DNA from: a virus
Reading direction: 5' to 3' (one strand)
IMG/VR virus record: IMGVR_UViG_3300034072_000318
Span: 1 to 45,692 of that record
Length of the DNA: 45,692 bases
In this document: in pieces, positions 1 through 45,692 of the stretch
Numbering within the stretch: the stretch's first letter is position 1
How the letters are laid out: every line of letters starts with the position of its first letter
Notes under the pieces: model-generated
What the model saw: only the letters and a program-made list of their open reading frames with translations
The model's database searches: none
Told to the model about the DNA's origin: nothing
Made by a program: the position numbers and the translations under genes

Positions 1-97
1 AACCCTCACAGGTACAGCTCAGCAAGTAGTTGGAGTAGCCACTTTGGCTGCTACTATTATTTGGCTTGCCACCATCCCTCTTCGTAAAGAAGAGTAA
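1..97 (+). CDS. C-terminal end of an upstream gene (partial), membrane-anchored tail
   Basis: An open frame enters from the left edge and stops at TAA 95-97. The visible 31 residues form a hydrophobic segment (VVGVATLAATIIWLATI) followed by a short charged tail ending RKEE, like a C-terminal membrane anchor. The rest of the protein is outside the window, so its function is unknown. The next gene begins 17 bases after the stop. Confidence 0.5.
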   Translation, partial: TLTGTAQQVVGVATLAATIIWLATIPLRKEE

Positions 98-101
98 ATG
101 C

Positions 102-107
102 TATAAT
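102..107 (+). promoter_or_regulatory. -10 box of a predicted leaderless promoter
   Basis: TATAAT lies 6 nt before ATG 114, so a start site about 7 nt downstream would coincide with the start codon. No convincing -35 hexamer is seen. There is no Shine-Dalgarno sequence before the ATG. Confidence 0.5.
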
Positions 108-113
108 ATTTAC

Positions 114-341
114 ATGGTAAGACTAATCGGACTTGCCCTATCGGGCTTATTTTTACTGTCAGGCTGTGGCTATGATGGTCATTACCGATACCCTTGCCAG
201 GATCCAGCTAATTTTGAAAAAGAAGAGTGTAAGCCACCCTTGTGTAAAGTTGCTGGAACCTGTACAATAGATATATTAGGATTTGACCCAACAACTGGGG
301 AGCCAGTAACAGTAGAAACGGAACAAGATGGCCAAGAATAG
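114..341 (+). CDS. small phage lipoprotein
   Basis: A 75-residue protein with an N-terminal hydrophobic signal and a lipobox (LLSGC, Cys about residue 18), so it should be lipid-anchored on the outer face of the membrane. The mature part has further Cys residues, probably disulphide-bonded. A start at 66 is possible in frame, but ATG 114 is chosen because a -10 box sits 6 nt upstream. It overlaps the holin-like gene by 14 nt. Phage lipoproteins next to lysis genes can act in superinfection exclusion or lysis timing; here that is inference. Confidence 0.65.
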   Translation: MVRLIGLALSGLFLLSGCGYDGHYRYPCQDPANFEKEECKPPLCKVAGTCTIDILGFDPTTGEPVTVETEQDGQE

Positions 342-717
342 AATGACGCCAGCAGATTTAGATGCTCGTCTAAAGTTTATCCTGGGAATTACCCTGGGAA
401 TGATTTTGTTTTTTACAGCAATGGGCATTCTTTATGCCTTAATTTTTGTTACACAGCCAATTGGAGAGCAATCAGAAAATGATAAAATGTTTTTCAATGT
501 GCTTGGATCAGTAGCAACATTTATTACAGGAACTCTAGCAGGTTTGCTAATTGGAAAGAGCGGCGGAAACGAACAGCAACCAGTTACATTTGATGAACCT
601 ACAACTCCAGAAGAGACTCCTACATCACCAGCACCAGTTGAGCCAGAGCCAACAGGTAAGCCAAATGATGAAATGCCAGAAGAAACTGAAGTAGACGAAG
701 AATGGGATAAAGATTAA
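328..717 (+). CDS. holin-like two-TM membrane protein
   Basis: 129 residues with two predicted membrane helices (about 17-41 and 57-76) and a long acidic, Pro/Glu-rich C-terminal tail. Size, topology and position directly before a CHAP endolysin fit a phage holin, which would permeabilise the membrane at lysis. Holins have little sequence conservation, so the call rests on topology and neighbourhood. Confidence 0.55.
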   Translation: MAKNRMTPADLDARLKFILGITLGMILFFTAMGILYALIFVTQPIGEQSENDKMFFNVLGSVATFITGTLAGLLIGKSGGNEQQPVTFDEPTTPEETPTSPAPVEPEPTGKPNDEMPEETEVDEEWDKD

Positions 718-719
718 TT

Positions 720-1304
720 ATGGCAGAATTAGGCACAGCAGAAAAATTAATTGAGGTAGCAGTAGCAGAACTTGGAACTATTGAAGGTCCAAAAGACAAT
801 GAGACTAAATATGGAAAATTTACTAAAGCTAATTTTCAGCCTTGGTGTGGATCTTTCGTAATGTGGTGTGCAGATCAAGCAGGAGTAAAAGTTCCAAATA
901 CTGTATATACTCCATCTGGCGCAGCAGCATTTAAGAAGGCTGGCAAGTGGCTTGACGCACAAATTGCAGATCCAGATCCAGGAGACATCGCTTATTTTGA
1001 TTTTCCAGGAGATGGCGTAGATAGGATTAGCCATGTTGGAATTGTTGTAAAAGATAATGGAGATGGAACTGTTTGGTGCATTGAAGGCAATACCACTAAT
1101 CGTAAAGGCGGAAGTCAACGAAATGGTGGAGAAGTATGTCGTCAACTTCGTGCATATAAAAAGAATAAGAAAAATGTACAAGTTTCTATAGTAGGCTTTG
1201 GTCGTCCTAAATTTAAGGGCGGTAAAGCAGAAACACCAGTTTCTCCAGAGATTCAAGCAGCAATTGATCTTTTGAAGGCAAATGGGTATAAAATAGTAAA
1301 GTAA
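720..1304 (+). CDS. endolysin, CHAP-domain peptidase/amidase
   Basis: 194 residues with a CHAP (NlpC/P60-like) domain over about residues 5-155. The catalytic Cys is at about 43 in PWCGSF, His at about 105 in ISHVGI, and the third polar residue is in CIEGN (about 120-124). The enzyme should cleave peptide or amide bonds in peptidoglycan. A C-terminal motif (about 170-194, IQAAIDLLKANGYKIV) may be a short binding helix. It starts 2 nt after the holin-like gene, forming a lysis cassette. No signal peptide is seen, which fits holin-dependent release. Confidence 0.85.
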   Translation: MAELGTAEKLIEVAVAELGTIEGPKDNETKYGKFTKANFQPWCGSFVMWCADQAGVKVPNTVYTPSGAAAFKKAGKWLDAQIADPDPGDIAYFDFPGDGVDRISHVGIVVKDNGDGTVWCIEGNTTNRKGGSQRNGGEVCRQLRAYKKNKKNVQVSIVGFGRPKFKGGKAETPVSPEIQAAIDLLKANGYKIVK

Positions 1305-1306
1305 AA

Positions 1307-1450
1307 ATGAATACTTACAGAGTTAAGCTTGAAATAGATGCAGAAGTACAAGCATTTAGCGAAGATGACGCTGTAGATTATATGAACGATATATTCGGCA
1401 TTGATGATGAAGTAAAGTCTGTCAAAGTCGTTAGCGTGAAGGAGAAGTGA
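1307..1450 (+). CDS. small hypothetical protein
   Basis: 47 residues, MNTYRVKLEI start. An alternating hydrophobic beginning and acidic middle resemble the small alpha/beta phage proteins of the type 'V-K-L-E-I-D-A-E...A-x-S-E-D-D-A'. It starts 2 nt after the endolysin stop and its TGA overlaps the next ATG (TGATG), so it is translationally coupled. Function unknown. Confidence 0.6.
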   Translation: MNTYRVKLEIDAEVQAFSEDDAVDYMNDIFGIDDEVKSVKVVSVKEK

Positions 1451-2469
1451 TGGCTAAAGAAGGATACAAGCCCACCGCTGGAATGAAAGCGGCAGCAAAG
1501 AGAGCTATTCGTTGGAAAGAACAAGGAAAAGCAACAGGTGCTGGAACAGCAGTAGGCTGGACTCGTGCAGGGCAACTTGCACGTGGTGAGACATTAAGTT
1601 TGTCAACCGTTAAACGAATGTATTCCTTCTTTTCCAGACACGAAGTAGACAAGAAAGGTAAAGACTTTTTCAATACTTCTAATCCCTCTAATGGTCGAAT
1701 TATGTGGGATGCCTGGGGCGGCGATGCTGGTTTCTCTTGGTCTAGAAAGATTGTGGAAAGAGAAAAAAACATGAAGAAATCATACACTCAAGATGAATTA
1801 GTAGAAGAAATTAAAGACATGCTTACAGATGCTGTAGAACCATTTGACACAGTAGTTGAAATTGATGATGATGAAGAAATTAAAAAGTCTCTTCGTCCAG
1901 AAGTAACAAAAGAACAATTAGGAATGGTCATTGAGCATCTTATGGAGGCTATAGAGGGCATGATTGAAATGCCAGAAGAAGAGGAAGAGGGCGAGGAAAT
2001 GGAAGGCGAAGAGCCAGAAATGCCAGAAGGCCCAGCTCCAGTTGGAGATCCAATGAAGAATGAAGTTAATTGGCCAGTAACAAAATCGGAAAATGGTGAA
2101 GACTATGAATCCGATAACGAAGAAGAAGACAAGTGGGACAATTTGACTAAGGCATGCTGGTCTGGGTACAAGCAGGAAGGCATGAAGGAAAAGAATGGCC
2201 GCATGGTCCCAAATTGTGTTCCAGTAAATAAGTCTGTTGAATCAGAAGATCTTGATAAAGCTAAAGAAAAATATAAAGAAGTTATTGGAGATAGAAAAGG
2301 TGAGCCGTCAGACAAAGAATTGTATGCCAGAATTGTTGCAGAAGCGAAAAGAAAGTTTGATGTATATCCTTCAGCATATGCCAATGGCTGGGTAGTTCAA
2401 GAATATAAGCGTCGTGGTGGAAAGTATAAAGTAGAGAAATCCGTTTGGAACGGAACTTTTATTAAATAG
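1450..2469 (+). CDS. phage head-associated-type protein with DUF5872-like C-terminus
   Basis: 339 residues. Residues about 8-95 form a Lys/Arg-rich module (TAVGWTRAGQLARGE, SFFSRHEVDKKG, WDAWGGDAG) recurring in phage proteins near capsid and protease genes. An acidic, Glu-rich linker (about 150-205) follows, then a CW..Y...GMK..NGR.VPNCVP motif. The C-terminal 40 residues (FDVYPSAYANGWV..YK.RGGKY) match the DUF5872 style. ATG 1450 is preferred over GTG 1447 because GGAG lies at 1441-1444. The exact role is unknown; it could be a virion or DNA-binding scaffold component. Confidence 0.6.
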   Translation: MAKEGYKPTAGMKAAAKRAIRWKEQGKATGAGTAVGWTRAGQLARGETLSLSTVKRMYSFFSRHEVDKKGKDFFNTSNPSNGRIMWDAWGGDAGFSWSRKIVEREKNMKKSYTQDELVEEIKDMLTDAVEPFDTVVEIDDDEEIKKSLRPEVTKEQLGMVIEHLMEAIEGMIEMPEEEEEGEEMEGEEPEMPEGPAPVGDPMKNEVNWPVTKSENGEDYESDNEEEDKWDNLTKACWSGYKQEGMKEKNGRMVPNCVPVNKSVESEDLDKAKEKYKEVIGDRKGEPSDKELYARIVAEAKRKFDVYPSAYANGWVVQEYKRRGGKYKVEKSVWNGTFIK

Positions 2470-2472
2470 GCA

Positions 2473-2502
2473 TTGACATAGCCGCAGCAACTACTGTATA
2501 AT
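2473..2502 (+). promoter_or_regulatory. promoter TTGACA-N18-TATAAT
   Basis: TTGACA at 2473-2478 and TATAAT at 2497-2502 are consensus hexamers for the housekeeping sigma factor, with an 18-bp spacer. An inverted repeat CCGCAGCA (2482-2489) / TGCTGCGG (2517-2524) flanks the -10 box and may be an operator. It drives the WhiB-containing unit. Confidence 0.75.
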
Positions 2503-2543
2503 ATATATTAGTGGGATGCTGCGGTTTAGTCATTAAGGACAGC

Positions 2544-2771
2544 ATGTTAAAACTCAATGAATTGGGTGTAGAGCTCTTCATCAAAAGAGCAAAAGATATA
2601 TCCCCGTTTTGGGATAACTATGATCTAGTTATATGGAAAAAAGACATATCTGGCTATACGAGTATGAAAGGTTTATACAGGAATAATTCCTGGGGAACGG
2701 CAGATAGAATATCTGTAAACAATACTGGAGTATGGGAACTCCCTAAAAAATATGTCAAATATTTTAAATAA
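2544..2771 (+). CDS. small hypothetical protein before whiB
   Basis: 75 residues from ATG 2544, preceded by AAGGA at 2535-2539. An in-frame GTG at 2511, 8 nt after the -10 box, would give an 86-residue leaderless product. The protein is rich in Trp and Lys with no recognised domain. Its 3' end overlaps whiB by 20 nt, so the two are co-expressed. Confidence 0.55.
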   Translation: MLKLNELGVELFIKRAKDISPFWDNYDLVIWKKDISGYTSMKGLYRNNSWGTADRISVNNTGVWELPKKYVKYFK

Positions 2772-3063
2772 TTTAGGTGTAGATACAGACGATTTTGACT
2801 GGTGGCATTTGGGCGTTTGCCGTGGAATGGATACAAATCTATTCTACGATAAATATGAGGCGGATCCAAATGTCGCCAAGAATATAGATGAGGCATGTCT
2901 ATCATGTCCAGTGATAAAGATGTGTCATAATTCAGCGATAGAAAATTCAGAATATGGAGTATGGGGTGGCGTATATATGTCATCAGGAGAAATTGATAAA
3001 TCAAAGAATCTCCATAAGACCCCAGAAGTTTGGAAAAGATTAAGGAGCAAAGGTGTCATCTAA
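2752..3063 (+). CDS. whiB-like: WhiB-family Fe-S transcription factor
   Basis: 103 residues with the four Wbl cysteines: C23, then C49-x2-C52-x5-C58, which ligate a 4Fe-4S cluster. The G-V-W-G-G turn is at 69-73 and a basic C-terminus (WKRLRSK) probably binds DNA. Wbl proteins bind sigma A and tune transcription in Actinobacteria. Phage versions such as WhiBTM4 repress host WhiB2 and affect septation and superinfection. This strongly indicates an actinobacterial host. Confidence 0.92.
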   Translation: MSNILNNLGVDTDDFDWWHLGVCRGMDTNLFYDKYEADPNVAKNIDEACLSCPVIKMCHNSAIENSEYGVWGGVYMSSGEIDKSKNLHKTPEVWKRLRSKGVI

Positions 3064-3373
3064 ACATTATTATGACGATAAGCATTTCAAGTACGGCATA
3101 AATCAATGGACTGGTGAACCTAACAAGCCTGTATTTTATACAGAAGAAATGAAGAAAAAGGTTAGAGAAATAAAGAAGCCAATGCTTCTTTTGATGGATG
3201 TGGCAATGTACCCAGACTTTCTTACCCTAAGACTATACGAAGATAATTTTTTACAATTTGAAGGCAAGAAAAAAGAAGAAGTAATTGATTATGTAACAAA
3301 AGTTAAAAAACTTATAGAATCTTATGGAGTTAGATGCGAGCTGGAGGGTGTGCCTAGTGGAAGAGTATTATGA
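3053..3373 (+). CDS. hypothetical protein
   Basis: 106 residues from GTG 3053, overlapping the end of whiB by 11 nt. The N-terminus is Lys/Tyr-rich. The remainder looks like a small alpha/beta fold with strand MLLLMDV, strand FLTLRLY, helix EEVIDYVTKVKKLIESYG and strand VRCELEG. Not assigned to a family; unknown role in the whiB operon. Confidence 0.6.
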   Translation: MSSKHYYDDKHFKYGINQWTGEPNKPVFYTEEMKKKVREIKKPMLLLMDVAMYPDFLTLRLYEDNFLQFEGKKKEEVIDYVTKVKKLIESYGVRCELEGVPSGRVL

Positions 3374-3557
3374 CATCATCAATGTTGTATTCATACACGA
3401 AGAAGGAATATACGGTACTGTGGATAAACTAGGAGCATTTGCATCTATTGTTAAATATCAAAAAGACGGTATAGACTATGAAGTTCTTTTAGAAAATGAC
3501 GAGTTCGCAATAGTTGACGAAATCGTATTTCATCATGTAGAGGAAGATAATGGATAA
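3357..3557 (+). CDS. hypothetical small acidic protein
   Basis: 66 residues from GTG 3357, chosen because GGAGG lies at 3343-3347, 9 nt upstream; an ATG at 3324 in the same frame has no ribosome site. Predicted mostly beta (IINVVFIHEEGIYGTV, YEVLLENDEFAIVDEI). It overlaps its neighbours on both sides by a few bases, as expected for a coupled operon gene. Function unknown. Confidence 0.55.
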   Translation: MEEYYDIINVVFIHEEGIYGTVDKLGAFASIVKYQKDGIDYEVLLENDEFAIVDEIVFHHVEEDNG

Positions 3558-3786
3558 GATCCTATGCTATAGCTGTAATAAGAGCAAGCATAAATTAAAT
3601 GCAAAGAAATCCTCTTTGCTTCCGATTAATTTGTTAATGTGTGAATCATGCATTAACTCTAAATTAGAACCGAGATGGGTTATAATTTTGGCGGGTAGAT
3701 CAAATGGCGCAGACTATGTAAGAGAATTTGTTCTTAAAAAGCGCTATCTGGGCAACGAAATATCGGCTTCTGAACTATTAGTTTAG
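3550..3786 (+). CDS. zinc-ribbon-like small protein
   Basis: 78 residues with two CxxC knuckles (C6-x2-C9 and C31-x2-C34) that probably bind one zinc ion, followed by a hydrophobic strand and a basic tail. It resembles small phage treble-clef or zinc-ribbon proteins that bind nucleic acid or protein partners. Starts within the previous gene (8-nt overlap). Confidence 0.6.
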   Translation: MDKILCYSCNKSKHKLNAKKSSLLPINLLMCESCINSKLEPRWVIILAGRSNGADYVREFVLKKRYLGNEISASELLV

Positions 3787-3799
3787 ATTTAAATAAAGG

Positions 3800-3805
3800 T
3801 ATAAT
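3800..3805 (+). promoter_or_regulatory. -10 box, predicted leaderless promoter
   Basis: TATAAT ends 9 nt before ATG 3815, and no Shine-Dalgarno sequence intervenes. The -35 region is weak. Confidence 0.45.
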
Positions 3806-3814
3806 TAGTTTATT

Positions 3815-4126
3815 ATGGATTATACCTCTATTGTAATTGCCTTATTGGCAGCCGTATTTTCTGGTATGGGAACTGCTGTAGTAGCTGGATTAAGAGATGC
3901 TAAAAAAGAAAAAAGGCGGCAGGTAGAGCGAGAGCAAGATCATCTTAAATTAGAAATAAAAGACCTTAAAATAGCCCTATATCAATTAGAAAAAGAATTA
4001 ACTGATTGGAAGGATAAATATTATTCCTCTATCCAGGAATTAATTCAGGTTAAAGCTGAATTAGAAAATGCCTTAGTACAGCTTAATTTAGCAGAAATTC
4101 AGGAGCATATAGACTCGGAATATTAA
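3815..4126 (+). CDS. small membrane protein with coiled-coil (Rz-like topology)
   Basis: 103 residues: one N-terminal membrane helix (about 5-26, small residues, GMGTAVVAG) followed by a long charged coiled coil (about 29-100). The topology resembles phage spanin-like or holin-accessory proteins, but actinobacterial hosts lack a classical outer membrane, so no lysis role is claimed. It probably begins a new transcription unit. Confidence 0.55.
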   Translation: MDYTSIVIALLAAVFSGMGTAVVAGLRDAKKEKRRQVEREQDHLKLEIKDLKIALYQLEKELTDWKDKYYSSIQELIQVKAELENALVQLNLAEIQEHIDSEY

Positions 4127-4132
4127 AAATAG

Positions 4133-4138
4133 TACAAT
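4133..4138 (+). promoter_or_regulatory. -10 box, predicted leaderless promoter of the Ntn-hydrolase gene
   Basis: TACAAT lies 7 nt before ATG 4146, with no Shine-Dalgarno sequence between them. Confidence 0.45.
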
Positions 4139-4145
4139 AGGGTAT

Positions 4146-4712
4146 ATGACCTGTATCGTAGCCCTGTCCGTAGGCAATAAAGTCTTTCTTGGAGGGGATT
4201 CCGCCGCATCAGATGAGAAGTCTGGATTAGTACTTCAAACAACAGATCCTAAAGTTTTTAAAGTTGGTCAGTTTGGTATAGGCTTTGTAGATAGTTTTAG
4301 AATGGGCCAAATACTTCAATACAACTGGACTCCACCAATATATAAACCAACAGCAGGATTTAAAAATTTAGATAAGTTTATGCGTACTAAGTTTGTTGAG
4401 TCAGTTAAAGAAGCATATCAAGAACATGGATATGGAAGATTTGGACAGAATACAGAAGACGGAGATGAAGGCGGAATTATAATTATTGCAGTACAAAATA
4501 CTGGACGTATATTTTCTATGGATATAGATTATCATGTTTCAGAAATAGATGTAGAATATCTTGCAGAAGGTAGTGGACAACAGGTAGCATTGGGATCTTT
4601 GTTTTCAACAGGTGCAGTAAAAACTCCTCGTAAGCGTGTCAGAATGGCCTTAGAAGCCTCAGCTAAATTTATAATGAGTGTTAGAGGCCCCTTTACAATA
4701 ATCGAGGTCTAG
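4146..4712 (+). CDS. proteasome beta/HslV-like Ntn-hydrolase
   Basis: 188 residues. After Met removal the protein begins TCIVAL, giving an N-terminal Thr as candidate nucleophile. The Asp of GGDSAAS falls at mature position 17 and a Lys in DPKVFK at mature 35. These correspond to Thr1, Asp17 and Lys33 of proteasome beta subunits and HslV. The family assembles into ring-shaped peptidases, but no ATPase partner is visible here. Possible roles are cleavage of host or phage proteins, or assembly maturation; role is inference. Confidence 0.75.
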   Translation: MTCIVALSVGNKVFLGGDSAASDEKSGLVLQTTDPKVFKVGQFGIGFVDSFRMGQILQYNWTPPIYKPTAGFKNLDKFMRTKFVESVKEAYQEHGYGRFGQNTEDGDEGGIIIIAVQNTGRIFSMDIDYHVSEIDVEYLAEGSGQQVALGSLFSTGAVKTPRKRVRMALEASAKFIMSVRGPFTIIEV

Positions 4713-4720
4713 AGTATAAT
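4692..4720 (+). promoter_or_regulatory. promoter TTTACA-N17-TATAAT
   Basis: TTTACA at 4692-4697 and TATAAT at 4715-4720 are 17 bp apart. The -10 box ends 6 nt before ATG 4727, predicting a leaderless mRNA. The promoter lies inside the end of the preceding gene. Confidence 0.6.
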
Positions 4721-4726
4721 GATACT

Positions 4727-5083
4727 ATGAAGTGGCTGAATAGGTTAGCCGCCCTACTGTTTGGATTAGTCTCAGTAGGATTAATCAGAGACTTTTTAGA
4801 TAAGCATACAATTATAGTGCTTGATAAAGATACTGATATTGAAATAGAAGAAGATGAAGACATGGAAGACATTATCAATCTGAGACCAGAAAACTATGAT
4901 CATGCCATGGATCTTCGTGGCGCCCCCACGCATGTTTGCCCATGCGGATGTAACATTTTTAATGTCAAAGTAATATTTGAGGATTATGAGATCGGAACAT
5001 ATTTTCTCGATATGGAATGTGCTCAATGTGGAAGTTTGGCTACTGCGCCAACTCCTGTGGATAGAGAAGGATTAGACAATTGA
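4727..5083 (+). CDS. membrane-anchored zinc-ribbon protein
   Basis: 118 residues: an N-terminal hydrophobic helix (about 6-24), an acidic linker, then a soluble domain from about residue 46 with CPCGC and CAQC, four cysteines forming a likely zinc ribbon. ATG 4862 inside the frame could start a soluble isoform (MEDIINLRPE), since that part resembles a stand-alone actinophage zinc-ribbon protein. Function unknown. Confidence 0.6.
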   Translation: MKWLNRLAALLFGLVSVGLIRDFLDKHTIIVLDKDTDIEIEEDEDMEDIINLRPENYDHAMDLRGAPTHVCPCGCNIFNVKVIFEDYEIGTYFLDMECAQCGSLATAPTPVDREGLDN

Positions 5084-5262
5084 GAAAGTCAGAAAGACTT
5101 AGATTAGCTGAATTAGAAATAGTTAGACTTAATTTTGAACTTGAATACATTAAATCTACTTTAGGTTTGCTTATAGAACTGGGCGGGATGAAGATGCCTG
5201 ATCTAGATGCTGGTAAGTGGTACAGCAAAAAGCCTAATAGACCAGATATTCCTAACAACTAG
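5080..5262 (+). CDS. small coiled-coil protein
   Basis: 60 residues starting at TTG 5080, whose bases overlap the previous TGA; AGAAGG lies upstream. The first 35 residues form an amphipathic coiled coil (LRLAELEIVRLNFELEY) and the tail is Pro/Lys-rich. Function unknown. Its stop codon lies within the hairpin that precedes the protease promoter. Confidence 0.5.
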   Translation: MRKSERLRLAELEIVRLNFELEYIKSTLGLLIELGGMKMPDLDAGKWYSKKPNRPDIPNN

Positions 5263-5294
5263 CTATTGACGGCCTAGTTGTAATTTAGTAGAAT
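5255..5294 (+). promoter_or_regulatory. promoter TTGACG-N17-TAGAAT with -35 in a hairpin loop
   Basis: TTGACG (5266-5271) and TAGAAT (5289-5294) are spaced by 17 bp. An inverted repeat ACAACTAG (5255-5262) / CTAGTTGT (5274-5281) places the -35 box in the loop. ATG 5302 follows the -10 box by 7 nt, predicting a leaderless transcript. Confidence 0.65.
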
Positions 5295-5301
5295 AGGCAA
5301 C

Positions 5302-6228
5302 ATGAATAAAAAAATGATAACTGCCATCATGGCAGCAGTACTTTCTATCACAACAATTAATATGGCACAGGCTAATGAGCCTAAGCCTGCAACAGTGGCA
5401 ATCCTTGATACAGCTTTAGACACATCTATTCCAGCATTTCAAGGAAAGATTGTGCAAGAAGTTTGTATTTTAGAATGGAATTCCTGCCCAAATGGATCTA
5501 ATTTTATGGAAGGTCCAGGGGCTGCAGTAATGCCATCTAATTTAATTTCAAAGAATGGCTTTGATCATGGAACTAAGATGGCACACGCTGCTGTTCTTAC
5601 CAATCCAAATATAAAGATTGTTTTTGTCAGAATAGTGGGTGCTACATCTACTGGTACTAGACAGGTAACAAATGAGCCTACTTTTGTAAATGCCCTAAAC
5701 TGGGTTCTTGCAAATAAGGATAAATATAATATTCAAGCAGTAGCTATGTCTCAGGGTCATCATAATCTAGGCTCTGGCGCTAACTATTGCCCATCAACAC
5801 CTCAAACAGAGTCTTTAATTAACGCTCTTGCTTCGGCTGGAATCCCAGTATTTTTGCCAGCAGGAAATAATAGAGACTTGACTAGAGTTTCATGGCCAGC
5901 ATGTATTCCATCTGCTATGGCAATTAGTGCAACTACATTTGGAGACGGTGCTTCTATTTATACCAATTTTGATAAGAATAGAACAGACTACTTTGCAATG
6001 GGATCAATGCAAGTTCTTGCACCAGGAAACATTTTAGTAAATGAGGCTGGAACTTCGGTATCTGTACAGGTTGCAGCAGCATTATATATGAATCTAAAGG
6101 TAAAAAATCCAACATATAATTATACTCAAATGGTTAATTTGCTTAACTCTAAATCAGTAAAAACTACTGGTCGTAGAGCTGTTGCAAAAGGTAAGCTTTT
6201 AACCGTAGAGGTAATTGGTCGTGGATAG
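5302..6228 (+). CDS. secreted subtilisin-like serine protease (S8)
   Basis: 308 residues with a Sec signal peptide (about 1-24, cleavage after AQA). The catalytic triad fits S8 subtilases: D36 in AILDTAL, H89 in GFDHGTK and S252 in AGTSVSV, with oxyanion Asn in PAGNN (about 189). There is no obvious long propeptide. The enzyme should act outside the cytoplasmic membrane, perhaps on cell-surface proteins, phage receptors or at lysis. A signal-bearing subtilase is uncommon in phages. Confidence 0.85.
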   Translation: MNKKMITAIMAAVLSITTINMAQANEPKPATVAILDTALDTSIPAFQGKIVQEVCILEWNSCPNGSNFMEGPGAAVMPSNLISKNGFDHGTKMAHAAVLTNPNIKIVFVRIVGATSTGTRQVTNEPTFVNALNWVLANKDKYNIQAVAMSQGHHNLGSGANYCPSTPQTESLINALASAGIPVFLPAGNNRDLTRVSWPACIPSAMAISATTFGDGASIYTNFDKNRTDYFAMGSMQVLAPGNILVNEAGTSVSVQVAAALYMNLKVKNPTYNYTQMVNLLNSKSVKTTGRRAVAKGKLLTVEVIGRG

Positions 6229-6430
6229 ACAAATTACTGTCTTAGAAGAAATTATTGAGGATGTAGCCACAGACCTTTACAAAAAATGGTCTATGGCTCT
6301 TCCTGAAGAAGAAAAAAATGAAGAAGTATTTAAAACTTTAGCAGAAAATTCTAAAGAAGTAACCATATTTGTGATAAAAAACTTTATGGACAGATTTAAT
6401 TCTGCTGCTGAAGACTTAAAAAACAAGTAA
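6221..6430 (+). CDS. small helical hypothetical protein
   Basis: 69 residues from GTG 6221 (GAGG at 6208-6211), overlapping the protease stop by 8 nt. All-helical and acidic, with no known domain. The arrangement suggests co-translation with the protease; a protease-linked function is speculative. Confidence 0.55.
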   Translation: MDRQITVLEEIIEDVATDLYKKWSMALPEEEKNEEVFKTLAENSKEVTIFVIKNFMDRFNSAAEDLKNK

Positions 6431-6434
6431 AATC

Positions 6435-6466
6435 ATTGGGCCAGTATTGACTGGCCCAATATTATT
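6435..6466 (+). terminator. intrinsic terminator
   Basis: A perfect 10-bp stem, ATTGGGCCAG / CTGGCCCAAT with a 6-nt loop, is followed by ATTATTT. It closes the protease unit. Its loop and right arm also contain TTGACT, the -35 box of the next promoter. Confidence 0.7.
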
Positions 6467-6475
6467 TAGTAAGAT
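6447..6475 (+). promoter_or_regulatory. promoter TTGACT-N17-TAAGAT nested in terminator
   Basis: TTGACT (6447-6452) and TAAGAT (6470-6475), 17-bp spacer. The -10 box ends 6 nt before ATG 6482. The -35 box starts in the terminator loop. Confidence 0.65.
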
Positions 6476-6481
6476 AGGATC

Positions 6482-6967
6482 ATGCAAACATTTCTACCAG
6501 AGGCGGACTTTGCTGAGACAGCCAAGCATTTAGATCGCAAACGTCTAATTAAGCAAAGCGTAGAGAATCTACAAGTTCTCAAATCATTAGCTGGATATTA
6601 TAATGAATCAGGTGCTTGGGTTAATCATCCAGCAGTCAAAATGTGGGAGGGTCATGAAGATTGGCTATTCCTATACAATGAAGCCATAGTAAAAGAAATC
6701 ATTATGCGTGGCTATAAGAACAGTACAAGAGATACCTTTGATCAGATATATCAGGAAAACTTCTTGATGCTTGAGTCAAATGAACCGTGGTGGCTAGGTG
6801 ATGAACGTGTTCATTACTCTCATAAGGGAAGATTATACGAAAAGGACCCAGATAAGTACTATTTCTATTCAGAGTTTGCGGACTACCGTGAACTAGGGTA
6901 TACTTGCTGTGAATCTTGCAGTTACTATTGGCCAACTCATGCAGAGGATAATGATGAATCTAACTAA
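6482..6967 (+). CDS. MSMEG_6728-like / pyrimidine-dimer DNA glycosylase-like protein
   Basis: 161 residues. The N-terminus (MQTFLPEADFAETAKHLDRKRL, read in two parts: MQTFLP then LDRKRLIKQ...NLQVLKSL) and HPAVKMWEGHE are hallmarks of the actinobacterial MSMEG_6728 family, annotated as pyrimidine-dimer DNA glycosylase/endonuclease V related. It would repair UV lesions, plausible for a phage of sunlit water. The C-terminal 30 residues add a CCESC motif not usual in the family. Starts as a predicted leaderless gene. Confidence 0.75.
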   Translation: MQTFLPEADFAETAKHLDRKRLIKQSVENLQVLKSLAGYYNESGAWVNHPAVKMWEGHEDWLFLYNEAIVKEIIMRGYKNSTRDTFDQIYQENFLMLESNEPWWLGDERVHYSHKGRLYEKDPDKYYFYSEFADYRELGYTCCESCSYYWPTHAEDNDESN

Positions 6968-7256
6968 TGAAACCTTTAGTAAAGCTTTAGATGATAATAA
7001 TATTATCATCGTAGATTTTTGGGCGGAATGGTGTGGACCATGTAGAATGGTTGCACCAATATTGGATGAGATACAAAATGAGTATAACATCCCAATAGCA
7101 AAATTAAATATCGATGAGCATCCTGAACTTGCAGATAAGTATCAGATTAGATCTATACCTGCAATGATCGTATTTGAAAAGGGTGTTCCAGTAAAAACAA
7201 TTATTGGAGCCCGCCCGAAACACGTACTCGTAAAGGAGTTCGAAGGATGGCTTTAA
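6951..7256 (+). CDS. trxA-like: thioredoxin
   Basis: 101 residues with the thioredoxin fold and active site WCGPC (27-31) plus the cis-Pro loop SIPAM. Start chosen at ATG 6951 after GAGG; ATG 6954 is equally possible. It overlaps the preceding gene by 17 nt. It could reduce the phage ribonucleotide reductase encoded at 29282 or the host machinery; thioredoxins also serve as polymerase processivity factors in T7, but no polymerase is seen here. Confidence 0.9.
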   Translation: MMNLTNETFSKALDDNNIIIVDFWAEWCGPCRMVAPILDEIQNEYNIPIAKLNIDEHPELADKYQIRSIPAMIVFEKGVPVKTIIGARPKHVLVKEFEGWL

Positions 7257-7507
7257 CATTCAGTGAATGGATGGCATATGGAATCGAACAAGGATGGTGC
7301 GGTGCTCCAGTATGCTATACTCATGACGGACTACCAATGTCTAACGAAGAAGACATGGAATTTGCCGAAGGGCAGGACCCATGTATGCACATAATTCGTA
7401 TGTACGAGGACATTGGAATGAAACAAAGAATAGAGGATAACCATTCCCCATCCATATGGCGGAATTCGTACACAGAGGTTTCTGACTCGACAATAGAGAC
7501 AGAATAA
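7247..7507 (+). CDS. hypothetical protein
   Basis: 86 residues, starting inside the end of the thioredoxin gene (10-nt overlap). It contains short motifs common in actinophage hypothetical proteins (EWMAYGIEQGWCG.PVCYTHDG, CMHIIRMY), including three Cys and His residues that might bind metal. Function unknown. Confidence 0.65.
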   Translation: MALTFSEWMAYGIEQGWCGAPVCYTHDGLPMSNEEDMEFAEGQDPCMHIIRMYEDIGMKQRIEDNHSPSIWRNSYTEVSDSTIETE

Positions 7508-7526
7508 TAAAGGAGAAATAAATTAA

Positions 7527-8675
7527 ATGAAATCATTTAAGAAAATCGCTCTAGGTCTGGTTGCAGCCATGACTCTAGGCACACTCGTAGTGACACCTGC
7601 AAGTGCCAATACAGTATCCGTTGACGTAACAACTGAGATTTCTGGAACAGGTGCAGCAGCATCACCGTTTACTATTAAGGTTCCTTCTGACAACGTAGTT
7701 AGCGTTGCAGATACCTCAACAGTAACAAATAATGAGGCATTGCTTCTTACTGCTACCGTTGTTGCTGGTACTCCAGTAACATTCACAGCAGTCGGAGCTA
7801 ATACACGCCTCGTTTCTGCAATTGGATCAACAGTAACTGCATCTGCTGGTTCATCTTCAATTACAGTAACACCTGCTTCAACAACTGCAAGCGTCTATGC
7901 ATATACAACAACTACTGCAGCATCTGCTGTAACAGTATCTGTTCTTGGCGCAAGCACAACACTATACCTTAAGGGAGTTGCAGGACCTGCATACGACCTA
8001 AAGATGACAATTCCTGCTTCAGGAAATATTTCTGGCAAGGTAATTGCAACATTTGAAGTTGCCGATATTTTTGGTAACGCAGTTGCCGACACAGTAACCG
8101 TAACCACCCTTGGTGGCGCAACTGCTGGAACAGTAACTGCTGATGCTCTTGTAACAGGCAAGTACACATCAGAGATTTCTCTTCCTGCGGTGTCTGGAAC
8201 AGTAGCAGTAGGAGCATCTATTACTGCCCCTACCTCAGTTCCAACAATTAAGTTGGCTACAACTTCACAAACTGCAATTGTAACAGTATCAGATCTTGCT
8301 TCAGCTTTGGCTACTGCAAATGCAGCCCTTGCTGCTGAAAAGTCTGCTCGTGATGCAGACAAGGTTGCTGCTGCTGCAGCCCTTGCTGCTGCTGTTAAAA
8401 TTGAGCAGGACAAAGCAGCCGCTGCTGCCGTAACTGCTGCTGCTGAACTAGTAACTGCAAATGCAGAAATTGCTAAGCTAAAGGCTGAATCAGTAACCGC
8501 TAAGGCCGCTGCAGATAAGGCACTTGCTGATGCAACTGCTGCACATACTGCAGAATTAGCAAAGGTTAAGTCAGATAACGATGCTGCAATTGCAGCAATG
8601 AAGTCTGCATTTAATAAGCTTGCTCGCCAGTGGAATAAGAAAAATCCAAAGGCAAAGGTTGCTCTCGTAAAGTAA
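7527..8675 (+). CDS. secreted Ala/Thr-rich surface protein with coiled-coil stalk
   Basis: 382 residues with a clear Sec signal peptide (cleavage after ASA, about residue 28). An Ala/Thr/Val-rich beta region (about 29-250) follows, then an Ala-rich coiled coil (about 260-355) and a basic tail NKLARQWNKKNPKAK. It looks like an actinobacterial cell-surface or S-layer-like protein. AAGGAG lies 11 nt upstream. It may coat the infected cell or block superinfection, or be a host-derived gene; both are inference. Confidence 0.65.
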   Translation: MKSFKKIALGLVAAMTLGTLVVTPASANTVSVDVTTEISGTGAAASPFTIKVPSDNVVSVADTSTVTNNEALLLTATVVAGTPVTFTAVGANTRLVSAIGSTVTASAGSSSITVTPASTTASVYAYTTTTAASAVTVSVLGASTTLYLKGVAGPAYDLKMTIPASGNISGKVIATFEVADIFGNAVADTVTVTTLGGATAGTVTADALVTGKYTSEISLPAVSGTVAVGASITAPTSVPTIKLATTSQTAIVTVSDLASALATANAALAAEKSARDADKVAAAAALAAAVKIEQDKAAAAAVTAAAELVTANAEIAKLKAESVTAKAAADKALADATAAHTAELAKVKSDNDAAIAAMKSAFNKLARQWNKKNPKAKVALVK

Positions 8676-8689
8676 TCTAATTAAATACG

Positions 8690-8723
8690 GGGGCAGGACT
8701 TAGGTCTTGCCCCTTTATTTTAT
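8690..8723 (+). terminator. intrinsic terminator
   Basis: GGGGCAGGAC (8690-8699) pairs with GTCTTGCCCC (8704-8713), one G-T wobble, followed by TTTATTTTAT. It ends the surface-protein gene. Confidence 0.85.
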
Positions 8724-8735
8724 AAATGCTAGAAT
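8708..8735 (+). promoter_or_regulatory. promoter TTGCCC-N16-TAGAAT
   Basis: TTGCCC (8708-8713) lies in the right arm of the terminator; TGCTAGAAT gives an extended -10 (hexamer 8730-8735). ATG 8742 follows by 6 nt, so the mRNA may be leaderless. Confidence 0.5.
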
Positions 8736-8741
8736 ATGAAT

Positions 8742-8894
8742 ATGGAATGGGATAACTTTGCTATAATCAAAAAGCAATTTATAGATGACCTGCTTCATGA
8801 ATTAAAAGAATTAGAACTGCCTCCAGAGTGGAGCCCTAATGATGTTATTGGATATATTATTAGGAAAATAGAAGATAAAGGCAAAAAAATATAA
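8742..8894 (+). CDS. small hypothetical protein
   Basis: 50 residues, acidic and helical (MEWDNFAIIKKQ ... IIRKIEDKGKKI). An ATG at 8736 directly abuts the -10 box and would lie upstream of the expected start site, so 8742 is preferred. Its TAA overlaps the next ATG (TAATG). Function unknown. Confidence 0.5.
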   Translation: MEWDNFAIIKKQFIDDLLHELKELELPPEWSPNDVIGYIIRKIEDKGKKI

Positions 8895-9127
8895 TGTGGA
8901 AAAAGTTGAAATTGTGGCTATTCCCTACAGAAGTTGAGGGATTTAACTACAACGCTATCGATAGAGATAACGACGGCTTGATTCAAGAGGGTACTCCTTT
9001 TGAAAGAAAGGTGACAGTTGTGAAGAAAGCAACAGCAAAAAAGCCAGCAGCCAAGAAAAAGGCTCCTGCTAAGAAGTCTCCTGCTAAGAAGACTGTAAAG
9101 AAATCTACCCCAAAGAAAAAGAAGTAA
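8894..9127 (+). CDS. EF-hand-like loop fused to histone-H1-like Lys/Ala tail
   Basis: 77 residues. The N-terminal half has a Ca-binding-like loop (DRDNDGLIQEGTPFER, about 22-37) of a type seen in many phage proteins. The C-terminal half is a repetitive KKAPAKKSPAKKT tail of Lys, Pro and Ala like histone H1 or HU-tail proteins. It probably binds DNA or polyanions. Role unknown: DNA compaction or packaging are options. Confidence 0.6.
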   Translation: MWKKLKLWLFPTEVEGFNYNAIDRDNDGLIQEGTPFERKVTVVKKATAKKPAAKKKAPAKKSPAKKTVKKSTPKKKK

Positions 9128-9268
9128 ATGGGTAAACATCTAGACAAAATAGCTAAATCTCTAGAAATTAGAAAGGCTAATCATAAAGGTCCAGGCGGTA
9201 AAGTTCCAGGATCTATGAATAAAAAAAAGACTGGTTATAATAGACAAAAGGCTAACGGCGCAAGATAA
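9128..9268 (+). CDS. small basic protein
   Basis: 46 residues, very Lys/Gly-rich (KANHKGPGGKVPGS), directly following the H1-like gene with no gap. Its TAA overlaps the next ATG. Likely nucleic-acid-binding by charge only; no family recognised. Confidence 0.5.
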   Translation: MGKHLDKIAKSLEIRKANHKGPGGKVPGSMNKKKTGYNRQKANGAR

Positions 9269-9390
9269 TGTCATATGTAGAAAAGTGCGAAGTTAAGGGA
9301 TGCGAAAACGAAGCTTCCAGAATAAGTAGCACCGAAAGCAAATATATTATGATTTGCGACGACTGTTGGCACGAAAAGTATAAAAAATAG
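9268..9390 (+). CDS. zinc-finger microprotein
   Basis: 40 residues with C7-x4-C12 and C30-x2-C33-x-H35, a compact treble-clef or zinc-ribbon pattern. TAATG coupling to the gene before. Part of a train of Cys-rich microproteins in 9.2-12.4 kb. Function unknown. Confidence 0.5.
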   Translation: MSYVEKCEVKGCENEASRISSTESKYIMICDDCWHEKYKK

Positions 9391-9391
9391 C

Positions 9392-9502
9392 ATGATTCAG
9401 AGAATAGCAGATAAAATCTGGGAGGCAATAGAAAAGCTCTATGCCCTCCCAGATGACTTCTTTGACTTTGATGATGATGAAAATGCTATAATAGAGGAAT
9501 GA
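9392..9502 (+). CDS. small acidic protein
   Basis: 36 residues with a short amphipathic helix (MIQRIADKIWEAIEKLYAL) and an acidic tail (DDFFDFDDDENAIIEE). The next promoter lies inside the 3' end of the gene. Weak case because it is short; supported by close packing with neighbours. Confidence 0.4.
   Translation: MIQRIADKIWEAIEKLYALPDDFFDFDDDENAIIEE
9462..9492 (+). promoter_or_regulatory. promoter TTGACT-N19-TATAAT
   Basis: TTGACT (9462-9467) and extended -10 TGCTATAAT (hexamer 9487-9492). The leader to ATG 9548 is about 50 nt and carries an AGGAG ribosome site. Confidence 0.55.
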
Positions 9503-9547
9503 GCGGCCTTCTAGACCCGCTTAAATACAACCTATAGGAGAAATAAA

Positions 9548-9709
9548 ATGTCAGACGGAATCAACATGACTGGCTTCAATTCAACAAAGCCAGCAGGAAC
9601 AACCCCTTGGAGCAACAATGAGCAGTATGCTCAGGATCCAAAGCCAGCCTTCCCTGCGAAGGATATGTCATCACAAGATGGCTCAGGACTAGGCAACGGC
9701 GGTAAGTAA
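9548..9709 (+). CDS. small hypothetical protein
   Basis: 53 residues, low-complexity and polar (Gly, Asn, Ser, Pro), probably disordered. A good AGGAG site lies 10 nt upstream. Starts a unit of at least eight packed microprotein genes. No function assigned. Confidence 0.5.
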   Translation: MSDGINMTGFNSTKPAGTTPWSNNEQYAQDPKPAFPAKDMSSQDGSGLGNGGK

Positions 9710-9710
9710 T

Positions 9711-9881
9711 ATGTGCGTAGAGTGTGGATGCGAAGCATTCGGTAGCTCTACTGGTATGACTCCAGTTGAAATTAAAGATAGAACCATGCAAGGTGCTGGT
9801 GGCAACATGGAAGAGGCAGGATTAACCCTCGACATGACTGCAACTAACGAGCAAAGGCTAAACTTTATTAATGAGCGATAA
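9711..9881 (+). CDS. Cys-containing small protein
   Basis: 56 residues beginning MCVECGCEAFGSS, a CxxCxC knuckle near the N-terminus, then a segment with regularly spaced Met and Gly. Similar N-termini (MCxxCGC) occur in the gene at 10127. It may bind a metal. Overlaps the next gene by 11 nt. Confidence 0.5.
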   Translation: MCVECGCEAFGSSTGMTPVEIKDRTMQGAGGNMEEAGLTLDMTATNEQRLNFINER

Positions 9882-10083
9882 TGGCACAGGGATGGCTACT
9901 CCGCCTAATAATGAACCATCAGGCGCAGTAACATCACAAGAAGTTGGCCGTAAAAAGCCAAGTCAAGGAAAGTTTAGATCTGGAGTAAGTGACCAGAGAA
10001 CTATGAGAGTAGATCGTAATCGTCACGGTATTCGCAGAGAAACTTCCGTAGGTCCAAAGAAAACAAGACCTAAAAAGGTATAA
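9871..10083 (+). CDS. small basic protein
   Basis: 70 residues, disordered N-terminus and basic C-terminus (RVDRNRHGIRRE, KKTRPKKV). Probably binds nucleic acid by charge. Stop is followed after 8 nt by an inverted repeat. Confidence 0.5.
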   Translation: MSDNGTGMATPPNNEPSGAVTSQEVGRKKPSQGKFRSGVSDQRTMRVDRNRHGIRRETSVGPKKTRPKKV

Positions 10084-10086
10084 AGG

Positions 10087-10120
10087 ATTCCCCCGCTAAT
10101 GGTTTACCGTGGTGGGGGAA
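10087..10120 (+). terminator. hairpin, possible terminator or attenuator
   Basis: TTCCCCC and GGGGGAA form a GC-rich stem around an imperfectly paired interior (CTAATGG ... CCGTGG). There is no U-run behind it, so it may be a leader structure for the next gene rather than a terminator. Confidence 0.4.
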
Positions 10121-10126
10121 CTTATT

Positions 10127-10213
10127 ATGTGTAAAGAATGTGGTAATTGTAGTAAAGAACACGATAAAACTATCGATGATTCTATAGATGTAACGGAAGC
10201 GTTAGGTTTATAA
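10127..10213 (+). CDS. Cys-rich microprotein
   Basis: 28 residues starting MCKECGNCSKEHD (CxxCxxC plus His). It resembles the N-terminus of the gene at 9711, suggesting an ancient duplication. TAATG overlap with the next gene. Too short for a family call. Confidence 0.4.
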   Translation: MCKECGNCSKEHDKTIDDSIDVTEALGL

Positions 10214-10428
10214 TGGACTTGCAGGCGGCAGAGACAGCGCATAAAAGAGAAGATAAGGATCAACCAAAGAAAGCTTGGGTATGCCCTTGTACTGGTTGCT
10301 CAAAGGCGGTAAAGCAAGAGCGTGAGCGTATTCTACAAGAGATAGAAAATATAAATATGCATGAGTTAAATGCTCTTGGAATGAAAATTCTAATTAAAGA
10401 GATCGTGAGCCCACCTAAAAAGAAATGA
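10213..10428 (+). CDS. small protein with CPCxxC motif
   Basis: 71 residues: charged N-terminus, CPCTGC knuckle (about 24-29), then a helix (AVKQERERILQEIENINMHELNALG in two turns). The form matches small phage proteins with a zinc-binding knuckle followed by a coiled coil. Overlaps the next gene by ATGA. Confidence 0.55.
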   Translation: MDLQAAETAHKREDKDQPKKAWVCPCTGCSKAVKQERERILQEIENINMHELNALGMKILIKEIVSPPKKK

Positions 10429-10583
10429 AAAAGTATTTATTTAAATGCCCGACATGTAAAACCGTAATGTCGATTGAAACTAATCTAGAAGATAGACATA
10501 TTCATAAAGTCCCGCCATGCCCTTGCGGATATTCCAGGATGGTAGATATGTCTAGCCCAGAGTATGCCTATGGGAATGTGTAG
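10425..10583 (+). CDS. zinc-ribbon protein
   Basis: 52 residues with C8-x2-C11 and C32-x-C34, arranged as a rubredoxin-like knuckle pair, plus His residues between. Typical of phage zinc ribbons that bind nucleic acid or protein. Overlaps neighbours at both ends. Confidence 0.55.
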   Translation: MKKYLFKCPTCKTVMSIETNLEDRHIHKVPPCPCGYSRMVDMSSPEYAYGNV

Positions 10584-10758
10584 GCACGTATACGAATATG
10601 TATACGCTGAGATCTGTCCAGATTGCGGCCAGATGACCTGTGAGCCCAACTATGAGGTCGAGAGTAGGCTGTTCAAGGAATACTATGCCTCAGACGCTCC
10701 TAACGCCTATAAATGCCCTGTAGAGGGCGGAACCATAAGAGGCTGGTGGTCTATCTGA
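10564..10758 (+). CDS. zinc-binding small protein
   Basis: 64 residues with CRH, CPDCG and a downstream CEPN, a likely CHCC-type zinc site (C6/H8, C18, C21, C26). Overlaps the previous gene by 20 nt and the next possible gene by 13 nt. ATG 10570 or 10576 are alternative starts. Confidence 0.5.
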   Translation: MPMGMCRHVYEYVYAEICPDCGQMTCEPNYEVESRLFKEYYASDAPNAYKCPVEGGTIRGWWSI

Positions 10759-10835
10759 AATACGCTATAGGCTTCCTACTCATCATATTTATTATACTTA
10801 ATTACTTTGCATATATGCAAGGTAAAGCCTATTGA
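10746..10835 (+). CDS. single-TM microprotein
   Basis: 29 residues from GTG 10746: a hydrophobic helix (YAIGFLLIIFIILNYFAY) with a short basic tail. It overlaps the previous gene. Plausible because other genes here encode tiny membrane proteins (12396, 25657, 25740), but the ribosome site is close to the start. Confidence 0.4.
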   Translation: MVYLKYAIGFLLIIFIILNYFAYMQGKAY

Positions 10836-10860
10836 CCAATCCATACCTATTTACTATAAT
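10832..10860 (+). promoter_or_regulatory. promoter TTGACC-N17-TATAAT
   Basis: TTGACC (10832-10837) overlaps the stop of the microprotein; TATAAT is at 10855-10860. It serves the unit 10878-12479. Confidence 0.7.
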
Positions 10861-10877
10861 ATACCTATTGGCCAAAA

Positions 10878-11060
10878 GTGAAGCGCCAAGTGCGACGAAA
10901 GAGAGAACCCTTGTCCAAATGGATGTATTATGACTTCTTTGGGCGAGAATGGCTGGGATTTTGCGCTTCATGTCGTAAAGAGCTATTTGCGCCCACTCGG
11001 TCAGATTTCATCGCAAATAGGTTATATCATACAAGAAATGAATGCGGAGGCGGATATTAA
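10878..11060 (+). CDS. small CxxC protein
   Basis: 60 residues from GTG 10878, with a basic N-terminus and CASC plus a later Cys, possibly a zinc site. GTG 10890 is an alternative start. No Shine-Dalgarno sequence is visible and the start lies 17 nt after the -10 box. Function unknown. Confidence 0.5.
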   Translation: MKRQVRRKREPLSKWMYYDFFGREWLGFCASCRKELFAPTRSDFIANRLYHTRNECGGGY

Positions 11061-11278
11061 TGATAAATGAAGAATTATATAATGGAAGAGAAGACGGTAG
11101 AATAATAAAACTACCAGATTATTTACCTAATGAAGTTCATATTCCTTATGTCAATTTTGACGTTGTTGAGGCTATAGAGAATAGCGATGACCCAACTCAG
11201 CCTCTTATATTTAATCAAACTATATATAAGCTAGATACTAATGAATTAAAATATAAGTATGCGGGAGAGGTAAAATGA
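11060..11278 (+). CDS. hypothetical protein
   Basis: 72 residues from ATG 11060 with GGAGG at 11046-11050; TAATG coupling with the gene before. Acidic, with possible beta strands (IIKLPDYLP, EVHIPYVNFDVV). No known family. Confidence 0.6.
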   Translation: MINEELYNGREDGRIIKLPDYLPNEVHIPYVNFDVVEAIENSDDPTQPLIFNQTIYKLDTNELKYKYAGEVK

Positions 11279-11625
11279 GTATTAAAGTAAATAAAACCAA
11301 CATTCTTCCCTTACGTTGGTTTGCTAACATGTGTGGAGATATTGCAGGAAGGTCAATTATGCATATCTCTTATCATGATGAATTAGAGAATTTTGGGTGG
11401 CGGTATAAATTACACTCAACTATTTGGAAGATAACATGGCCAATATATTACAAGTTTGGTACATTCTATGAATTTAGCTTTGATATGAGTGGAGATGGAT
11501 GGAATGACTATGATGAAAATGGTGTTCCATATTGGGAGAAAACAGGATTTGCTGACCCTGATTACTTCCCGCCTTGGGATTATATTGATCCAGAAACAAA
11601 TGATGCCTTTAGGATTAAGCGTTGA
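11275..11625 (+). CDS. hypothetical protein, Trp/Tyr-rich
   Basis: 116 residues, overlapping the previous gene by ATGA and the next by 4 nt. Rich in Trp, Tyr and Asp with many short strands; the C-terminus has SGDGWNDYDENG, which looks like a calcium or turn-forming loop. I do not recognise it. Confidence 0.65.
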   Translation: MSIKVNKTNILPLRWFANMCGDIAGRSIMHISYHDELENFGWRYKLHSTIWKITWPIYYKFGTFYEFSFDMSGDGWNDYDENGVPYWEKTGFADPDYFPPWDYIDPETNDAFRIKR

Positions 11626-12134
11626 TTTGGGAGTATAGTCTAACTGCTCAAGAAGAGGCTATTTGTGTCGAGGTAGGATATCAGAGACAGAAGCCTTATT
11701 TTGGAGACCCTTCCAGAAATGTAAACTATACAGAGGGAGATCTCTGGGAGCTATGGCAACATGTCGTATGTGCTGGAAGCGAATTAGCCTTCGCCAGAAT
11801 GATGGGAAATAAAGAGTTCGTACCCCATTTCAATAAATGGAAAACAGAACAAGATATCCCAGGAGTAGGCGAGATTCGCTATTCATTTAAGGATTCAGCA
11901 GGCCTACGATTTACTGCCAGAGATAACCCAGATTTAAGATATGTCTTGTTAACTGATGGGTTGTCTACAAAAAGGCGGGTAGAAAAAGGAGAAGACTATA
12001 GAAGTTATCCCTATAGAGCAGTAGGCTGGATATTTGGGCGGGATGCAATGAAGCCAGAATGGCTATCTCCCTATAAGAATAAGTCTTGGTATGTGCCAAG
12101 AAATAAACTCAATCCTATGCCAGAACGCAAATGA
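11622..12134 (+). CDS. PD-(D/E)XK nuclease-like phage protein
   Basis: 170 residues from TTG 11622 (TTGA overlap). The layout GSELAFARMMG ... VGEIRYSFKDSAGLRFTARDNPDLRYVLLT (in pieces), then VGWIFGRDAM..EWL matches a widespread phage family predicted to have the restriction-endonuclease-like fold. The central acidic/Tyr segment is where the active site would lie, but a canonical PD..E/DxK is not clean: GEIRYSF replaces the usual D-x-K triad. It may be a nuclease or an inactive relative. Confidence 0.5.
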   Translation: MIWEYSLTAQEEAICVEVGYQRQKPYFGDPSRNVNYTEGDLWELWQHVVCAGSELAFARMMGNKEFVPHFNKWKTEQDIPGVGEIRYSFKDSAGLRFTARDNPDLRYVLLTDGLSTKRRVEKGEDYRSYPYRAVGWIFGRDAMKPEWLSPYKNKSWYVPRNKLNPMPERK

Positions 12135-12406
12135 GTCATAAATATTTAGACTATATAAGACAATTAAATAAAGATAAAGCGTCTGTATGTCATATCTGTA
12201 AAAAGCAGTCGACTGGAATAAATGCATATGGATATCAGATCAAATTTGTCTGCTCAGATCATTTTGAGGCGGGAACCGATGTAATATTAGATACCAGTAT
12301 ACCCAATATAATACATAGAACATATCCCAATGGTAGGTCTATTCCAGAGAATATGTTAAATCCTCATATTGGAGGATATTTAGGAAAGAAGGATAATGGA
12401 GAATAA
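12131..12406 (+). CDS. zinc-ribbon hypothetical protein
   Basis: 91 residues with CHIC (20-23) and C-x2-H (about 41-44), a likely treble clef, then a Gly/Asn-rich tail. Coupled by ATGA to the preceding gene and overlapping the next by 11 nt. Confidence 0.6.
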   Translation: MSHKYLDYIRQLNKDKASVCHICKKQSTGINAYGYQIKFVCSDHFEAGTDVILDTSIPNIIHRTYPNGRSIPENMLNPHIGGYLGKKDNGE

Positions 12407-12479
12407 GACCGAAGCAAGAATAGTCAGAGTAATGCTGATCGTCTTCACAATTGCCATTGTGAGCTTGATCTTTATCTGA
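12396..12479 (+). CDS. single-TM microprotein
   Basis: 27 residues: short charged start then one membrane helix (VMLIVFTIAIVSLIFI). Last gene of the rightward block. Preceded by AAGGA. Confidence 0.45.
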   Translation: MENKTEARIVRVMLIVFTIAIVSLIFI

Positions 12480-12674
12480 TAGACATTCCACATCCCCCCT
12501 CCTTTTTTCTCCTCTTATAAGCCATTCTGGCTATTTTAAAGTGGAGAATTGTGGAGTAAAGTGGAGTAAAATGGTTATTAATTAGTAACGAAAAGTTATT
12601 ATATTATATTTAAGTAATTGTATGAGTAATTGACCACATATAAATAAACATGTCAATAGCCATAAATATGCAGC

Positions 12675-12708
12675 AAATTTCTGGGATTTTGTCAAGGTTC
12701 TCGTAAAT
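12675..12708 (+). repeat. 34-bp intergenic core, copy 1
   Basis: AAATTTCTGGGATTTT begins and CTCGTAAAT ends the copy. It is followed immediately by the perfect hairpin AGCGTTT-TTG-AAACGCT. Lies in the gene-free convergent region. Confidence 0.8.
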
Positions 12709-12810
12709 AGCGTTTTTGAAACGCTCAATTCACGATAGATTTTGACAGATTTTGATCTTATTTTAGATTATTTGTATCTATTTGTATAACATTTTGTTAT
12801 ATTCTTCTAG

Positions 12811-12844
12811 AAATTTCTGGGATTTTTATATATTCCTCGTAAAA
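12811..12844 (+). repeat. 34-bp intergenic core, copy 2
   Basis: The first 16 bases are identical to copy 1 and the end is CTCGTAAAA. CCCGCACGC follows, resembling the left arm of the GC hairpin seen at other copies, but the right arm is missing. Confidence 0.8.
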
Positions 12845-12935
12845 GCGAAATCCCGCACGCTATTATTTAACACAAAAGGGGCAAATCGGACATCTATGTC
12901 CAATTCACCCCTATGAGTGTATTATATTAGATTAA

Positions 12936-13241
12936 TTAGATTACAGCTTGCACATTGATACTTGCTGCATTTGTATTATATTGAATCCAGGATGTATCTG
13001 GTCTATCTGGAATGGGTTCATTGTTGTTTCTATATGCCCCCGTCCTTGTTTTTCTATCCAGTTCCATTTCTTTCTTGTGATAGGTATAGATATATTTCAT
13101 TAGGGCTATTAGCCGTTCCTGCGTAGCAGGTGGATAAGTAGTTGTGATGATGTTTGCCATTAGAGCAGGATTGAAATATTGGTCGTTGATGATTTCTTCC
13201 AACAGTTCAATACATTTATCTACTTTGGTTCTTCTTCTCAT
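12936..13241 (-). CDS. hypothetical protein
   Basis: 101 residues. Helical N-terminal two-thirds (KCIELLEEIINDQYF..., QERLIALMKYIYTYHKKE) with a basic MRRRTK start, and a polar tail. Has its own TGTCAG-type promoter and an AAAGG ribosome site. Last gene of the leftward block. Not recognised. Confidence 0.65.
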   Translation of the reverse strand: MRRRTKVDKCIELLEEIINDQYFNPALMANIITTTYPPATQERLIALMKYIYTYHKKEMELDRKTRTGAYRNNNEPIPDRPDTSWIQYNTNAASINVQAVI

Positions 13242-13267
13242 AGTCCGCCTTTCTTGTAGAACCCGCC

Positions 13268-13289
13268 ATTATATCACGAAGGGCTGACT
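13268..13289 (-). promoter_or_regulatory. box promoter AGTCAG-N10-TATAAT
   Basis: Leftward promoter with AGTCAG at 13284-13289 and TATAAT at 13268-13273, 26 nt before ATG 13241. The box lies in one arm of the hairpin at 13279-13302. Confidence 0.7.
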
Positions 13290-13302
13290 TGCGCCAGCCC
13301 TT
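13279..13302 (-). terminator. hairpin after the 13318 gene, probable terminator
   Basis: Perfect 8-bp stem AAGGGCTG / CAGCCCTT with an 8-nt loop, 16 nt downstream of the stop of the leftward gene 13318-13464. There is no U-run; it overlaps the next promoter's box. Confidence 0.5.
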
Positions 13303-13317
13303 GGTAGATATCATTAT

Positions 13318-13464
13318 TTAGTTTTTTGCTTGCTTGGTCTCAGCAGAAAACTTTACGCCATTCTTTTCCGCCTCTGACAGAGCCTGCTTAGCAGCAGCTG
13401 AGAAACGGCCACGGCGGCCAACAGTAATTCCCTTGCTAACTAGATATTCACGCTTTGTTGTCAT
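13318..13464 (-). CDS. small DNA-binding-like protein (REYLVSKG family)
   Basis: 48 residues beginning MTTKREYLVSKGITVGRRG and containing RFSAAAKQALSEAE. This short pattern (REYLV.LGL ... GRGRFS..A..A) recurs in phage and actinobacterial proteins, resembling the Lsr2-tail/RGG type. It may bind AT-rich DNA. Its -10 box is at 13493-13498. Confidence 0.6.
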   Translation of the reverse strand: MTTKREYLVSKGITVGRRGRFSAAAKQALSEAEKNGVKFSAETKQAKN

Positions 13465-13492
13465 TGATATGATCCTTTCTCGATCAGTATTT

Positions 13493-13498
13493 ATTATA
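13493..13498 (-). promoter_or_regulatory. -10 box for the 13318-13464 gene
   Basis: TATAAT 28 nt before ATG 13464. The expected TGTCAG box is absent here; instead copy 3 of the 34-bp core begins 3 bp upstream. Confidence 0.5.
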
Positions 13499-13500
13499 TA

Positions 13501-13534
13501 TGATTTTCGGGAATTTGTAAATACCCCCGTAAAT
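13501..13534 (+). repeat. 34-bp intergenic core, copy 3
   Basis: TGATTTTCGGGAATTT ... CCCCGTAAAT. GGG falls at position 9-11 as in most copies. A 5-bp hairpin TGGGC/GCCCA (13542-13556) follows. Confidence 0.75.
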
Positions 13535-13564
13535 CAATCCTTGGGCCCACCGCCCATAGGAATC

Positions 13565-13810
13565 CTATTTGTCCGAATTGTCCGATACGACAATTTGTGA
13601 ATCCATTGAAGGCAATTCATCTTCAATTAGATCTAATGTATCTTCGAGCTCCTCCTGAATATGATATGGCTCAATTGTCCTGTCATTCTCAATTTGGAAC
13701 CAATCTATATTATCGCTGCTTGCTGCCTCCCATGCTGCTTCAGCAGAATCGGCAGTTACAACGGTATAGAATTCAATTAGTTTATCTCCATAGACTTTGT
13801 ATTTACTCAT
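13565..13810 (-). CDS. small hypothetical protein
   Basis: 81 residues from ATG 13810, preceded by GGAGGAAG. MSKYKVYG.KLIEFYTVVTADSAEAAWEAA is a beta-alpha pattern frequent in phage proteins, with an acidic C-terminal half. It overlaps the upstream gene by 8 nt and is the last of a seven-gene unit from the 15.77-kb promoter. Confidence 0.6.
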   Translation of the reverse strand: MSKYKVYGDKLIEFYTVVTADSAEAAWEAASSDNIDWFQIENDRTIEPYHIQEELEDTLDLIEDELPSMDSQIVVSDNSDK

Positions 13811-14150
13811 TGTCTTCCTCCTCAAATTCAATAATGATATCTCGTTCTAACATCCAGTCAAAGATAGCCTCATCTAATGATTCCAGCCCGTATTCTAGAC
13901 TGAATGCATTCTTATCAGAATCCTCCCAGAATAGGTCGAATACATCCTTCTCAGTTAACTTTGAATTAGTCACAAAGTCTTCGCCGCCTTCTGGAGAATA
14001 TATATCTAATCTATCTTTAACCATGTCCCATACCCATAGCCAAACCAGGGGTGGGAATGCATTTACTTCTTGGAGCCCGTCAATTAATTTATTTAATTGT
14101 ACATAAGCGTCATCTCTTCTTGTTTGTTCCTGTAGATCTAAATCAGCCAC
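13803..14150 (-). CDS. hypothetical acidic protein
   Basis: 115 residues from GTG 14150, chosen because AAAGGA lies 9 nt upstream; an in-frame ATG at 14168 lacks one. The product is acidic, ends EFEEEDNE and contains a Trp-rich stretch (PPLVWLWVWDMV). Overlaps genes at both ends. Confidence 0.55.
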   Translation of the reverse strand: MADLDLQEQTRRDDAYVQLNKLIDGLQEVNAFPPLVWLWVWDMVKDRLDIYSPEGGEDFVTNSKLTEKDVFDLFWEDSDKNAFSLEYGLESLDEAIFDWMLERDIIIEFEEEDNE

Positions 14151-14421
14151 GTGTTTTTGTCCTTTCATTAATGGCAAACGATAATTGATATGTTAATGCA
14201 TATACATGTGCAAGAGCGTCTGCTTGGCCCTCCCAATACTTCCGCTCCATGGACTGCAATGCGTCATCGTAGTCGTTCTCTATCTCTATAAGACTTGCCG
14301 CCTCTAGTTCTTGCTCAGCACCAAGCATGAGGCTTTTTAGTTCCCCGTGCAGAATGTCTGTGCCCGTCTCGCCAAGGTCGACAAGTCTCTGGAGCCGTTC
14401 TGGTAGTTCAGTTGAGTACAT
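14143..14421 (-). CDS. hypothetical helical protein
   Basis: 92 residues, mostly helical and acidic (ERLQRLVDLGE, SMERKYWEGQADALAHVYALTYQL). GAGG is present upstream of ATG 14421. Part of the seven-gene unit. Confidence 0.6.
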   Translation of the reverse strand: MYSTELPERLQRLVDLGETGTDILHGELKSLMLGAEQELEAASLIEIENDYDDALQSMERKYWEGQADALAHVYALTYQLSFAINERTKTRG

Positions 14422-14659
14422 TGCTTACCTCCATGTCAGGACGTAGTATATCAATCGCCACTGACAAAAGGTGGCGGGCAAGAAGAGCCTGTCCTGATAA
14501 ATGATTATATTCAAAATCTAAATCAGTATAAGCCTTAGAAGAAGGGTCAATCAACTCCATTTCAGAAGCAATTCCTTCTATATCCTGCTCTAAACTAATT
14601 AGATGCAGCTTTATATATTCTATGTATTTACCAGTTTGTGTTATGTATGCCGATTCCAT
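14408..14659 (-). CDS. hypothetical helical protein
   Basis: 83 residues, predicted to be two long helices with an acidic linker. Its ATG overlaps the TAA of the preceding gene (TAATG). Its C-terminal helix (QALLARHLLSVAIDIL) is similar in style to the gene before; both might be paralogous but identity is not obvious. Confidence 0.55.
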   Translation of the reverse strand: MESAYITQTGKYIEYIKLHLISLEQDIEGIASEMELIDPSSKAYTDLDFEYNHLSGQALLARHLLSVAIDILRPDMEVSNVLN

Positions 14660-14817
14660 TATATTCTTCCTTCCACTAATAGACCTTCTAAGAAACTTGC
14701 CGCATCAATTAATCCTTTACGCACAGCCTCATTTGATTCATTCGTCGGCAGATAGAATTGAGCATTATCAATAGAGTAAATCATATTCTCTACATCTAAT
14801 TGTGTATATCCTAACAT
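14659..14817 (-). CDS. small hypothetical protein
   Basis: 52 residues beginning MLGYTQLDVENMIYSIDNAQ, helical. GAGG before the start and one-base overlaps with both neighbours support translation. Confidence 0.55.
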   Translation of the reverse strand: MLGYTQLDVENMIYSIDNAQFYLPTNESNEAVRKGLIDAASFLEGLLVEGRI

Positions 14818-15038
14818 TAGTTCACCTCGAAATATAGTTCATGGTCAGGAGTTAATTTGTAATACTCATTAAACTCCTGCTTTAATTCAGGTGCTCCATA
14901 TACTAAGCAGACATTATAATCCGCATAGATAACACCTTCGTCTAAATGAGAACCAATCCAATCATCAAATAGTTGATGAGCAACGGTATCCACAATACCG
15001 TCTTGAATCATTTGGTCCATATCGTCAAACATTGACAT
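14817..15038 (-). CDS. hypothetical acidic protein
   Basis: 73 residues, acidic, ribosome site GGAAAGGAA before ATG 15038. Begins MSMFDDMDQMIQDG, a frequent start of small actinophage proteins. Function unknown; in the unit behind the Api92-like gene. Confidence 0.6.
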   Translation of the reverse strand: MSMFDDMDQMIQDGIVDTVAHQLFDDWIGSHLDEGVIYADYNVCLVYGAPELKQEFNEYYKLTPDHELYFEVN

Positions 15039-15040
15039 AT

Positions 15041-15745
15041 TTATTCCTTTCCGCTTTTGGCTAATTCTACACTATGGGTCTGACATTTCTCATCTGCCTC
15101 ACCATAGCCACATTTAGGGCATGTGTCGTATTCACATTCTTCACAGTATGGAGTTTCATCTAATTCCGCCTCACATTCACGGCATTTCCAACCATACTCT
15201 GAGATAGATATAACTTCTCCACGAAGCAGTTCTAGTTCTCCACCCCAACCTTGTTCTTCTTCATAACTTAATGTAAAGAGAAGAGTTGGGTATTGTGCAG
15301 ATAGTTTTTCAAGGGCGGGAACAGGTGGAGACCAAGCAGTATGTAAGTTGTAATATACAACAAGATTATCTCCATTTGGTGTAGGTCCTTCCATATAAGT
15401 ATCAGGATATTTATCATCAGGAGATACGGCTACATCCCATTTGGTTCCCCAATTTCTGACATTCCAGTTATACCAGTCATTTGTAGAAAAATCGAGGGGG
15501 TTATCAGAACGAGGCGGTTGTTGAATATAATCCTCATCAGATACACCATCCTCAGTATGATTCCATATATTATGAAATGCAAAGATAGGATTGGGATATG
15601 TCTCTAATTTCTTCTCCATTTGTTTAGTTTCAAAGTTCCAGTTATCATGAACCTTCTTGAATGGACGATTTAATTGTGCTACAATATCGGTTATTTCCGA
15701 AGGATTACCTTCGATAGTTAAACCGTTAAATACCCAATTTGGCAT
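15041..15745 (-). CDS. Api92-like (DUF1281) protein with C-terminal zinc ribbon
   Basis: 234 residues. The start MPNWVFNGLTIEG is characteristic of the Api92/DUF1281 ferredoxin-like family found on phages and mobile elements, followed by AFHNIWN and a W/N-rich middle. The last 45 residues add CRECEAELD..PYCEECEYDTCPKCGYGEADEKC (in parts), a multi-Cys zinc ribbon. Such proteins are often linked with host-takeover or anti-defence regions. First gene of its unit. Confidence 0.75.
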   Translation of the reverse strand: MPNWVFNGLTIEGNPSEITDIVAQLNRPFKKVHDNWNFETKQMEKKLETYPNPIFAFHNIWNHTEDGVSDEDYIQQPPRSDNPLDFSTNDWYNWNVRNWGTKWDVAVSPDDKYPDTYMEGPTPNGDNLVVYYNLHTAWSPPVPALEKLSAQYPTLLFTLSYEEEQGWGGELELLRGEVISISEYGWKCRECEAELDETPYCEECEYDTCPKCGYGEADEKCQTHSVELAKSGKE

Positions 15746-15769
15746 ATTATTCCTTTCGCTTAGGGTCCT

Positions 15770-15791
15770 ATTATATATCCGACCTCTGACA
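15770..15791 (-). promoter_or_regulatory. box promoter TGTCAG-N10-TATAAT
   Basis: Leftward promoter for the unit 15745 to 13565. TATAAT ends 24 nt before ATG 15745; GGTC and GACC lie either side of the -10 box. Confidence 0.8.
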
Positions 15792-15814
15792 TTTGTCTAT
15801 ATGAATCAAGTCAC

Positions 15815-15848
15815 AAATTTTCAGGAAAATTTGACAGATCTCGTAAAT
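15815..15848 (+). repeat. 34-bp intergenic core, copy 4
   Basis: AAATTTTCAGGAAAAT ... TCTCGTAAAT. TGCGGGC begins 28 bp after the C of CGTAA, as in copies 5-9. The stretch also contains TTGACA (15831-15836) with TATAGT 18 bp later, a possible rightward promoter. Confidence 0.75.
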
Positions 15849-15883
15849 ACATGATATAGTCCTCAGCTGTGCGGGCAAAACAA

Positions 15884-15913
15884 GATCCCCGTACCGAAAG
15901 GTGTACAGGGATC
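15884..15913 (-). terminator. terminator-like hairpin
   Basis: GATCCC(C)GTAC pairs with GTAC(A)GGGATC around a loop of 8. Read leftward it is followed by TTGTTTTG, a good intrinsic terminator for the unit ending at 16033. Confidence 0.6.
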
Positions 15914-16032
15914 AGAAAATTAGGGCTGCTAGCCAAACGAAAGGAATTAAGTAAACGCTGCGTTACTTAGCGACTTGGTGATTAACCTATTAGCCGCACC
16001 CTAATTAATTAAACGGACGAACCGTAGATATA
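15914..16032 (-). ncRNA. structured intergenic segment, possible 3'-UTR RNA
   Basis: An 8-bp closing stem AATTAGGG (15918-15925) / CCCTAATT (15999-16006) encloses an inner stem AAGTAA(A)CG / CGTTACTT (15949-15968) and a short GGCT/AGCC hairpin. It lies between the 16033 gene and the terminator. It does not fit a tRNA (no T-arm). It may be a small RNA or protective 3' leader; expression unknown. Confidence 0.35.
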
Positions 16033-16437
16033 TTATACCAGAATCGGGACGTCTGTATATTTCTCTACGAATGTCCGTAGGTCCATGGTGAAGAGGGGGT
16101 TATTCTTCATTCCTCGAACCTTGTTGTCTAAATTGTAGAAACTGTCTTCCTCGTGAAGACTGAATGTGGCTTGCTCCCAGTCGATAACAGGAATCTTATG
16201 CTCATTGTCTGATATCGAATTTACTTGGAGCCCCCATCCAGTTTCAAAAGACCAACCGTCTCCAATCATGTGACTGATAGCGATACGTGTTGCATATGAA
16301 GGGTCCGACCAACGTGGCTGTGCCTTTGCTACGGCCTCTGCCAAATTGGCTAACATGTTGTGCCCGCCCCAGTGTGAATACAATACGATTGTATCTCCAC
16401 CTGGTTGCACGAATACGAAATTTGCTCTGTCTCCCAC
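16033..16437 (-). CDS. conserved phage protein (GDRANFVF type)
   Basis: 134 residues from GTG 16437 with GAGG 9 nt upstream. The start GDRANFVFVQPGGDTIVLYSHWGG (in parts) is a conserved actinophage pattern of unknown function; the rest is beta-rich. Last gene of a five-gene unit. Confidence 0.65.
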   Translation of the reverse strand: MGDRANFVFVQPGGDTIVLYSHWGGHNMLANLAEAVAKAQPRWSDPSYATRIAISHMIGDGWSFETGWGLQVNSISDNEHKIPVIDWEQATFSLHEEDSFYNLDNKVRGMKNNPLFTMDLRTFVEKYTDVPILV

Positions 16438-16439
16438 CT

Positions 16440-16646
16440 TTATACCTCTTCCTTTTCTAGTTGTGGTGTTTCTTCTTTACGGTTTAATTCTACTATTTCA
16501 AAGGCCCAACTGTCAAGGGTCTTCGAGAACTTATTGCGGTGGTGGCCACAGAAAAATAATTCTCCGCTGGTACCACGTGTTAAATATAAAGCTTGGGCGG
16601 AACATGAATCACATTTGATCCATCTAGTTAAATCCTCAGAGGTCAT
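16440..16646 (-). CDS. DUF7455-like zinc-binding protein
   Basis: 68 residues with CDSCSAQA (13-16) and FFCGHHRNKF (about 32-36). This CxxC...CGHH pattern is typical of the small actinophage/actinobacterial DUF7455-type proteins, probably a zinc ribbon. Acidic C-terminus. Confidence 0.7.
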   Translation of the reverse strand: MTSEDLTRWIKCDSCSAQALYLTRGTSGELFFCGHHRNKFSKTLDSWAFEIVELNRKEETPQLEKEEV

Positions 16647-16791
16647 TATCTAATGTCCCAAATTCGATTTGGTCTGCTACCCAATCCAATGTATGTCCAT
16701 CTTCATGAGTTTCCGCCCATTTGCGGATGTTGTTAATAATTACTTCACGAGTAAATTTAACTCCATCCTCAAAACCATCTCTATAGTCCAT
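16636..16791 (-). CDS. small hypothetical protein
   Basis: 51 residues (MDYRDGFEDGVKFTRE start) with GGAGG 4 nt upstream. Overlaps the next gene by 11 nt. Helical and acidic; resembles other small phage proteins starting with YxDGFxxG. Confidence 0.6.
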   Translation of the reverse strand: MDYRDGFEDGVKFTREVIINNIRKWAETHEDGHTLDWVADQIEFGTLDNDL

Positions 16792-16792
16792 A

Positions 16793-17002
16793 TTACCTCC
16801 TGTAGCCTGTTGGCTCGTAGTCTGTCTCCACTAGTATATCCAATTTGTATTTGGAAATCAAGGCAGTAACTTTTTCGTTATTACCCGTCCCAATTTCAAA
16901 TACATTGGCTTTGAGCCAGTTTGGGTCCAGACCTGAAAATTCTGCTTCCCAATATGCCGCCTTAAGGGCGGCAGTATTAGGAGCCTGTAGTTGATAATAC
17001 AT
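16793..17002 (-). CDS. hypothetical protein
   Basis: 69 residues from ATG 17002 (TAATG overlap). Starts MYYQLQAPNTAALKAAYWEAE with an alpha/beta pattern and ends with TDYEPTGYRR. No family recognised. Confidence 0.6.
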   Translation of the reverse strand: MYYQLQAPNTAALKAAYWEAEFSGLDPNWLKANVFEIGTGNNEKVTALISKYKLDILVETDYEPTGYRR

Positions 17003-17466
17003 TAGGCAGTCGCCCAATCTGCATCTTCAACATCGAATGAATCAATCATGGTATCACCATTGAATGAATCAATTGTAAGTACATCTTGTAGGAAATACTT
17101 AGCATCGAAGTCTTCGAGTTCATTAAGCGGGCACTCATAGTCGACCTCAACCTGAACGGTGGCGGTGATACGAATGGTCTGCTTTGGTTCATGTCCAAGG
17201 ATATCACATAGTTCTGACAGAACTTCTTCCTTAGATGTACCTGAGTCATACCATGCATCTGCAGTTAGATTATTTAAAATTGCACCAATTTGTTTTTCCT
17301 GCGCCTGGAGGCGGGAAGACAATTGATTAACTCTATATTGATTCTCAGCAATGATTGTTTCCAATTCATTTACTTTTACTGTAGGATAAGTTGCCTCTCC
17401 ATTATTAATCGACTTGTAAGTTACAAGAAGATTAGGATTATAGGTCTCAGCCATATTTGTTTCCAT
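17002..17466 (-). CDS. hypothetical protein with coiled coil and beta region
   Basis: 154 residues from ATG 17466 just after AAAGGA. The middle (about 30-60) is a coiled coil; the C-terminal half has alternating beta strands (IRITATVQVEVDYECPLNELEDFD). First gene of the unit from promoter 17495-17516. Confidence 0.6.
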   Translation of the reverse strand: METNMAETYNPNLLVTYKSINNGEATYPTVKVNELETIIAENQYRVNQLSSRLQAQEKQIGAILNNLTADAWYDSGTSKEEVLSELCDILGHEPKQTIRITATVQVEVDYECPLNELEDFDAKYFLQDVLTIDSFNGDTMIDSFDVEDADWATA

Positions 17467-17484
17467 TTCATTCCTTTCTGTTTG

Positions 17485-17508
17485 CATGGGCCGTATTCTA
17501 CACCCATG
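17485..17508 (-). repeat. inverted repeat flanking a -10 box
   Basis: CATGGG ... CCCATG with TAGAAT between the arms. Similar arrangements occur at 19584-19607, 21514-21536 and 22250-22275. Confidence 0.6.
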
Positions 17509-17516
17509 GACTGACA
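17495..17516 (-). promoter_or_regulatory. box promoter TGTCAG-N10-TAGAAT
   Basis: For the unit 17466 to 16033; 28 nt from the -10 box to the start codon. Confidence 0.75.
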
Positions 17517-17524
17517 TTTGTCTA

Positions 17525-17558
17525 GTATTTTGGGGGAAAATTTAAATGTGTCGTAACA
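17525..17558 (+). repeat. 34-bp intergenic core, copy 5
   Basis: GTATTTTGGGGGAAAA ... TGTCGTAACA. TGCGGGCC begins 28 bp after the C of CGTAAC, and CCCGC/GCGGG can pair between 17568 and 17585. Confidence 0.75.
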
Positions 17559-17619
17559 TGCAAATCCCCCGCTCTCCCTTGCGGGCCATCACAGCTGCAT
17601 TAATATGATCAAAGAGGAG

Positions 17620-17637
17620 GGGCCCCTTTCGGGGCCC
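17620..17637 (-). terminator. terminator-like hairpin
   Basis: GGGCCCC / GGGGCCC with a GAAA tetraloop (leftward reading) followed by CTCCTCTTT. It lies 8 nt after the stop of the DUF932 gene. Confidence 0.7.
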
Positions 17638-17644
17638 GCATTCT

Positions 17645-18655
17645 TTAGAACGATTTCACAACCTGAAGAATCTTATTCTTCTCAGCAGTAATAATCGGGT
17701 CAAAACCTGAAGCAGAAGCCCACTTAGATTCTGAATTATTCTTCCGAGTTGGTCGGAAATAATCAAGGCGCTCAGTTAGCGCATTGAAAGCGCCCCACTT
17801 AGTTCCCTTGATGTTGGCATTGGTAGGAGAATTGAAATAAAGGTCATTGAGTAGAACAACCTTGTTATCCCATTTAGTCTTAGCCAATTTAGAAGCAGAT
17901 TCTTCGGGCTTAGGGTAAATTGTCTTTACTAAGTCGTTGAATTGCTTATCGGTAATTTCCTGAGCAAAGAGAGTCTGAGCCTCTTGTTCAAAGACATCAA
18001 AGTATCCGAGAGTTAGACCGAGAGTTTCACGAGCAATCTGAATCTTACCTTCGGCGGTCTGAGTATGGCGAATCTTGAAAGATTGTTTAGCAGAACGCAT
18101 TGCGAGATTCAAAGTATTTTGGCAAACTACACGCACAGGTGTAATTGCCGCCTGAACAGCAACAGAGCCGTCATGAGATGTCCAAACAATAAGATACAAT
18201 TTAGTCTTATCGTTAGCACCCTGAGGGTCTAATACCATTTCACGAGGGACAGTAAGAGAACCGAATACCACTTTACCACCCTTGAGAGAACCAGCAGATT
18301 CCCAAGCACAGCGAGAATCGCCGTCTAGAATGTTATCAGCGAATGAGAATAATTCTTCATTCTGAACCACTTTATAGCGTGAGCCGACAGTAGAGAGCAC
18401 ATCAGTACCGCCATTGAATGGATTGGTACGGATAACCAATTGTGAATCTGATGTATCATTCCAATCAGCAGGAACGAAATCAGTTAGCGGAGATAGGCGG
18501 ACATCCCAATTGGAAAGTCTAGCCTCATCTAGCATTAATTGAGTTGATACTTCCTCATCTTGTGAGAAGATACGATTGGCAAGATTATGCCAAGCAGGGG
18601 TGCCACGTAGGGCAAAGGCAACTTCGTTGCCATTCATTTCTAGGTTGTGAGCCAT
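17645..18655 (-). CDS. DUF932 protein
   Basis: 336 residues from ATG 18655 with AAAGGAA. Motifs VGSRYKVVQN.E.FSFADNIL and ITPVRVVCQNTLNLA match DUF932 (phage/plasmid-like protein TIGR03299), an enigmatic family on phages and plasmids. The family has no proven function. Single-gene unit with its own promoter, terminator and 34-bp core. Confidence 0.8.
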   Translation of the reverse strand: MAHNLEMNGNEVAFALRGTPAWHNLANRIFSQDEEVSTQLMLDEARLSNWDVRLSPLTDFVPADWNDTSDSQLVIRTNPFNGGTDVLSTVGSRYKVVQNEELFSFADNILDGDSRCAWESAGSLKGGKVVFGSLTVPREMVLDPQGANDKTKLYLIVWTSHDGSVAVQAAITPVRVVCQNTLNLAMRSAKQSFKIRHTQTAEGKIQIARETLGLTLGYFDVFEQEAQTLFAQEITDKQFNDLVKTIYPKPEESASKLAKTKWDNKVVLLNDLYFNSPTNANIKGTKWGAFNALTERLDYFRPTRKNNSESKWASASGFDPIITAEKNKILQVVKSF

Positions 18656-18689
18656 GAATTTATTCCTTTCTAGTTTAGATTGAGTCCAA

Positions 18690-18711
18690 AGTATAACATA
18701 GGGGTCCGACA
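18690..18711 (-). promoter_or_regulatory. box promoter TGTCGG-N10-TATACT
   Basis: For the DUF932 gene; 34 nt from the -10 box to ATG 18655. Confidence 0.75.
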
Positions 18712-18757
18712 TTGTCTAGATTAGTTCTATGTTAGCTAAAAATGTGATCAAGATCCC

Positions 18758-18791
18758 AGAATCTAGGGCGTTTTTAACTTGACTCGTAACG
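18758..18791 (+). repeat. 34-bp intergenic core, copy 6
   Basis: AGAATCTAGGGCGTTT ... GACTCGTAACG. The GC hairpin GCCC-A-CGC / GTGCGGGC follows with TGCGGGCC 28 bp after CGTAAC. Confidence 0.75.
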
Positions 18792-18847
18792 AGCTAATCG
18801 CCCACGCTCCTGTGCGGGCCACGCAGGCCACACAAAAGATCACGCAG

Positions 18848-19564
18848 CTATTTTTTACTCGCAGAGAATCGAATATCTGATTTATTAAATACGCAGAGCC
18901 CGCATGAAACACACGCAGAACCATTGGCAGATATTAACGGAATAGATTTATTATTCTCAGGACATTTAGCACCAGGCTTACCCGTTAATTCTTTCATTAC
19001 GCTTTCGGTGACTGCAAAAGTCTTTCCTAGATACGCAAGGCGTGTACCATGCTCATTGCGTAATTCGGCAGCAATCTGCTTATTCTCATCATCGGTAGAA
19101 TAATAAAGAGATAAATTAGAGATACCTTTTAGAATAACGGCAGCAGAAGAGACACGAGTATACACCCAAAATTGTACGTCTGCATGCTTTTCGATTACCG
19201 TCTTCCATGCATATGCATAAGTATCATTAAAGAAATCGCCATCCCAGTGGATACGGAATAACTTATCTGCAGAACGCTTATCGCATTCCGCCTTGAATTC
19301 CACAATCATGCTATCAATTAGAGATACCATGGTGTCATGGTCTGCATTACGCAGCAATTCCCAATTGTGCAAGAGTACGGCTTTTACGCCCTTGTAGACT
19401 TTTTCGAGTTTTCCTGCATAGCATACGCTTTCACAAATACTTGTGGCACCAGGGCACGAGAAAGCCTTACCAGCAGGCAATCCAAAAGTGTTGGCAATTG
19501 TTGGGGTTTTTCCATTGGGCGAGACTGCATTAGCGACTTTCCTATCTTTAGAGCGTTTTAACAT
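18848..19564 (-). CDS. gp88-like Cys-rich protein
   Basis: 238 residues. SCPGATSICESVCYAGK (three Cys) near residues 37-53 and CVSCGLC near the C-terminus resemble the mycobacteriophage gp88 family. The Cys pattern suggests a metal or Fe-S cluster, which is inference. The N-terminus is basic (MLKRSKDRKV). It has its own promoter and GAAAGGA site. Confidence 0.65.
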   Translation of the reverse strand: MLKRSKDRKVANAVSPNGKTPTIANTFGLPAGKAFSCPGATSICESVCYAGKLEKVYKGVKAVLLHNWELLRNADHDTMVSLIDSMIVEFKAECDKRSADKLFRIHWDGDFFNDTYAYAWKTVIEKHADVQFWVYTRVSSAAVILKGISNLSLYYSTDDENKQIAAELRNEHGTRLAYLGKTFAVTESVMKELTGKPGAKCPENNKSIPLISANGSACVSCGLCVFNKSDIRFSASKK

Positions 19565-19583
19565 TAGTTAATTCCTTTCGTTA

Positions 19584-19607
19584 TGGGGTAGATTATAGCC
19601 TACCCCA
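19584..19607 (-). repeat. inverted repeat flanking a -10 box
   Basis: TGGGGTAG and CTACCCCA form an 8-bp perfect stem with TATAAT in the loop. Confidence 0.65.
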
Positions 19608-19613
19608 CCGACA
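19592..19613 (-). promoter_or_regulatory. box promoter TGTCGG-N10-TATAAT
   Basis: For the gp88-like gene, 27 nt to ATG 19564. The box abuts the stop codon of the upstream gene. Confidence 0.8.
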
Positions 19614-20111
19614 TCACCAAGAGGACTGATAGTAGAACGATAAACGCTCAAAATCAGGTCTATCTATAATTGGTTGTAGTTGGGTTATGGTATTCATTAG
19701 ACCCTGCCAATACCACTCATCGACATCGGTGCTACCGAAGAAGAAGCCCTCAGCAGGCGGTATTAATTCGGGGTCTTTATTGGTAATCGCTAAAGTACAT
19801 ACACGAACCAATTCCCGTATCTTTTCATGAGATACATAGTACTCACCGCAGTCATCTTCACCACGTTGTACATTTTCTACGAACCAGCCATGAACGGCAT
19901 TAACCTTGCGCCAATAGGCTACATTTACGGATACATCTACACCGTAGATACTATCCTCATCGACAAGAGTAGCAACACCAGCGGCTTCTACTACATTATT
20001 CCATTCAGGAAAAGTAGCGGCAGCATAACTTATGCCATTACTTCTATCTAATTTATTCCAGTCGATTTTCTCGACATGCTTACGAGCTGATAAATACATA
20101 TCTAGTCCCAT
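19614..20111 (-). CDS. conserved phage protein (MGLDMYL type)
   Basis: 165 residues. MGLDMYLSARKHVEK at the N-terminus, VAYWRKVNAVHGWFV, CGEYYVS and EGFFFGSTDVDEWYW are conserved in a phage family of unknown function. Rich in Trp and Tyr. Single-gene unit. Confidence 0.7.
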   Translation of the reverse strand: MGLDMYLSARKHVEKIDWNKLDRSNGISYAAATFPEWNNVVEAAGVATLVDEDSIYGVDVSVNVAYWRKVNAVHGWFVENVQRGEDDCGEYYVSHEKIRELVRVCTLAITNKDPELIPPAEGFFFGSTDVDEWYWQGLMNTITQLQPIIDRPDFERLSFYYQSSW

Positions 20112-20137
20112 TTGTTTTCCTTTCGTTTGAGACCGCC

Positions 20138-20159
20138 ATTATATACTAGGAGACTGACA
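20138..20159 (-). promoter_or_regulatory. box promoter TGTCAG-N10-TATAAT
   Basis: For the 19614-20111 gene; 26 nt to the start codon. Confidence 0.8.
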
Positions 20160-20166
20160 TTTACAA

Positions 20167-20200
20167 TTAATTCAGGGGATTTTTATAATTTGACGTAACG
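20167..20200 (+). repeat. 34-bp intergenic core, copy 7
   Basis: TTAATTCAGGGGATTTTT ... TTGACGTAACG; TGCGGGCC begins 28 bp after CGTAAC. Confidence 0.75.
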
Positions 20201-20240
20201 GGGCTGCGCCCCCCACGCTTTTGCGGGCCATTTTTGGAAT

Positions 20241-20281
20241 GGGGCGGGAATAGCTATGATTACACATTCAAAACCCGCCCC
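20241..20281 (-). terminator. large-loop inverted repeat after the 20289 gene
   Basis: GGGGCGGG / CCCGCCCC, 8 bp with a 25-nt loop, located 7 nt past the stop of the leftward 20289-20549 gene. Possible terminator. Confidence 0.5.
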
Positions 20282-20288
20282 AAATTTA

Positions 20289-20549
20289 TTATGTAGGCCA
20301 ACCTATTTCGTATTTAGTTAGAGGATTCTTATTGTATTTATTTACAATCTCCATTGGTAAATAAATCGCTAAGGTTTTCTTCTTTTGTTTTTTATCATAA
20401 ACAAAAGCCCTAACATTACCAGCGAATTGTCTTATGTTTCCAAAAACTAATTCGCCAAGATACTCACGACTAATTCCTTCATCTGAGTAAATAGTTAAAT
20501 CGTTTGCCTTGTTTTCGTCATAGATCTCAACACGATAACGATTACGCAT
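20289..20549 (-). CDS. hypothetical protein
   Basis: 86 residues from ATG 20549 with AGAAGG upstream. Lysine-rich middle with beta strands (RVRAFVYDKKQKKKTLAIYLP). Coupled to the gene before (8-nt overlap). Confidence 0.6.
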   Translation of the reverse strand: MRNRYRVEIYDENKANDLTIYSDEGISREYLGELVFGNIRQFAGNVRAFVYDKKQKKKTLAIYLPMEIVNKYNKNPLTKYEIGWPT

Positions 20550-20778
20550 ACGCACCTTCTTCTAATTTAGAATAAGCCTTTAGACTTGTGACATTTATAG
20601 TTAGTTGCTCATCACCATAAAGAGAGAGGAGATGATTTAGAGCGTCGCCAGCAGTTTTATAATCACCATAATTGGTATGCTGTCCGATACCTGTTCTGAC
20701 TTCCATTTCCCAGCAATCTTCGCCGCCAGGAGATACGGAGTATTCTACTTCGTAGATTTCCGCCATACGCATTTCCAT
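20542..20778 (-). CDS. hypothetical protein
   Basis: 78 residues, MEMRMAEIYEVEYSVSPGGED start, acidic, with a CWEME patch. Starts 29 nt after its -10 box; the box itself is degenerate. Confidence 0.6.
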   Translation of the reverse strand: MEMRMAEIYEVEYSVSPGGEDCWEMEVRTGIGQHTNYGDYKTAGDALNHLLSLYGDEQLTINVTSLKAYSKLEEGAYA

Positions 20779-20807
20779 TTATTTACTTTCTGTTAGTAGG
20801 AGAGAGA

Positions 20808-20829
20808 ATTATAGCATGGGGGCTAGATT
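20808..20829 (-). promoter_or_regulatory. degenerate box promoter AATCTA-N10-TATAAT
   Basis: TATAAT is perfect, 29 nt before ATG 20778, but the upstream box AATCTA matches TGTCAG poorly. It lies in the arm of the hairpin 20818-20843. Confidence 0.4.
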
Positions 20830-20843
20830 TTTGTCTAGCCCCC
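20818..20843 (-). terminator. hairpin after the 20850 gene
   Basis: GGGGGCTAG and CTAGCCCCC, 9-bp stem with an 8-nt loop, directly after the stop of the 20850-21269 gene. No U-run. It overlaps the next promoter. Confidence 0.5.
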
Positions 20844-20849
20844 AATCTG

Positions 20850-21269
20850 TTATAGATAACGAGCGATAGCGTTGTAAGTTGAGGTGCTTACTACTTCCTC
20901 GTCTGTCATTTTGAGAATACGGATAGCGTTCTCAATTTCCTCTACCATTTCACGATACTGCCAATCGTGGTAAGTATCAAAGTCCTTTTCAGGTTCTTTT
21001 GGTAGGTCAATAGCACCTTTAGGTAGGTTGAAAGATACCGCTATGTCGCCATTGTATCTTGTGTGAGCAGATAAGTCCTGTGCTTTAGAGATAGCAGTTA
21101 GAGCAAGTTTCGCAACTTCCTTGTTATACTTCTCTTGTAGTTTCTCAAACTTTTCCTCGTTTGATTTCTGACTAGCCTTATCCTTTTGGATTTGGGCTAA
21201 CTTATTTTCTAGTGCCTTGATTACTTTGGTTGTAGCAATCTTGACATTTATCGCTTTGCCTCTTGACAT
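20850..21269 (-). CDS. hypothetical coiled-coil protein
   Basis: 139 residues from ATG 21269 with GAAAGGAAAAT. The first 60 residues are a Lys/Glu coiled coil (KALENKLAQIQKDKASQKSNEEKFEKL in parts) with a mixed C-terminus. No recognised family. Single-gene unit with its own promoter. Confidence 0.65.
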   Translation of the reverse strand: MSRGKAINVKIATTKVIKALENKLAQIQKDKASQKSNEEKFEKLQEKYNKEVAKLALTAISKAQDLSAHTRYNGDIAVSFNLPKGAIDLPKEPEKDFDTYHDWQYREMVEEIENAIRILKMTDEEVVSTSTYNAIARYL

Positions 21270-21298
21270 TATTTTCCTTTCGTTAGTTATGAGCGAGA

Positions 21299-21320
21299 AT
21301 TGTAGCATGGGCTACTGACA
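21299..21320 (-). promoter_or_regulatory. box promoter TGTCAG-N10-TACAAT
   Basis: For the 20850-21269 gene. The box sits in the middle of the 22-bp palindrome 21309-21330. Confidence 0.75.
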
Positions 21321-21330
21321 TCAGTAGCCC
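21309..21330 (-). repeat. 22-bp palindrome around the box
   Basis: GGGCTACTGA - CA - TCAGTAGCCC, two perfect 10-bp arms. It could be a terminator of the 21342-21488 gene or an operator for an activator. Confidence 0.65.
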
Positions 21331-21341
21331 AATACATTTAT

Positions 21342-21488
21342 TTATTTAGCAGGTGCGCTAGTCCAGCGCTCTTTGCCATTGACATCAAGGAGAATACGAT
21401 TCACGCCGCTTGGGTGATTATCAACCGCCTTGATTATTCCTGTGATACCACTTTGAGTGGTTGTGAAGGTCTGTCCGACTTCCAGCAT
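21342..21488 (-). CDS. small phage protein (beta, MLEVGQTFT type)
   Basis: 48 residues: MLEVGQTFTTTQSGITGIIKAV...VNGKERWTSAPAK (shown in parts). Such a GQTF...SGITG...WT pattern is common in small phage beta proteins of unknown function. GAAAGGAAATAAA ribosome site. Confidence 0.65.
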   Translation of the reverse strand: MLEVGQTFTTTQSGITGIIKAVDNHPSGVNRILLDVNGKERWTSAPAK

Positions 21489-21520
21489 TTTATTTCCTTT
21501 CGTTAGTAGTTGTAGGGGAC

Positions 21521-21542
21521 ATTATACATGCCCCCTCTGACA
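21521..21542 (-). promoter_or_regulatory. box promoter TGTCAG-N10-TATAAT
   Basis: For the 21342-21488 gene; 32 nt to the start. AGGGG-CAT / ATG-CCCCT arms flank the -10 box (21514-21536). Confidence 0.8.
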
Positions 21543-21543
21543 T

Positions 21544-21681
21544 TTATAGACCGAAGTCTTGGCAAGTGAGCATTACTGCGTCATCAAGAGCCATGATCAA
21601 ATCAGCTATGGTATCTTCATCTAATTCTGATACCATGTCATTAGTCAGGCTTGATGACCATAGTGTTTTTACTTTAGCCAT
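21544..21681 (-). CDS. small hypothetical protein
   Basis: 45 residues (MAKVKTLWSSSLTNDMVSEL) with GAGGAGG upstream. Its TAA overlaps the box of the next promoter (21521-21542). Last gene of the unit that starts at 22227. Confidence 0.55.
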   Translation of the reverse strand: MAKVKTLWSSSLTNDMVSELDEDTIADLIMALDDAVMLTCQDFGL

Positions 21682-21962
21682 TATTCCTCCTCAGGATAGT
21701 AAGGGTCACACCATGAGTGTAAGTGGTGTTGTTCAACGATAGCCCATGCGGGTGCTGTATCTAATCCTTTGTAAGATACACCTTCAGGCATCTGTATTTC
21801 TCTATCTGACTCATCATCCCAATAAGCCTCGATAGCCTCGATACATGGTAGCACCATACTTTGAGGGACGGGCGGATAATGATTAGCGGATAAGTGGATA
21901 CCAATAGCAGTAGATAAATCTAAATCGCTATTGGCTAAATCGGTAGCAAAATTACTCCCCAT
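21681..21962 (-). CDS. hypothetical protein
   Basis: 93 residues from ATG 21962 with GAGGT 8 nt upstream; an in-frame ATG 22001 lacks a site. Contains Pro-rich HYPPVPQSMV and a C-terminal HHLHSWCDPYY, perhaps a metal-binding His/Cys patch. Overlaps the upstream gene by 11 nt. Confidence 0.55.
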   Translation of the reverse strand: MGSNFATDLANSDLDLSTAIGIHLSANHYPPVPQSMVLPCIEAIEAYWDDESDREIQMPEGVSYKGLDTAPAWAIVEQHHLHSWCDPYYPEEE

Positions 21963-22227
21963 CTGATAATACCTCGTTTCGTAGAGTTTCCAATTCGTCA
22001 ATAGTAGCCATCAGGTCTGCGAATTGGTCTTTAGTTAGAATTGCCTTTGTTGCGCCATCTACGGCGTTTGAGGCTACCATTGTCGCATACATGAATAACG
22101 CTTTTGCTAATTCATCTTGAGATAAATTATTGTGTTCATGGCAGATAAATTGGGCAAGACCCATTGACTCATCTTCCATAATTGCTTTTTCAGTTGCCTG
22201 AATTAGAGCGGTTGCGGTGCTTATCAT
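21952..22227 (-). CDS. hypothetical helical protein
   Basis: 91 residues, MISTATALIQATEKAI start, acidic and all-helical. First gene of the three-gene unit from promoter 22259-22280. Confidence 0.6.
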   Translation of the reverse strand: MISTATALIQATEKAIMEDESMGLAQFICHEHNNLSQDELAKALFMYATMVASNAVDGATKAILTKDQFADLMATIDELETLRNEVLSDGE

Positions 22228-22249
22228 TTATTTTCCTTTCGTTTTTGTT

Positions 22250-22275
22250 GAGGGCTAGATTATAGCCTAGCCCTC
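22250..22275 (-). repeat. inverted repeat flanking a -10 box
   Basis: GAGGGCTAG and CTAGCCCTC, perfect 9-bp arms with TATAAT in the loop. Confidence 0.65.
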
Positions 22276-22280
22276 TGACA
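22259..22280 (-). promoter_or_regulatory. box promoter TGTCAG-N10-TATAAT
   Basis: For the unit 22227 to 21544; 31 nt to the start codon. The -10 box sits in the loop of the 22250-22275 inverted repeat. Confidence 0.8.
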
Positions 22281-22283
22281 TTT

Positions 22284-22538
22284 TTAGGCGAGGGCTAAAA
22301 TAGCCTGAGTTGCGCCTAAGTTGATAATGTCTAACTCGTCTTGTAATTCTTTACGAGTCATCTGATTAATGTCACCAATTACGCTATGAACCATGTCAGC
22401 ATGGAATAATTCCAATACATCTTTCGGCATGGAAACAATTTGCGGATAGAAAGAACCCATTGGGTCAATTAGGGATACGAATTCAACACCATCAACGGAT
22501 ACTGAAAATCTAGCCCAGTTAGTTGTATCTAAAGACAT
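22284..22538 (-). CDS. hypothetical protein
   Basis: 84 residues, MSLDTTNWARFSVSVDGVEF start; FYPQIVSMPKDVLELFHADMV is a beta-helix pattern. Ribosome site GAAAGGAAAAAATAA. Single-gene unit. Confidence 0.6.
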   Translation of the reverse strand: MSLDTTNWARFSVSVDGVEFVSLIDPMGSFYPQIVSMPKDVLELFHADMVHSVIGDINQMTRKELQDELDIINLGATQAILALA

Positions 22539-22572
22539 TTATTTTTTCCTTTCGTTTGTCGTTAGGTCAGGA

Positions 22573-22594
22573 ATTATACACTAAATTACTGACA
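22573..22594 (-). promoter_or_regulatory. box promoter TGTCAG-N10-TATAAT
   Basis: For the 22284-22538 gene; 34 nt to the start. Confidence 0.8.
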
Positions 22595-22598
22595 TTAT

Positions 22599-22622
22599 CA
22601 CGCCGAGCTTCGGCGTGTTTTT
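22599..22622 (+). terminator. hairpin with T-run on the + strand
   Basis: CACGCCGA / TCGGCGTG with a 3-nt loop followed by TTTTT on the + strand. Oriented against the surrounding leftward genes, so it may be bidirectional or block antisense transcription. Confidence 0.5.
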
Positions 22623-22636
22623 GTGAAGAATCTCAC

Positions 22637-22670
22637 AAAATTCAGGGCATTTTTAATTTGACTCGTAACT
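22637..22670 (+). repeat. 34-bp intergenic core, copy 8
   Basis: AAAATTCAGGGCATTTTT ... GACTCGTAACT; TGCGGGCC begins 28 bp after CGTAAC. Confidence 0.75.
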
Positions 22671-22704
22671 GCGTTTTGCGCCACTCTCCTTTGCGGGCCG
22701 AGAT

Positions 22705-22836
22705 CTATTCTGTCAAATCAAAACGCTTTTTGTGTTTAGATTTTCTTTTATAAATTTTCTTTGATGGAATTGGTTGCGCCGCATTACTACGGCGCAGCTC
22801 CAAAACTTTTTTAATTCGAGGTAAATTTTGGAACAT
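22705..22836 (-). CDS. small basic protein
   Basis: 43 residues, Lys/Arg-rich (SKKIYKRKSKHKKRF), starting inside the end of the preceding gene (26-nt overlap). Likely nucleic-acid-binding by charge. No strong ribosome site, so less certain. Confidence 0.5.
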   Translation of the reverse strand: MFQNLPRIKKVLELRRSNAAQPIPSKKIYKRKSKHKKRFDLTE

Positions 22837-23002
22837 GATAATTGCTCGCTTTGTGAAATCTTACAACATCAAATCGCTCATTGTCTTTTGCGAACATCTC
22901 CGCAAAATCATTTACCATTTTAGAAAAAACAGCAGGGTGAGTTTTATCTGAAACATAGGCGAGAATTCTCGCCGTTTCAACATAGTCTTTTCGTGTCATC
23001 AT
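22811..23002 (-). CDS. hypothetical helical protein
   Basis: 63 residues beginning MMTRKDYVETARILAYVSDK; similar short helical phage proteins with RKDYVETA or YVKTA exist. One of five genes in a coupled unit that starts at 23362. Confidence 0.65.
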   Translation of the reverse strand: MMTRKDYVETARILAYVSDKTHPAVFSKMVNDFAEMFAKDNERFDVVRFHKASNYHVPKFTSN

Positions 23003-23003
23003 T

Positions 23004-23153
23004 TTAGTTCGTTTCCTTATCTACTGAGTGGAATACTTCAAACTTCTTTAGGTCGCTTTCAGGAAGCGCAAGAAAAACTTTTTGTAAATCAAACACCGCT
23101 TTGATGTCGGTGTCTGATTCGCTTTCAAAAGTTAGCAAAAGAATTTTAGTCAT
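23004..23153 (-). CDS. small hypothetical protein
   Basis: 49 residues: MTKILLLTFESESDTDIKA start, alpha/beta character. Its ATG overlaps the TAA of the next gene upstream. Function unknown. Confidence 0.55.
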   Translation of the reverse strand: MTKILLLTFESESDTDIKAVFDLQKVFLALPESDLKKFEVFHSVDKETN

Positions 23154-23362
23154 TAGAGAGCCTCTCTACTAGTAAAGAGTTCGGGTTCGGAAAGCAATCC
23201 GTTATCCCAAATAACTTCTCCATCATCAAGGATTAGAGAATAAGGATTACAAATACAATCCTCAAAATCAAAATCCTCGCCATTAGTCCAATACTGGACA
23301 CCGACACCATTACACAAATCGCAATTAGCGATTAGTTTTAGAGCATAATCTAATTTACTCAT
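23153..23362 (-). CDS. small Cys-containing protein
   Basis: 69 residues with CDLCNG (14-17) and CIC (about 36-38), a four-Cys pattern consistent with a zinc ribbon. The C-terminus is acidic with Trp. First gene of the unit from promoter 23394-23415. Confidence 0.6.
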   Translation of the reverse strand: MSKLDYALKLIANCDLCNGVGVQYWTNGEDFDFEDCICNPYSLILDDGEVIWDNGLLSEPELFTSREAL

Positions 23363-23491
23363 TTAGTTTTCCTTTCGTTCGTTGTTGTTGATAATTGTAG
23401 CGGAAGCCACCGACAAAATTGCGGTGAGGTTTTGCTGGCGTGTCGCCTCACGCTCAGCCTTGACATAGTTGCGAAAATCGATCAAATCCAT
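23363..23491 (-). CDS. small hypothetical protein carrying the next promoter
   Basis: 42 residues (MDLIDFRNYVKAEREATRQQ), GAGGAG upstream. The TGTCGG box, -10 element and ribosome site of the next gene are all embedded in its 3' coding half. Confidence 0.55.
   Translation of the reverse strand: MDLIDFRNYVKAEREATRQQNLTAILSVASATIINNNERKEN
23394..23415 (-). promoter_or_regulatory. box promoter TGTCGG-N10-TACAAT
   Basis: For the unit 23362 to 22705; lies within the coding end of the preceding gene. 31 nt to the start. Confidence 0.7.
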
Positions 23492-23494
23492 TTT

Positions 23495-23689
23495 TTACTC
23501 CTCTACTTTCACGGCTACAGTAGCCCATTTATGACCATTGAAACGGATAGCATACGCATTATAGCCGTCAAGCCAGATGTCGTCACGCTTTTCGGCAAAA
23601 TTAATCTCGCCGTATTGGTATTTTCTCGACATTGAGCGAGGGTAGTAAATCTGACCCACTAGCAGGTCTTCAATTGAATAAGTTTTCAT
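23495..23689 (-). CDS. hypothetical beta protein
   Basis: 64 residues (MKTYSIEDLLVGQIYYPRS start) with beta strands, similar to small phage SH3-like or ssDNA-binding-like folds by pattern only. GAAAGGAAAACT ribosome site. Confidence 0.6.
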   Translation of the reverse strand: MKTYSIEDLLVGQIYYPRSMSRKYQYGEINFAEKRDDIWLDGYNAYAIRFNGHKWATVAVKVEE

Positions 23690-23717
23690 CTAAGTTTTCC
23701 TTTCGTTTATTGGTTAG

Positions 23718-23739
23718 ATTATAACAGAGGGGGCTGACA
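23718..23739 (-). promoter_or_regulatory. box promoter TGTCAG-N10-TATAAT
   Basis: For the 23495-23689 gene; 28 nt to the start. Confidence 0.8.
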
Positions 23740-23740
23740 T

Positions 23741-23872
23741 CTAGAATTCTAAAATCCCGTAGTGTTTTTCAAATTCCTCAATAGTCATAATTCCTTTATA
23801 CTCATCACAAAATCCGCAAATTCGGACATCATCAGAGAAGGTAGTTTCGCAGAAGCAACAAATTTTTTTCAT
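23741..23872 (-). CDS. zinc-ribbon microprotein
   Basis: 43 residues with CCFC (5-8) and CGFC (19-22), a rubredoxin-like zinc ribbon, plus an amphipathic helix (EEFEKHYGI). GAAAGGA ribosome site and own promoter. Confidence 0.65.
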   Translation of the reverse strand: MKKICCFCETTFSDDVRICGFCDEYKGIMTIEEFEKHYGILEF

Positions 23873-23900
23873 TTAGTTTTCCTTTCTTTATTGTGCCGTT

Positions 23901-23922
23901 ATACTATCATGAGCCACCGACA
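23901..23922 (-). promoter_or_regulatory. box promoter TGTCGG-N10-TAGTAT
   Basis: For the 23741-23872 gene; 28 nt to the start. Confidence 0.7.
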
Positions 23923-23986
23923 TTTTTCAAATTAGCTGAGGCATTTTCTAAAATAATAAGACGGCGTGTTGTGTGGGAAATCTCAC

Positions 23987-24020
23987 AAATTTCGGGAAAT
24001 CGGACATAATGTACGTAACA
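23987..24020 (+). repeat. 34-bp intergenic core, copy 9
   Basis: AAATTTCGGGAAATCGG ... GTACGTAACA, one base shorter in its left half. The GC hairpin after it is perfect: GCCCGCAC / GTGCGGGC, with TGCGGGCC 28 bp after CGTAAC. Confidence 0.75.
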
Positions 24021-24080
24021 GACAAATCGCCCGCACAACTGTGCGGGCCTAGCGCCTTTTGTCAAGGCGACACGCCGATA

Positions 24081-24167
24081 CTATGATGCGAGATACATCA
24101 CAAAAGCAAAGCCTAGCCCTACGCACATTAACAATAGGGCGGCGGTTTGAATAAGTTGCCAGATCAT
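24081..24167 (-). CDS. single-TM microprotein
   Basis: 28 residues with one membrane helix (LIQTAALLLMCVGLGFAFVM) and GGAGG 7 nt before ATG 24167. Overlaps the preceding gene by ATGA. Function unknown. Confidence 0.5.
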   Translation of the reverse strand: MIWQLIQTAALLLMCVGLGFAFVMYLAS

Positions 24168-24337
24168 ACTAACTCCTCCAATTCGTCTAATTCTTCCAAT
24201 TCTAATTCATGCTCTAGCAATTCGTCAAGAGATAAATCTCTCTCGGTTTCGTATTCGTCAAACTCTACATAAGACCCGCTCTGAATAGTTTCGTATTTAT
24301 ACTCATTAGAGTTTCTTTCCCATGACATCTGATACAT
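24164..24337 (-). CDS. small acidic protein
   Basis: 57 residues, highly acidic C-terminus (ELELEELDELEEL), possible coiled coil or DNA mimic. Its promoter lies in the upstream gene; GGAG ribosome site. DNA mimicry is speculation. Confidence 0.55.
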   Translation of the reverse strand: MYQMSWERNSNEYKYETIQSGSYVEFDEYETERDLSLDELLEHELELEELDELEELV

Positions 24338-24348
24338 TTATTTCTCCT

Positions 24349-24492
24349 TTACTTTCTGTTCTTGTAAATCTTATACGCTACCACTGACACCGCTACAATT
24401 CCCATAAGTAGCCATGAAACTGAGGCGTATCCTTGCGCTCCGCTAATGTGAAGCCCGAAGGAGTCTAATTCTATACTGAGGTATCTATCCAT
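24349..24492 (-). CDS. small membrane protein
   Basis: 47 residues with one TM helix near the C-terminus (SWLLMGIVAVSVVAY) and a basic tail (KIYKNRK). GGAATAAAA upstream. The promoter for the next gene is embedded in its 3' end. Confidence 0.5.
   Translation of the reverse strand: MDRYLSIELDSFGLHISGAQGYASVSWLLMGIVAVSVVAYKIYKNRK
24368..24389 (-). promoter_or_regulatory. box promoter TGTCAG-N10-TAAGAT
   Basis: For the 24337 gene; inside the coding end of the 24349-24492 gene. Confidence 0.65.
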
Positions 24493-24506
24493 TATCTTTT
24501 ATTCCT

Positions 24507-24581
24507 TTACTTTCTGATTAACTCTATTACAAGCATTATAAACGCTGGCACTGACAAAACAAGACCGACTATCTCAACCAT
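24507..24581 (-). CDS. tiny membrane protein
   Basis: 24 residues, a single hydrophobic helix (IVGLVLSVPAFIMLVIELI). The promoter for the next gene overlaps its coding sequence, so this may instead be a leader region. TAATG coupling supports translation. Confidence 0.4.
   Translation of the reverse strand: MVEIVGLVLSVPAFIMLVIELIRK
24535..24556 (-). promoter_or_regulatory. box promoter TGTCAG-N10-TATAAT
   Basis: For the 24349-24492 gene; 42 nt to the start, the longest leader in the set. Confidence 0.7.
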
Positions 24582-24691
24582 TATGCTACACACTCACAAG
24601 TTTCTACATCATAGTTATCTTCATCTCCCCAAAAGATGAAGCCAGCTCCATTACATTCATTACATTCAACTTTAGTTATTGCGTTTAGCAT
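24581..24691 (-). CDS. zinc-finger microprotein
   Basis: 36 residues with CNECNGAG (10-13) and CEC (32-34), a DnaJ-like CxxCxGxG knuckle. GAAAGGAAAT ribosome site. Function unknown. Confidence 0.55.
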   Translation of the reverse strand: MLNAITKVECNECNGAGFIFWGDEDNYDVETCECVA

Positions 24692-24712
24692 TTCTTTATT
24701 TCCTTTCATTTC

Positions 24713-24871
24713 CTAGAGTGTAGCGTCTGCTACTGACATTTCCTCTATGGTGTAGCCATTGGCTACTAGAGTTTCCATGAGGTAGTTGATAGACCACTCA
24801 TTGAGCATGAGGCGGTCATTAACGGAAACAAAGTTTCCTTCTTTTTCTGCGGTATAACTTAGTGATAACAT
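24713..24871 (-). CDS. small hypothetical protein
   Basis: 52 residues (MLSLSYTAEKEGNFVSVNDR start). GAAAGGATAATT upstream. The TGTCAG box of the next promoter encodes part of its C-terminus (EEMSVADATL). Confidence 0.55.
   Translation of the reverse strand: MLSLSYTAEKEGNFVSVNDRLMLNEWSINYLMETLVANGYTIEEMSVADATL
24717..24738 (-). promoter_or_regulatory. box promoter TGTCAG-N10-TACACT
   Basis: For the 24691 gene, overlapping the coding end of the preceding gene; 25 nt to the start. Confidence 0.65.
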
Positions 24872-24899
24872 TTAATTATCCTTTCTTTCTAATACTGGT

Positions 24900-24921
24900 A
24901 ATTTATCATGAGGGACTGACA
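24900..24921 (-). promoter_or_regulatory. box promoter TGTCAG-N10-TAAATT
   Basis: For the 24713-24871 gene; 28 nt to the start. Confidence 0.65.
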
Positions 24922-24943
24922 TTTTCAATCCGACACGCCGTGT

Positions 24944-25066
24944 CTAATTGTGAGCCTTGTCACAATCGTGCTTGAAATAGACTTGATAGCCCCATACTGG
25001 GCAGGTCTTATATTCGGCGGGATTAACGATAAGGTAATCATTTTTACTTTCATATATGGTGTTCAT
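24944..25066 (-). CDS. small hypothetical protein
   Basis: 40 residues with two Cys and His (TCPVWGY, HDCDKAH). GAAAGGTTC upstream of ATG 25066. First gene of the leftward block. Confidence 0.55.
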   Translation of the reverse strand: MNTIYESKNDYLIVNPAEYKTCPVWGYQVYFKHDCDKAHN

Positions 25067-25097
25067 CTATTGAACCTTTCTACTATCTAATAATTAA

Positions 25098-25119
25098 ATG
25101 CTATACCCCCCCACTGACA
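25098..25119 (-). promoter_or_regulatory. box promoter TGTCAG-N10-TAGCAT
   Basis: First leftward promoter, serving 25066; 31 nt to the start. The -10 box is the weakest of the set. Confidence 0.6.
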
Positions 25120-25172
25120 TTTACCACCAGACAAATGCCAATAAATCGGACATCTGTAATGTGAATCACATA

Positions 25173-25188
25173 TGTTTCATGTGAAACA
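25173..25188 (+). other. parS-like site 1
   Basis: TGTTTCATGTGAAACA matches the bacterial parS consensus TGTTTCACGTGAAACA at 15 of 16 positions. It lies inside a 22-bp palindrome (25170-25191). No ParB gene is visible, so host ParB may bind it. Confidence 0.75.
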
Positions 25189-25304
25189 TATCACATATGG
25201 GCGCAGTATTGGTACAAATCGGACATCGTATAACTGTGCATCATACAAAATAAAATTATATTAACATTTTTAGAAATCTAATTTTATAGTCGACTAGAAT
25301 AATT

Positions 25305-25320
25305 TGTTTAACGTGAAACA
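25305..25320 (+). other. parS-like site 2
   Basis: TGTTTAACGTGAAACA, also 15 of 16 to the parS consensus (C to A at position 6). It lies 132 bp from site 1 in the divergent intergenic region. Confidence 0.75.
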
Positions 25321-25359
25321 TCGTTATTAAACATTTGGGGCGGGAAATAAAAACCATGA

Positions 25360-25365
25360 TAAAAT
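25360..25365 (+). promoter_or_regulatory. -10 box, predicted leaderless promoter
   Basis: TAAAAT ends 9 nt before ATG 25375; no Shine-Dalgarno sequence is seen. Confidence 0.45.
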
Positions 25366-25374
25366 AATCTCAGT

Positions 25375-25656
25375 ATGAAGAGTGAGAAACTCTCAATTGC
25401 TAAAAGGAAAGCAGAATTATACAAATATCTGCGAAACCTTAAAGAGTCTTCTCCCTGTGCAGATTGTGGATCGTATTATCCATACTACGTAATGGACTTC
25501 GATCATGTTCGTGGCAAGAAGCACAAAAATGTAATGGAATTAGTTCCAACTCTTAGCAAAAAGAAAATAGATGAAGAAATCGCAAAGTGCGAGATAGTGT
25601 GTTCAAATTGTCATAGAGAACGTACACACTTTAGAAAACAAAAAAAGGCGGGATAA
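25375..25656 (+). CDS. HNH endonuclease-like protein
   Basis: 93 residues with CADCG, a MDFDHVRGKK motif (Asp/His pair) and CEIVCSNCHRERT (zinc Cys and second His). The order C..C-DH-C..C-H is the zinc-bound HNH fold. Probably a homing or free-standing nuclease. First rightward gene after the parS-like sites. Confidence 0.8.
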   Translation: MKSEKLSIAKRKAELYKYLRNLKESSPCADCGSYYPYYVMDFDHVRGKKHKNVMELVPTLSKKKIDEEIAKCEIVCSNCHRERTHFRKQKKAG

Positions 25657-25740
25657 ATGGATATCCTCGGAACACTTTCTCTAATAGGCTTTATAGCTTA
25701 TATTCTATATTTCGTAGTAATTAAGAATCCAAAGGAATAA
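25657..25740 (+). CDS. single-TM microprotein
   Basis: 27 residues, one membrane helix (LGTLSLIGFIAYILYFVV). Starts directly after the HNH stop and shares TAATG with the next gene. Confidence 0.5.
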   Translation: MDILGTLSLIGFIAYILYFVVIKNPKE

Positions 25741-25847
25741 TGGAAATAGCATTTCTAATTGGATGTATCTCTGGAATAATTGTTATAGGTGCAGCTTTAA
25801 TATCTTCATTTAATGACAATAATGATCATTGGAGATATAAGGGATAA
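25740..25847 (+). CDS. single-TM microprotein
   Basis: 35 residues, one membrane helix (AFLIGCISGIIVIGAALI) and a polar tail. TAATG coupling to the preceding gene. Function unknown. Confidence 0.5.
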   Translation: MEIAFLIGCISGIIVIGAALISSFNDNNDHWRYKG

Positions 25848-25849
25848 TT

Positions 25850-26290
25850 CTAGTCAACTGAAATATATACTCCAGCTATATGAAAATTGTCGGCGGTAGT
25901 AATAATAACTGGAAAATTGTATGTAAATGGAACATCCTGGACACCAGATGCAATCTTGTCAGAACTTGATAATGTTAGTTGATTACTTCCAGTATTTACG
26001 TGTCCAGATATCTGAAAAGTACTATTGTTGTGATGTAAACATCCGTCTCTAAATGTATATGCAAATCGGGCGGGAAAAGGAAGACTCACATAATACTGTC
26101 CAGTTCCAAATGAGGTTATATTATCCATATCTACTTGTACCTCAAAGTGGACTAGATTCCCAGTCTTAATATATGTTCCAGTAAATAGGGGGGAACCATT
26201 AAATGTAGGTTGAGTTCCTCCTATTGTCCCGCCCTCAACTGTAAAGTTATCTTCCAGAGTAGTTGGAGGAGTAATACGAATTGTTGTCAT
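25850..26290 (-). CDS. tail or receptor-binding-like beta protein
   Basis: 146 residues starting MTTIRITPPTTLEDNFTVEGG. Beta-rich with GTYIKTGNLVHFEVQV and a C-terminal jelly-roll-like pattern seen in phage tail tips or small adhesins. It overlaps the preceding gene by 4 nt. Structural role is inferred from composition. Confidence 0.5.
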   Translation of the reverse strand: MTTIRITPPTTLEDNFTVEGGTIGGTQPTFNGSPLFTGTYIKTGNLVHFEVQVDMDNITSFGTGQYYVSLPFPARFAYTFRDGCLHHNNSTFQISGHVNTGSNQLTLSSSDKIASGVQDVPFTYNFPVIITTADNFHIAGVYISVD

Positions 26291-26562
26291 GATCTATCTA
26301 TCTCAAATAGAGCTACTTGAACTCCATTATCTCCCACCGCATATAGGTCATCGCTCTTAGATAGCTCAATTGTAAATGATTGACCAGGATAGAGCTTATG
26401 ACCATAATTGGTGGTAGTTACGGAGGCATTGCCCAAATAGGCATATCCTACTGTTTTGATATTCTGAACTGATAGCGTACATCTTGAATCTACTGCGCTA
26501 AGTTTATTTACAAGATTTTGCGCTGTTGAATTCAAGGTTACGATTCTATGTTCGAGTTTCAT
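26287..26562 (-). CDS. small structural-like protein
   Basis: 91 residues from ATG 26562, directly after TATAAT plus 6 nt, so probably leaderless. The pattern (LGNASVTTTNYGHKLYPGQSFTIEL) recurs in phage minor structural proteins. The longer in-frame start at 26661 would lie upstream of the promoter. Confidence 0.55.
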   Translation of the reverse strand: MKLEHRIVTLNSTAQNLVNKLSAVDSRCTLSVQNIKTVGYAYLGNASVTTTNYGHKLYPGQSFTIELSKSDDLYAVGDNGVQVALFEIDRS

Positions 26563-26568
26563 ATAGAT

Positions 26569-26574
26569 ATTATA
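26569..26574 (-). promoter_or_regulatory. -10 box, predicted leaderless promoter
   Basis: TATAAT on the leftward strand, 6 nt before ATG 26562. Confidence 0.5.
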
Positions 26575-26655
26575 CCTTGATTCTCTCTTCCGCCGAGGCA
26601 CTGCATTTTGCACTTTTTTTGCAATGCGACGCAATTGCACTATATAAAGGACAAA

Positions 26656-26741
26656 TCCCAATCGGAGGCGGATCCAATTGGGACTTGCTACGCCGAAGCG
26701 TACGTACGGGGAGCAAACGGTGGGATGCTACGACCCGTACA
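26656..26741 (-). ncRNA. candidate structured small RNA
   Basis: Leftward promoter TTGACT (26771-26776) - N17 - GATACT (26748-26753) predicts a start near 26741. The transcript would form three stems: GTACGGG/CCCGTAC (26704-26740), TACGC-UUCG-GCGTA (26689-26702) and TCCCAAT/ATTGGGA (26656-26683). No ORF fits. RNA or a protein-binding region are both possible. Confidence 0.4.
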
Positions 26742-26783
26742 GATCTAAGTATCACATATGTTATTTTTTAAGTCAACTACTTT

Positions 26784-27062
26784 TTATTCCCAGGAGCTAC
26801 CCTTCATTCTATTTTCTAAATATTTGTCATCCCCCGTTAAATCAAATAGAAGGGCCATTAGACGGTTGCAATCCTCATGCTTCCAGTAGAAGTAGCATTT
26901 GTTGTCTTTGACGCCGTGGCAATTTCCTAGCTGTTTTTCTAGGTATTCTACAGTCCATCTTAAAGCGCCATTTGCCATAGCGACATCATCATAAAAATTT
27001 TGAAATTCTAAACGAGCTGCATTCATATATCGAGTAATTTGATCGATATATATTTTATTCAT
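26784..27062 (-). CDS. hypothetical protein
   Basis: 92 residues, helical N-terminus (MNKIYIDQITRYMNAARLEFQNFYDD) with a few Cys near the middle. Tight overlap (8 nt) with the previous gene. Function unknown. Confidence 0.6.
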   Translation of the reverse strand: MNKIYIDQITRYMNAARLEFQNFYDDVAMANGALRWTVEYLEKQLGNCHGVKDNKCYFYWKHEDCNRLMALLFDLTGDDKYLENRMKGSSWE

Positions 27063-27258
27063 TTTCTTCCTGAGGAGTATAGGATGGAGCGGGACCTAAT
27101 AGATATCCCTGATCATGATATTTGATCATCTTTTCTACTTCCTCCGCCCCTACTAATTTGCTGGCGATAATAGTCATAACATCGTAAATACGGTGTAGCA
27201 TAATGTAATTAACCATATCTAGATTTTGTGAGAGATCTTCTCTATTTTCTTCAGTCAT
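27055..27258 (-). CDS. hypothetical protein
   Basis: 67 residues, acidic N-terminus and helix (LVGAEEVEKMIKYHDQG), Pro-rich C-terminus. Overlaps neighbours at both ends. Confidence 0.55.
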   Translation of the reverse strand: MTEENREDLSQNLDMVNYIMLHRIYDVMTIIASKLVGAEEVEKMIKYHDQGYLLGPAPSYTPQEENE

Positions 27259-27361
27259 TTGGTCTACCTATATCTTCCCAGAATTTTTCACGACCCATTT
27301 GGTCTGTTTCTTTTATTACACCGCCATCAGTTTCTTCCGACGGCTTCTTCCATTCTTCCAT
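27251..27361 (-). CDS. possible 36-residue protein
   Basis: MEEWKKPSEETDGGVIKE start, acidic; fills the gap between 27327 and 27258 and overlaps both. No clear ribosome site. Weakly supported. Confidence 0.35.
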   Translation of the reverse strand: MEEWKKPSEETDGGVIKETDQMGREKFWEDIGRPND

Positions 27362-27533
27362 AAAGATCCAACCCTATCTCTTTCTTATAATCACATGAAA
27401 GGCAGTATAGGTAAATTTTATCATCAAATGTTTGATTAGGCATCAAAAGGCCTTGATCTAATGGACAATCCATTTTTGATACAAGGCCCTGTGACGCTAG
27501 ATCTAAATATTTGGACACAATCTGTATCCTCAA
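27327..27533 (-). CDS. small Cys-containing protein
   Basis: 68 residues from TTG 27533 with TAGGAG upstream. CPLDQG and YCLSCDYKKEI provide three Cys, perhaps a zinc site. Probably in one unit with the lysozyme-like gene before it. Confidence 0.5.
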   Translation of the reverse strand: MRIQIVSKYLDLASQGLVSKMDCPLDQGLLMPNQTFDDKIYLYCLSCDYKKEIGLDLYGRMEEAVGRN

Positions 27534-27545
27534 TTTATCTCCTAA

Positions 27546-28121
27546 CTAGTGTGGAAATTGTGAAACCAATTTCTTAGCTTTGCTAATCGAGTTTGGCCAA
27601 GATGACCAGTCGACTCCGCCTTTAGTCATATAATACGTTATCTCTGCGTTAATTACTGGATCAAATAATAGTACATTTGATCTCAGGTCGAATTTCTCTT
27701 TGCGATCTACACCCAGGTTTCCCAGCATATTGATCTGAAAAATTCCGTAGGAACTGTCTCCAGTATTCCTGTTACCGTTGTATGCCATTGGTCGTCCATT
27801 GGACTCTGCTTTGGCAATACCCCAAGCCATTTTAAGGGCTTGTCCTTCAAATCCTACAGCTTTGAGTAGTTGCAGCAACTCTTTGTCTGTAAGCATTTCT
27901 GAAGGTTTGTACACAGTGTTGCTGAATTTTTCCAGCGTTTCTTTCTTCAGTTGTTTTGCTTGTAGTTTTTGTTCTTTCACCGAAATTACTTGCGGTTCTT
28001 GAACTAAAGCTTCTGCGCTTGGCATCGGCGAAGGCTGGACTCCGAATAGGAACAATGTTATCATTCCTATAGCAGTCCAACTATGAGCCACGTCGCTCAG
28101 CTTTTGTTTGATATTCTCCAT
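27546..28121 (-). CDS. secreted lysozyme/transglycosylase-like protein
   Basis: 191 residues from ATG 28121 after AAAGGAGG. A hydrophobic anchor or signal (about 15-37) precedes a helical linker and a lysozyme-like SLT domain: catalytic Glu in AKAESNGR (E106), SYGIFQIN (124-131) and GNLG. It should cleave glycan strands outside the membrane, perhaps for DNA entry or lysis. In-frame start 28184 lies inside the promoter palindrome. Confidence 0.75.
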   Translation of the reverse strand: MENIKQKLSDVAHSWTAIGMITLFLFGVQPSPMPSAEALVQEPQVISVKEQKLQAKQLKKETLEKFSNTVYKPSEMLTDKELLQLLKAVGFEGQALKMAWGIAKAESNGRPMAYNGNRNTGDSSYGIFQINMLGNLGVDRKEKFDLRSNVLLFDPVINAEITYYMTKGGVDWSSWPNSISKAKKLVSQFPH

Positions 28122-28151
28122 TGGGGTTTCCTCCTTTAGAGATAACGAACT

Positions 28152-28173
28152 ATAATAGTAGCATTGTTTGACA
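28152..28173 (-). promoter_or_regulatory. box promoter TGTCAA-N10-TATTAT
   Basis: The lysozyme promoter has the same geometry as the early set. The box is one arm of the 28168-28184 palindrome; 30 nt to ATG 28121. Confidence 0.6.
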
Positions 28174-28184
28174 AAACGTGTCAA
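28168..28184 (+). promoter_or_regulatory. palindromic operator-like site
   Basis: TTGACA-AAACG-TGTCAA, perfect 6-bp arms, midway between divergent lysozyme-like and glycosyltransferase genes. May bind a dimeric regulator. Confidence 0.5.
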
Positions 28185-28205
28185 GCCAGTCGACCAGAAA
28201 ATTTT

Positions 28206-29195
28206 ATGATAATTTCATTTTCAACACCGATTATTAATATGAAAACCAATAACGGTTATGGTCATGCTGGCACAAAAATAGTTGATTCTCTAAAAGAATT
28301 AGGACATACTGTCGGATTCCAAACTCCAAAATCTCCTGTTCAATTAAATTTTTCTCAACCAGATTATTTTAAGTTGCATCGCAATCAGTATCAAATAAGT
28401 TACACTCCATGGGAATCAACTGTAGTGCCAGAAAGATGGCGTGAATCACTAAGTTTAGTTGATGAAATATGGACAACATCTGATTGGTGTGCAAATGTTT
28501 TTGAAGATAACGGATACAGGGATGTTCGTGTTTTTCCACATGGAATAGATCCTATTTGGTCGCCCCGCCGTCGTCGTGAAAGTGATGTTATAAAGTTTTT
28601 GCATGTCGGCGAGCCAGCGCCACGGAAGGCGGGCCAAATGGTGGTTGACGCTTTTACAAAACTTTTTGGTAACGATCCGAGGTATTCTTTAACACTTAAA
28701 GTATTTAAACATAATACTACTAGAATATATAATAATTATATAGATAAAAATATATTAGGTTTACCAAATGTCTTATATAATAATATATATATAATAGATA
28801 AAGATATGACTACTGAAGAATTAGTCAAATTGTATCATGAACATGATGTACTTGTATATCCTTCATATGGAGAAGGATTTGGGTTTATTCCATTACAAGC
28901 ATTAGCTACAGGTATGCCAACAATTTGTACAGATGGTTGGGCACATTATGATCAATATATAGGTCCATTAAAGTTAAAGTCGGAATTGATAGATTCTCCA
29001 TGGCCATTTCCACATGAAGGAAAAGTATTTGAACCAAACTATAAACATCTACTTGAACTTATGAGAGATGTATCAATTAACTTTAAAGCTTATTCTGGAT
29101 ACTACTACGCCCAGTCAACTAAAATTCATGAAGATTACAATTGGTTACAGTTGACCAATAATGCATTTGATCATGTCTTTAAAAAGTTTTCTTAA
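28206..29195 (+). CDS. glycosyltransferase (GT4/GT-B type)
   Basis: 329 residues from ATG 28206. GT-B features: HVGEPAPRKAG (about 133-143) and YPSYGEGFGFIPLQALATGMP (E223-x7-Q231, where the usual second Glu is Gln). The NTP-sugar donor should bind the C-terminal domain. Phage GTs modify DNA, teichoic acid or surface glycans. The Gln substitution may alter or reduce activity. No -10 box is seen near the start. Confidence 0.8.
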   Translation: MIISFSTPIINMKTNNGYGHAGTKIVDSLKELGHTVGFQTPKSPVQLNFSQPDYFKLHRNQYQISYTPWESTVVPERWRESLSLVDEIWTTSDWCANVFEDNGYRDVRVFPHGIDPIWSPRRRRESDVIKFLHVGEPAPRKAGQMVVDAFTKLFGNDPRYSLTLKVFKHNTTRIYNNYIDKNILGLPNVLYNNIYIIDKDMTTEELVKLYHEHDVLVYPSYGEGFGFIPLQALATGMPTICTDGWAHYDQYIGPLKLKSELIDSPWPFPHEGKVFEPNYKHLLELMRDVSINFKAYSGYYYAQSTKIHEDYNWLQLTNNAFDHVFKKFS

Positions 29196-29200
29196 ACCAC

Positions 29201-29229
29201 TTCCCTCTATAAATAAAGTTTGCTAGAAT
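29201..29229 (+). promoter_or_regulatory. promoter TTCCCT-N17-TAGAAT (extended -10)
   Basis: TGCTAGAAT gives an extended -10 (hexamer 29224-29229); the -35 region is TTCCCT. It precedes the reductase gene with a 52-nt leader. Confidence 0.5.
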
Positions 29230-29281
29230 AAGACTCTATCTAATTTTTAAATTTAACCGCAAGGCGGAGAAAAGGTGCTAT

Positions 29282-31216
29282 ATGTCAAGAGTTATTGAAA
29301 ATCCATACGAAAATTTTATTGCGTTATCCAGATATGCAAGATGGATGCCAGATGAGAATCGTCGTGAAACATGGGGAGAAACTGTAGATCGTTATTTTAA
29401 CTTCATGTTAGATCATCTTAAAAATAACTTCAACTATATCCCAGACGCAAAAGTTGTTGATGAATTAAAGAATGCTGTGTATGACAGAAATGTTATGCCT
29501 TCAATGAGAGCAGTAATGACTGCAGGTGCCGCTCTTGACAGAGACCATGTTGCAGGATATAACTGCTCATTTGTTCCAGTAGATAATCCACGATCATTTG
29601 ATGAAACTATGTATATTCTAATGTGTGGAACTGGTGTTGGATTTTCTGTTGAATACAAGTATGTTAATAAACTTCCTGCCGTCCCCGAATCATTTGAGAA
29701 ATCAACAACTGTGATTGTAGTTGAAGATTCAAAGACTGGATGGGCAAAGGCTTATCGTGAACTTCTTGCAATGCTTTGGGCAGGACAGATCCCAGCTATT
29801 GATGTATCAAAGCTTCGTCCAGCAGGTGCACGTCTTAAGACAATGGGAGGCCGTTCATCAGGACCTCAGCCATTAATTAATCTTTTTGATTTTACAATCG
29901 CAAAGTTCAAAGCAGCAGCAGGTCGTCAATTAAAGCCAATTGAAGCGCATGACATCATGTGCAAGATTGGAGAAGTTGTTGTAGTTGGCGGCGTTCGTCG
30001 TTCTGCTATGATTTCACTTTCTAACATTAACGATATCGAAATGGCGGCAGCAAAGTCAGGTAACTGGTGGGAGAATAATTCTCAGAGGGCTTTGTCAAAT
30101 AATTCAGTAGCATATTCTCGTAAACCAGAAATGGAACAGTTTATTGCGGAATGGAAGAACCTATATGATTCTAAATCGGGAGAACGAGGCATATACAATG
30201 TGGCTGCTGCTCAAAAGCAGGCAGCAAGATGGGGACGTAGAGACCCTGAAATCCATTATGGAACAAACCCATGTTCAGAAATCATTCTCAGACCTTATCA
30301 GTTTTGCAACCTTTCTGAGGTTGTAATTCGTGCAAACGATACAAAGAAAGATATTCAGAGAAAAGTTGAATTAGCTACAATTCTTGGAACATGGCAATCA
30401 ACTCTTACAGACTTCAAGTATCTTCGTAAAATATGGAAAGATAACACAGAAGAAGAGCGATTGCTAGGAGTATCAATAACTGGCCAGTTTGGTCATAAGC
30501 TAATGTCTGGCAAGGAAGGTCTAGATAAGTTGGGGGCATTCCTAAATGAAATGCGTGATAATGCTAGAGCAACTAACAAGGATGAAGCAGCAAAGATTGG
30601 AATCAATGAGTCTGCAGCAATTACTTGTGTTAAGCCATCAGGAACTGTTTCACAGTTAACTGGCGTATCTTCAGGAATGCATGCATGGCATTCTCCATAC
30701 TACATTCGTACAGTTCGTGGAGATAAGAAAGATCCCCTATCAACATTTTTAAAAGAGGTCGGAATCCCATATGAGGATGACTTCATGAAGCCAAACGATA
30801 CTTATGTATTCTCATTTCCAGTAAAAGCACCAGAAGGTGCAATTGTTCGTGATGACCTTACAGCAATTGATCATTTGAATACATGGCTTGTATATCAGCG
30901 TGAATGGTGTGAACATAAACCATCTATTACAGTATCTGTTAAAGAAGATGAATGGATGGAAGTTGGTGCTTGGGTGTATAAGCATTTTGATGAAGTATCA
31001 GGTATTTCATTTTTGCCCCACTCGGAGCACTCATATCGACAGGCCCCATACCAGCAAGTAACTGAAACTGAATACTTAGAACTTCTTGCAAAGATGCCGT
31101 CATCTATTCGTTGGGAAGATTTATCTTTCTATGAGACAGAAGATGGGACAAGCGGAACTCAAACCCTTGCCTGCACATCAGATGGGAATTGCGAGATTGT
31201 AGACATTTCCGCTTAA
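29282..31216 (+). CDS. nrdJ: adenosylcobalamin-dependent ribonucleoside-triphosphate reductase (class II, monomeric type)
   Basis: 644 residues. Active-site features match the Lactobacillus RTPR: C95 in AGYNCSFV, then N329-P-C331-S-E333 and C342 in FCNLSEV, with the same 11-residue spacing between the second and third Cys. VKPSGTVSQL..SSGMH follows. The tail ACTSDGNC provides the shuttle cysteines. It supplies dNTPs for phage replication and needs cobalamin from the host. It is about 95 residues shorter than typical RTPR. Confidence 0.92.
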   Translation: MSRVIENPYENFIALSRYARWMPDENRRETWGETVDRYFNFMLDHLKNNFNYIPDAKVVDELKNAVYDRNVMPSMRAVMTAGAALDRDHVAGYNCSFVPVDNPRSFDETMYILMCGTGVGFSVEYKYVNKLPAVPESFEKSTTVIVVEDSKTGWAKAYRELLAMLWAGQIPAIDVSKLRPAGARLKTMGGRSSGPQPLINLFDFTIAKFKAAAGRQLKPIEAHDIMCKIGEVVVVGGVRRSAMISLSNINDIEMAAAKSGNWWENNSQRALSNNSVAYSRKPEMEQFIAEWKNLYDSKSGERGIYNVAAAQKQAARWGRRDPEIHYGTNPCSEIILRPYQFCNLSEVVIRANDTKKDIQRKVELATILGTWQSTLTDFKYLRKIWKDNTEEERLLGVSITGQFGHKLMSGKEGLDKLGAFLNEMRDNARATNKDEAAKIGINESAAITCVKPSGTVSQLTGVSSGMHAWHSPYYIRTVRGDKKDPLSTFLKEVGIPYEDDFMKPNDTYVFSFPVKAPEGAIVRDDLTAIDHLNTWLVYQREWCEHKPSITVSVKEDEWMEVGAWVYKHFDEVSGISFLPHSEHSYRQAPYQQVTETEYLELLAKMPSSIRWEDLSFYETEDGTSGTQTLACTSDGNCEIVDISA

Positions 31217-31222
31217 TAGGCG

Positions 31223-31228
31223 TATAAT
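31223..31228 (+). promoter_or_regulatory. -10 box TATAAT before the small holin-like gene
   Basis: TATAAT follows the nrdJ stop by 6 nt. The leader then forms two hairpins: TAGGG-GAAA-CCCTA (31234-31247) and CTGGGCA/TGCCCAG (31253-31269). Confidence 0.6.
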
Positions 31229-31233
31229 ATAAA

Positions 31234-31269
31234 TAGGGGAAACCCTAAATTCCTGGGCACCGTGCCCAG
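31234..31269 (+). promoter_or_regulatory. 5' leader with two hairpins ahead of the Shine-Dalgarno sequence
   Basis: A GAAA-tetraloop stem and a GC-rich stem end just before AAGGAGGT (31272-31279). They may stabilise the mRNA or tune translation of the next gene. Confidence 0.45.
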
Positions 31270-31284
31270 ATAAGGAGGTCTTTG

Positions 31285-31515
31285 ATGAATCAAGATCTTA
31301 ATAATGATGGAAAGGTAACAATGCAGGAGAAAATTCTAGCAGCGTTAGCAAGCTATGGTCGTCACTTTTTAGGTGCCGCCATTGCCCTATACATGACTGG
31401 CAATACTGACCCAGGAGATTTAATTAAGGGTGGTATAGCAGCATGCTTGCCAGTTATTTTGAAGGCTCTAAATCCAAACGAATCTTCATTTGGTTTTACA
31501 AAACCGCAAGCATAA
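31285..31515 (+). CDS. small membrane protein with EF-hand-like start (holin-like)
   Basis: 76 residues from ATG 31285 after AAGGAGGT. N-terminal DLNNDGKVTMQEK resembles an EF-hand loop. Two hydrophobic segments follow (about 27-42 and 47-64). The form fits actinophage holins. A second holin candidate beside the one at 328. Confidence 0.5.
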   Translation: MNQDLNNDGKVTMQEKILAALASYGRHFLGAAIALYMTGNTDPGDLIKGGIAACLPVILKALNPNESSFGFTKPQA

Positions 31516-31537
31516 TTTAATAGGTTAATTAGGATAG

Positions 31538-31568
31538 CTCCTATGCTAAAATAGGCATAGGAGTTTTC
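31538..31568 (+). terminator. intrinsic terminator with -10 box in its loop
   Basis: CTCCTATGC / GCATAGGAG, 9-bp perfect stem, followed by TTTTCC. The 8-nt loop contains TAAAAT preceded by TGC, an extended -10 box for the tail-gene unit. Confidence 0.7.
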
Positions 31569-31590
31569 CTATTTAGGAGATTTTCGGCAA

Positions 31591-31938
31591 ATGGCAGTAC
31601 AAAAAAATTGGGAAGTAGACCAAAACACTACTTTCACATTCGTGATAGAGTATAAAGATCCAGACGATGATCCAATTGATCTAACTGGAGCTTCCGCAAA
31701 GTTGCAGGTCCGTGATACAAAAGGCGGATCTAAATTAGCATTTACTCTAACATCTCCATCTGGCGGAATTACAATAGATGCTCCTAACGGTAAGCTAACC
31801 GTTAGAATGACACCAACTCAAACAAATAAATTGTTTTATCCAAAGTCTTCTTACGATTTAATGCTTACCGATTCTAATGCAGTTAAGACAAAACTCATAG
31901 AGGGTTTCCTAACTCTTAGTAGATCGGTGACTATTTAA
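31591..31938 (+). CDS. baseplate/tail beta-sandwich protein
   Basis: 115 residues with the conserved beta pattern NTTFTFVIEYKDPDDDPIDLTGA, AKLQVRDTKG and SYDLMLTD found in phage tail and baseplate domains (BppU-N-like). First gene of the fibre region. Confidence 0.65.
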   Translation: MAVQKNWEVDQNTTFTFVIEYKDPDDDPIDLTGASAKLQVRDTKGGSKLAFTLTSPSGGITIDAPNGKLTVRMTPTQTNKLFYPKSSYDLMLTDSNAVKTKLIEGFLTLSRSVTI

Positions 31939-32393
31939 TGGCAGAGAATAAAGTAGTAGTTAACGAAACAGTAAATAATGTAGTAGTAGCAACTCCAGGT
32001 CCTCAAGGACCTAGAGGTAAAACTATTTTAAATGGTTCAGGAGCTCCTTCAAATAATTTAGGTCTTGAGGGAGATTTTTACTATAACACAGCAACTACAG
32101 AATTTTATGGCCCAAAGCTATCAGATACAACTTGGTCTGGCGCAACAATCATCACCTTATTCCAAGAACCTACGGATTTCGCTTTTTCATATTCTTGGGA
32201 AATAGGTCAGGTTACAGGTCCAGTATCTGGAATATATTCACTTCCGATCACGCATAATATGGGGTTTTATCCAAATGTCACAGTAAAGACTAGCGCTGGC
32301 GACATATTGGAAACTGGAATAGATTATAATAGTATTAATCAAATAACACTGACAATGGCTCAACCGTTTTCAGGGACAGCGTACCTGTCGTAA
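31938..32393 (+). CDS. tail fibre protein with collagen-like motif
   Basis: 151 residues: N-terminal PGPQGPRG collagen-like repeat, then a GDFYYNTATTEFYGP fibre motif. The C-terminal half is beta-rich. Coupled to the previous gene by TAATG. Confidence 0.65.
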   Translation: MAENKVVVNETVNNVVVATPGPQGPRGKTILNGSGAPSNNLGLEGDFYYNTATTEFYGPKLSDTTWSGATIITLFQEPTDFAFSYSWEIGQVTGPVSGIYSLPITHNMGFYPNVTVKTSAGDILETGIDYNSINQITLTMAQPFSGTAYLS

Positions 32394-32402
32394 GGAGAAA
32401 AA

Positions 32403-34142
32403 ATGGCAAGATTATTCGTAACTGGCATAAATCTCAACAAAAATGAGCTTTTAAATGCCAGAATCCAAAACCTCAGCTCTGCGCCGTCAAGCCCAGTAGC
32501 AGGTCAAATTTATTTCGATACAACAACAGCAGTCTTGTACTTCTACAATGGAACTGAGTGGGTGCCAGCCTCTGGTTCTACAGAAGTAATTCAAGATGTA
32601 ATTGGCTCGTCTGTATCTGGAGGAACAGGCTTAACCGCCACATACAATGATACTTCTGGTATCACAACAATTGATTTAGACAATACAGCAGTAACCGCAG
32701 CAAGCTATGGAACAACAGCAGCAAAGACTGCATCATTTACAGTAGATGCACAAGGTCGTTTAACCGCAGCTTCTGAGCAAGATATTCAAATTGCTACAAG
32801 CCAAGTTACAGATCTAGCAGAGTTTATTGATGACACTGTAGGAGATTCTGTAGCAGGACTTATTAAGGAAGGCGAAGGCATCGATGTAGTATATGATGAC
32901 GGCGCTGGAACTCTTACAATTTCTGCAGAAGATGCTACCTCAAGCAATAAGGGTATCGCATCTTTTAATTCAACAGATTTCACAGTATCAACTGGAGCAG
33001 TATCTTTAAATGCTGAGCGTGTAGAAGATATTGTAGGAAACCTAATAATTGGCGGAACAGGAATCGATGCAACATACACAGATGGAGCAGGAACTTTATC
33101 AATTGACATTGATTCTACAGTTACTACAAATTCTGGAACTCAAACATTAACAAATAAGACATTGGGTGCAGGCAATTCTCTTTCTGCCAACCTAGATGCA
33201 AATAATAATAAAATCACAAATCTCGCAGCTCCTACATCAAGTGGTGATGCTGTAAATAAAGCATATGTAGATGAAGTTGCACAAGGACTTGCTGCTAAGC
33301 CAGCAGTAGATGTTGCTACAACAGCAAATGTAACTGCTACATATAATAATGGAACTGCAGGAGTTGGAGCAACACTTACTATAGCAGCTACTGCAACTTT
33401 AGATATTGATGGAAAAACGTCATGGGTTCAGTACGACTCAGTTCTATTCAAGAATCAAACCAATAAGGTTGAAAATGGACGATATGTACTAACTACAGTC
33501 GGTGATGGATCAAACGCATGGGTGTTTACACGCTGTGGTCTTTGCGATCAAGCTAATGAAATTCCAGGTGCATACATATTTGTAACAGATGGAACTGCAA
33601 ACCACAATACTGGATGGGTTCTTTCTGTTGACAATCCAAATACATTTGTTGTTGGAACTGATAATATTGATGTTTATCAATTCTCTGGAGCGGGAACCTA
33701 TACTGCTGGAGCAGGATTAACATTATCTGGATCAGAATTTAGTGTAGATGTAACTCCAACTACAGGAAATGCTTCTCTTACAAACACAGGTGGAGCAGTA
33801 GAAGTAAAAGTAAATACAAATGATGGTCTTGAAGTAACAGCAAATGGTCTAGGAATTAATAATGGAACTGGATTAACATTTGCTGCAGGAGCCCTTGTAT
33901 TTGATACTGTAAATGGTTATGGAACTCGCAAGCTAGCATTTAATGTTGGCGACGGTTCAGCAACATCTTATACCGTAAACCATGCTCTTGCAACAAGAGA
34001 CGTAAGCGTTCATGTATACGAGAATGCATCACCATATGCACAAGTTGAAGCAGATGTAGAACATACAGATAGCAATAATTTGACTATTAAATTTGCTTCC
34101 GCCCCAACATCTGACCAATACAGAGTAGTAGTGGTTGGCTAA
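32403..34142 (+). CDS. tail fibre protein
   Basis: 579 residues. N-terminal fibre motif GQIYFDTTTAVLYFYNGTEWV (about 38-58), then repeated Thr/Ala/Gly-rich beta segments, NLDANNNKITNLA.PTS.GDA.NKAYVD (trimeric-fibre motif) and a C-terminal knob-like domain. AAGGAG before ATG. Confidence 0.8.
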   Translation: MARLFVTGINLNKNELLNARIQNLSSAPSSPVAGQIYFDTTTAVLYFYNGTEWVPASGSTEVIQDVIGSSVSGGTGLTATYNDTSGITTIDLDNTAVTAASYGTTAAKTASFTVDAQGRLTAASEQDIQIATSQVTDLAEFIDDTVGDSVAGLIKEGEGIDVVYDDGAGTLTISAEDATSSNKGIASFNSTDFTVSTGAVSLNAERVEDIVGNLIIGGTGIDATYTDGAGTLSIDIDSTVTTNSGTQTLTNKTLGAGNSLSANLDANNNKITNLAAPTSSGDAVNKAYVDEVAQGLAAKPAVDVATTANVTATYNNGTAGVGATLTIAATATLDIDGKTSWVQYDSVLFKNQTNKVENGRYVLTTVGDGSNAWVFTRCGLCDQANEIPGAYIFVTDGTANHNTGWVLSVDNPNTFVVGTDNIDVYQFSGAGTYTAGAGLTLSGSEFSVDVTPTTGNASLTNTGGAVEVKVNTNDGLEVTANGLGINNGTGLTFAAGALVFDTVNGYGTRKLAFNVGDGSATSYTVNHALATRDVSVHVYENASPYAQVEADVEHTDSNNLTIKFASAPTSDQYRVVVVG

Positions 34143-34144
34143 TA

Positions 34145-34618
34145 GTGGCTAGAAAGTTTTTAACTCCCGTCACCCCGCCTTCGCTGGCATCAGATCCAGC
34201 AAGCGGGGTAGCAGGAGCTATTTACTACAATACCACTTCAAATGTTTTAAAATTTTATAATGGAACCGAATGGACTGCAGTAGGTTCAGGCGGTGGTGGT
34301 GGAGAATTTTCTGGAACAGCAACAGGCATTCAAGCATTAGATACTGCTCCAAATTCTCCATCTCAAGGATCAATTTATTTCGATACAGCAGAAAATACAA
34401 TTAAAACTTATAATGGAACAATTTGGTATGATGTGGCTGGACCTAAAGAATTACTAGATCACCAGCACTATGCAGGAGAAGGATTAGTAAGGCATGTAGA
34501 CTATGGACAATATGTTTCTCAGTTAAATTATATTGTTTCAATGGATGGCGGAACCGCCAGCACATCCTATGCATCAGCACCAGACAATGATATAATAGAT
34601 GGTGGGTCAGCCTTATGA
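34145..34618 (+). CDS. small tail fibre protein
   Basis: 157 residues from GTG 34145. Contains two copies of the fibre motif (GAIYYNTTSNVLKFYNGTEW and GSIYFDTAENTIKTYNGTIW), then a beta tail. Its stop overlaps the HNH start. Confidence 0.65.
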   Translation: MARKFLTPVTPPSLASDPASGVAGAIYYNTTSNVLKFYNGTEWTAVGSGGGGGEFSGTATGIQALDTAPNSPSQGSIYFDTAENTIKTYNGTIWYDVAGPKELLDHQHYAGEGLVRHVDYGQYVSQLNYIVSMDGGTASTSYASAPDNDIIDGGSAL

Positions 34619-34980
34619 AAAAATGTAATGGACACGATTATGTACAAACTAACAATGGGCATCAAAATCATTGCCTGGAGTGCTATAAAGCATATCAAAG
34701 ACAATATGCCAGAAAGCTCAGAAAAAATTTGTGTAATATGATGGATCAATATAAGCTTGAAAAAGGATGTGCAAAATGTGGATACAATGAGCATCCAGCA
34801 GCATTAGAATTTGACCACATAGTTCCAGTTAGAACAAAAACTAAAAAAAGATATGGTTCTAGAAATAAAAAAGAATTTTTTAATATTATAAACGATTCAA
34901 ATATTCAAGTTTTATGTGCTAATTGTCATAGAATAAAAACTAGAGAAAATGGCGACTATTTAGTAGGGGAGGCTATATAA
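34615..34980 (+). CDS. HNH endonuclease in tail region
   Basis: 121 residues with CNGH...CLEC, CAKCGY and ALEFDHIVPV plus VLCANCHRIKT, a complete zinc-HNH pattern. It sits between tail genes on the same strand and overlaps the upstream gene by 4 nt. Probably a mobile homing-type endonuclease. Confidence 0.85.
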   Translation: MKKCNGHDYVQTNNGHQNHCLECYKAYQRQYARKLRKNLCNMMDQYKLEKGCAKCGYNEHPAALEFDHIVPVRTKTKKRYGSRNKKEFFNIINDSNIQVLCANCHRIKTRENGDYLVGEAI

Positions 34981-34981
34981 A

Positions 34982-37654
34982 ATGGCAGTTAGAATTCAGT
35001 TACGTCGTGACACCGCAGCAAATTGGGTATCGTCAAATCCTACATTGCGAGCTGGTGAAATTGGTATCGAAACAGATACCCTTAAATTTAAAATTGGTAA
35101 TGGTTCCTCACCATGGAACTCAATTACAGCATATGCCAACGTAGTTCCTTCAGATTTAAACAATTCTTTAAATGGATATGTAGAGGTCGCTGATATTGGG
35201 GCGGCTAATGGAGTTGTAGGTCTAAATGGAGACCAAGATGCAGTTATTCCTGGAATGGCAATCATATTCGAGGGAGAAACTGATGATATTTATGAAACAA
35301 TTCTTGAAGTAGAAGATCCAACTGCAGATAATGTAGTTACAATTCCAGATGCTACAACTACACTTGTAGGAACTGATACTACTGATACTTTAACTAATAA
35401 GACTCTTACCTCACCCGTCGTTTCTGGTCTGACCTTGTCTGATGCAAGCATCATATTTGAAGGTGCAGTTGCAGACTCATATGAGACCACATTGACGGTT
35501 GGAGAGCCAACAGATGACCGCACATTAACTCTTCCAGATGCTACAGACACTTTAGTTGGAAGAAATACAACAGATACTCTCACAAATAAAACTCTTACAT
35601 CCCCAACGGTATCTGGGTTATATCTGTCAGACTCAAGCATAGTATTTGAGGGAACTGCAAATGATCACGAAACTACCCTTACAGTAACTGATCCTACTGC
35701 AGACCGCACACTAACTTTGCCAGATGCAACTGGAACAGTTGCTCTTACTTCAGACATTACTACAGCAATTAATGCTCTATCAACAACAGATATTGAAGAG
35801 GGCACAAATAAATATTTCACAGATGAATTAGCTGTAGATGCTGTGGCGGCAGCAATAGCAGCAGGATCTCATACTAACATAACAATATCATATGATGATA
35901 ATGCTAATTCGATAAGCTTTACAGGCGCAGTAACATATACAGATGAAAATGCACAAGATGCAGTCGGAAATGCCGTTGGAAACGGATTAGATTATGACGA
36001 CAATACAGGTGCGATATCTGTAGACCCATCTGAGTTTGCCTTAAACGCAGTAGGCGCCCCTACAGGAAATGTTGATTTAGCTTCATATAAGATTACAAAT
36101 CTAGCTGCCCCAACATCAGCAAATGATGCAGCAAATAAAGCATATGTAGATAATACTACTGCTGGACTTAACTTCCATGTGGCAGCGCATTGCGCTTCTA
36201 CCGCTAATTTAACTGCTACATATGATAATGGAACTGGCGGAGTTGGCGCAACTCTGACAAATTCTGGAACCAATGAAGCGTTTCAATTAGATAATCATGT
36301 TCTTGAAGTAGCAGAGCGTGTATTAATTAAAGATCAGACAGATCAAACACAAAATGGTATTTATGTGGTAACTACTGTTGGAGATGGCTCAACTCCATGG
36401 GTACTAACTCGTGCCACAGATGCAGATAATTCTCCATCTGGAGAAGTTTCATACGGAGACTTCATATTTATTCAGCAAGGAACTCATGGCGGATCGGGAT
36501 ATATCCTTACAACTACTGGAACAGTTACTATTGGAACTACAAATCTGGTATATACACAGTTTAATGCTGGACAAACAGTAATTGCAGGAAATGGTCTAAC
36601 AGAGACAACTCCTGGTACATTAGCAATTAATACAGCAGTCACAGTAGACCTAAATACTGCACAGACTCTGACCAATAAAACAATTACTGGAACATTTACT
36701 GGAAATTTAACAGGAAATGCAGATACAGTAACAAATGGAGTAGTTACTACAGGTTCATATGCAGATCCTGCCTGGATTACTTCTCTATCAAAATCAAAAG
36801 TTGGTCTTGGTAACGTAGAAAATACAGCGTTATCAACATGGGCTGGAAGCACAAATCTTACAACTCTTGGAACAATTACAACAGGTACATGGACTGGTAC
36901 AGCAATCGCAATTGCAAATGGCGGAACTGGTGCGACTGACGCAGGAACTGCAAGAACAAATCTTGGTCTAGCAATTGGCACAGACGTTCAAGCATATAAT
37001 TCAACATTAGCTGCAGTAGCAGGCGGAACCTATACAGGCGATGATAGCATTGCTACAGTAGGCACAGTTACTGCTGGAACTTGGAATGGAACAGAAATTG
37101 GTCCAGTTTATGGTGGTACAGGATTAACTTCATATGCTACTGGAGACATTATTTATGCCTCCTCCTCAAATACTCTTTCCAAACTAGCAGCGGGAACAGA
37201 CGGATATTTACTAACACTTTCTTCTGGAGTTCCGACTTGGGCAGCAGCCCCAATAAGTCTTCCTTCACAAACAGGAAATGCTGGCAAATATTTAACCACA
37301 GATGGTACAACTGCTTCATGGGGAACTCTAGTTGTTCCAATTGAGACAGACACAGCAACTCTAACTGCAAATACTGCTACAACAATTAGCACAACAGCAT
37401 TGTCAGTATTTACCAGTATCGAATATATGGTATCTCTAAAACAGGGTTCAAAGGTTAGAACTTCAAAGGTCGTAATGCAGACCGATGGAACTTCTGTAGA
37501 CATGACAGAATTTGCAATTACCGAAACTGGCGGAACAATGTCAGGAGTAGTAATTTCAGCAACAACATCAGGATCTGATGCAGTTCTACAAGCAACTGTA
37601 ACAGATGCTTCAAGCACAAACGTAGATGTAAAATTCAGCAAAGTAAAGTTGTAG
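34982..37654 (+). CDS. large modular tail fibre protein
   Basis: 890 residues. N-terminal RAGEIGIETDTLKFKIGNGSS motif (about 21-41), three related repeats of about 65 residues (TLTNKTLTSPVVSGL, TVGEPTDDRTLTLPDATDTL), a trimeric-fibre NKAYVDN motif, IANGGTGATDAGTARTNLGL, and a C-terminal domain. Typical host-recognition fibre; probably forms trimers. Confidence 0.85.
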   Translation: MAVRIQLRRDTAANWVSSNPTLRAGEIGIETDTLKFKIGNGSSPWNSITAYANVVPSDLNNSLNGYVEVADIGAANGVVGLNGDQDAVIPGMAIIFEGETDDIYETILEVEDPTADNVVTIPDATTTLVGTDTTDTLTNKTLTSPVVSGLTLSDASIIFEGAVADSYETTLTVGEPTDDRTLTLPDATDTLVGRNTTDTLTNKTLTSPTVSGLYLSDSSIVFEGTANDHETTLTVTDPTADRTLTLPDATGTVALTSDITTAINALSTTDIEEGTNKYFTDELAVDAVAAAIAAGSHTNITISYDDNANSISFTGAVTYTDENAQDAVGNAVGNGLDYDDNTGAISVDPSEFALNAVGAPTGNVDLASYKITNLAAPTSANDAANKAYVDNTTAGLNFHVAAHCASTANLTATYDNGTGGVGATLTNSGTNEAFQLDNHVLEVAERVLIKDQTDQTQNGIYVVTTVGDGSTPWVLTRATDADNSPSGEVSYGDFIFIQQGTHGGSGYILTTTGTVTIGTTNLVYTQFNAGQTVIAGNGLTETTPGTLAINTAVTVDLNTAQTLTNKTITGTFTGNLTGNADTVTNGVVTTGSYADPAWITSLSKSKVGLGNVENTALSTWAGSTNLTTLGTITTGTWTGTAIAIANGGTGATDAGTARTNLGLAIGTDVQAYNSTLAAVAGGTYTGDDSIATVGTVTAGTWNGTEIGPVYGGTGLTSYATGDIIYASSSNTLSKLAAGTDGYLLTLSSGVPTWAAAPISLPSQTGNAGKYLTTDGTTASWGTLVVPIETDTATLTANTATTISTTALSVFTSIEYMVSLKQGSKVRTSKVVMQTDGTSVDMTEFAITETGGTMSGVVISATTSGSDAVLQATVTDASSTNVDVKFSKVKL

Positions 37655-37665
37655 GAGGGAAGTAA

Positions 37666-38070
37666 GTGGCAGATAAAAACTTTAAGGTAAAATCTGGACT
37701 AAATATCCCGATTGCTTCCGCTGCTATTCTAACCACTGATTCAAGTGGTAATGTTTCCTCTACCGCAACTCTTCCAATTTCAGCGGGCGGAACAGGACAA
37801 ACATCAGCAACAAATGCTATTAATGCCTTACTGCCAGTACAAAATGGATCTACGGTAAATTATGTAATTCAGTCGGACGGAACTAATATTAATTGGGGCA
37901 AACTATATAACCAGACAATTAAGAATAATGGTACAACAGTTACTCCACGAGGCATTGTAAATATTATAGGCGCTACATTTGCAGATAATGCAGGTACAGA
38001 TACTACAACAATTACATTTTCGGATACTGCCAATAGCGCAGACGTATATGCTTTGATGGGGGTTATATAA
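37666..38070 (+). CDS. tail fibre module
   Basis: 134 residues from GTG 37666. DKNFKVKSGLNIP and ISAGGTGQTSATNAINALLP match the beginning of the gene at 45222, so these two are paralogous fibre modules. Confidence 0.65.
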   Translation: MADKNFKVKSGLNIPIASAAILTTDSSGNVSSTATLPISAGGTGQTSATNAINALLPVQNGSTVNYVIQSDGTNINWGKLYNQTIKNNGTTVTPRGIVNIIGATFADNAGTDTTTITFSDTANSADVYALMGVI

Positions 38071-38367
38071 ATGGCCGTAACACCTACATTATTTGGTAGA
38101 GGATCATTTGCTACAAGTTCTGGTACATTATTTACAACAGCAGCAACATCTGTATTAACAGATATCGTAATATCTAATACCTCTTCAAGTCAACAATATG
38201 TTACAATAGCTATAGATGGCGTAAATATCATTCCTACCGTTCCAGTTTCTGGAAATACGGTAATTACATTACAGCCTAAGACAGTAATTGCTACGGCAAA
38301 AGATGTGACAGGATATTCGTCAAGCGCAGATGTTAAATATCATATCAGTGGTGTGGAGGTATCATGA
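38071..38367 (+). CDS. tail fibre-associated small beta protein
   Basis: 98 residues. Similar in length and end (HISGVEVS) to the gene at 38997 (HISGVEIA), so the two look like a duplicated pair. Role unknown within the fibre region. Confidence 0.6.
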   Translation: MAVTPTLFGRGSFATSSGTLFTTAATSVLTDIVISNTSSSQQYVTIAIDGVNIIPTVPVSGNTVITLQPKTVIATAKDVTGYSSSADVKYHISGVEVS

Positions 38368-38975
38368 TAGATCAATATCCATCGCCCAATGGCGTATTAA
38401 CTAGCCTTATATGGCGTAAGACGGCGGTAGGCGGAGAAACAAGTCTTTCAGGATATGATAATGCTTCACAAGCTCTTTCATATACTCCAGGGCAGGAACA
38501 GGTATATCTCAATGGTATTCTTCTAGTTCGTGGAGATGATTATACAGCTACAAATGGAACATCAATTACAGGATTAGCAGCACTTTCAGCAAATGACTTT
38601 GTTCAAATTAATTGCTACAATAATTTTAGTGTAGCTTCGCTACCATCAACATCAATTACTGGCGAAATTACAAATAGCCAGATTACATCACTTGCTACAA
38701 GTAAATTGACTGGAACTATTTCTAACGCCCAATTAGCTGGATCTATATCAAACGATAAATTAACAAATTCATCAATTACAATTAATGGATCTGCTGTATC
38801 TTTGGGAGGTTCAGTTTCTCTTCCTGGAGATATAGAGTCAGTTTCTGCTGGCACAGGATTAAGCGGCGGCGGAAATAGCGGATCAGTTACTTTATCAATT
38901 GACTCTACAGTAACAGCAAGACAATCAGATTTAGAAGAAATCAAAGTTCAAACCATAATGGGAGCTTTGTTATAA
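38364..38975 (+). CDS. tail fibre protein
   Basis: 203 residues with GTGLSGGGNSGSVTLSIDSTV (about 170-190) and a C-terminal helix. Coupled by ATGA to the gene before. A related GTGLSGGG segment occurs at 40242-40919. Confidence 0.7.
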   Translation: MIDQYPSPNGVLTSLIWRKTAVGGETSLSGYDNASQALSYTPGQEQVYLNGILLVRGDDYTATNGTSITGLAALSANDFVQINCYNNFSVASLPSTSITGEITNSQITSLATSKLTGTISNAQLAGSISNDKLTNSSITINGSAVSLGGSVSLPGDIESVSAGTGLSGGGNSGSVTLSIDSTVTARQSDLEEIKVQTIMGALL

Positions 38976-38996
38976 TATAACAGGAGGTAGTAATTA

Positions 38997-39302
38997 ATGG
39001 CTACAACAAGTAAAGCTCTTTTTAGGGGGGCAGCAACAACATCTACAGGCACCACTCTCTATACAGTGCCTGCAGCAACAACAACAATAGTTACTAATAT
39101 AGCAGTGACAAATACTTCAGGATCAGCAGGAACTTTCACATTGGCATTGGCAGGAACAGCGTTACATACGACTACTGCAATAGCCGCAAATACAACGATT
39201 TATATTGATTGTAAGCAGACACTTACCGCAACACAAACAATTACAGGCGGTGCATCTGCAACTTCAATCAATCTACACATTAGCGGGGTGGAAATAGCAT
39301 AA
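38997..39302 (+). CDS. tail fibre-associated small beta protein
   Basis: 101 residues, paralogue of the 38071 gene (shared ending HISGVE.). AGGAGG upstream. Confidence 0.6.
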   Translation: MATTSKALFRGAATTSTGTTLYTVPAATTTIVTNIAVTNTSGSAGTFTLALAGTALHTTTAIAANTTIYIDCKQTLTATQTITGGASATSINLHISGVEIA

Positions 39303-39886
39303 TGGGAATTCAACAAATACCTTTAGCATCAAGTGGATTGGCGGTAAGTGATTTAATAACCCAACCAACATGGACGCAACTTGCATCAAATACGACAACG
39401 ACAGGAACAGCGACACTTTCTGCAACTAGCATTCCAACAACCTATAAAACATTAAAAATATTCTTTGTTGGACTGAAAACGGCTTCAAGTCAGGAAATAT
39501 TGTTTAGACTTAATTCCGATAGCGGTGGGCGTTACGCTTCATTGACCTTGAAAGAATTCGGCACTTCAAGTGCATATCAAAGCGGTAGTGATGCCACATC
39601 CATTCGTTTGATGGGTAATTCAGGTTTTGATACTTCAAATCAACCTATGAATGGAATAATTACTATTGAAGATTATACAAATACAAGCGATAGGGGTAAA
39701 TTCATTACGACTGAAATTGTTTCGTATAATTCTGGAAATGATGCGTTCTACATTTATGGCAGACATTTCTACAGACCTGCATCTGCCGCAGCAATTACTT
39801 CAGTTAGTTTAAGTGGTGCTAATGGTGGCAATATCAATTTTGTTAATGACCAAACTGGCGGAATGTTTGTTATGGGGGCAAAATAA
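39302..39886 (+). CDS. receptor-binding beta protein, paralogue 1
   Basis: 194 residues. TSIPTTYKTLKIFFVG, FRLNSDSGGRYASL and a beta-sandwich pattern are shared with genes 40919, 41470 and 42005. Likely adsorption or host-range protein. Confidence 0.65.
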   Translation: MGIQQIPLASSGLAVSDLITQPTWTQLASNTTTTGTATLSATSIPTTYKTLKIFFVGLKTASSQEILFRLNSDSGGRYASLTLKEFGTSSAYQSGSDATSIRLMGNSGFDTSNQPMNGIITIEDYTNTSDRGKFITTEIVSYNSGNDAFYIYGRHFYRPASAAAITSVSLSGANGGNINFVNDQTGGMFVMGAK

Positions 39887-40053
39887 TGAGAAGACCTTTA
39901 ATATCAATTACAGATGCAACTTATCAAATGACGCTGGCTGAAGAAGACAAGCATCTTGCTACAACTATTCGTGAAATGAATGATGACGAATATTCAGTAT
40001 ATCTAAGTGACAAAGAAGCAAATGAAGCGAATCAAGCACAAGTAAATGAATGA
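39886..40053 (+). CDS. small acidic helical protein
   Basis: 55 residues (MRRPLISITDATYQMTLAEE), acidic. TAATG coupling to the previous gene. Unknown. Confidence 0.5.
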   Translation: MRRPLISITDATYQMTLAEEDKHLATTIREMNDDEYSVYLSDKEANEANQAQVNE

Positions 40054-40092
40054 CTTGGTTCAAATACTTAGTTAGATAAATAAGGAGGCACT

Positions 40093-40242
40093 ATGAGTAA
40101 AGCAAGAGCAATAGCAGATTCTTCTGACTTTGCCCCTGGCGATAATTTGGACGGCGGAACCATAGATGCTTTACAAGAAGGAAACGTGTATAATTCTATT
40201 GAGTCTACAGGAACTCAAGTATTTGATGGAGGAACAGTATAA
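40093..40242 (+). CDS. small hypothetical protein
   Basis: 49 residues (MSKARAIADSSDFAPGDNLD), AAGGAGG upstream and TAATG coupling to the next gene. The DGGT motif resembles fibre-associated sequences. Confidence 0.5.
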   Translation: MSKARAIADSSDFAPGDNLDGGTIDALQEGNVYNSIESTGTQVFDGGTV

Positions 40243-40919
40243 TGGCAGCAGTAATTCAAGTTAAAAGGGGAACAGCGTCCTCTTGGACTTCCGCCAACAC
40301 TGTTTTAGCGGCGGGAGAAATAGGATTTGAAACAGATACCAAGAAGATGAAGGTTGGCGATGGATCAACCGCATGGACTTCTCTTGCATATACAGTAACA
40401 GATGGAGATATTTCTGGAGTTACAGCTGGCACAGGATTAAGCGGCGGCGGAAGCAGTGGATCAGTAACAGTTTCTCTAGATACAACATCTCAATATGTAG
40501 TTCCTTCACAATCTACACATTCAGGTAAATATCTTACAACGGATGGAACAACATCATCATGGGGAACAGTAGATTTAAGCGGGTATGCTCCTAAAAATCT
40601 TACATTAAATGCACAGACTGGAACAACATATACATTTGTTTTAGATGATAATTCCAAACTAGTAACTGCATCAAATGGATCTGCTCAAACATATTCAATT
40701 CCAACAAATGCTTCCGTAGCATTTCCAGTTGGAGCACAAATTAATATTATTCAAATTGGCGCAGGCCAGGTGACTATTAACGCCGTAACCTCTGGTACTA
40801 CAACTGTGGCTAGCACAGGCGAGACGGCGGCGGCTCCAAAATTAAGAGCACAATATTCATCAGCTACGCTAATCAAAGTTGCAACAGATACTTGGTACGT
40901 AGTTGGTGATATTGCATAA
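40242..40919 (+). CDS. tail fibre protein
   Basis: 225 residues: AAGEIGFETDTKKMKVGDGSTAW (about 25-47) fibre motif, GTGLSGGGSSGSVTVSLD, and a C-terminal beta domain. Module mosaic between the 34982 and 38364 genes. Confidence 0.75.
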   Translation: MAAVIQVKRGTASSWTSANTVLAAGEIGFETDTKKMKVGDGSTAWTSLAYTVTDGDISGVTAGTGLSGGGSSGSVTVSLDTTSQYVVPSQSTHSGKYLTTDGTTSSWGTVDLSGYAPKNLTLNAQTGTTYTFVLDDNSKLVTASNGSAQTYSIPTNASVAFPVGAQINIIQIGAGQVTINAVTSGTTTVASTGETAAAPKLRAQYSSATLIKVATDTWYVVGDIA

Positions 40920-41470
40920 TGCCAGGAGTTTTTAATTCAATTTCTTCTTTTACTGTTACTAGTCCTAATACAACAACAGTTACTTTTAATAGCATACCGA
41001 CAACATATAAAGATTTGCACATACGTGGTGTTTGCCGAATAAATACAAGATCAGACATCACTGGTTGGTACGCTATGGGTTTGGTGATAAATAATGACAT
41101 TGCTAATAGCGGACAAAAATACTCATGGCAACGGATGTTATCATATAATGGCTCAACGATAGCAGGATCATACGAATCTTGGACAAATCCTGATAGATTT
41201 TATTGGCCTTATGCTCCAACAGATAAAAATCCTTCTGCTCAATATGGGTTTTTCACAATAGATATTTTAAATTATAATAGCGCTTCAGCTCGCAAATCAG
41301 TAAAAAGTTGGGCTATTTCTTCAGATTCATCTGCTGCAAATTCATATACTATTTATGTTAACGGTGTTTATGTTGGAACTTCTGCTGTTACTAGATTAGA
41401 TTTCACTACTATTGGCGGCACAGATTCAATAGCTCAAGGAACAACGTTTGATTTATATGGGGTTGGATAA
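40919..41470 (+). CDS. receptor-binding beta protein, paralogue 2
   Basis: 183 residues with NSIPTTYKDLHIRGV, many aromatic residues, and the end TFDLYGVG. Paralogue of 39302, 41470 and 42005. Confidence 0.65.
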   Translation: MPGVFNSISSFTVTSPNTTTVTFNSIPTTYKDLHIRGVCRINTRSDITGWYAMGLVINNDIANSGQKYSWQRMLSYNGSTIAGSYESWTNPDRFYWPYAPTDKNPSAQYGFFTIDILNYNSASARKSVKSWAISSDSSAANSYTIYVNGVYVGTSAVTRLDFTTIGGTDSIAQGTTFDLYGVG

Positions 41471-42003
41471 TGGCATTAACTTATGATGCTTTAGCAAGTA
41501 CAACTATAACAAACAGTACTAATTCTGTTGAATTTACAAATCTTAGTCCTGTACATACTGATTTAATTATTATTGTTAATGGTCAAGCACACTATCCATC
41601 TGAAACTTTTGTTAGAATTAATATGAGGTTTAATAATGATAGCGGAGCTAATTATGGCTTTCAAAGTTTCCGTTCTACAAATTACTCTGCATCTAAAGGA
41701 AGCGGAGAACAGAGTCAAACAAGCACTCCACTTTATTTAGCTAGTGATGCATCAGTAAATCAAAAATTTAATGCAGTAAAAATTGAAATAAATAATTATC
41801 TTAGTGCTGATAAGTGGAAGTCTTTTTATACGCATAGTTCAGCTTTATCGCAAAACTCAGATAAAGATAGAGGCATGTTTTTTATAGGAGGAACATGGAG
41901 AAATACTGCTCCAATTTCCTCTATTTCATTTTCAAACAATGATTCAGCTACTGGATTTTTTACTGGAACTACATTTGATCTTTATGGGATAAAAAGGGCA
42001 TAA
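41470..42003 (+). CDS. receptor-binding beta protein, paralogue 3
   Basis: 177 residues, RFNNDSGANYGFQSF and ending TFDLYGIKRA. Coupled to the previous gene (TAATG). Same family as its neighbours. Confidence 0.65.
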   Translation: MALTYDALASTTITNSTNSVEFTNLSPVHTDLIIIVNGQAHYPSETFVRINMRFNNDSGANYGFQSFRSTNYSASKGSGEQSQTSTPLYLASDASVNQKFNAVKIEINNYLSADKWKSFYTHSSALSQNSDKDRGMFFIGGTWRNTAPISSISFSNNDSATGFFTGTTFDLYGIKRA

Positions 42004-42004
42004 G

Positions 42005-42592
42005 ATGTTATTATTAGGAACTGTCGCTTCATCTTATAGAGCAGCTGCTGCTACAACTTATGAACTAATTAATTCTACAACGCTTACATCTAATACTACA
42101 ACTGTTACAATTAGTAGCATTCCTACAACTTACACAGATTTAGTAGTCAAAGTTTTTATGAAAACAGAAAGAAATGCTCTTGGTTGGGACGATGTTAAAG
42201 TGAGATTTAATGGCGATACTGGATCAAATTATTCTGGTCGTTTAAGTTGGGCATATAGCAGTAATTCAGTACAGCAAGGGGAGAGTGGCACTTATGTAAC
42301 TCTCCGTCCGCCCTGTGGTGGCTCAAGTTCGCCTAACACTAATACATGGGGTCAAGCAGAACTTTACATTGCAAATTATGCTTCTACATCTAAGTTTAAA
42401 AGCACTGTCGGGCACGATTCATCAGCATGGTTGAATTCCGCCGATGGATCAGGTATATGGTTACATGGAAATAATTGGCTCAATAGTAGTAATGCTATTA
42501 CTTCTATATCATTTGAACAATTTAGTTCTCCACCTGCTCAAATAAGTTCAGGTAGCGTCTTTAGTATTTATGGCATAAAGAGAAAATCTTAG
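42005..42592 (+). CDS. receptor-binding beta protein, paralogue 4
   Basis: 195 residues with SSIPTTYTDLVVKVFMK, RFNGDTGSNYSGRL and FSIYGIKRK. Last of the tandem paralogues; a gene for a small Ala-rich protein follows. Confidence 0.65.
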   Translation: MLLLGTVASSYRAAAATTYELINSTTLTSNTTTVTISSIPTTYTDLVVKVFMKTERNALGWDDVKVRFNGDTGSNYSGRLSWAYSSNSVQQGESGTYVTLRPPCGGSSSPNTNTWGQAELYIANYASTSKFKSTVGHDSSAWLNSADGSGIWLHGNNWLNSSNAITSISFEQFSSPPAQISSGSVFSIYGIKRKS

Positions 42593-42597
42593 GCATA

Positions 42598-42617
42598 ACA
42601 ATATTGCCTTTATAGAC
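42598..42617 (+). terminator. weak hairpin with U-rich tail
   Basis: AGGCA / TGCCT stem beginning at 42592 with TTTAT following. Possible terminator after the paralogue cluster, but the stem is short. Confidence 0.35.
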
Positions 42618-42653
42618 CCAAAAATGGTAAAATATAGAAAATAGGAGGATAAA

Positions 42654-42890
42654 ATGAGCGAAGTATTGACTAAGGTAGTAGTAGATTGCTCTACTGGAGA
42701 ACAGACTATTGTTCCTTTGACCGCCGAGGAAATCGCACAGCGTGAGGCAGATGCAGCCGCATTTGCTGAGGCTGAGGCAGCCCGTGTGGCGGCAGAAGAA
42801 GCAAAAGCTGCTCTTAAAGCATCAGCAAAAGCAAAACTTATTGCTGGCGAACCACTTACTGCTGAAGAGGCAGAAGTTCTCGTAATCTAA
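42654..42890 (+). CDS. small Ala/Glu-rich protein (tail-fibre-associated)
   Basis: 78 residues, MSEVLTKVVVDCSTGEQTIVPL then PLTAEEIAQREAD and an Ala-rich helix. Common in phage fibre regions; may be an assembly chaperone, but evidence is only composition and place. Confidence 0.5.
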   Translation: MSEVLTKVVVDCSTGEQTIVPLTAEEIAQREADAAAFAEAEAARVAAEEAKAALKASAKAKLIAGEPLTAEEAEVLVI

Positions 42891-42894
42891 TTTC

Positions 42895-43416
42895 ATGCAA
42901 AAGCAGCGCTGCCAAACCTGCAAAATAGAAAAATCTTTAAATGAGTTTTCTAATAATAGAAAAGCAGAGAATGGGCGCTGCAAAGCATGCAAAGAATGTG
43001 AAAAAATAAGATCTAAGGCTAGATATAAAAAAGAGGGCGAAAAAATGAGAGCTCAAATGGCTAATCTTAGAAAAAATGACTATGAAAAACGCATTGAAAT
43101 AGAAAGAAGATCTAGGGCTAGAAATAAAGAACGATATAGGCCTATTAAAAATGCTAGACAGTCTGTAAGAAATAAATTGTTATCAGACAGTAAATATGTT
43201 ATAATTTATAAAGATCTAAAGAAGATATATTCTGAGCCCTGCTTTAATTGTGGGTCTGTAAAGAATCAGTCACTAGATCATAGAATTCCACTTTCACGAG
43301 GTGGAGAGCATAAGTTTGGCAACATGTTAACCTTGTGCCAGCCTTGCAATGCAAGTAAAAGTTCCAGAACTATCATGGAATGGAAACTTGATAAAATTAA
43401 AAAAGGAGATGATTAA
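42895..43416 (+). CDS. HNH endonuclease
   Basis: 173 residues: N-terminal CxxC zinc ribbon (CQTCKIEKSLNEFS...CKACKECE), a basic helix and C-terminal FNCGSVKNQSLDHRIPLSRGG, CQPCNASK, the HNH core. Inserted between fibre genes; it overlaps the next gene by 8 nt. Confidence 0.85.
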   Translation: MQKQRCQTCKIEKSLNEFSNNRKAENGRCKACKECEKIRSKARYKKEGEKMRAQMANLRKNDYEKRIEIERRSRARNKERYRPIKNARQSVRNKLLSDSKYVIIYKDLKKIYSEPCFNCGSVKNQSLDHRIPLSRGGEHKFGNMLTLCQPCNASKSSRTIMEWKLDKIKKGDD

Positions 43417-43822
43417 AATAGCACACTACGCTTTTCTTGACGAAAACAACGTTGTTACACAAGTAATCGTTGGTCGCAATGAAGATGAAGTTGTTGATGG
43501 CATTTCTGATTGGGAAGCCCACTACGCAGAAGTATACGGACAAGTATGCAAGCGTACATCATATAATTCAATGGGCGGGAAACGCAGAAATCCAGAAACA
43601 AATGAACTAACAGAAGAATCTGGTTTTAGAAAGAATTATGCAGGCATTGGCTATACATATGATGCAGCCCGTGACGCATTTATTCCACCTAAACCATTTA
43701 ATTCTTGGGTGCTCAATGATGATACATGTCTTTGGGATGCACCAACACCAATGCCAACAGATGGTCAACTCTACCGTTGGGTAGAAGAAGACCTAAATTG
43801 GCAAGTTGTAGTATTGGAGTAA
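43409..43822 (+). CDS. conserved phage protein (tail-fibre associated)
   Basis: 137 residues. HYAFLDENNVVTQVIVG is a widespread phage N-terminus, normally MAHYAFLDENN. Here that Met would be ATA (ATAGCACACTAC); the nearest in-frame ATG at 43409 sits against the HNH stop. The HNH insertion may have changed the original start. C-terminus: CLWDAPTPMPTDG.LYRW. Confidence 0.65.
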   Translation: MIKIAHYAFLDENNVVTQVIVGRNEDEVVDGISDWEAHYAEVYGQVCKRTSYNSMGGKRRNPETNELTEESGFRKNYAGIGYTYDAARDAFIPPKPFNSWVLNDDTCLWDAPTPMPTDGQLYRWVEEDLNWQVVVLE

Positions 43823-43827
43823 TATAA

Positions 43828-45222
43828 TTGACTAGGGCAAGAGATGTAGCAAGCATCCTAACTGCCGCCTCAACTTTGTCTACAGACGCAGAGGCAACAG
43901 CGGCAGCAAGTGCTGCTGCATCTTCAGCCGTAGCAACACATGCAACTGCAGCAAATGGCCACGTAGGTCGTGGAACGACTGCAAATAGGCCAGCATCTCC
44001 TGCTAATGGAGATTTATATTTTGATACAACTTTAGGCAGGCTTATAAATTATAACGGATCTGCTTGGGTTCAAGTATCTCCAGTTCCAGATGCTCCTACA
44101 TCTGTTAGTGCTACAGTTTCTGGATTAACGGCAACAGTATCTTTTACCGCTCCAACAAATGTGCCAGTAACATCTTATACAGTAACTTCATCGCCTGGAA
44201 ATATTACAGCATCTGGCGCATCAAGCCCTATTACTGTTACTGGATTAACTGGAGGAACTTCATATACTTTTACTGTTACTGCATTAGGATCAAATGGAAT
44301 ATCAGCAGCATCATCTGCAAGCAATAGTATTACAGCACAAGATCTTATAGTTAGCTATCTAGTAGTAGCGGGCGGTGGAGGCGGTGGTGCAGTTGCTTTA
44401 ACTGGTCGTGCAGGCGGTGGCGGCGGCGGTGCTGGTGGATATAGAGTAAACAATTCACAATCGCTTGTTTTAAATAATAGCTATACGGTAACTGTTGGCG
44501 CAGGTGGACCAGGAAAAGTAAACTCAAGTGCTGGCAATGGGACAAATGGAAGTAATTCAAGTATTTCAGGTTCAGGCTTTGCAACTTTTACTTCTACTGG
44601 CGGTGGCGGTGGCGGTGCTGAGGAGGCAGACGGTGGAAATGGAATTGGTGTAGGGCTTCGTGGAGGTTCTGCTGGAGGTAACGGAAGAAGTGCAACAACA
44701 CCACTAGGAAACTTAGGTGGGTACACTCCAGCCGAAGGCAACAATGGAGGTGCGTCAAATAGCGGAGATGTAGGTGGTGGCGGTGGAGGCGCTAGTGCTG
44801 TAGGTGGAGTAAGAACAGGAAGTGCTCCTACTGGCATCGGAGGCGTTGGCGGGGCTGGAACAGCATCATCTATTTCTGGTACATCTGTTACTTACGCAGG
44901 CGGCGGCGGTGGAGGAGGCTACGTAGGCCAAAGCACTGCTGGTGGCGCTGGTGGCGCAGGCGGTGGCGGTGCTGGTGGATATAATGCTGTTGGCACAAAT
45001 GGAACTGCAAATCTAGGCGGTGGCGGCGGTGGCGGCGGCGGTGGCGGCTCAGCAGGAAATGTTACAAATGGTGGCTCTGGTGGCTCTGGTGTAGTAATTT
45101 TTAGCTATCCTTCACTATTTACAATTACATTAGGTGCAGGTCTTACAGGATCAACATCAACTGTTGGTGGAAATAAAGTCACAACAATCACGGCGGGAAC
45201 AGGAACGGTGAGCTGGACATAA
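43828..45222 (+). CDS. fibronectin-III and glycine-rich adhesin-like tail protein
   Basis: 464 residues from TTG 43828. A fibre motif (GDLYFDTTLGRLINYNGSAW), an FN3-like domain (about 90-170: VPDAPTSVSATVSGL ... VTGLTGGTSYTFTVTA), then a long glycine-rich region with poly-Gly runs. Gly-rich repeats resemble T-even gp38-type adhesins with poly-Gly loops. Likely a host-recognition tip. Confidence 0.75.
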   Translation: MTRARDVASILTAASTLSTDAEATAAASAAASSAVATHATAANGHVGRGTTANRPASPANGDLYFDTTLGRLINYNGSAWVQVSPVPDAPTSVSATVSGLTATVSFTAPTNVPVTSYTVTSSPGNITASGASSPITVTGLTGGTSYTFTVTALGSNGISAASSASNSITAQDLIVSYLVVAGGGGGGAVALTGRAGGGGGGAGGYRVNNSQSLVLNNSYTVTVGAGGPGKVNSSAGNGTNGSNSSISGSGFATFTSTGGGGGGAEEADGGNGIGVGLRGGSAGGNGRSATTPLGNLGGYTPAEGNNGGASNSGDVGGGGGGASAVGGVRTGSAPTGIGGVGGAGTASSISGTSVTYAGGGGGGGYVGQSTAGGAGGAGGGGAGGYNAVGTNGTANLGGGGGGGGGGGSAGNVTNGGSGGSGVVIFSYPSLFTITLGAGLTGSTSTVGGNKVTTITAGTGTVSWT

Positions 45223-45692
45223 TGGCAAACAAAGACTTTAAAGTAAAAAATGGTATAGATATCCAATCTCCACTTCCTGTATCTATGGGCGGAACAGGAC
45301 AAACTTCTACTACTAATACTTTGAATTCTTTACTTCCGACCCAAAGTGGAAACGCAAATAAAGTTTTACAAACTGATGGAACAAATACAACTTGGTATAC
45401 AATTCCAGCGGCATATAATAGGGGAAATACTGCTTCCCGCCCTGGTTCTCCAACTGCTGGAGATCTTTACTTTAATACTGATTATAATTACTTTGAGCAA
45501 TATACAGCTTTAGGATGGTTTCCTGTTGCTGCCGCTCCTGGAACTCCAACTGGCGTAACCGCCACAAATCAAGGAACTGGGCGGGCATACAATAATGGCC
45601 AGATGTCAGTAGCCTTTACTCCAAATACCAGCGCAGGATATCCAAGTAGCTTTATAGTTACTCCTTCTCCATCTACATCTCCAACAACATTT
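45222..45692 (+). CDS. tail fibre protein (partial, runs off the window)
   Basis: The visible 157 residues start DKNFK-like ANKDFKVKNGIDIQ, with MGGTGQTSTTNTLNSLLP and a GDLYFNTDYNYFEQY motif, and a downstream FN3-like start. It is paralogous to 37666-38070 at its N-terminus. The end lies outside the window. Confidence 0.7.
   Translation, partial: MANKDFKVKNGIDIQSPLPVSMGGTGQTSTTNTLNSLLPTQSGNANKVLQTDGTNTTWYTIPAAYNRGNTASRPGSPTAGDLYFNTDYNYFEQYTALGWFPVAAAPGTPTGVTATNQGTGRAYNNGQMSVAFTPNTSAGYPSSFIVTPSPSTSPTTF

Follow-up and report, generated by a model that had tools for sequence, protein, structure and literature searches.

A rigidly spaced intergenic element at the 3' ends of early operons in uncultured freshwater phages

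The SAS/ESAS elements of cluster K mycobacteriophages are repeated intergenic elements of actinophages that are tied to start codons. Phage L5 and other cluster A phages have stoperators, which are asymmetric intergenic DNA sites that occur in many copies, whose orientation follows transcription, and which have been proposed to stop elongation (PMC9283540). SP-beta has SPBRE, a set of dispersed intergenic repeats that are bound by one regulator of that phage, MrpR (PMC10516654). And in E. coli, DnaA in a transcribed region (asnC) blocks RNA polymerase, according to a report that is cited in PMC11317965. Here we describe element E, a repeated intergenic element from a viral DNA sequence of 45,692 nucleotides (IMG/VR record IMGVR_UViG_3300034072_000318; the whole sequence is "the window").

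Nine copies of element E in the window

A preliminary description of the window listed nine copies in the same orientation, and we located all nine on the plus strand, at the coordinates given below, with rigid spacing. A sequence-only model, which was trained on divergent relatives and on the nine window copies themselves, recovered all of them (E-values of 2e-12 to 6e-7). (We dropped one PSSM that had been iterated too far and had slid into shifted frames.) The motif is AAATTTC.GGG-N16-CGTAA-N13-CCC.CA and is nearly gap-free across ~50 nt. As had been proposed, the GGG has a fixed internal position, with a shift of one base in copy 9; also, copy 4 has AGG. TGCGGGC is an optional outer block. 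The claim that it begins exactly 28 bp after the C of CGTAA in copies 4-9 is accurate: CGTAA-N23-TGCGGGC has six exact matches, which are those six copies, on a single strand, while a backwards control pattern has 0 matches. The claim of a GC hairpin at a fixed distance was too broad, as TGCGGGC pairs with CCCGC in some copies (such as the one at 23987) and not in others. A tenth, weak match at 10955-10997 (E-value 1.4e-4) is probably fortuitous, since it lies within an ORF.

Each of the nine copies runs antisense to its flanking genes. What matters is therefore the reverse complement, and we describe the flanking features, all on the minus strand, in the direction of their transcripts. Copies 1 and 2 (12675-12738 and 12811-12874; E-values 5.9e-7 and 1.2e-9) are in tandem between convergent genes and are the two copies without a promoter. 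Copy 1, the outer one, has the AAATTTC.GGG-CGTAA core and a degenerate right arm. Directly 5' of copy 2, the inner one, is an intrinsic terminator (12877-12912; a 16-pair stem and then TTTTGTG). The other seven copies are just upstream of promoter-like sites, as the preliminary description had stated, but the strand that carries these sites is the minus one, and they drive the early genes of that strand.

Copy 3 (13501-13564; 5.3e-8) overlaps the promoter-like site of a small Lsr2-like gene (13493-13521). Copy 4 (15815-15878; 2.6e-9) adjoins an intrinsic terminator (15884-15913; a stem and then TTGTTTT) whose U-tract extends into the copy, and just downstream is the promoter TAGACA-N18-TATAAT (15770-15799). 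Copy 5 (17525-17588; 3.4e-9) is 3' of a DUF932-family early gene (17645-18712; PF06067, E-value 4e-56), with a GC-rich hairpin (17620-17637) ~32 bp ahead of it and the promoter TAGACA-N18-TAGAAT (17495-17524) downstream. Copy 6 (18758-18821; 5.3e-10) is between a GP88-family early gene (18848-19564; PF17338) and the DUF932 gene, and is followed by TAGACA-N17-TATACT (18690-18718). Downstream of copies 7 (20167-20230; 4.6e-12) and 8 (22637-22700; 1.9e-12) are TTGTAA-N17-TATAAT (20138-20166) and GTGATA-N17-TATAAT (22573-22601), respectively. The CCCGCAC and GTGCGGG arms of copy 9 (23987-24050; 5.1e-8) themselves make up a terminator-like hairpin (24029-24048, minus strand), and the seventh promoter-like site goes with this copy (about 23901-23930).

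Conservation and placement in related phages

We considered 78 loci for which the sole criterion of choice, independently of E, was a gene related to the window's DUF932 gene. All 78 contain E, and all 588 copies are antisense to that gene. (The reversed sequences of this set had 0 PSSM matches, and in another comparison there were 2 matches in reversed sequence versus 486 real ones.) The preliminary description's finding survived the comparison with relatives, in which E was conserved and its spacing was rigid. Orthologous positions are occupied as well: E is 5' of the DUF932 gene in 67 of 68 relatives and 3' of it in 61 of 63. Across relatives, the positions are conserved and the interiors are specific to the site. 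There is redundancy among the contigs, which amount to about 68 effective motif clusters, and genes were called with a simple hexamer ORF caller.

Whole records mostly have 7-11 copies in one block and on one strand, and in near-complete genomes (105-120 kb), E is concentrated in one early-gene block of ~12 kb. Overall, there are about 8 to 12 copies per genome of these freshwater actinobacterial phages, and the family to which E belongs, found in freshwater phages that are uncultured, is large. Searching cultured phages and plasmids with the consensus gave no match, and the segments of LadyBird and Genie2 that we scanned have no E (we took one Genie2 score of 13.9 as background). The sole pattern match among bacterial genomes, L222, had a score of 7 and was rejected as fortuitous.

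E sits 3' of early operons. Among 469 copies in a set of loci that was chosen by the element, 400 are between codirectional genes ("< E> <"), 19 are between convergent genes ("> E> <"), and none are in divergent gaps. If we consider gaps of at least 150 bp, then E is present in 9 of 49 convergent gaps, 0 of 117 divergent gaps, and 0 of 64 late codirectional gaps. In the DUF932-chosen set, 42 of 43 E-bearing convergent gaps have 2-3 tandem copies, versus 5 of 417 codirectional gaps. Hairpins end just ahead of E (at -48 to -31) in 49 of 111 copies, versus 9 of 111 on the opposite side, and hairpins with a T-run cluster just before E on the early strand. The edge of E often adjoins an ordinary intrinsic terminator or the end of a tRNA, and some copies begin directly after the tRNA. 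The preliminary description had suggested a new type of terminator, and "terminator-like" does fit the sites at operon ends, the one-way orientation, the tandem copies in convergent gaps, and the adjoining intrinsic terminators.

Alternatively, E might be an operator or activator site for a phage or host regulator, and control initiation at the next operon's promoter instead of stopping elongation. This would suit the seven window copies that are upstream of promoters, the early-strand promoter motifs of the E region (146 out of 286 have E within 120 nt), and the site-specific interiors. But many copies occupy convergent gaps, mostly in tandem, where no early gene follows, divergent gaps have no E, and the distance from E to the promoter varies. 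We consider this explanation unlikely for E as a whole, but most copies do lie upstream of a promoter, and these may have a role in initiation.

The placement of E also bears on whether it is a late promoter on the plus strand, with AAATTTC.GGG as the -35 box and CGTAA as the -10 box, which would silence early genes by antisense RNA. The GGG-N16-CGTAA geometry is similar to that of ECF (group IV) sigma factor promoters, and every copy is oriented like the late genes. However, E is missing from divergent gaps and from late codirectional gaps, so it is not ahead of late genes. Many copies have a GC-rich block directly after CGTAA, which is unfavorable for melting, and conservation reaches about 20 nt beyond CGTAA. 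As for a cognate sigma factor, the only matches to Sigma70_r4 (PF04545) were below the cutoff, and those we inspected were a HTH protein of 46-48 amino acids. We view a late promoter as very improbable.

A site for packaging or recombination, as the preliminary description had also suggested, or for the shuffling of cassettes, seems extremely improbable. Although E is a dispersed direct repeat with dyad-like arms, and new combinations of its halves occur, the shared pieces mostly end at block edges inside E. We rejected recombination at CGTAA: sharing of half-elements is common, but the flanks do not move with the halves. Furthermore, the orthologous positions and the site-specific interiors are conserved, and the roughly 10 positionally conserved copies are confined to early operon ends. 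In 11 near-complete relatives, we found no tyrosine or serine recombinase (PF00589 or PF00239).

A DNA motif with site-specific interiors

The preliminary description proposed either a binding site or an RNA structure. The fixed spacing fits a binding site in DNA, while the evidence for RNA structure was negative. For 56 divergent copies, RNAalifold gave 0 consensus pairs, and covariation at fixed columns was at chance level. Also, CGTAA changes more slowly than its flanks (0.05 versus 0.22-0.30 substitutions per site). For these reasons, we view E as a DNA motif. The half-arms around CGTAA do have excess complementarity (dyad symmetry, z about 6), with no preference for G-U pairs on either strand. 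When the copies were folded one by one, no conserved fold emerged; the transcript strand has slightly lower folding energies, but without a shared structure, and Rfam has no match to E. (We rejected GGG-CCC as a conserved stem: its register slides, and compensatory changes gave no signal.)

If E did act as RNA, then the boundary transcript would fold, or be bound and processed, to give 3' ends. The hairpin or tRNA end at a near-constant distance ahead of E and the complementarity of the half-arms are consistent with this. The lack of consensus pairs, covariation, G-U preference, or an Rfam match argues against it, and rigidity across ~50 nt without gaps fits DNA better, so we think that a role as RNA is quite unlikely.

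Many interiors contain words that resemble sites for host regulators. Perfect DnaA boxes are 128-233 times denser within E than outside, and are present in about a third of the distinct copies in the element-chosen set. Sites -1 and -2 have them in most copies, sites -3 and -4 in a third, and sites +1 to +7 in none; the window's own copies have none. At one orthologous site, the DnaA boxes of the left arm occur in either orientation, and box starts within E are spaced 21-23 bp apart. Another site has CRP-like dyads, and AT-rich dyads are also among the site-specific words. The DnaA boxes, and the single orientation of E in each genome, might indicate a link to replication, such as a DnaA-dependent origin, a polar fork barrier, or a priming site. 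But no site downstream of DUF932 has DnaA boxes, even at the terminal copies, and the placement of E tracks operon ends and convergent gaps, so this is very improbable.

A putative one-way stop, compared with known systems

We give about even chances to the explanation that E is a polar, protein-bound transcription stop or insulator at the ends of early operons. What we infer here is the binding of E by a protein, the halting of polymerase, and the protein that is responsible. E would be recognized as double-stranded DNA, would mark the 3' boundary of early transcription units, and would act in one direction. A sequence-specific protein on GGG...CGTAA...CCC, with the half-blocks AAATTTC.GGG and CCC.CA flanking the central CGTAA, would stop or insulate RNA polymerase that arrives from the upstream operon. 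Polymerase would often be halted just past an ordinary terminator hairpin, and ahead of the next operon's promoter or of head-on late genes. The words in the arms (DnaA boxes, CRP-like dyads, or AT-rich dyads) may tune the block or supply it. E may also be redundant with the plausible intrinsic terminator that precedes many copies, or may act in some other way at the same boundary.

More speculatively, E could represent a new class of orientation- and protein-dependent terminators or insulators in a large group of freshwater actinophages, with a GGG-CGTAA-CCC scaffold that carries interchangeable words for host regulators, including DnaA. This is unlikely, but if it is true, then operon ends respond to the state of the host. 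Uncultured freshwater phages have in E a regulatory signature that is very regular and that had no name in the collections and literature that we searched. It predicts the ends of early transcripts and is a robust marker for this group of phages.

Among known systems, intrinsic terminators are also at operon ends, and a hairpin with a U-tract often adjoins E, but E itself contains no conserved GC hairpin followed by a U-tract, and it has sequence conservation that they lack. SPBRE, like E, is a dispersed intergenic repeat of one phage, but it is a 15-bp motif in the promoter regions of a prophage, while E is far longer, rigid, and at 3' boundaries. SAS/ESAS elements and E are both repeated and intergenic, but E is tied to the 3' ends of genes instead of start codons. 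The DnaA roadblock at asnC is similar in that many copies of E hold perfect DnaA boxes, but these are in a subset of sites, and their starts are 21-23 bp apart, versus the 2-3 bp gap that pairs of E. coli DnaA prefer. Stoperators are 13-bp sites for a monomeric immunity repressor, while E has three blocks across ~50 bp and a different sequence; also unlike stoperators, E is at operon ends and is in tandem in convergent gaps. L5-type stoperators belong to temperate phages that have an integrase and an immunity repressor; the E-bearing genomes yielded no integrase. Still, both are asymmetric and intergenic, with an orientation that is tied to transcription, and Mycobacterium phages have the closest cultured relatives of the flanking GP88-family gene (up to 57% identity to cluster A proteins). 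E might work as stoperators do, and it offers a natural test of bound proteins as one-way polymerase stops beyond the mycobacteriophages, possibly with DnaA borrowed from the host.

A conserved, one-way element in phage relatives

The preliminary description had reported nine copies of an intergenic element between 12675 and 24050. We call the element E (about 50 bp) and recovered all nine copies, each at its reported position. The fixed geometry also held: CGTAA-N23-TGCGGGC is common to six copies, all on one strand, and the backwards pattern has 0 matches. We kept the original + orientation for E. The flanking genes in the block are all on the minus strand, which makes E antisense to every one of them, and "transcript sense" here refers to the reverse complement. 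A convergent gene pair, ending at 12406 and 12936, has copies 1 and 2 in tandem between its members; each of the other seven has a minus-strand gene upstream of it and the next minus-strand promoter on its other side. At 10955-10997 (+), an E-like sequence falls inside a short ORF on the plus strand. The locus L235 has one like it, perhaps because the protein is conserved.

Across relatives, 56 divergent copies align essentially without gaps over about 50 nt (about 33 bits of total information). The consensus is AAATTTC.GGG(A)TTTT ... TCGTAA ... gCCC.CA, followed in many copies by TTTGCGGGC. At orthologous positions, the rate of change per site is 0.05 for CGTAA, versus 0.22-0.30 for the flanks and 0.26-0.30 for the arms between the blocks. 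Given this alignment and these rates, the GC hairpin of the preliminary description is an outer block and optional: window copies 1-3 lack it, as do most terminal copies in relatives. E interiors are more similar at the same site across phages (0.50) than between sites (0.33).

We gathered the family with two pattern scans of IMG/VR, and the matches listed fed a PSSM, which found at least several hundred copies (reversed-sequence controls gave at most 2). Because these loci were picked by the element itself, we picked a second set by an encoded relative of the DUF932 gene (17645..18712, minus strand, between copies 5 and 6); some of its contigs overlap the first set. The contigs are redundant assemblies, and gene calls are simple ORF calls. 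E was present in 78 of 78 newly fetched loci (588 copies; PSSM controls, 0), with all 588 copies on the opposite strand from DUF932 and 0 on its strand. DUF932 is flanked by E on either side in nearly all relatives (67/68 and 61/63). All 16 of 16 whole records contain E, mostly as 7-11 copies in a single block on a single strand, with occasional weak outliers outside that pattern.

A consensus query against cultured phages and plasmids gave no match, and we rejected a single bacterial-genome match to the strict pattern as fortuitous. We found no description of E in the literature searched, whose coverage was incomplete. A WhiB domain among 82 window ORFs (Pfam scan) points to a probable actinobacterial host. 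The scan also identified thioredoxin, pyrimidine-dimer glycosylase, and Mtd_N domains.

Placement at the ends of early operons

By simple ORF calls, almost all E copies lie 3' of an early gene. Among gaps of at least 150 bp in the element-chosen set, E was in 360 of 630 early codirectional gaps, 0 of 64 late codirectional gaps, and 9/49 convergent versus 0/117 divergent gaps (p = 1e-5). The protein-chosen set gave 43 of 67 convergent gaps (42 of them with two or three copies), 0 of 132 late codirectional gaps, and 3 of 56 divergent gaps, which are probably gene-call errors.

Of 111 non-redundant copies, 49 have a hairpin ending at -48..-31 relative to the central G (transcript sense), compared with 9 that have one on the opposite side. 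On the early strand, terminators with a stem and T-run are concentrated in the same position before E, and a single 15-nt bin holds 16 of them. Two minus-strand terminators in the window abut copy 2 (12877-12912) and copy 4 (15884-15913), and a GC-rich hairpin (17620-17637) is about 32 bp before copy 5. In several relatives, an apparent tRNA 3' end occupies this position. Early transcription thus seems to stop, or at least to pause, directly ahead of E. In L127, L207, L044, and other loci, E begins directly after tRNA-like genes.

It had been proposed that E might be an RNA structure. Our results did not support this: RNAalifold predicted no pair, and fixed-column covariation was at chance. 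The arms do complement each other more than swapped arms do (z about 6), and strong stems form between them in 20 of 118 copies (6.6 expected). Because the loop length varies and neither strand shows a G-U preference, we read this as DNA dyad symmetry rather than RNA.

The best-supported reading is that a protein bound at E would halt or insulate RNA polymerase coming out of the early operon. We favor it because of the DNA-level rigidity, the one-way orientation, the operon-end placement, the adjacent terminators, and the doubling at convergent junctions. Those features are shown by the analysis; protein binding, polymerase stopping, and the protein's identity are what we infer. The opposite polarity, with E keeping head-on late transcription out of the early block, would fit the tandem copies at convergent gaps too; the terminator hairpins sit on the early strand, which favors the early direction.

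Interior words and candidate proteins

The density of perfect DnaA boxes inside E is 128-233 times that outside, a ratio inflated by common descent of a subfamily. Numbering sites from the DUF932 gene (positive is downstream), most copies at -1 and -2 carry boxes, as do roughly a third of those at -3 and -4; copies at +1 to +7 carry none, and neither do the window's nine. In the copies directly upstream of DUF932, left boxes are found in both orientations; a hairpin constraint alone could hardly account for this. Directly downstream, 43 of 65 copies have a CRP-like GTGA-N6-(T/A)CAC dyad around CGTA. The boxes are likely, though not certainly, functional.

CRP/GlxR-like dyads (TGTGAN6TCACA) are at 22622-22637, 24949-24964, and 25180-25195 in the window and at about 500 sites in element-chosen relatives. 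They are strongly enriched, with a peak 40-50 bp from the E centre on its left side, a stretch between E and the promoter of the next early operon, which suggests that early operons may be under host CRP-family control. Two other putative binding words in relatives are the 9-mer CGACACGCC, at fixed offsets within the right arm and both flanks of E, and TGTCCGA, about 60 bp to the left of E.

In relatives, a conserved 46-48 aa HTH protein is encoded downstream of a gene that looks RuvC-like by eye (L303:369-509, L304:403-543, L307:346-492); it is a candidate DNA-binding protein without a tie to E. Of the 11 near-complete genomes, 10 have Sigma70_r4 matches below threshold, and the matches inspected are this HTH protein. 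By eye only, a 48-aa ORF adjoining copy 3 (13318-13464, minus strand) resembles the Lsr2 C-terminal DNA-binding domain.

Comparison with known systems

At a subset of E sites, host DnaA might act as the roadblock. In E. coli, it is reported to obstruct elongating polymerase (PMC11317965), although the 2-3 bp pair spacing preferred there is not the arrangement seen in E. SPBRE/MrpR is a further analogue (PMC10516654). The closest known system in behavior would be the mycobacteriophage stoperators, which are asymmetric intergenic sites that halt elongation in an orientation-dependent manner (PMC9283540). Among cultured phages, relatives of the window's GP88-family gene (18848..19564, minus strand) come mainly from Mycobacterium phages. 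E is set apart from stoperators by its length, its sequence, and its place at operon ends, and 11 near-complete E-bearing relatives yielded no integrase or serine recombinase. We suggest that E acts like a stoperator but do not class it as one.
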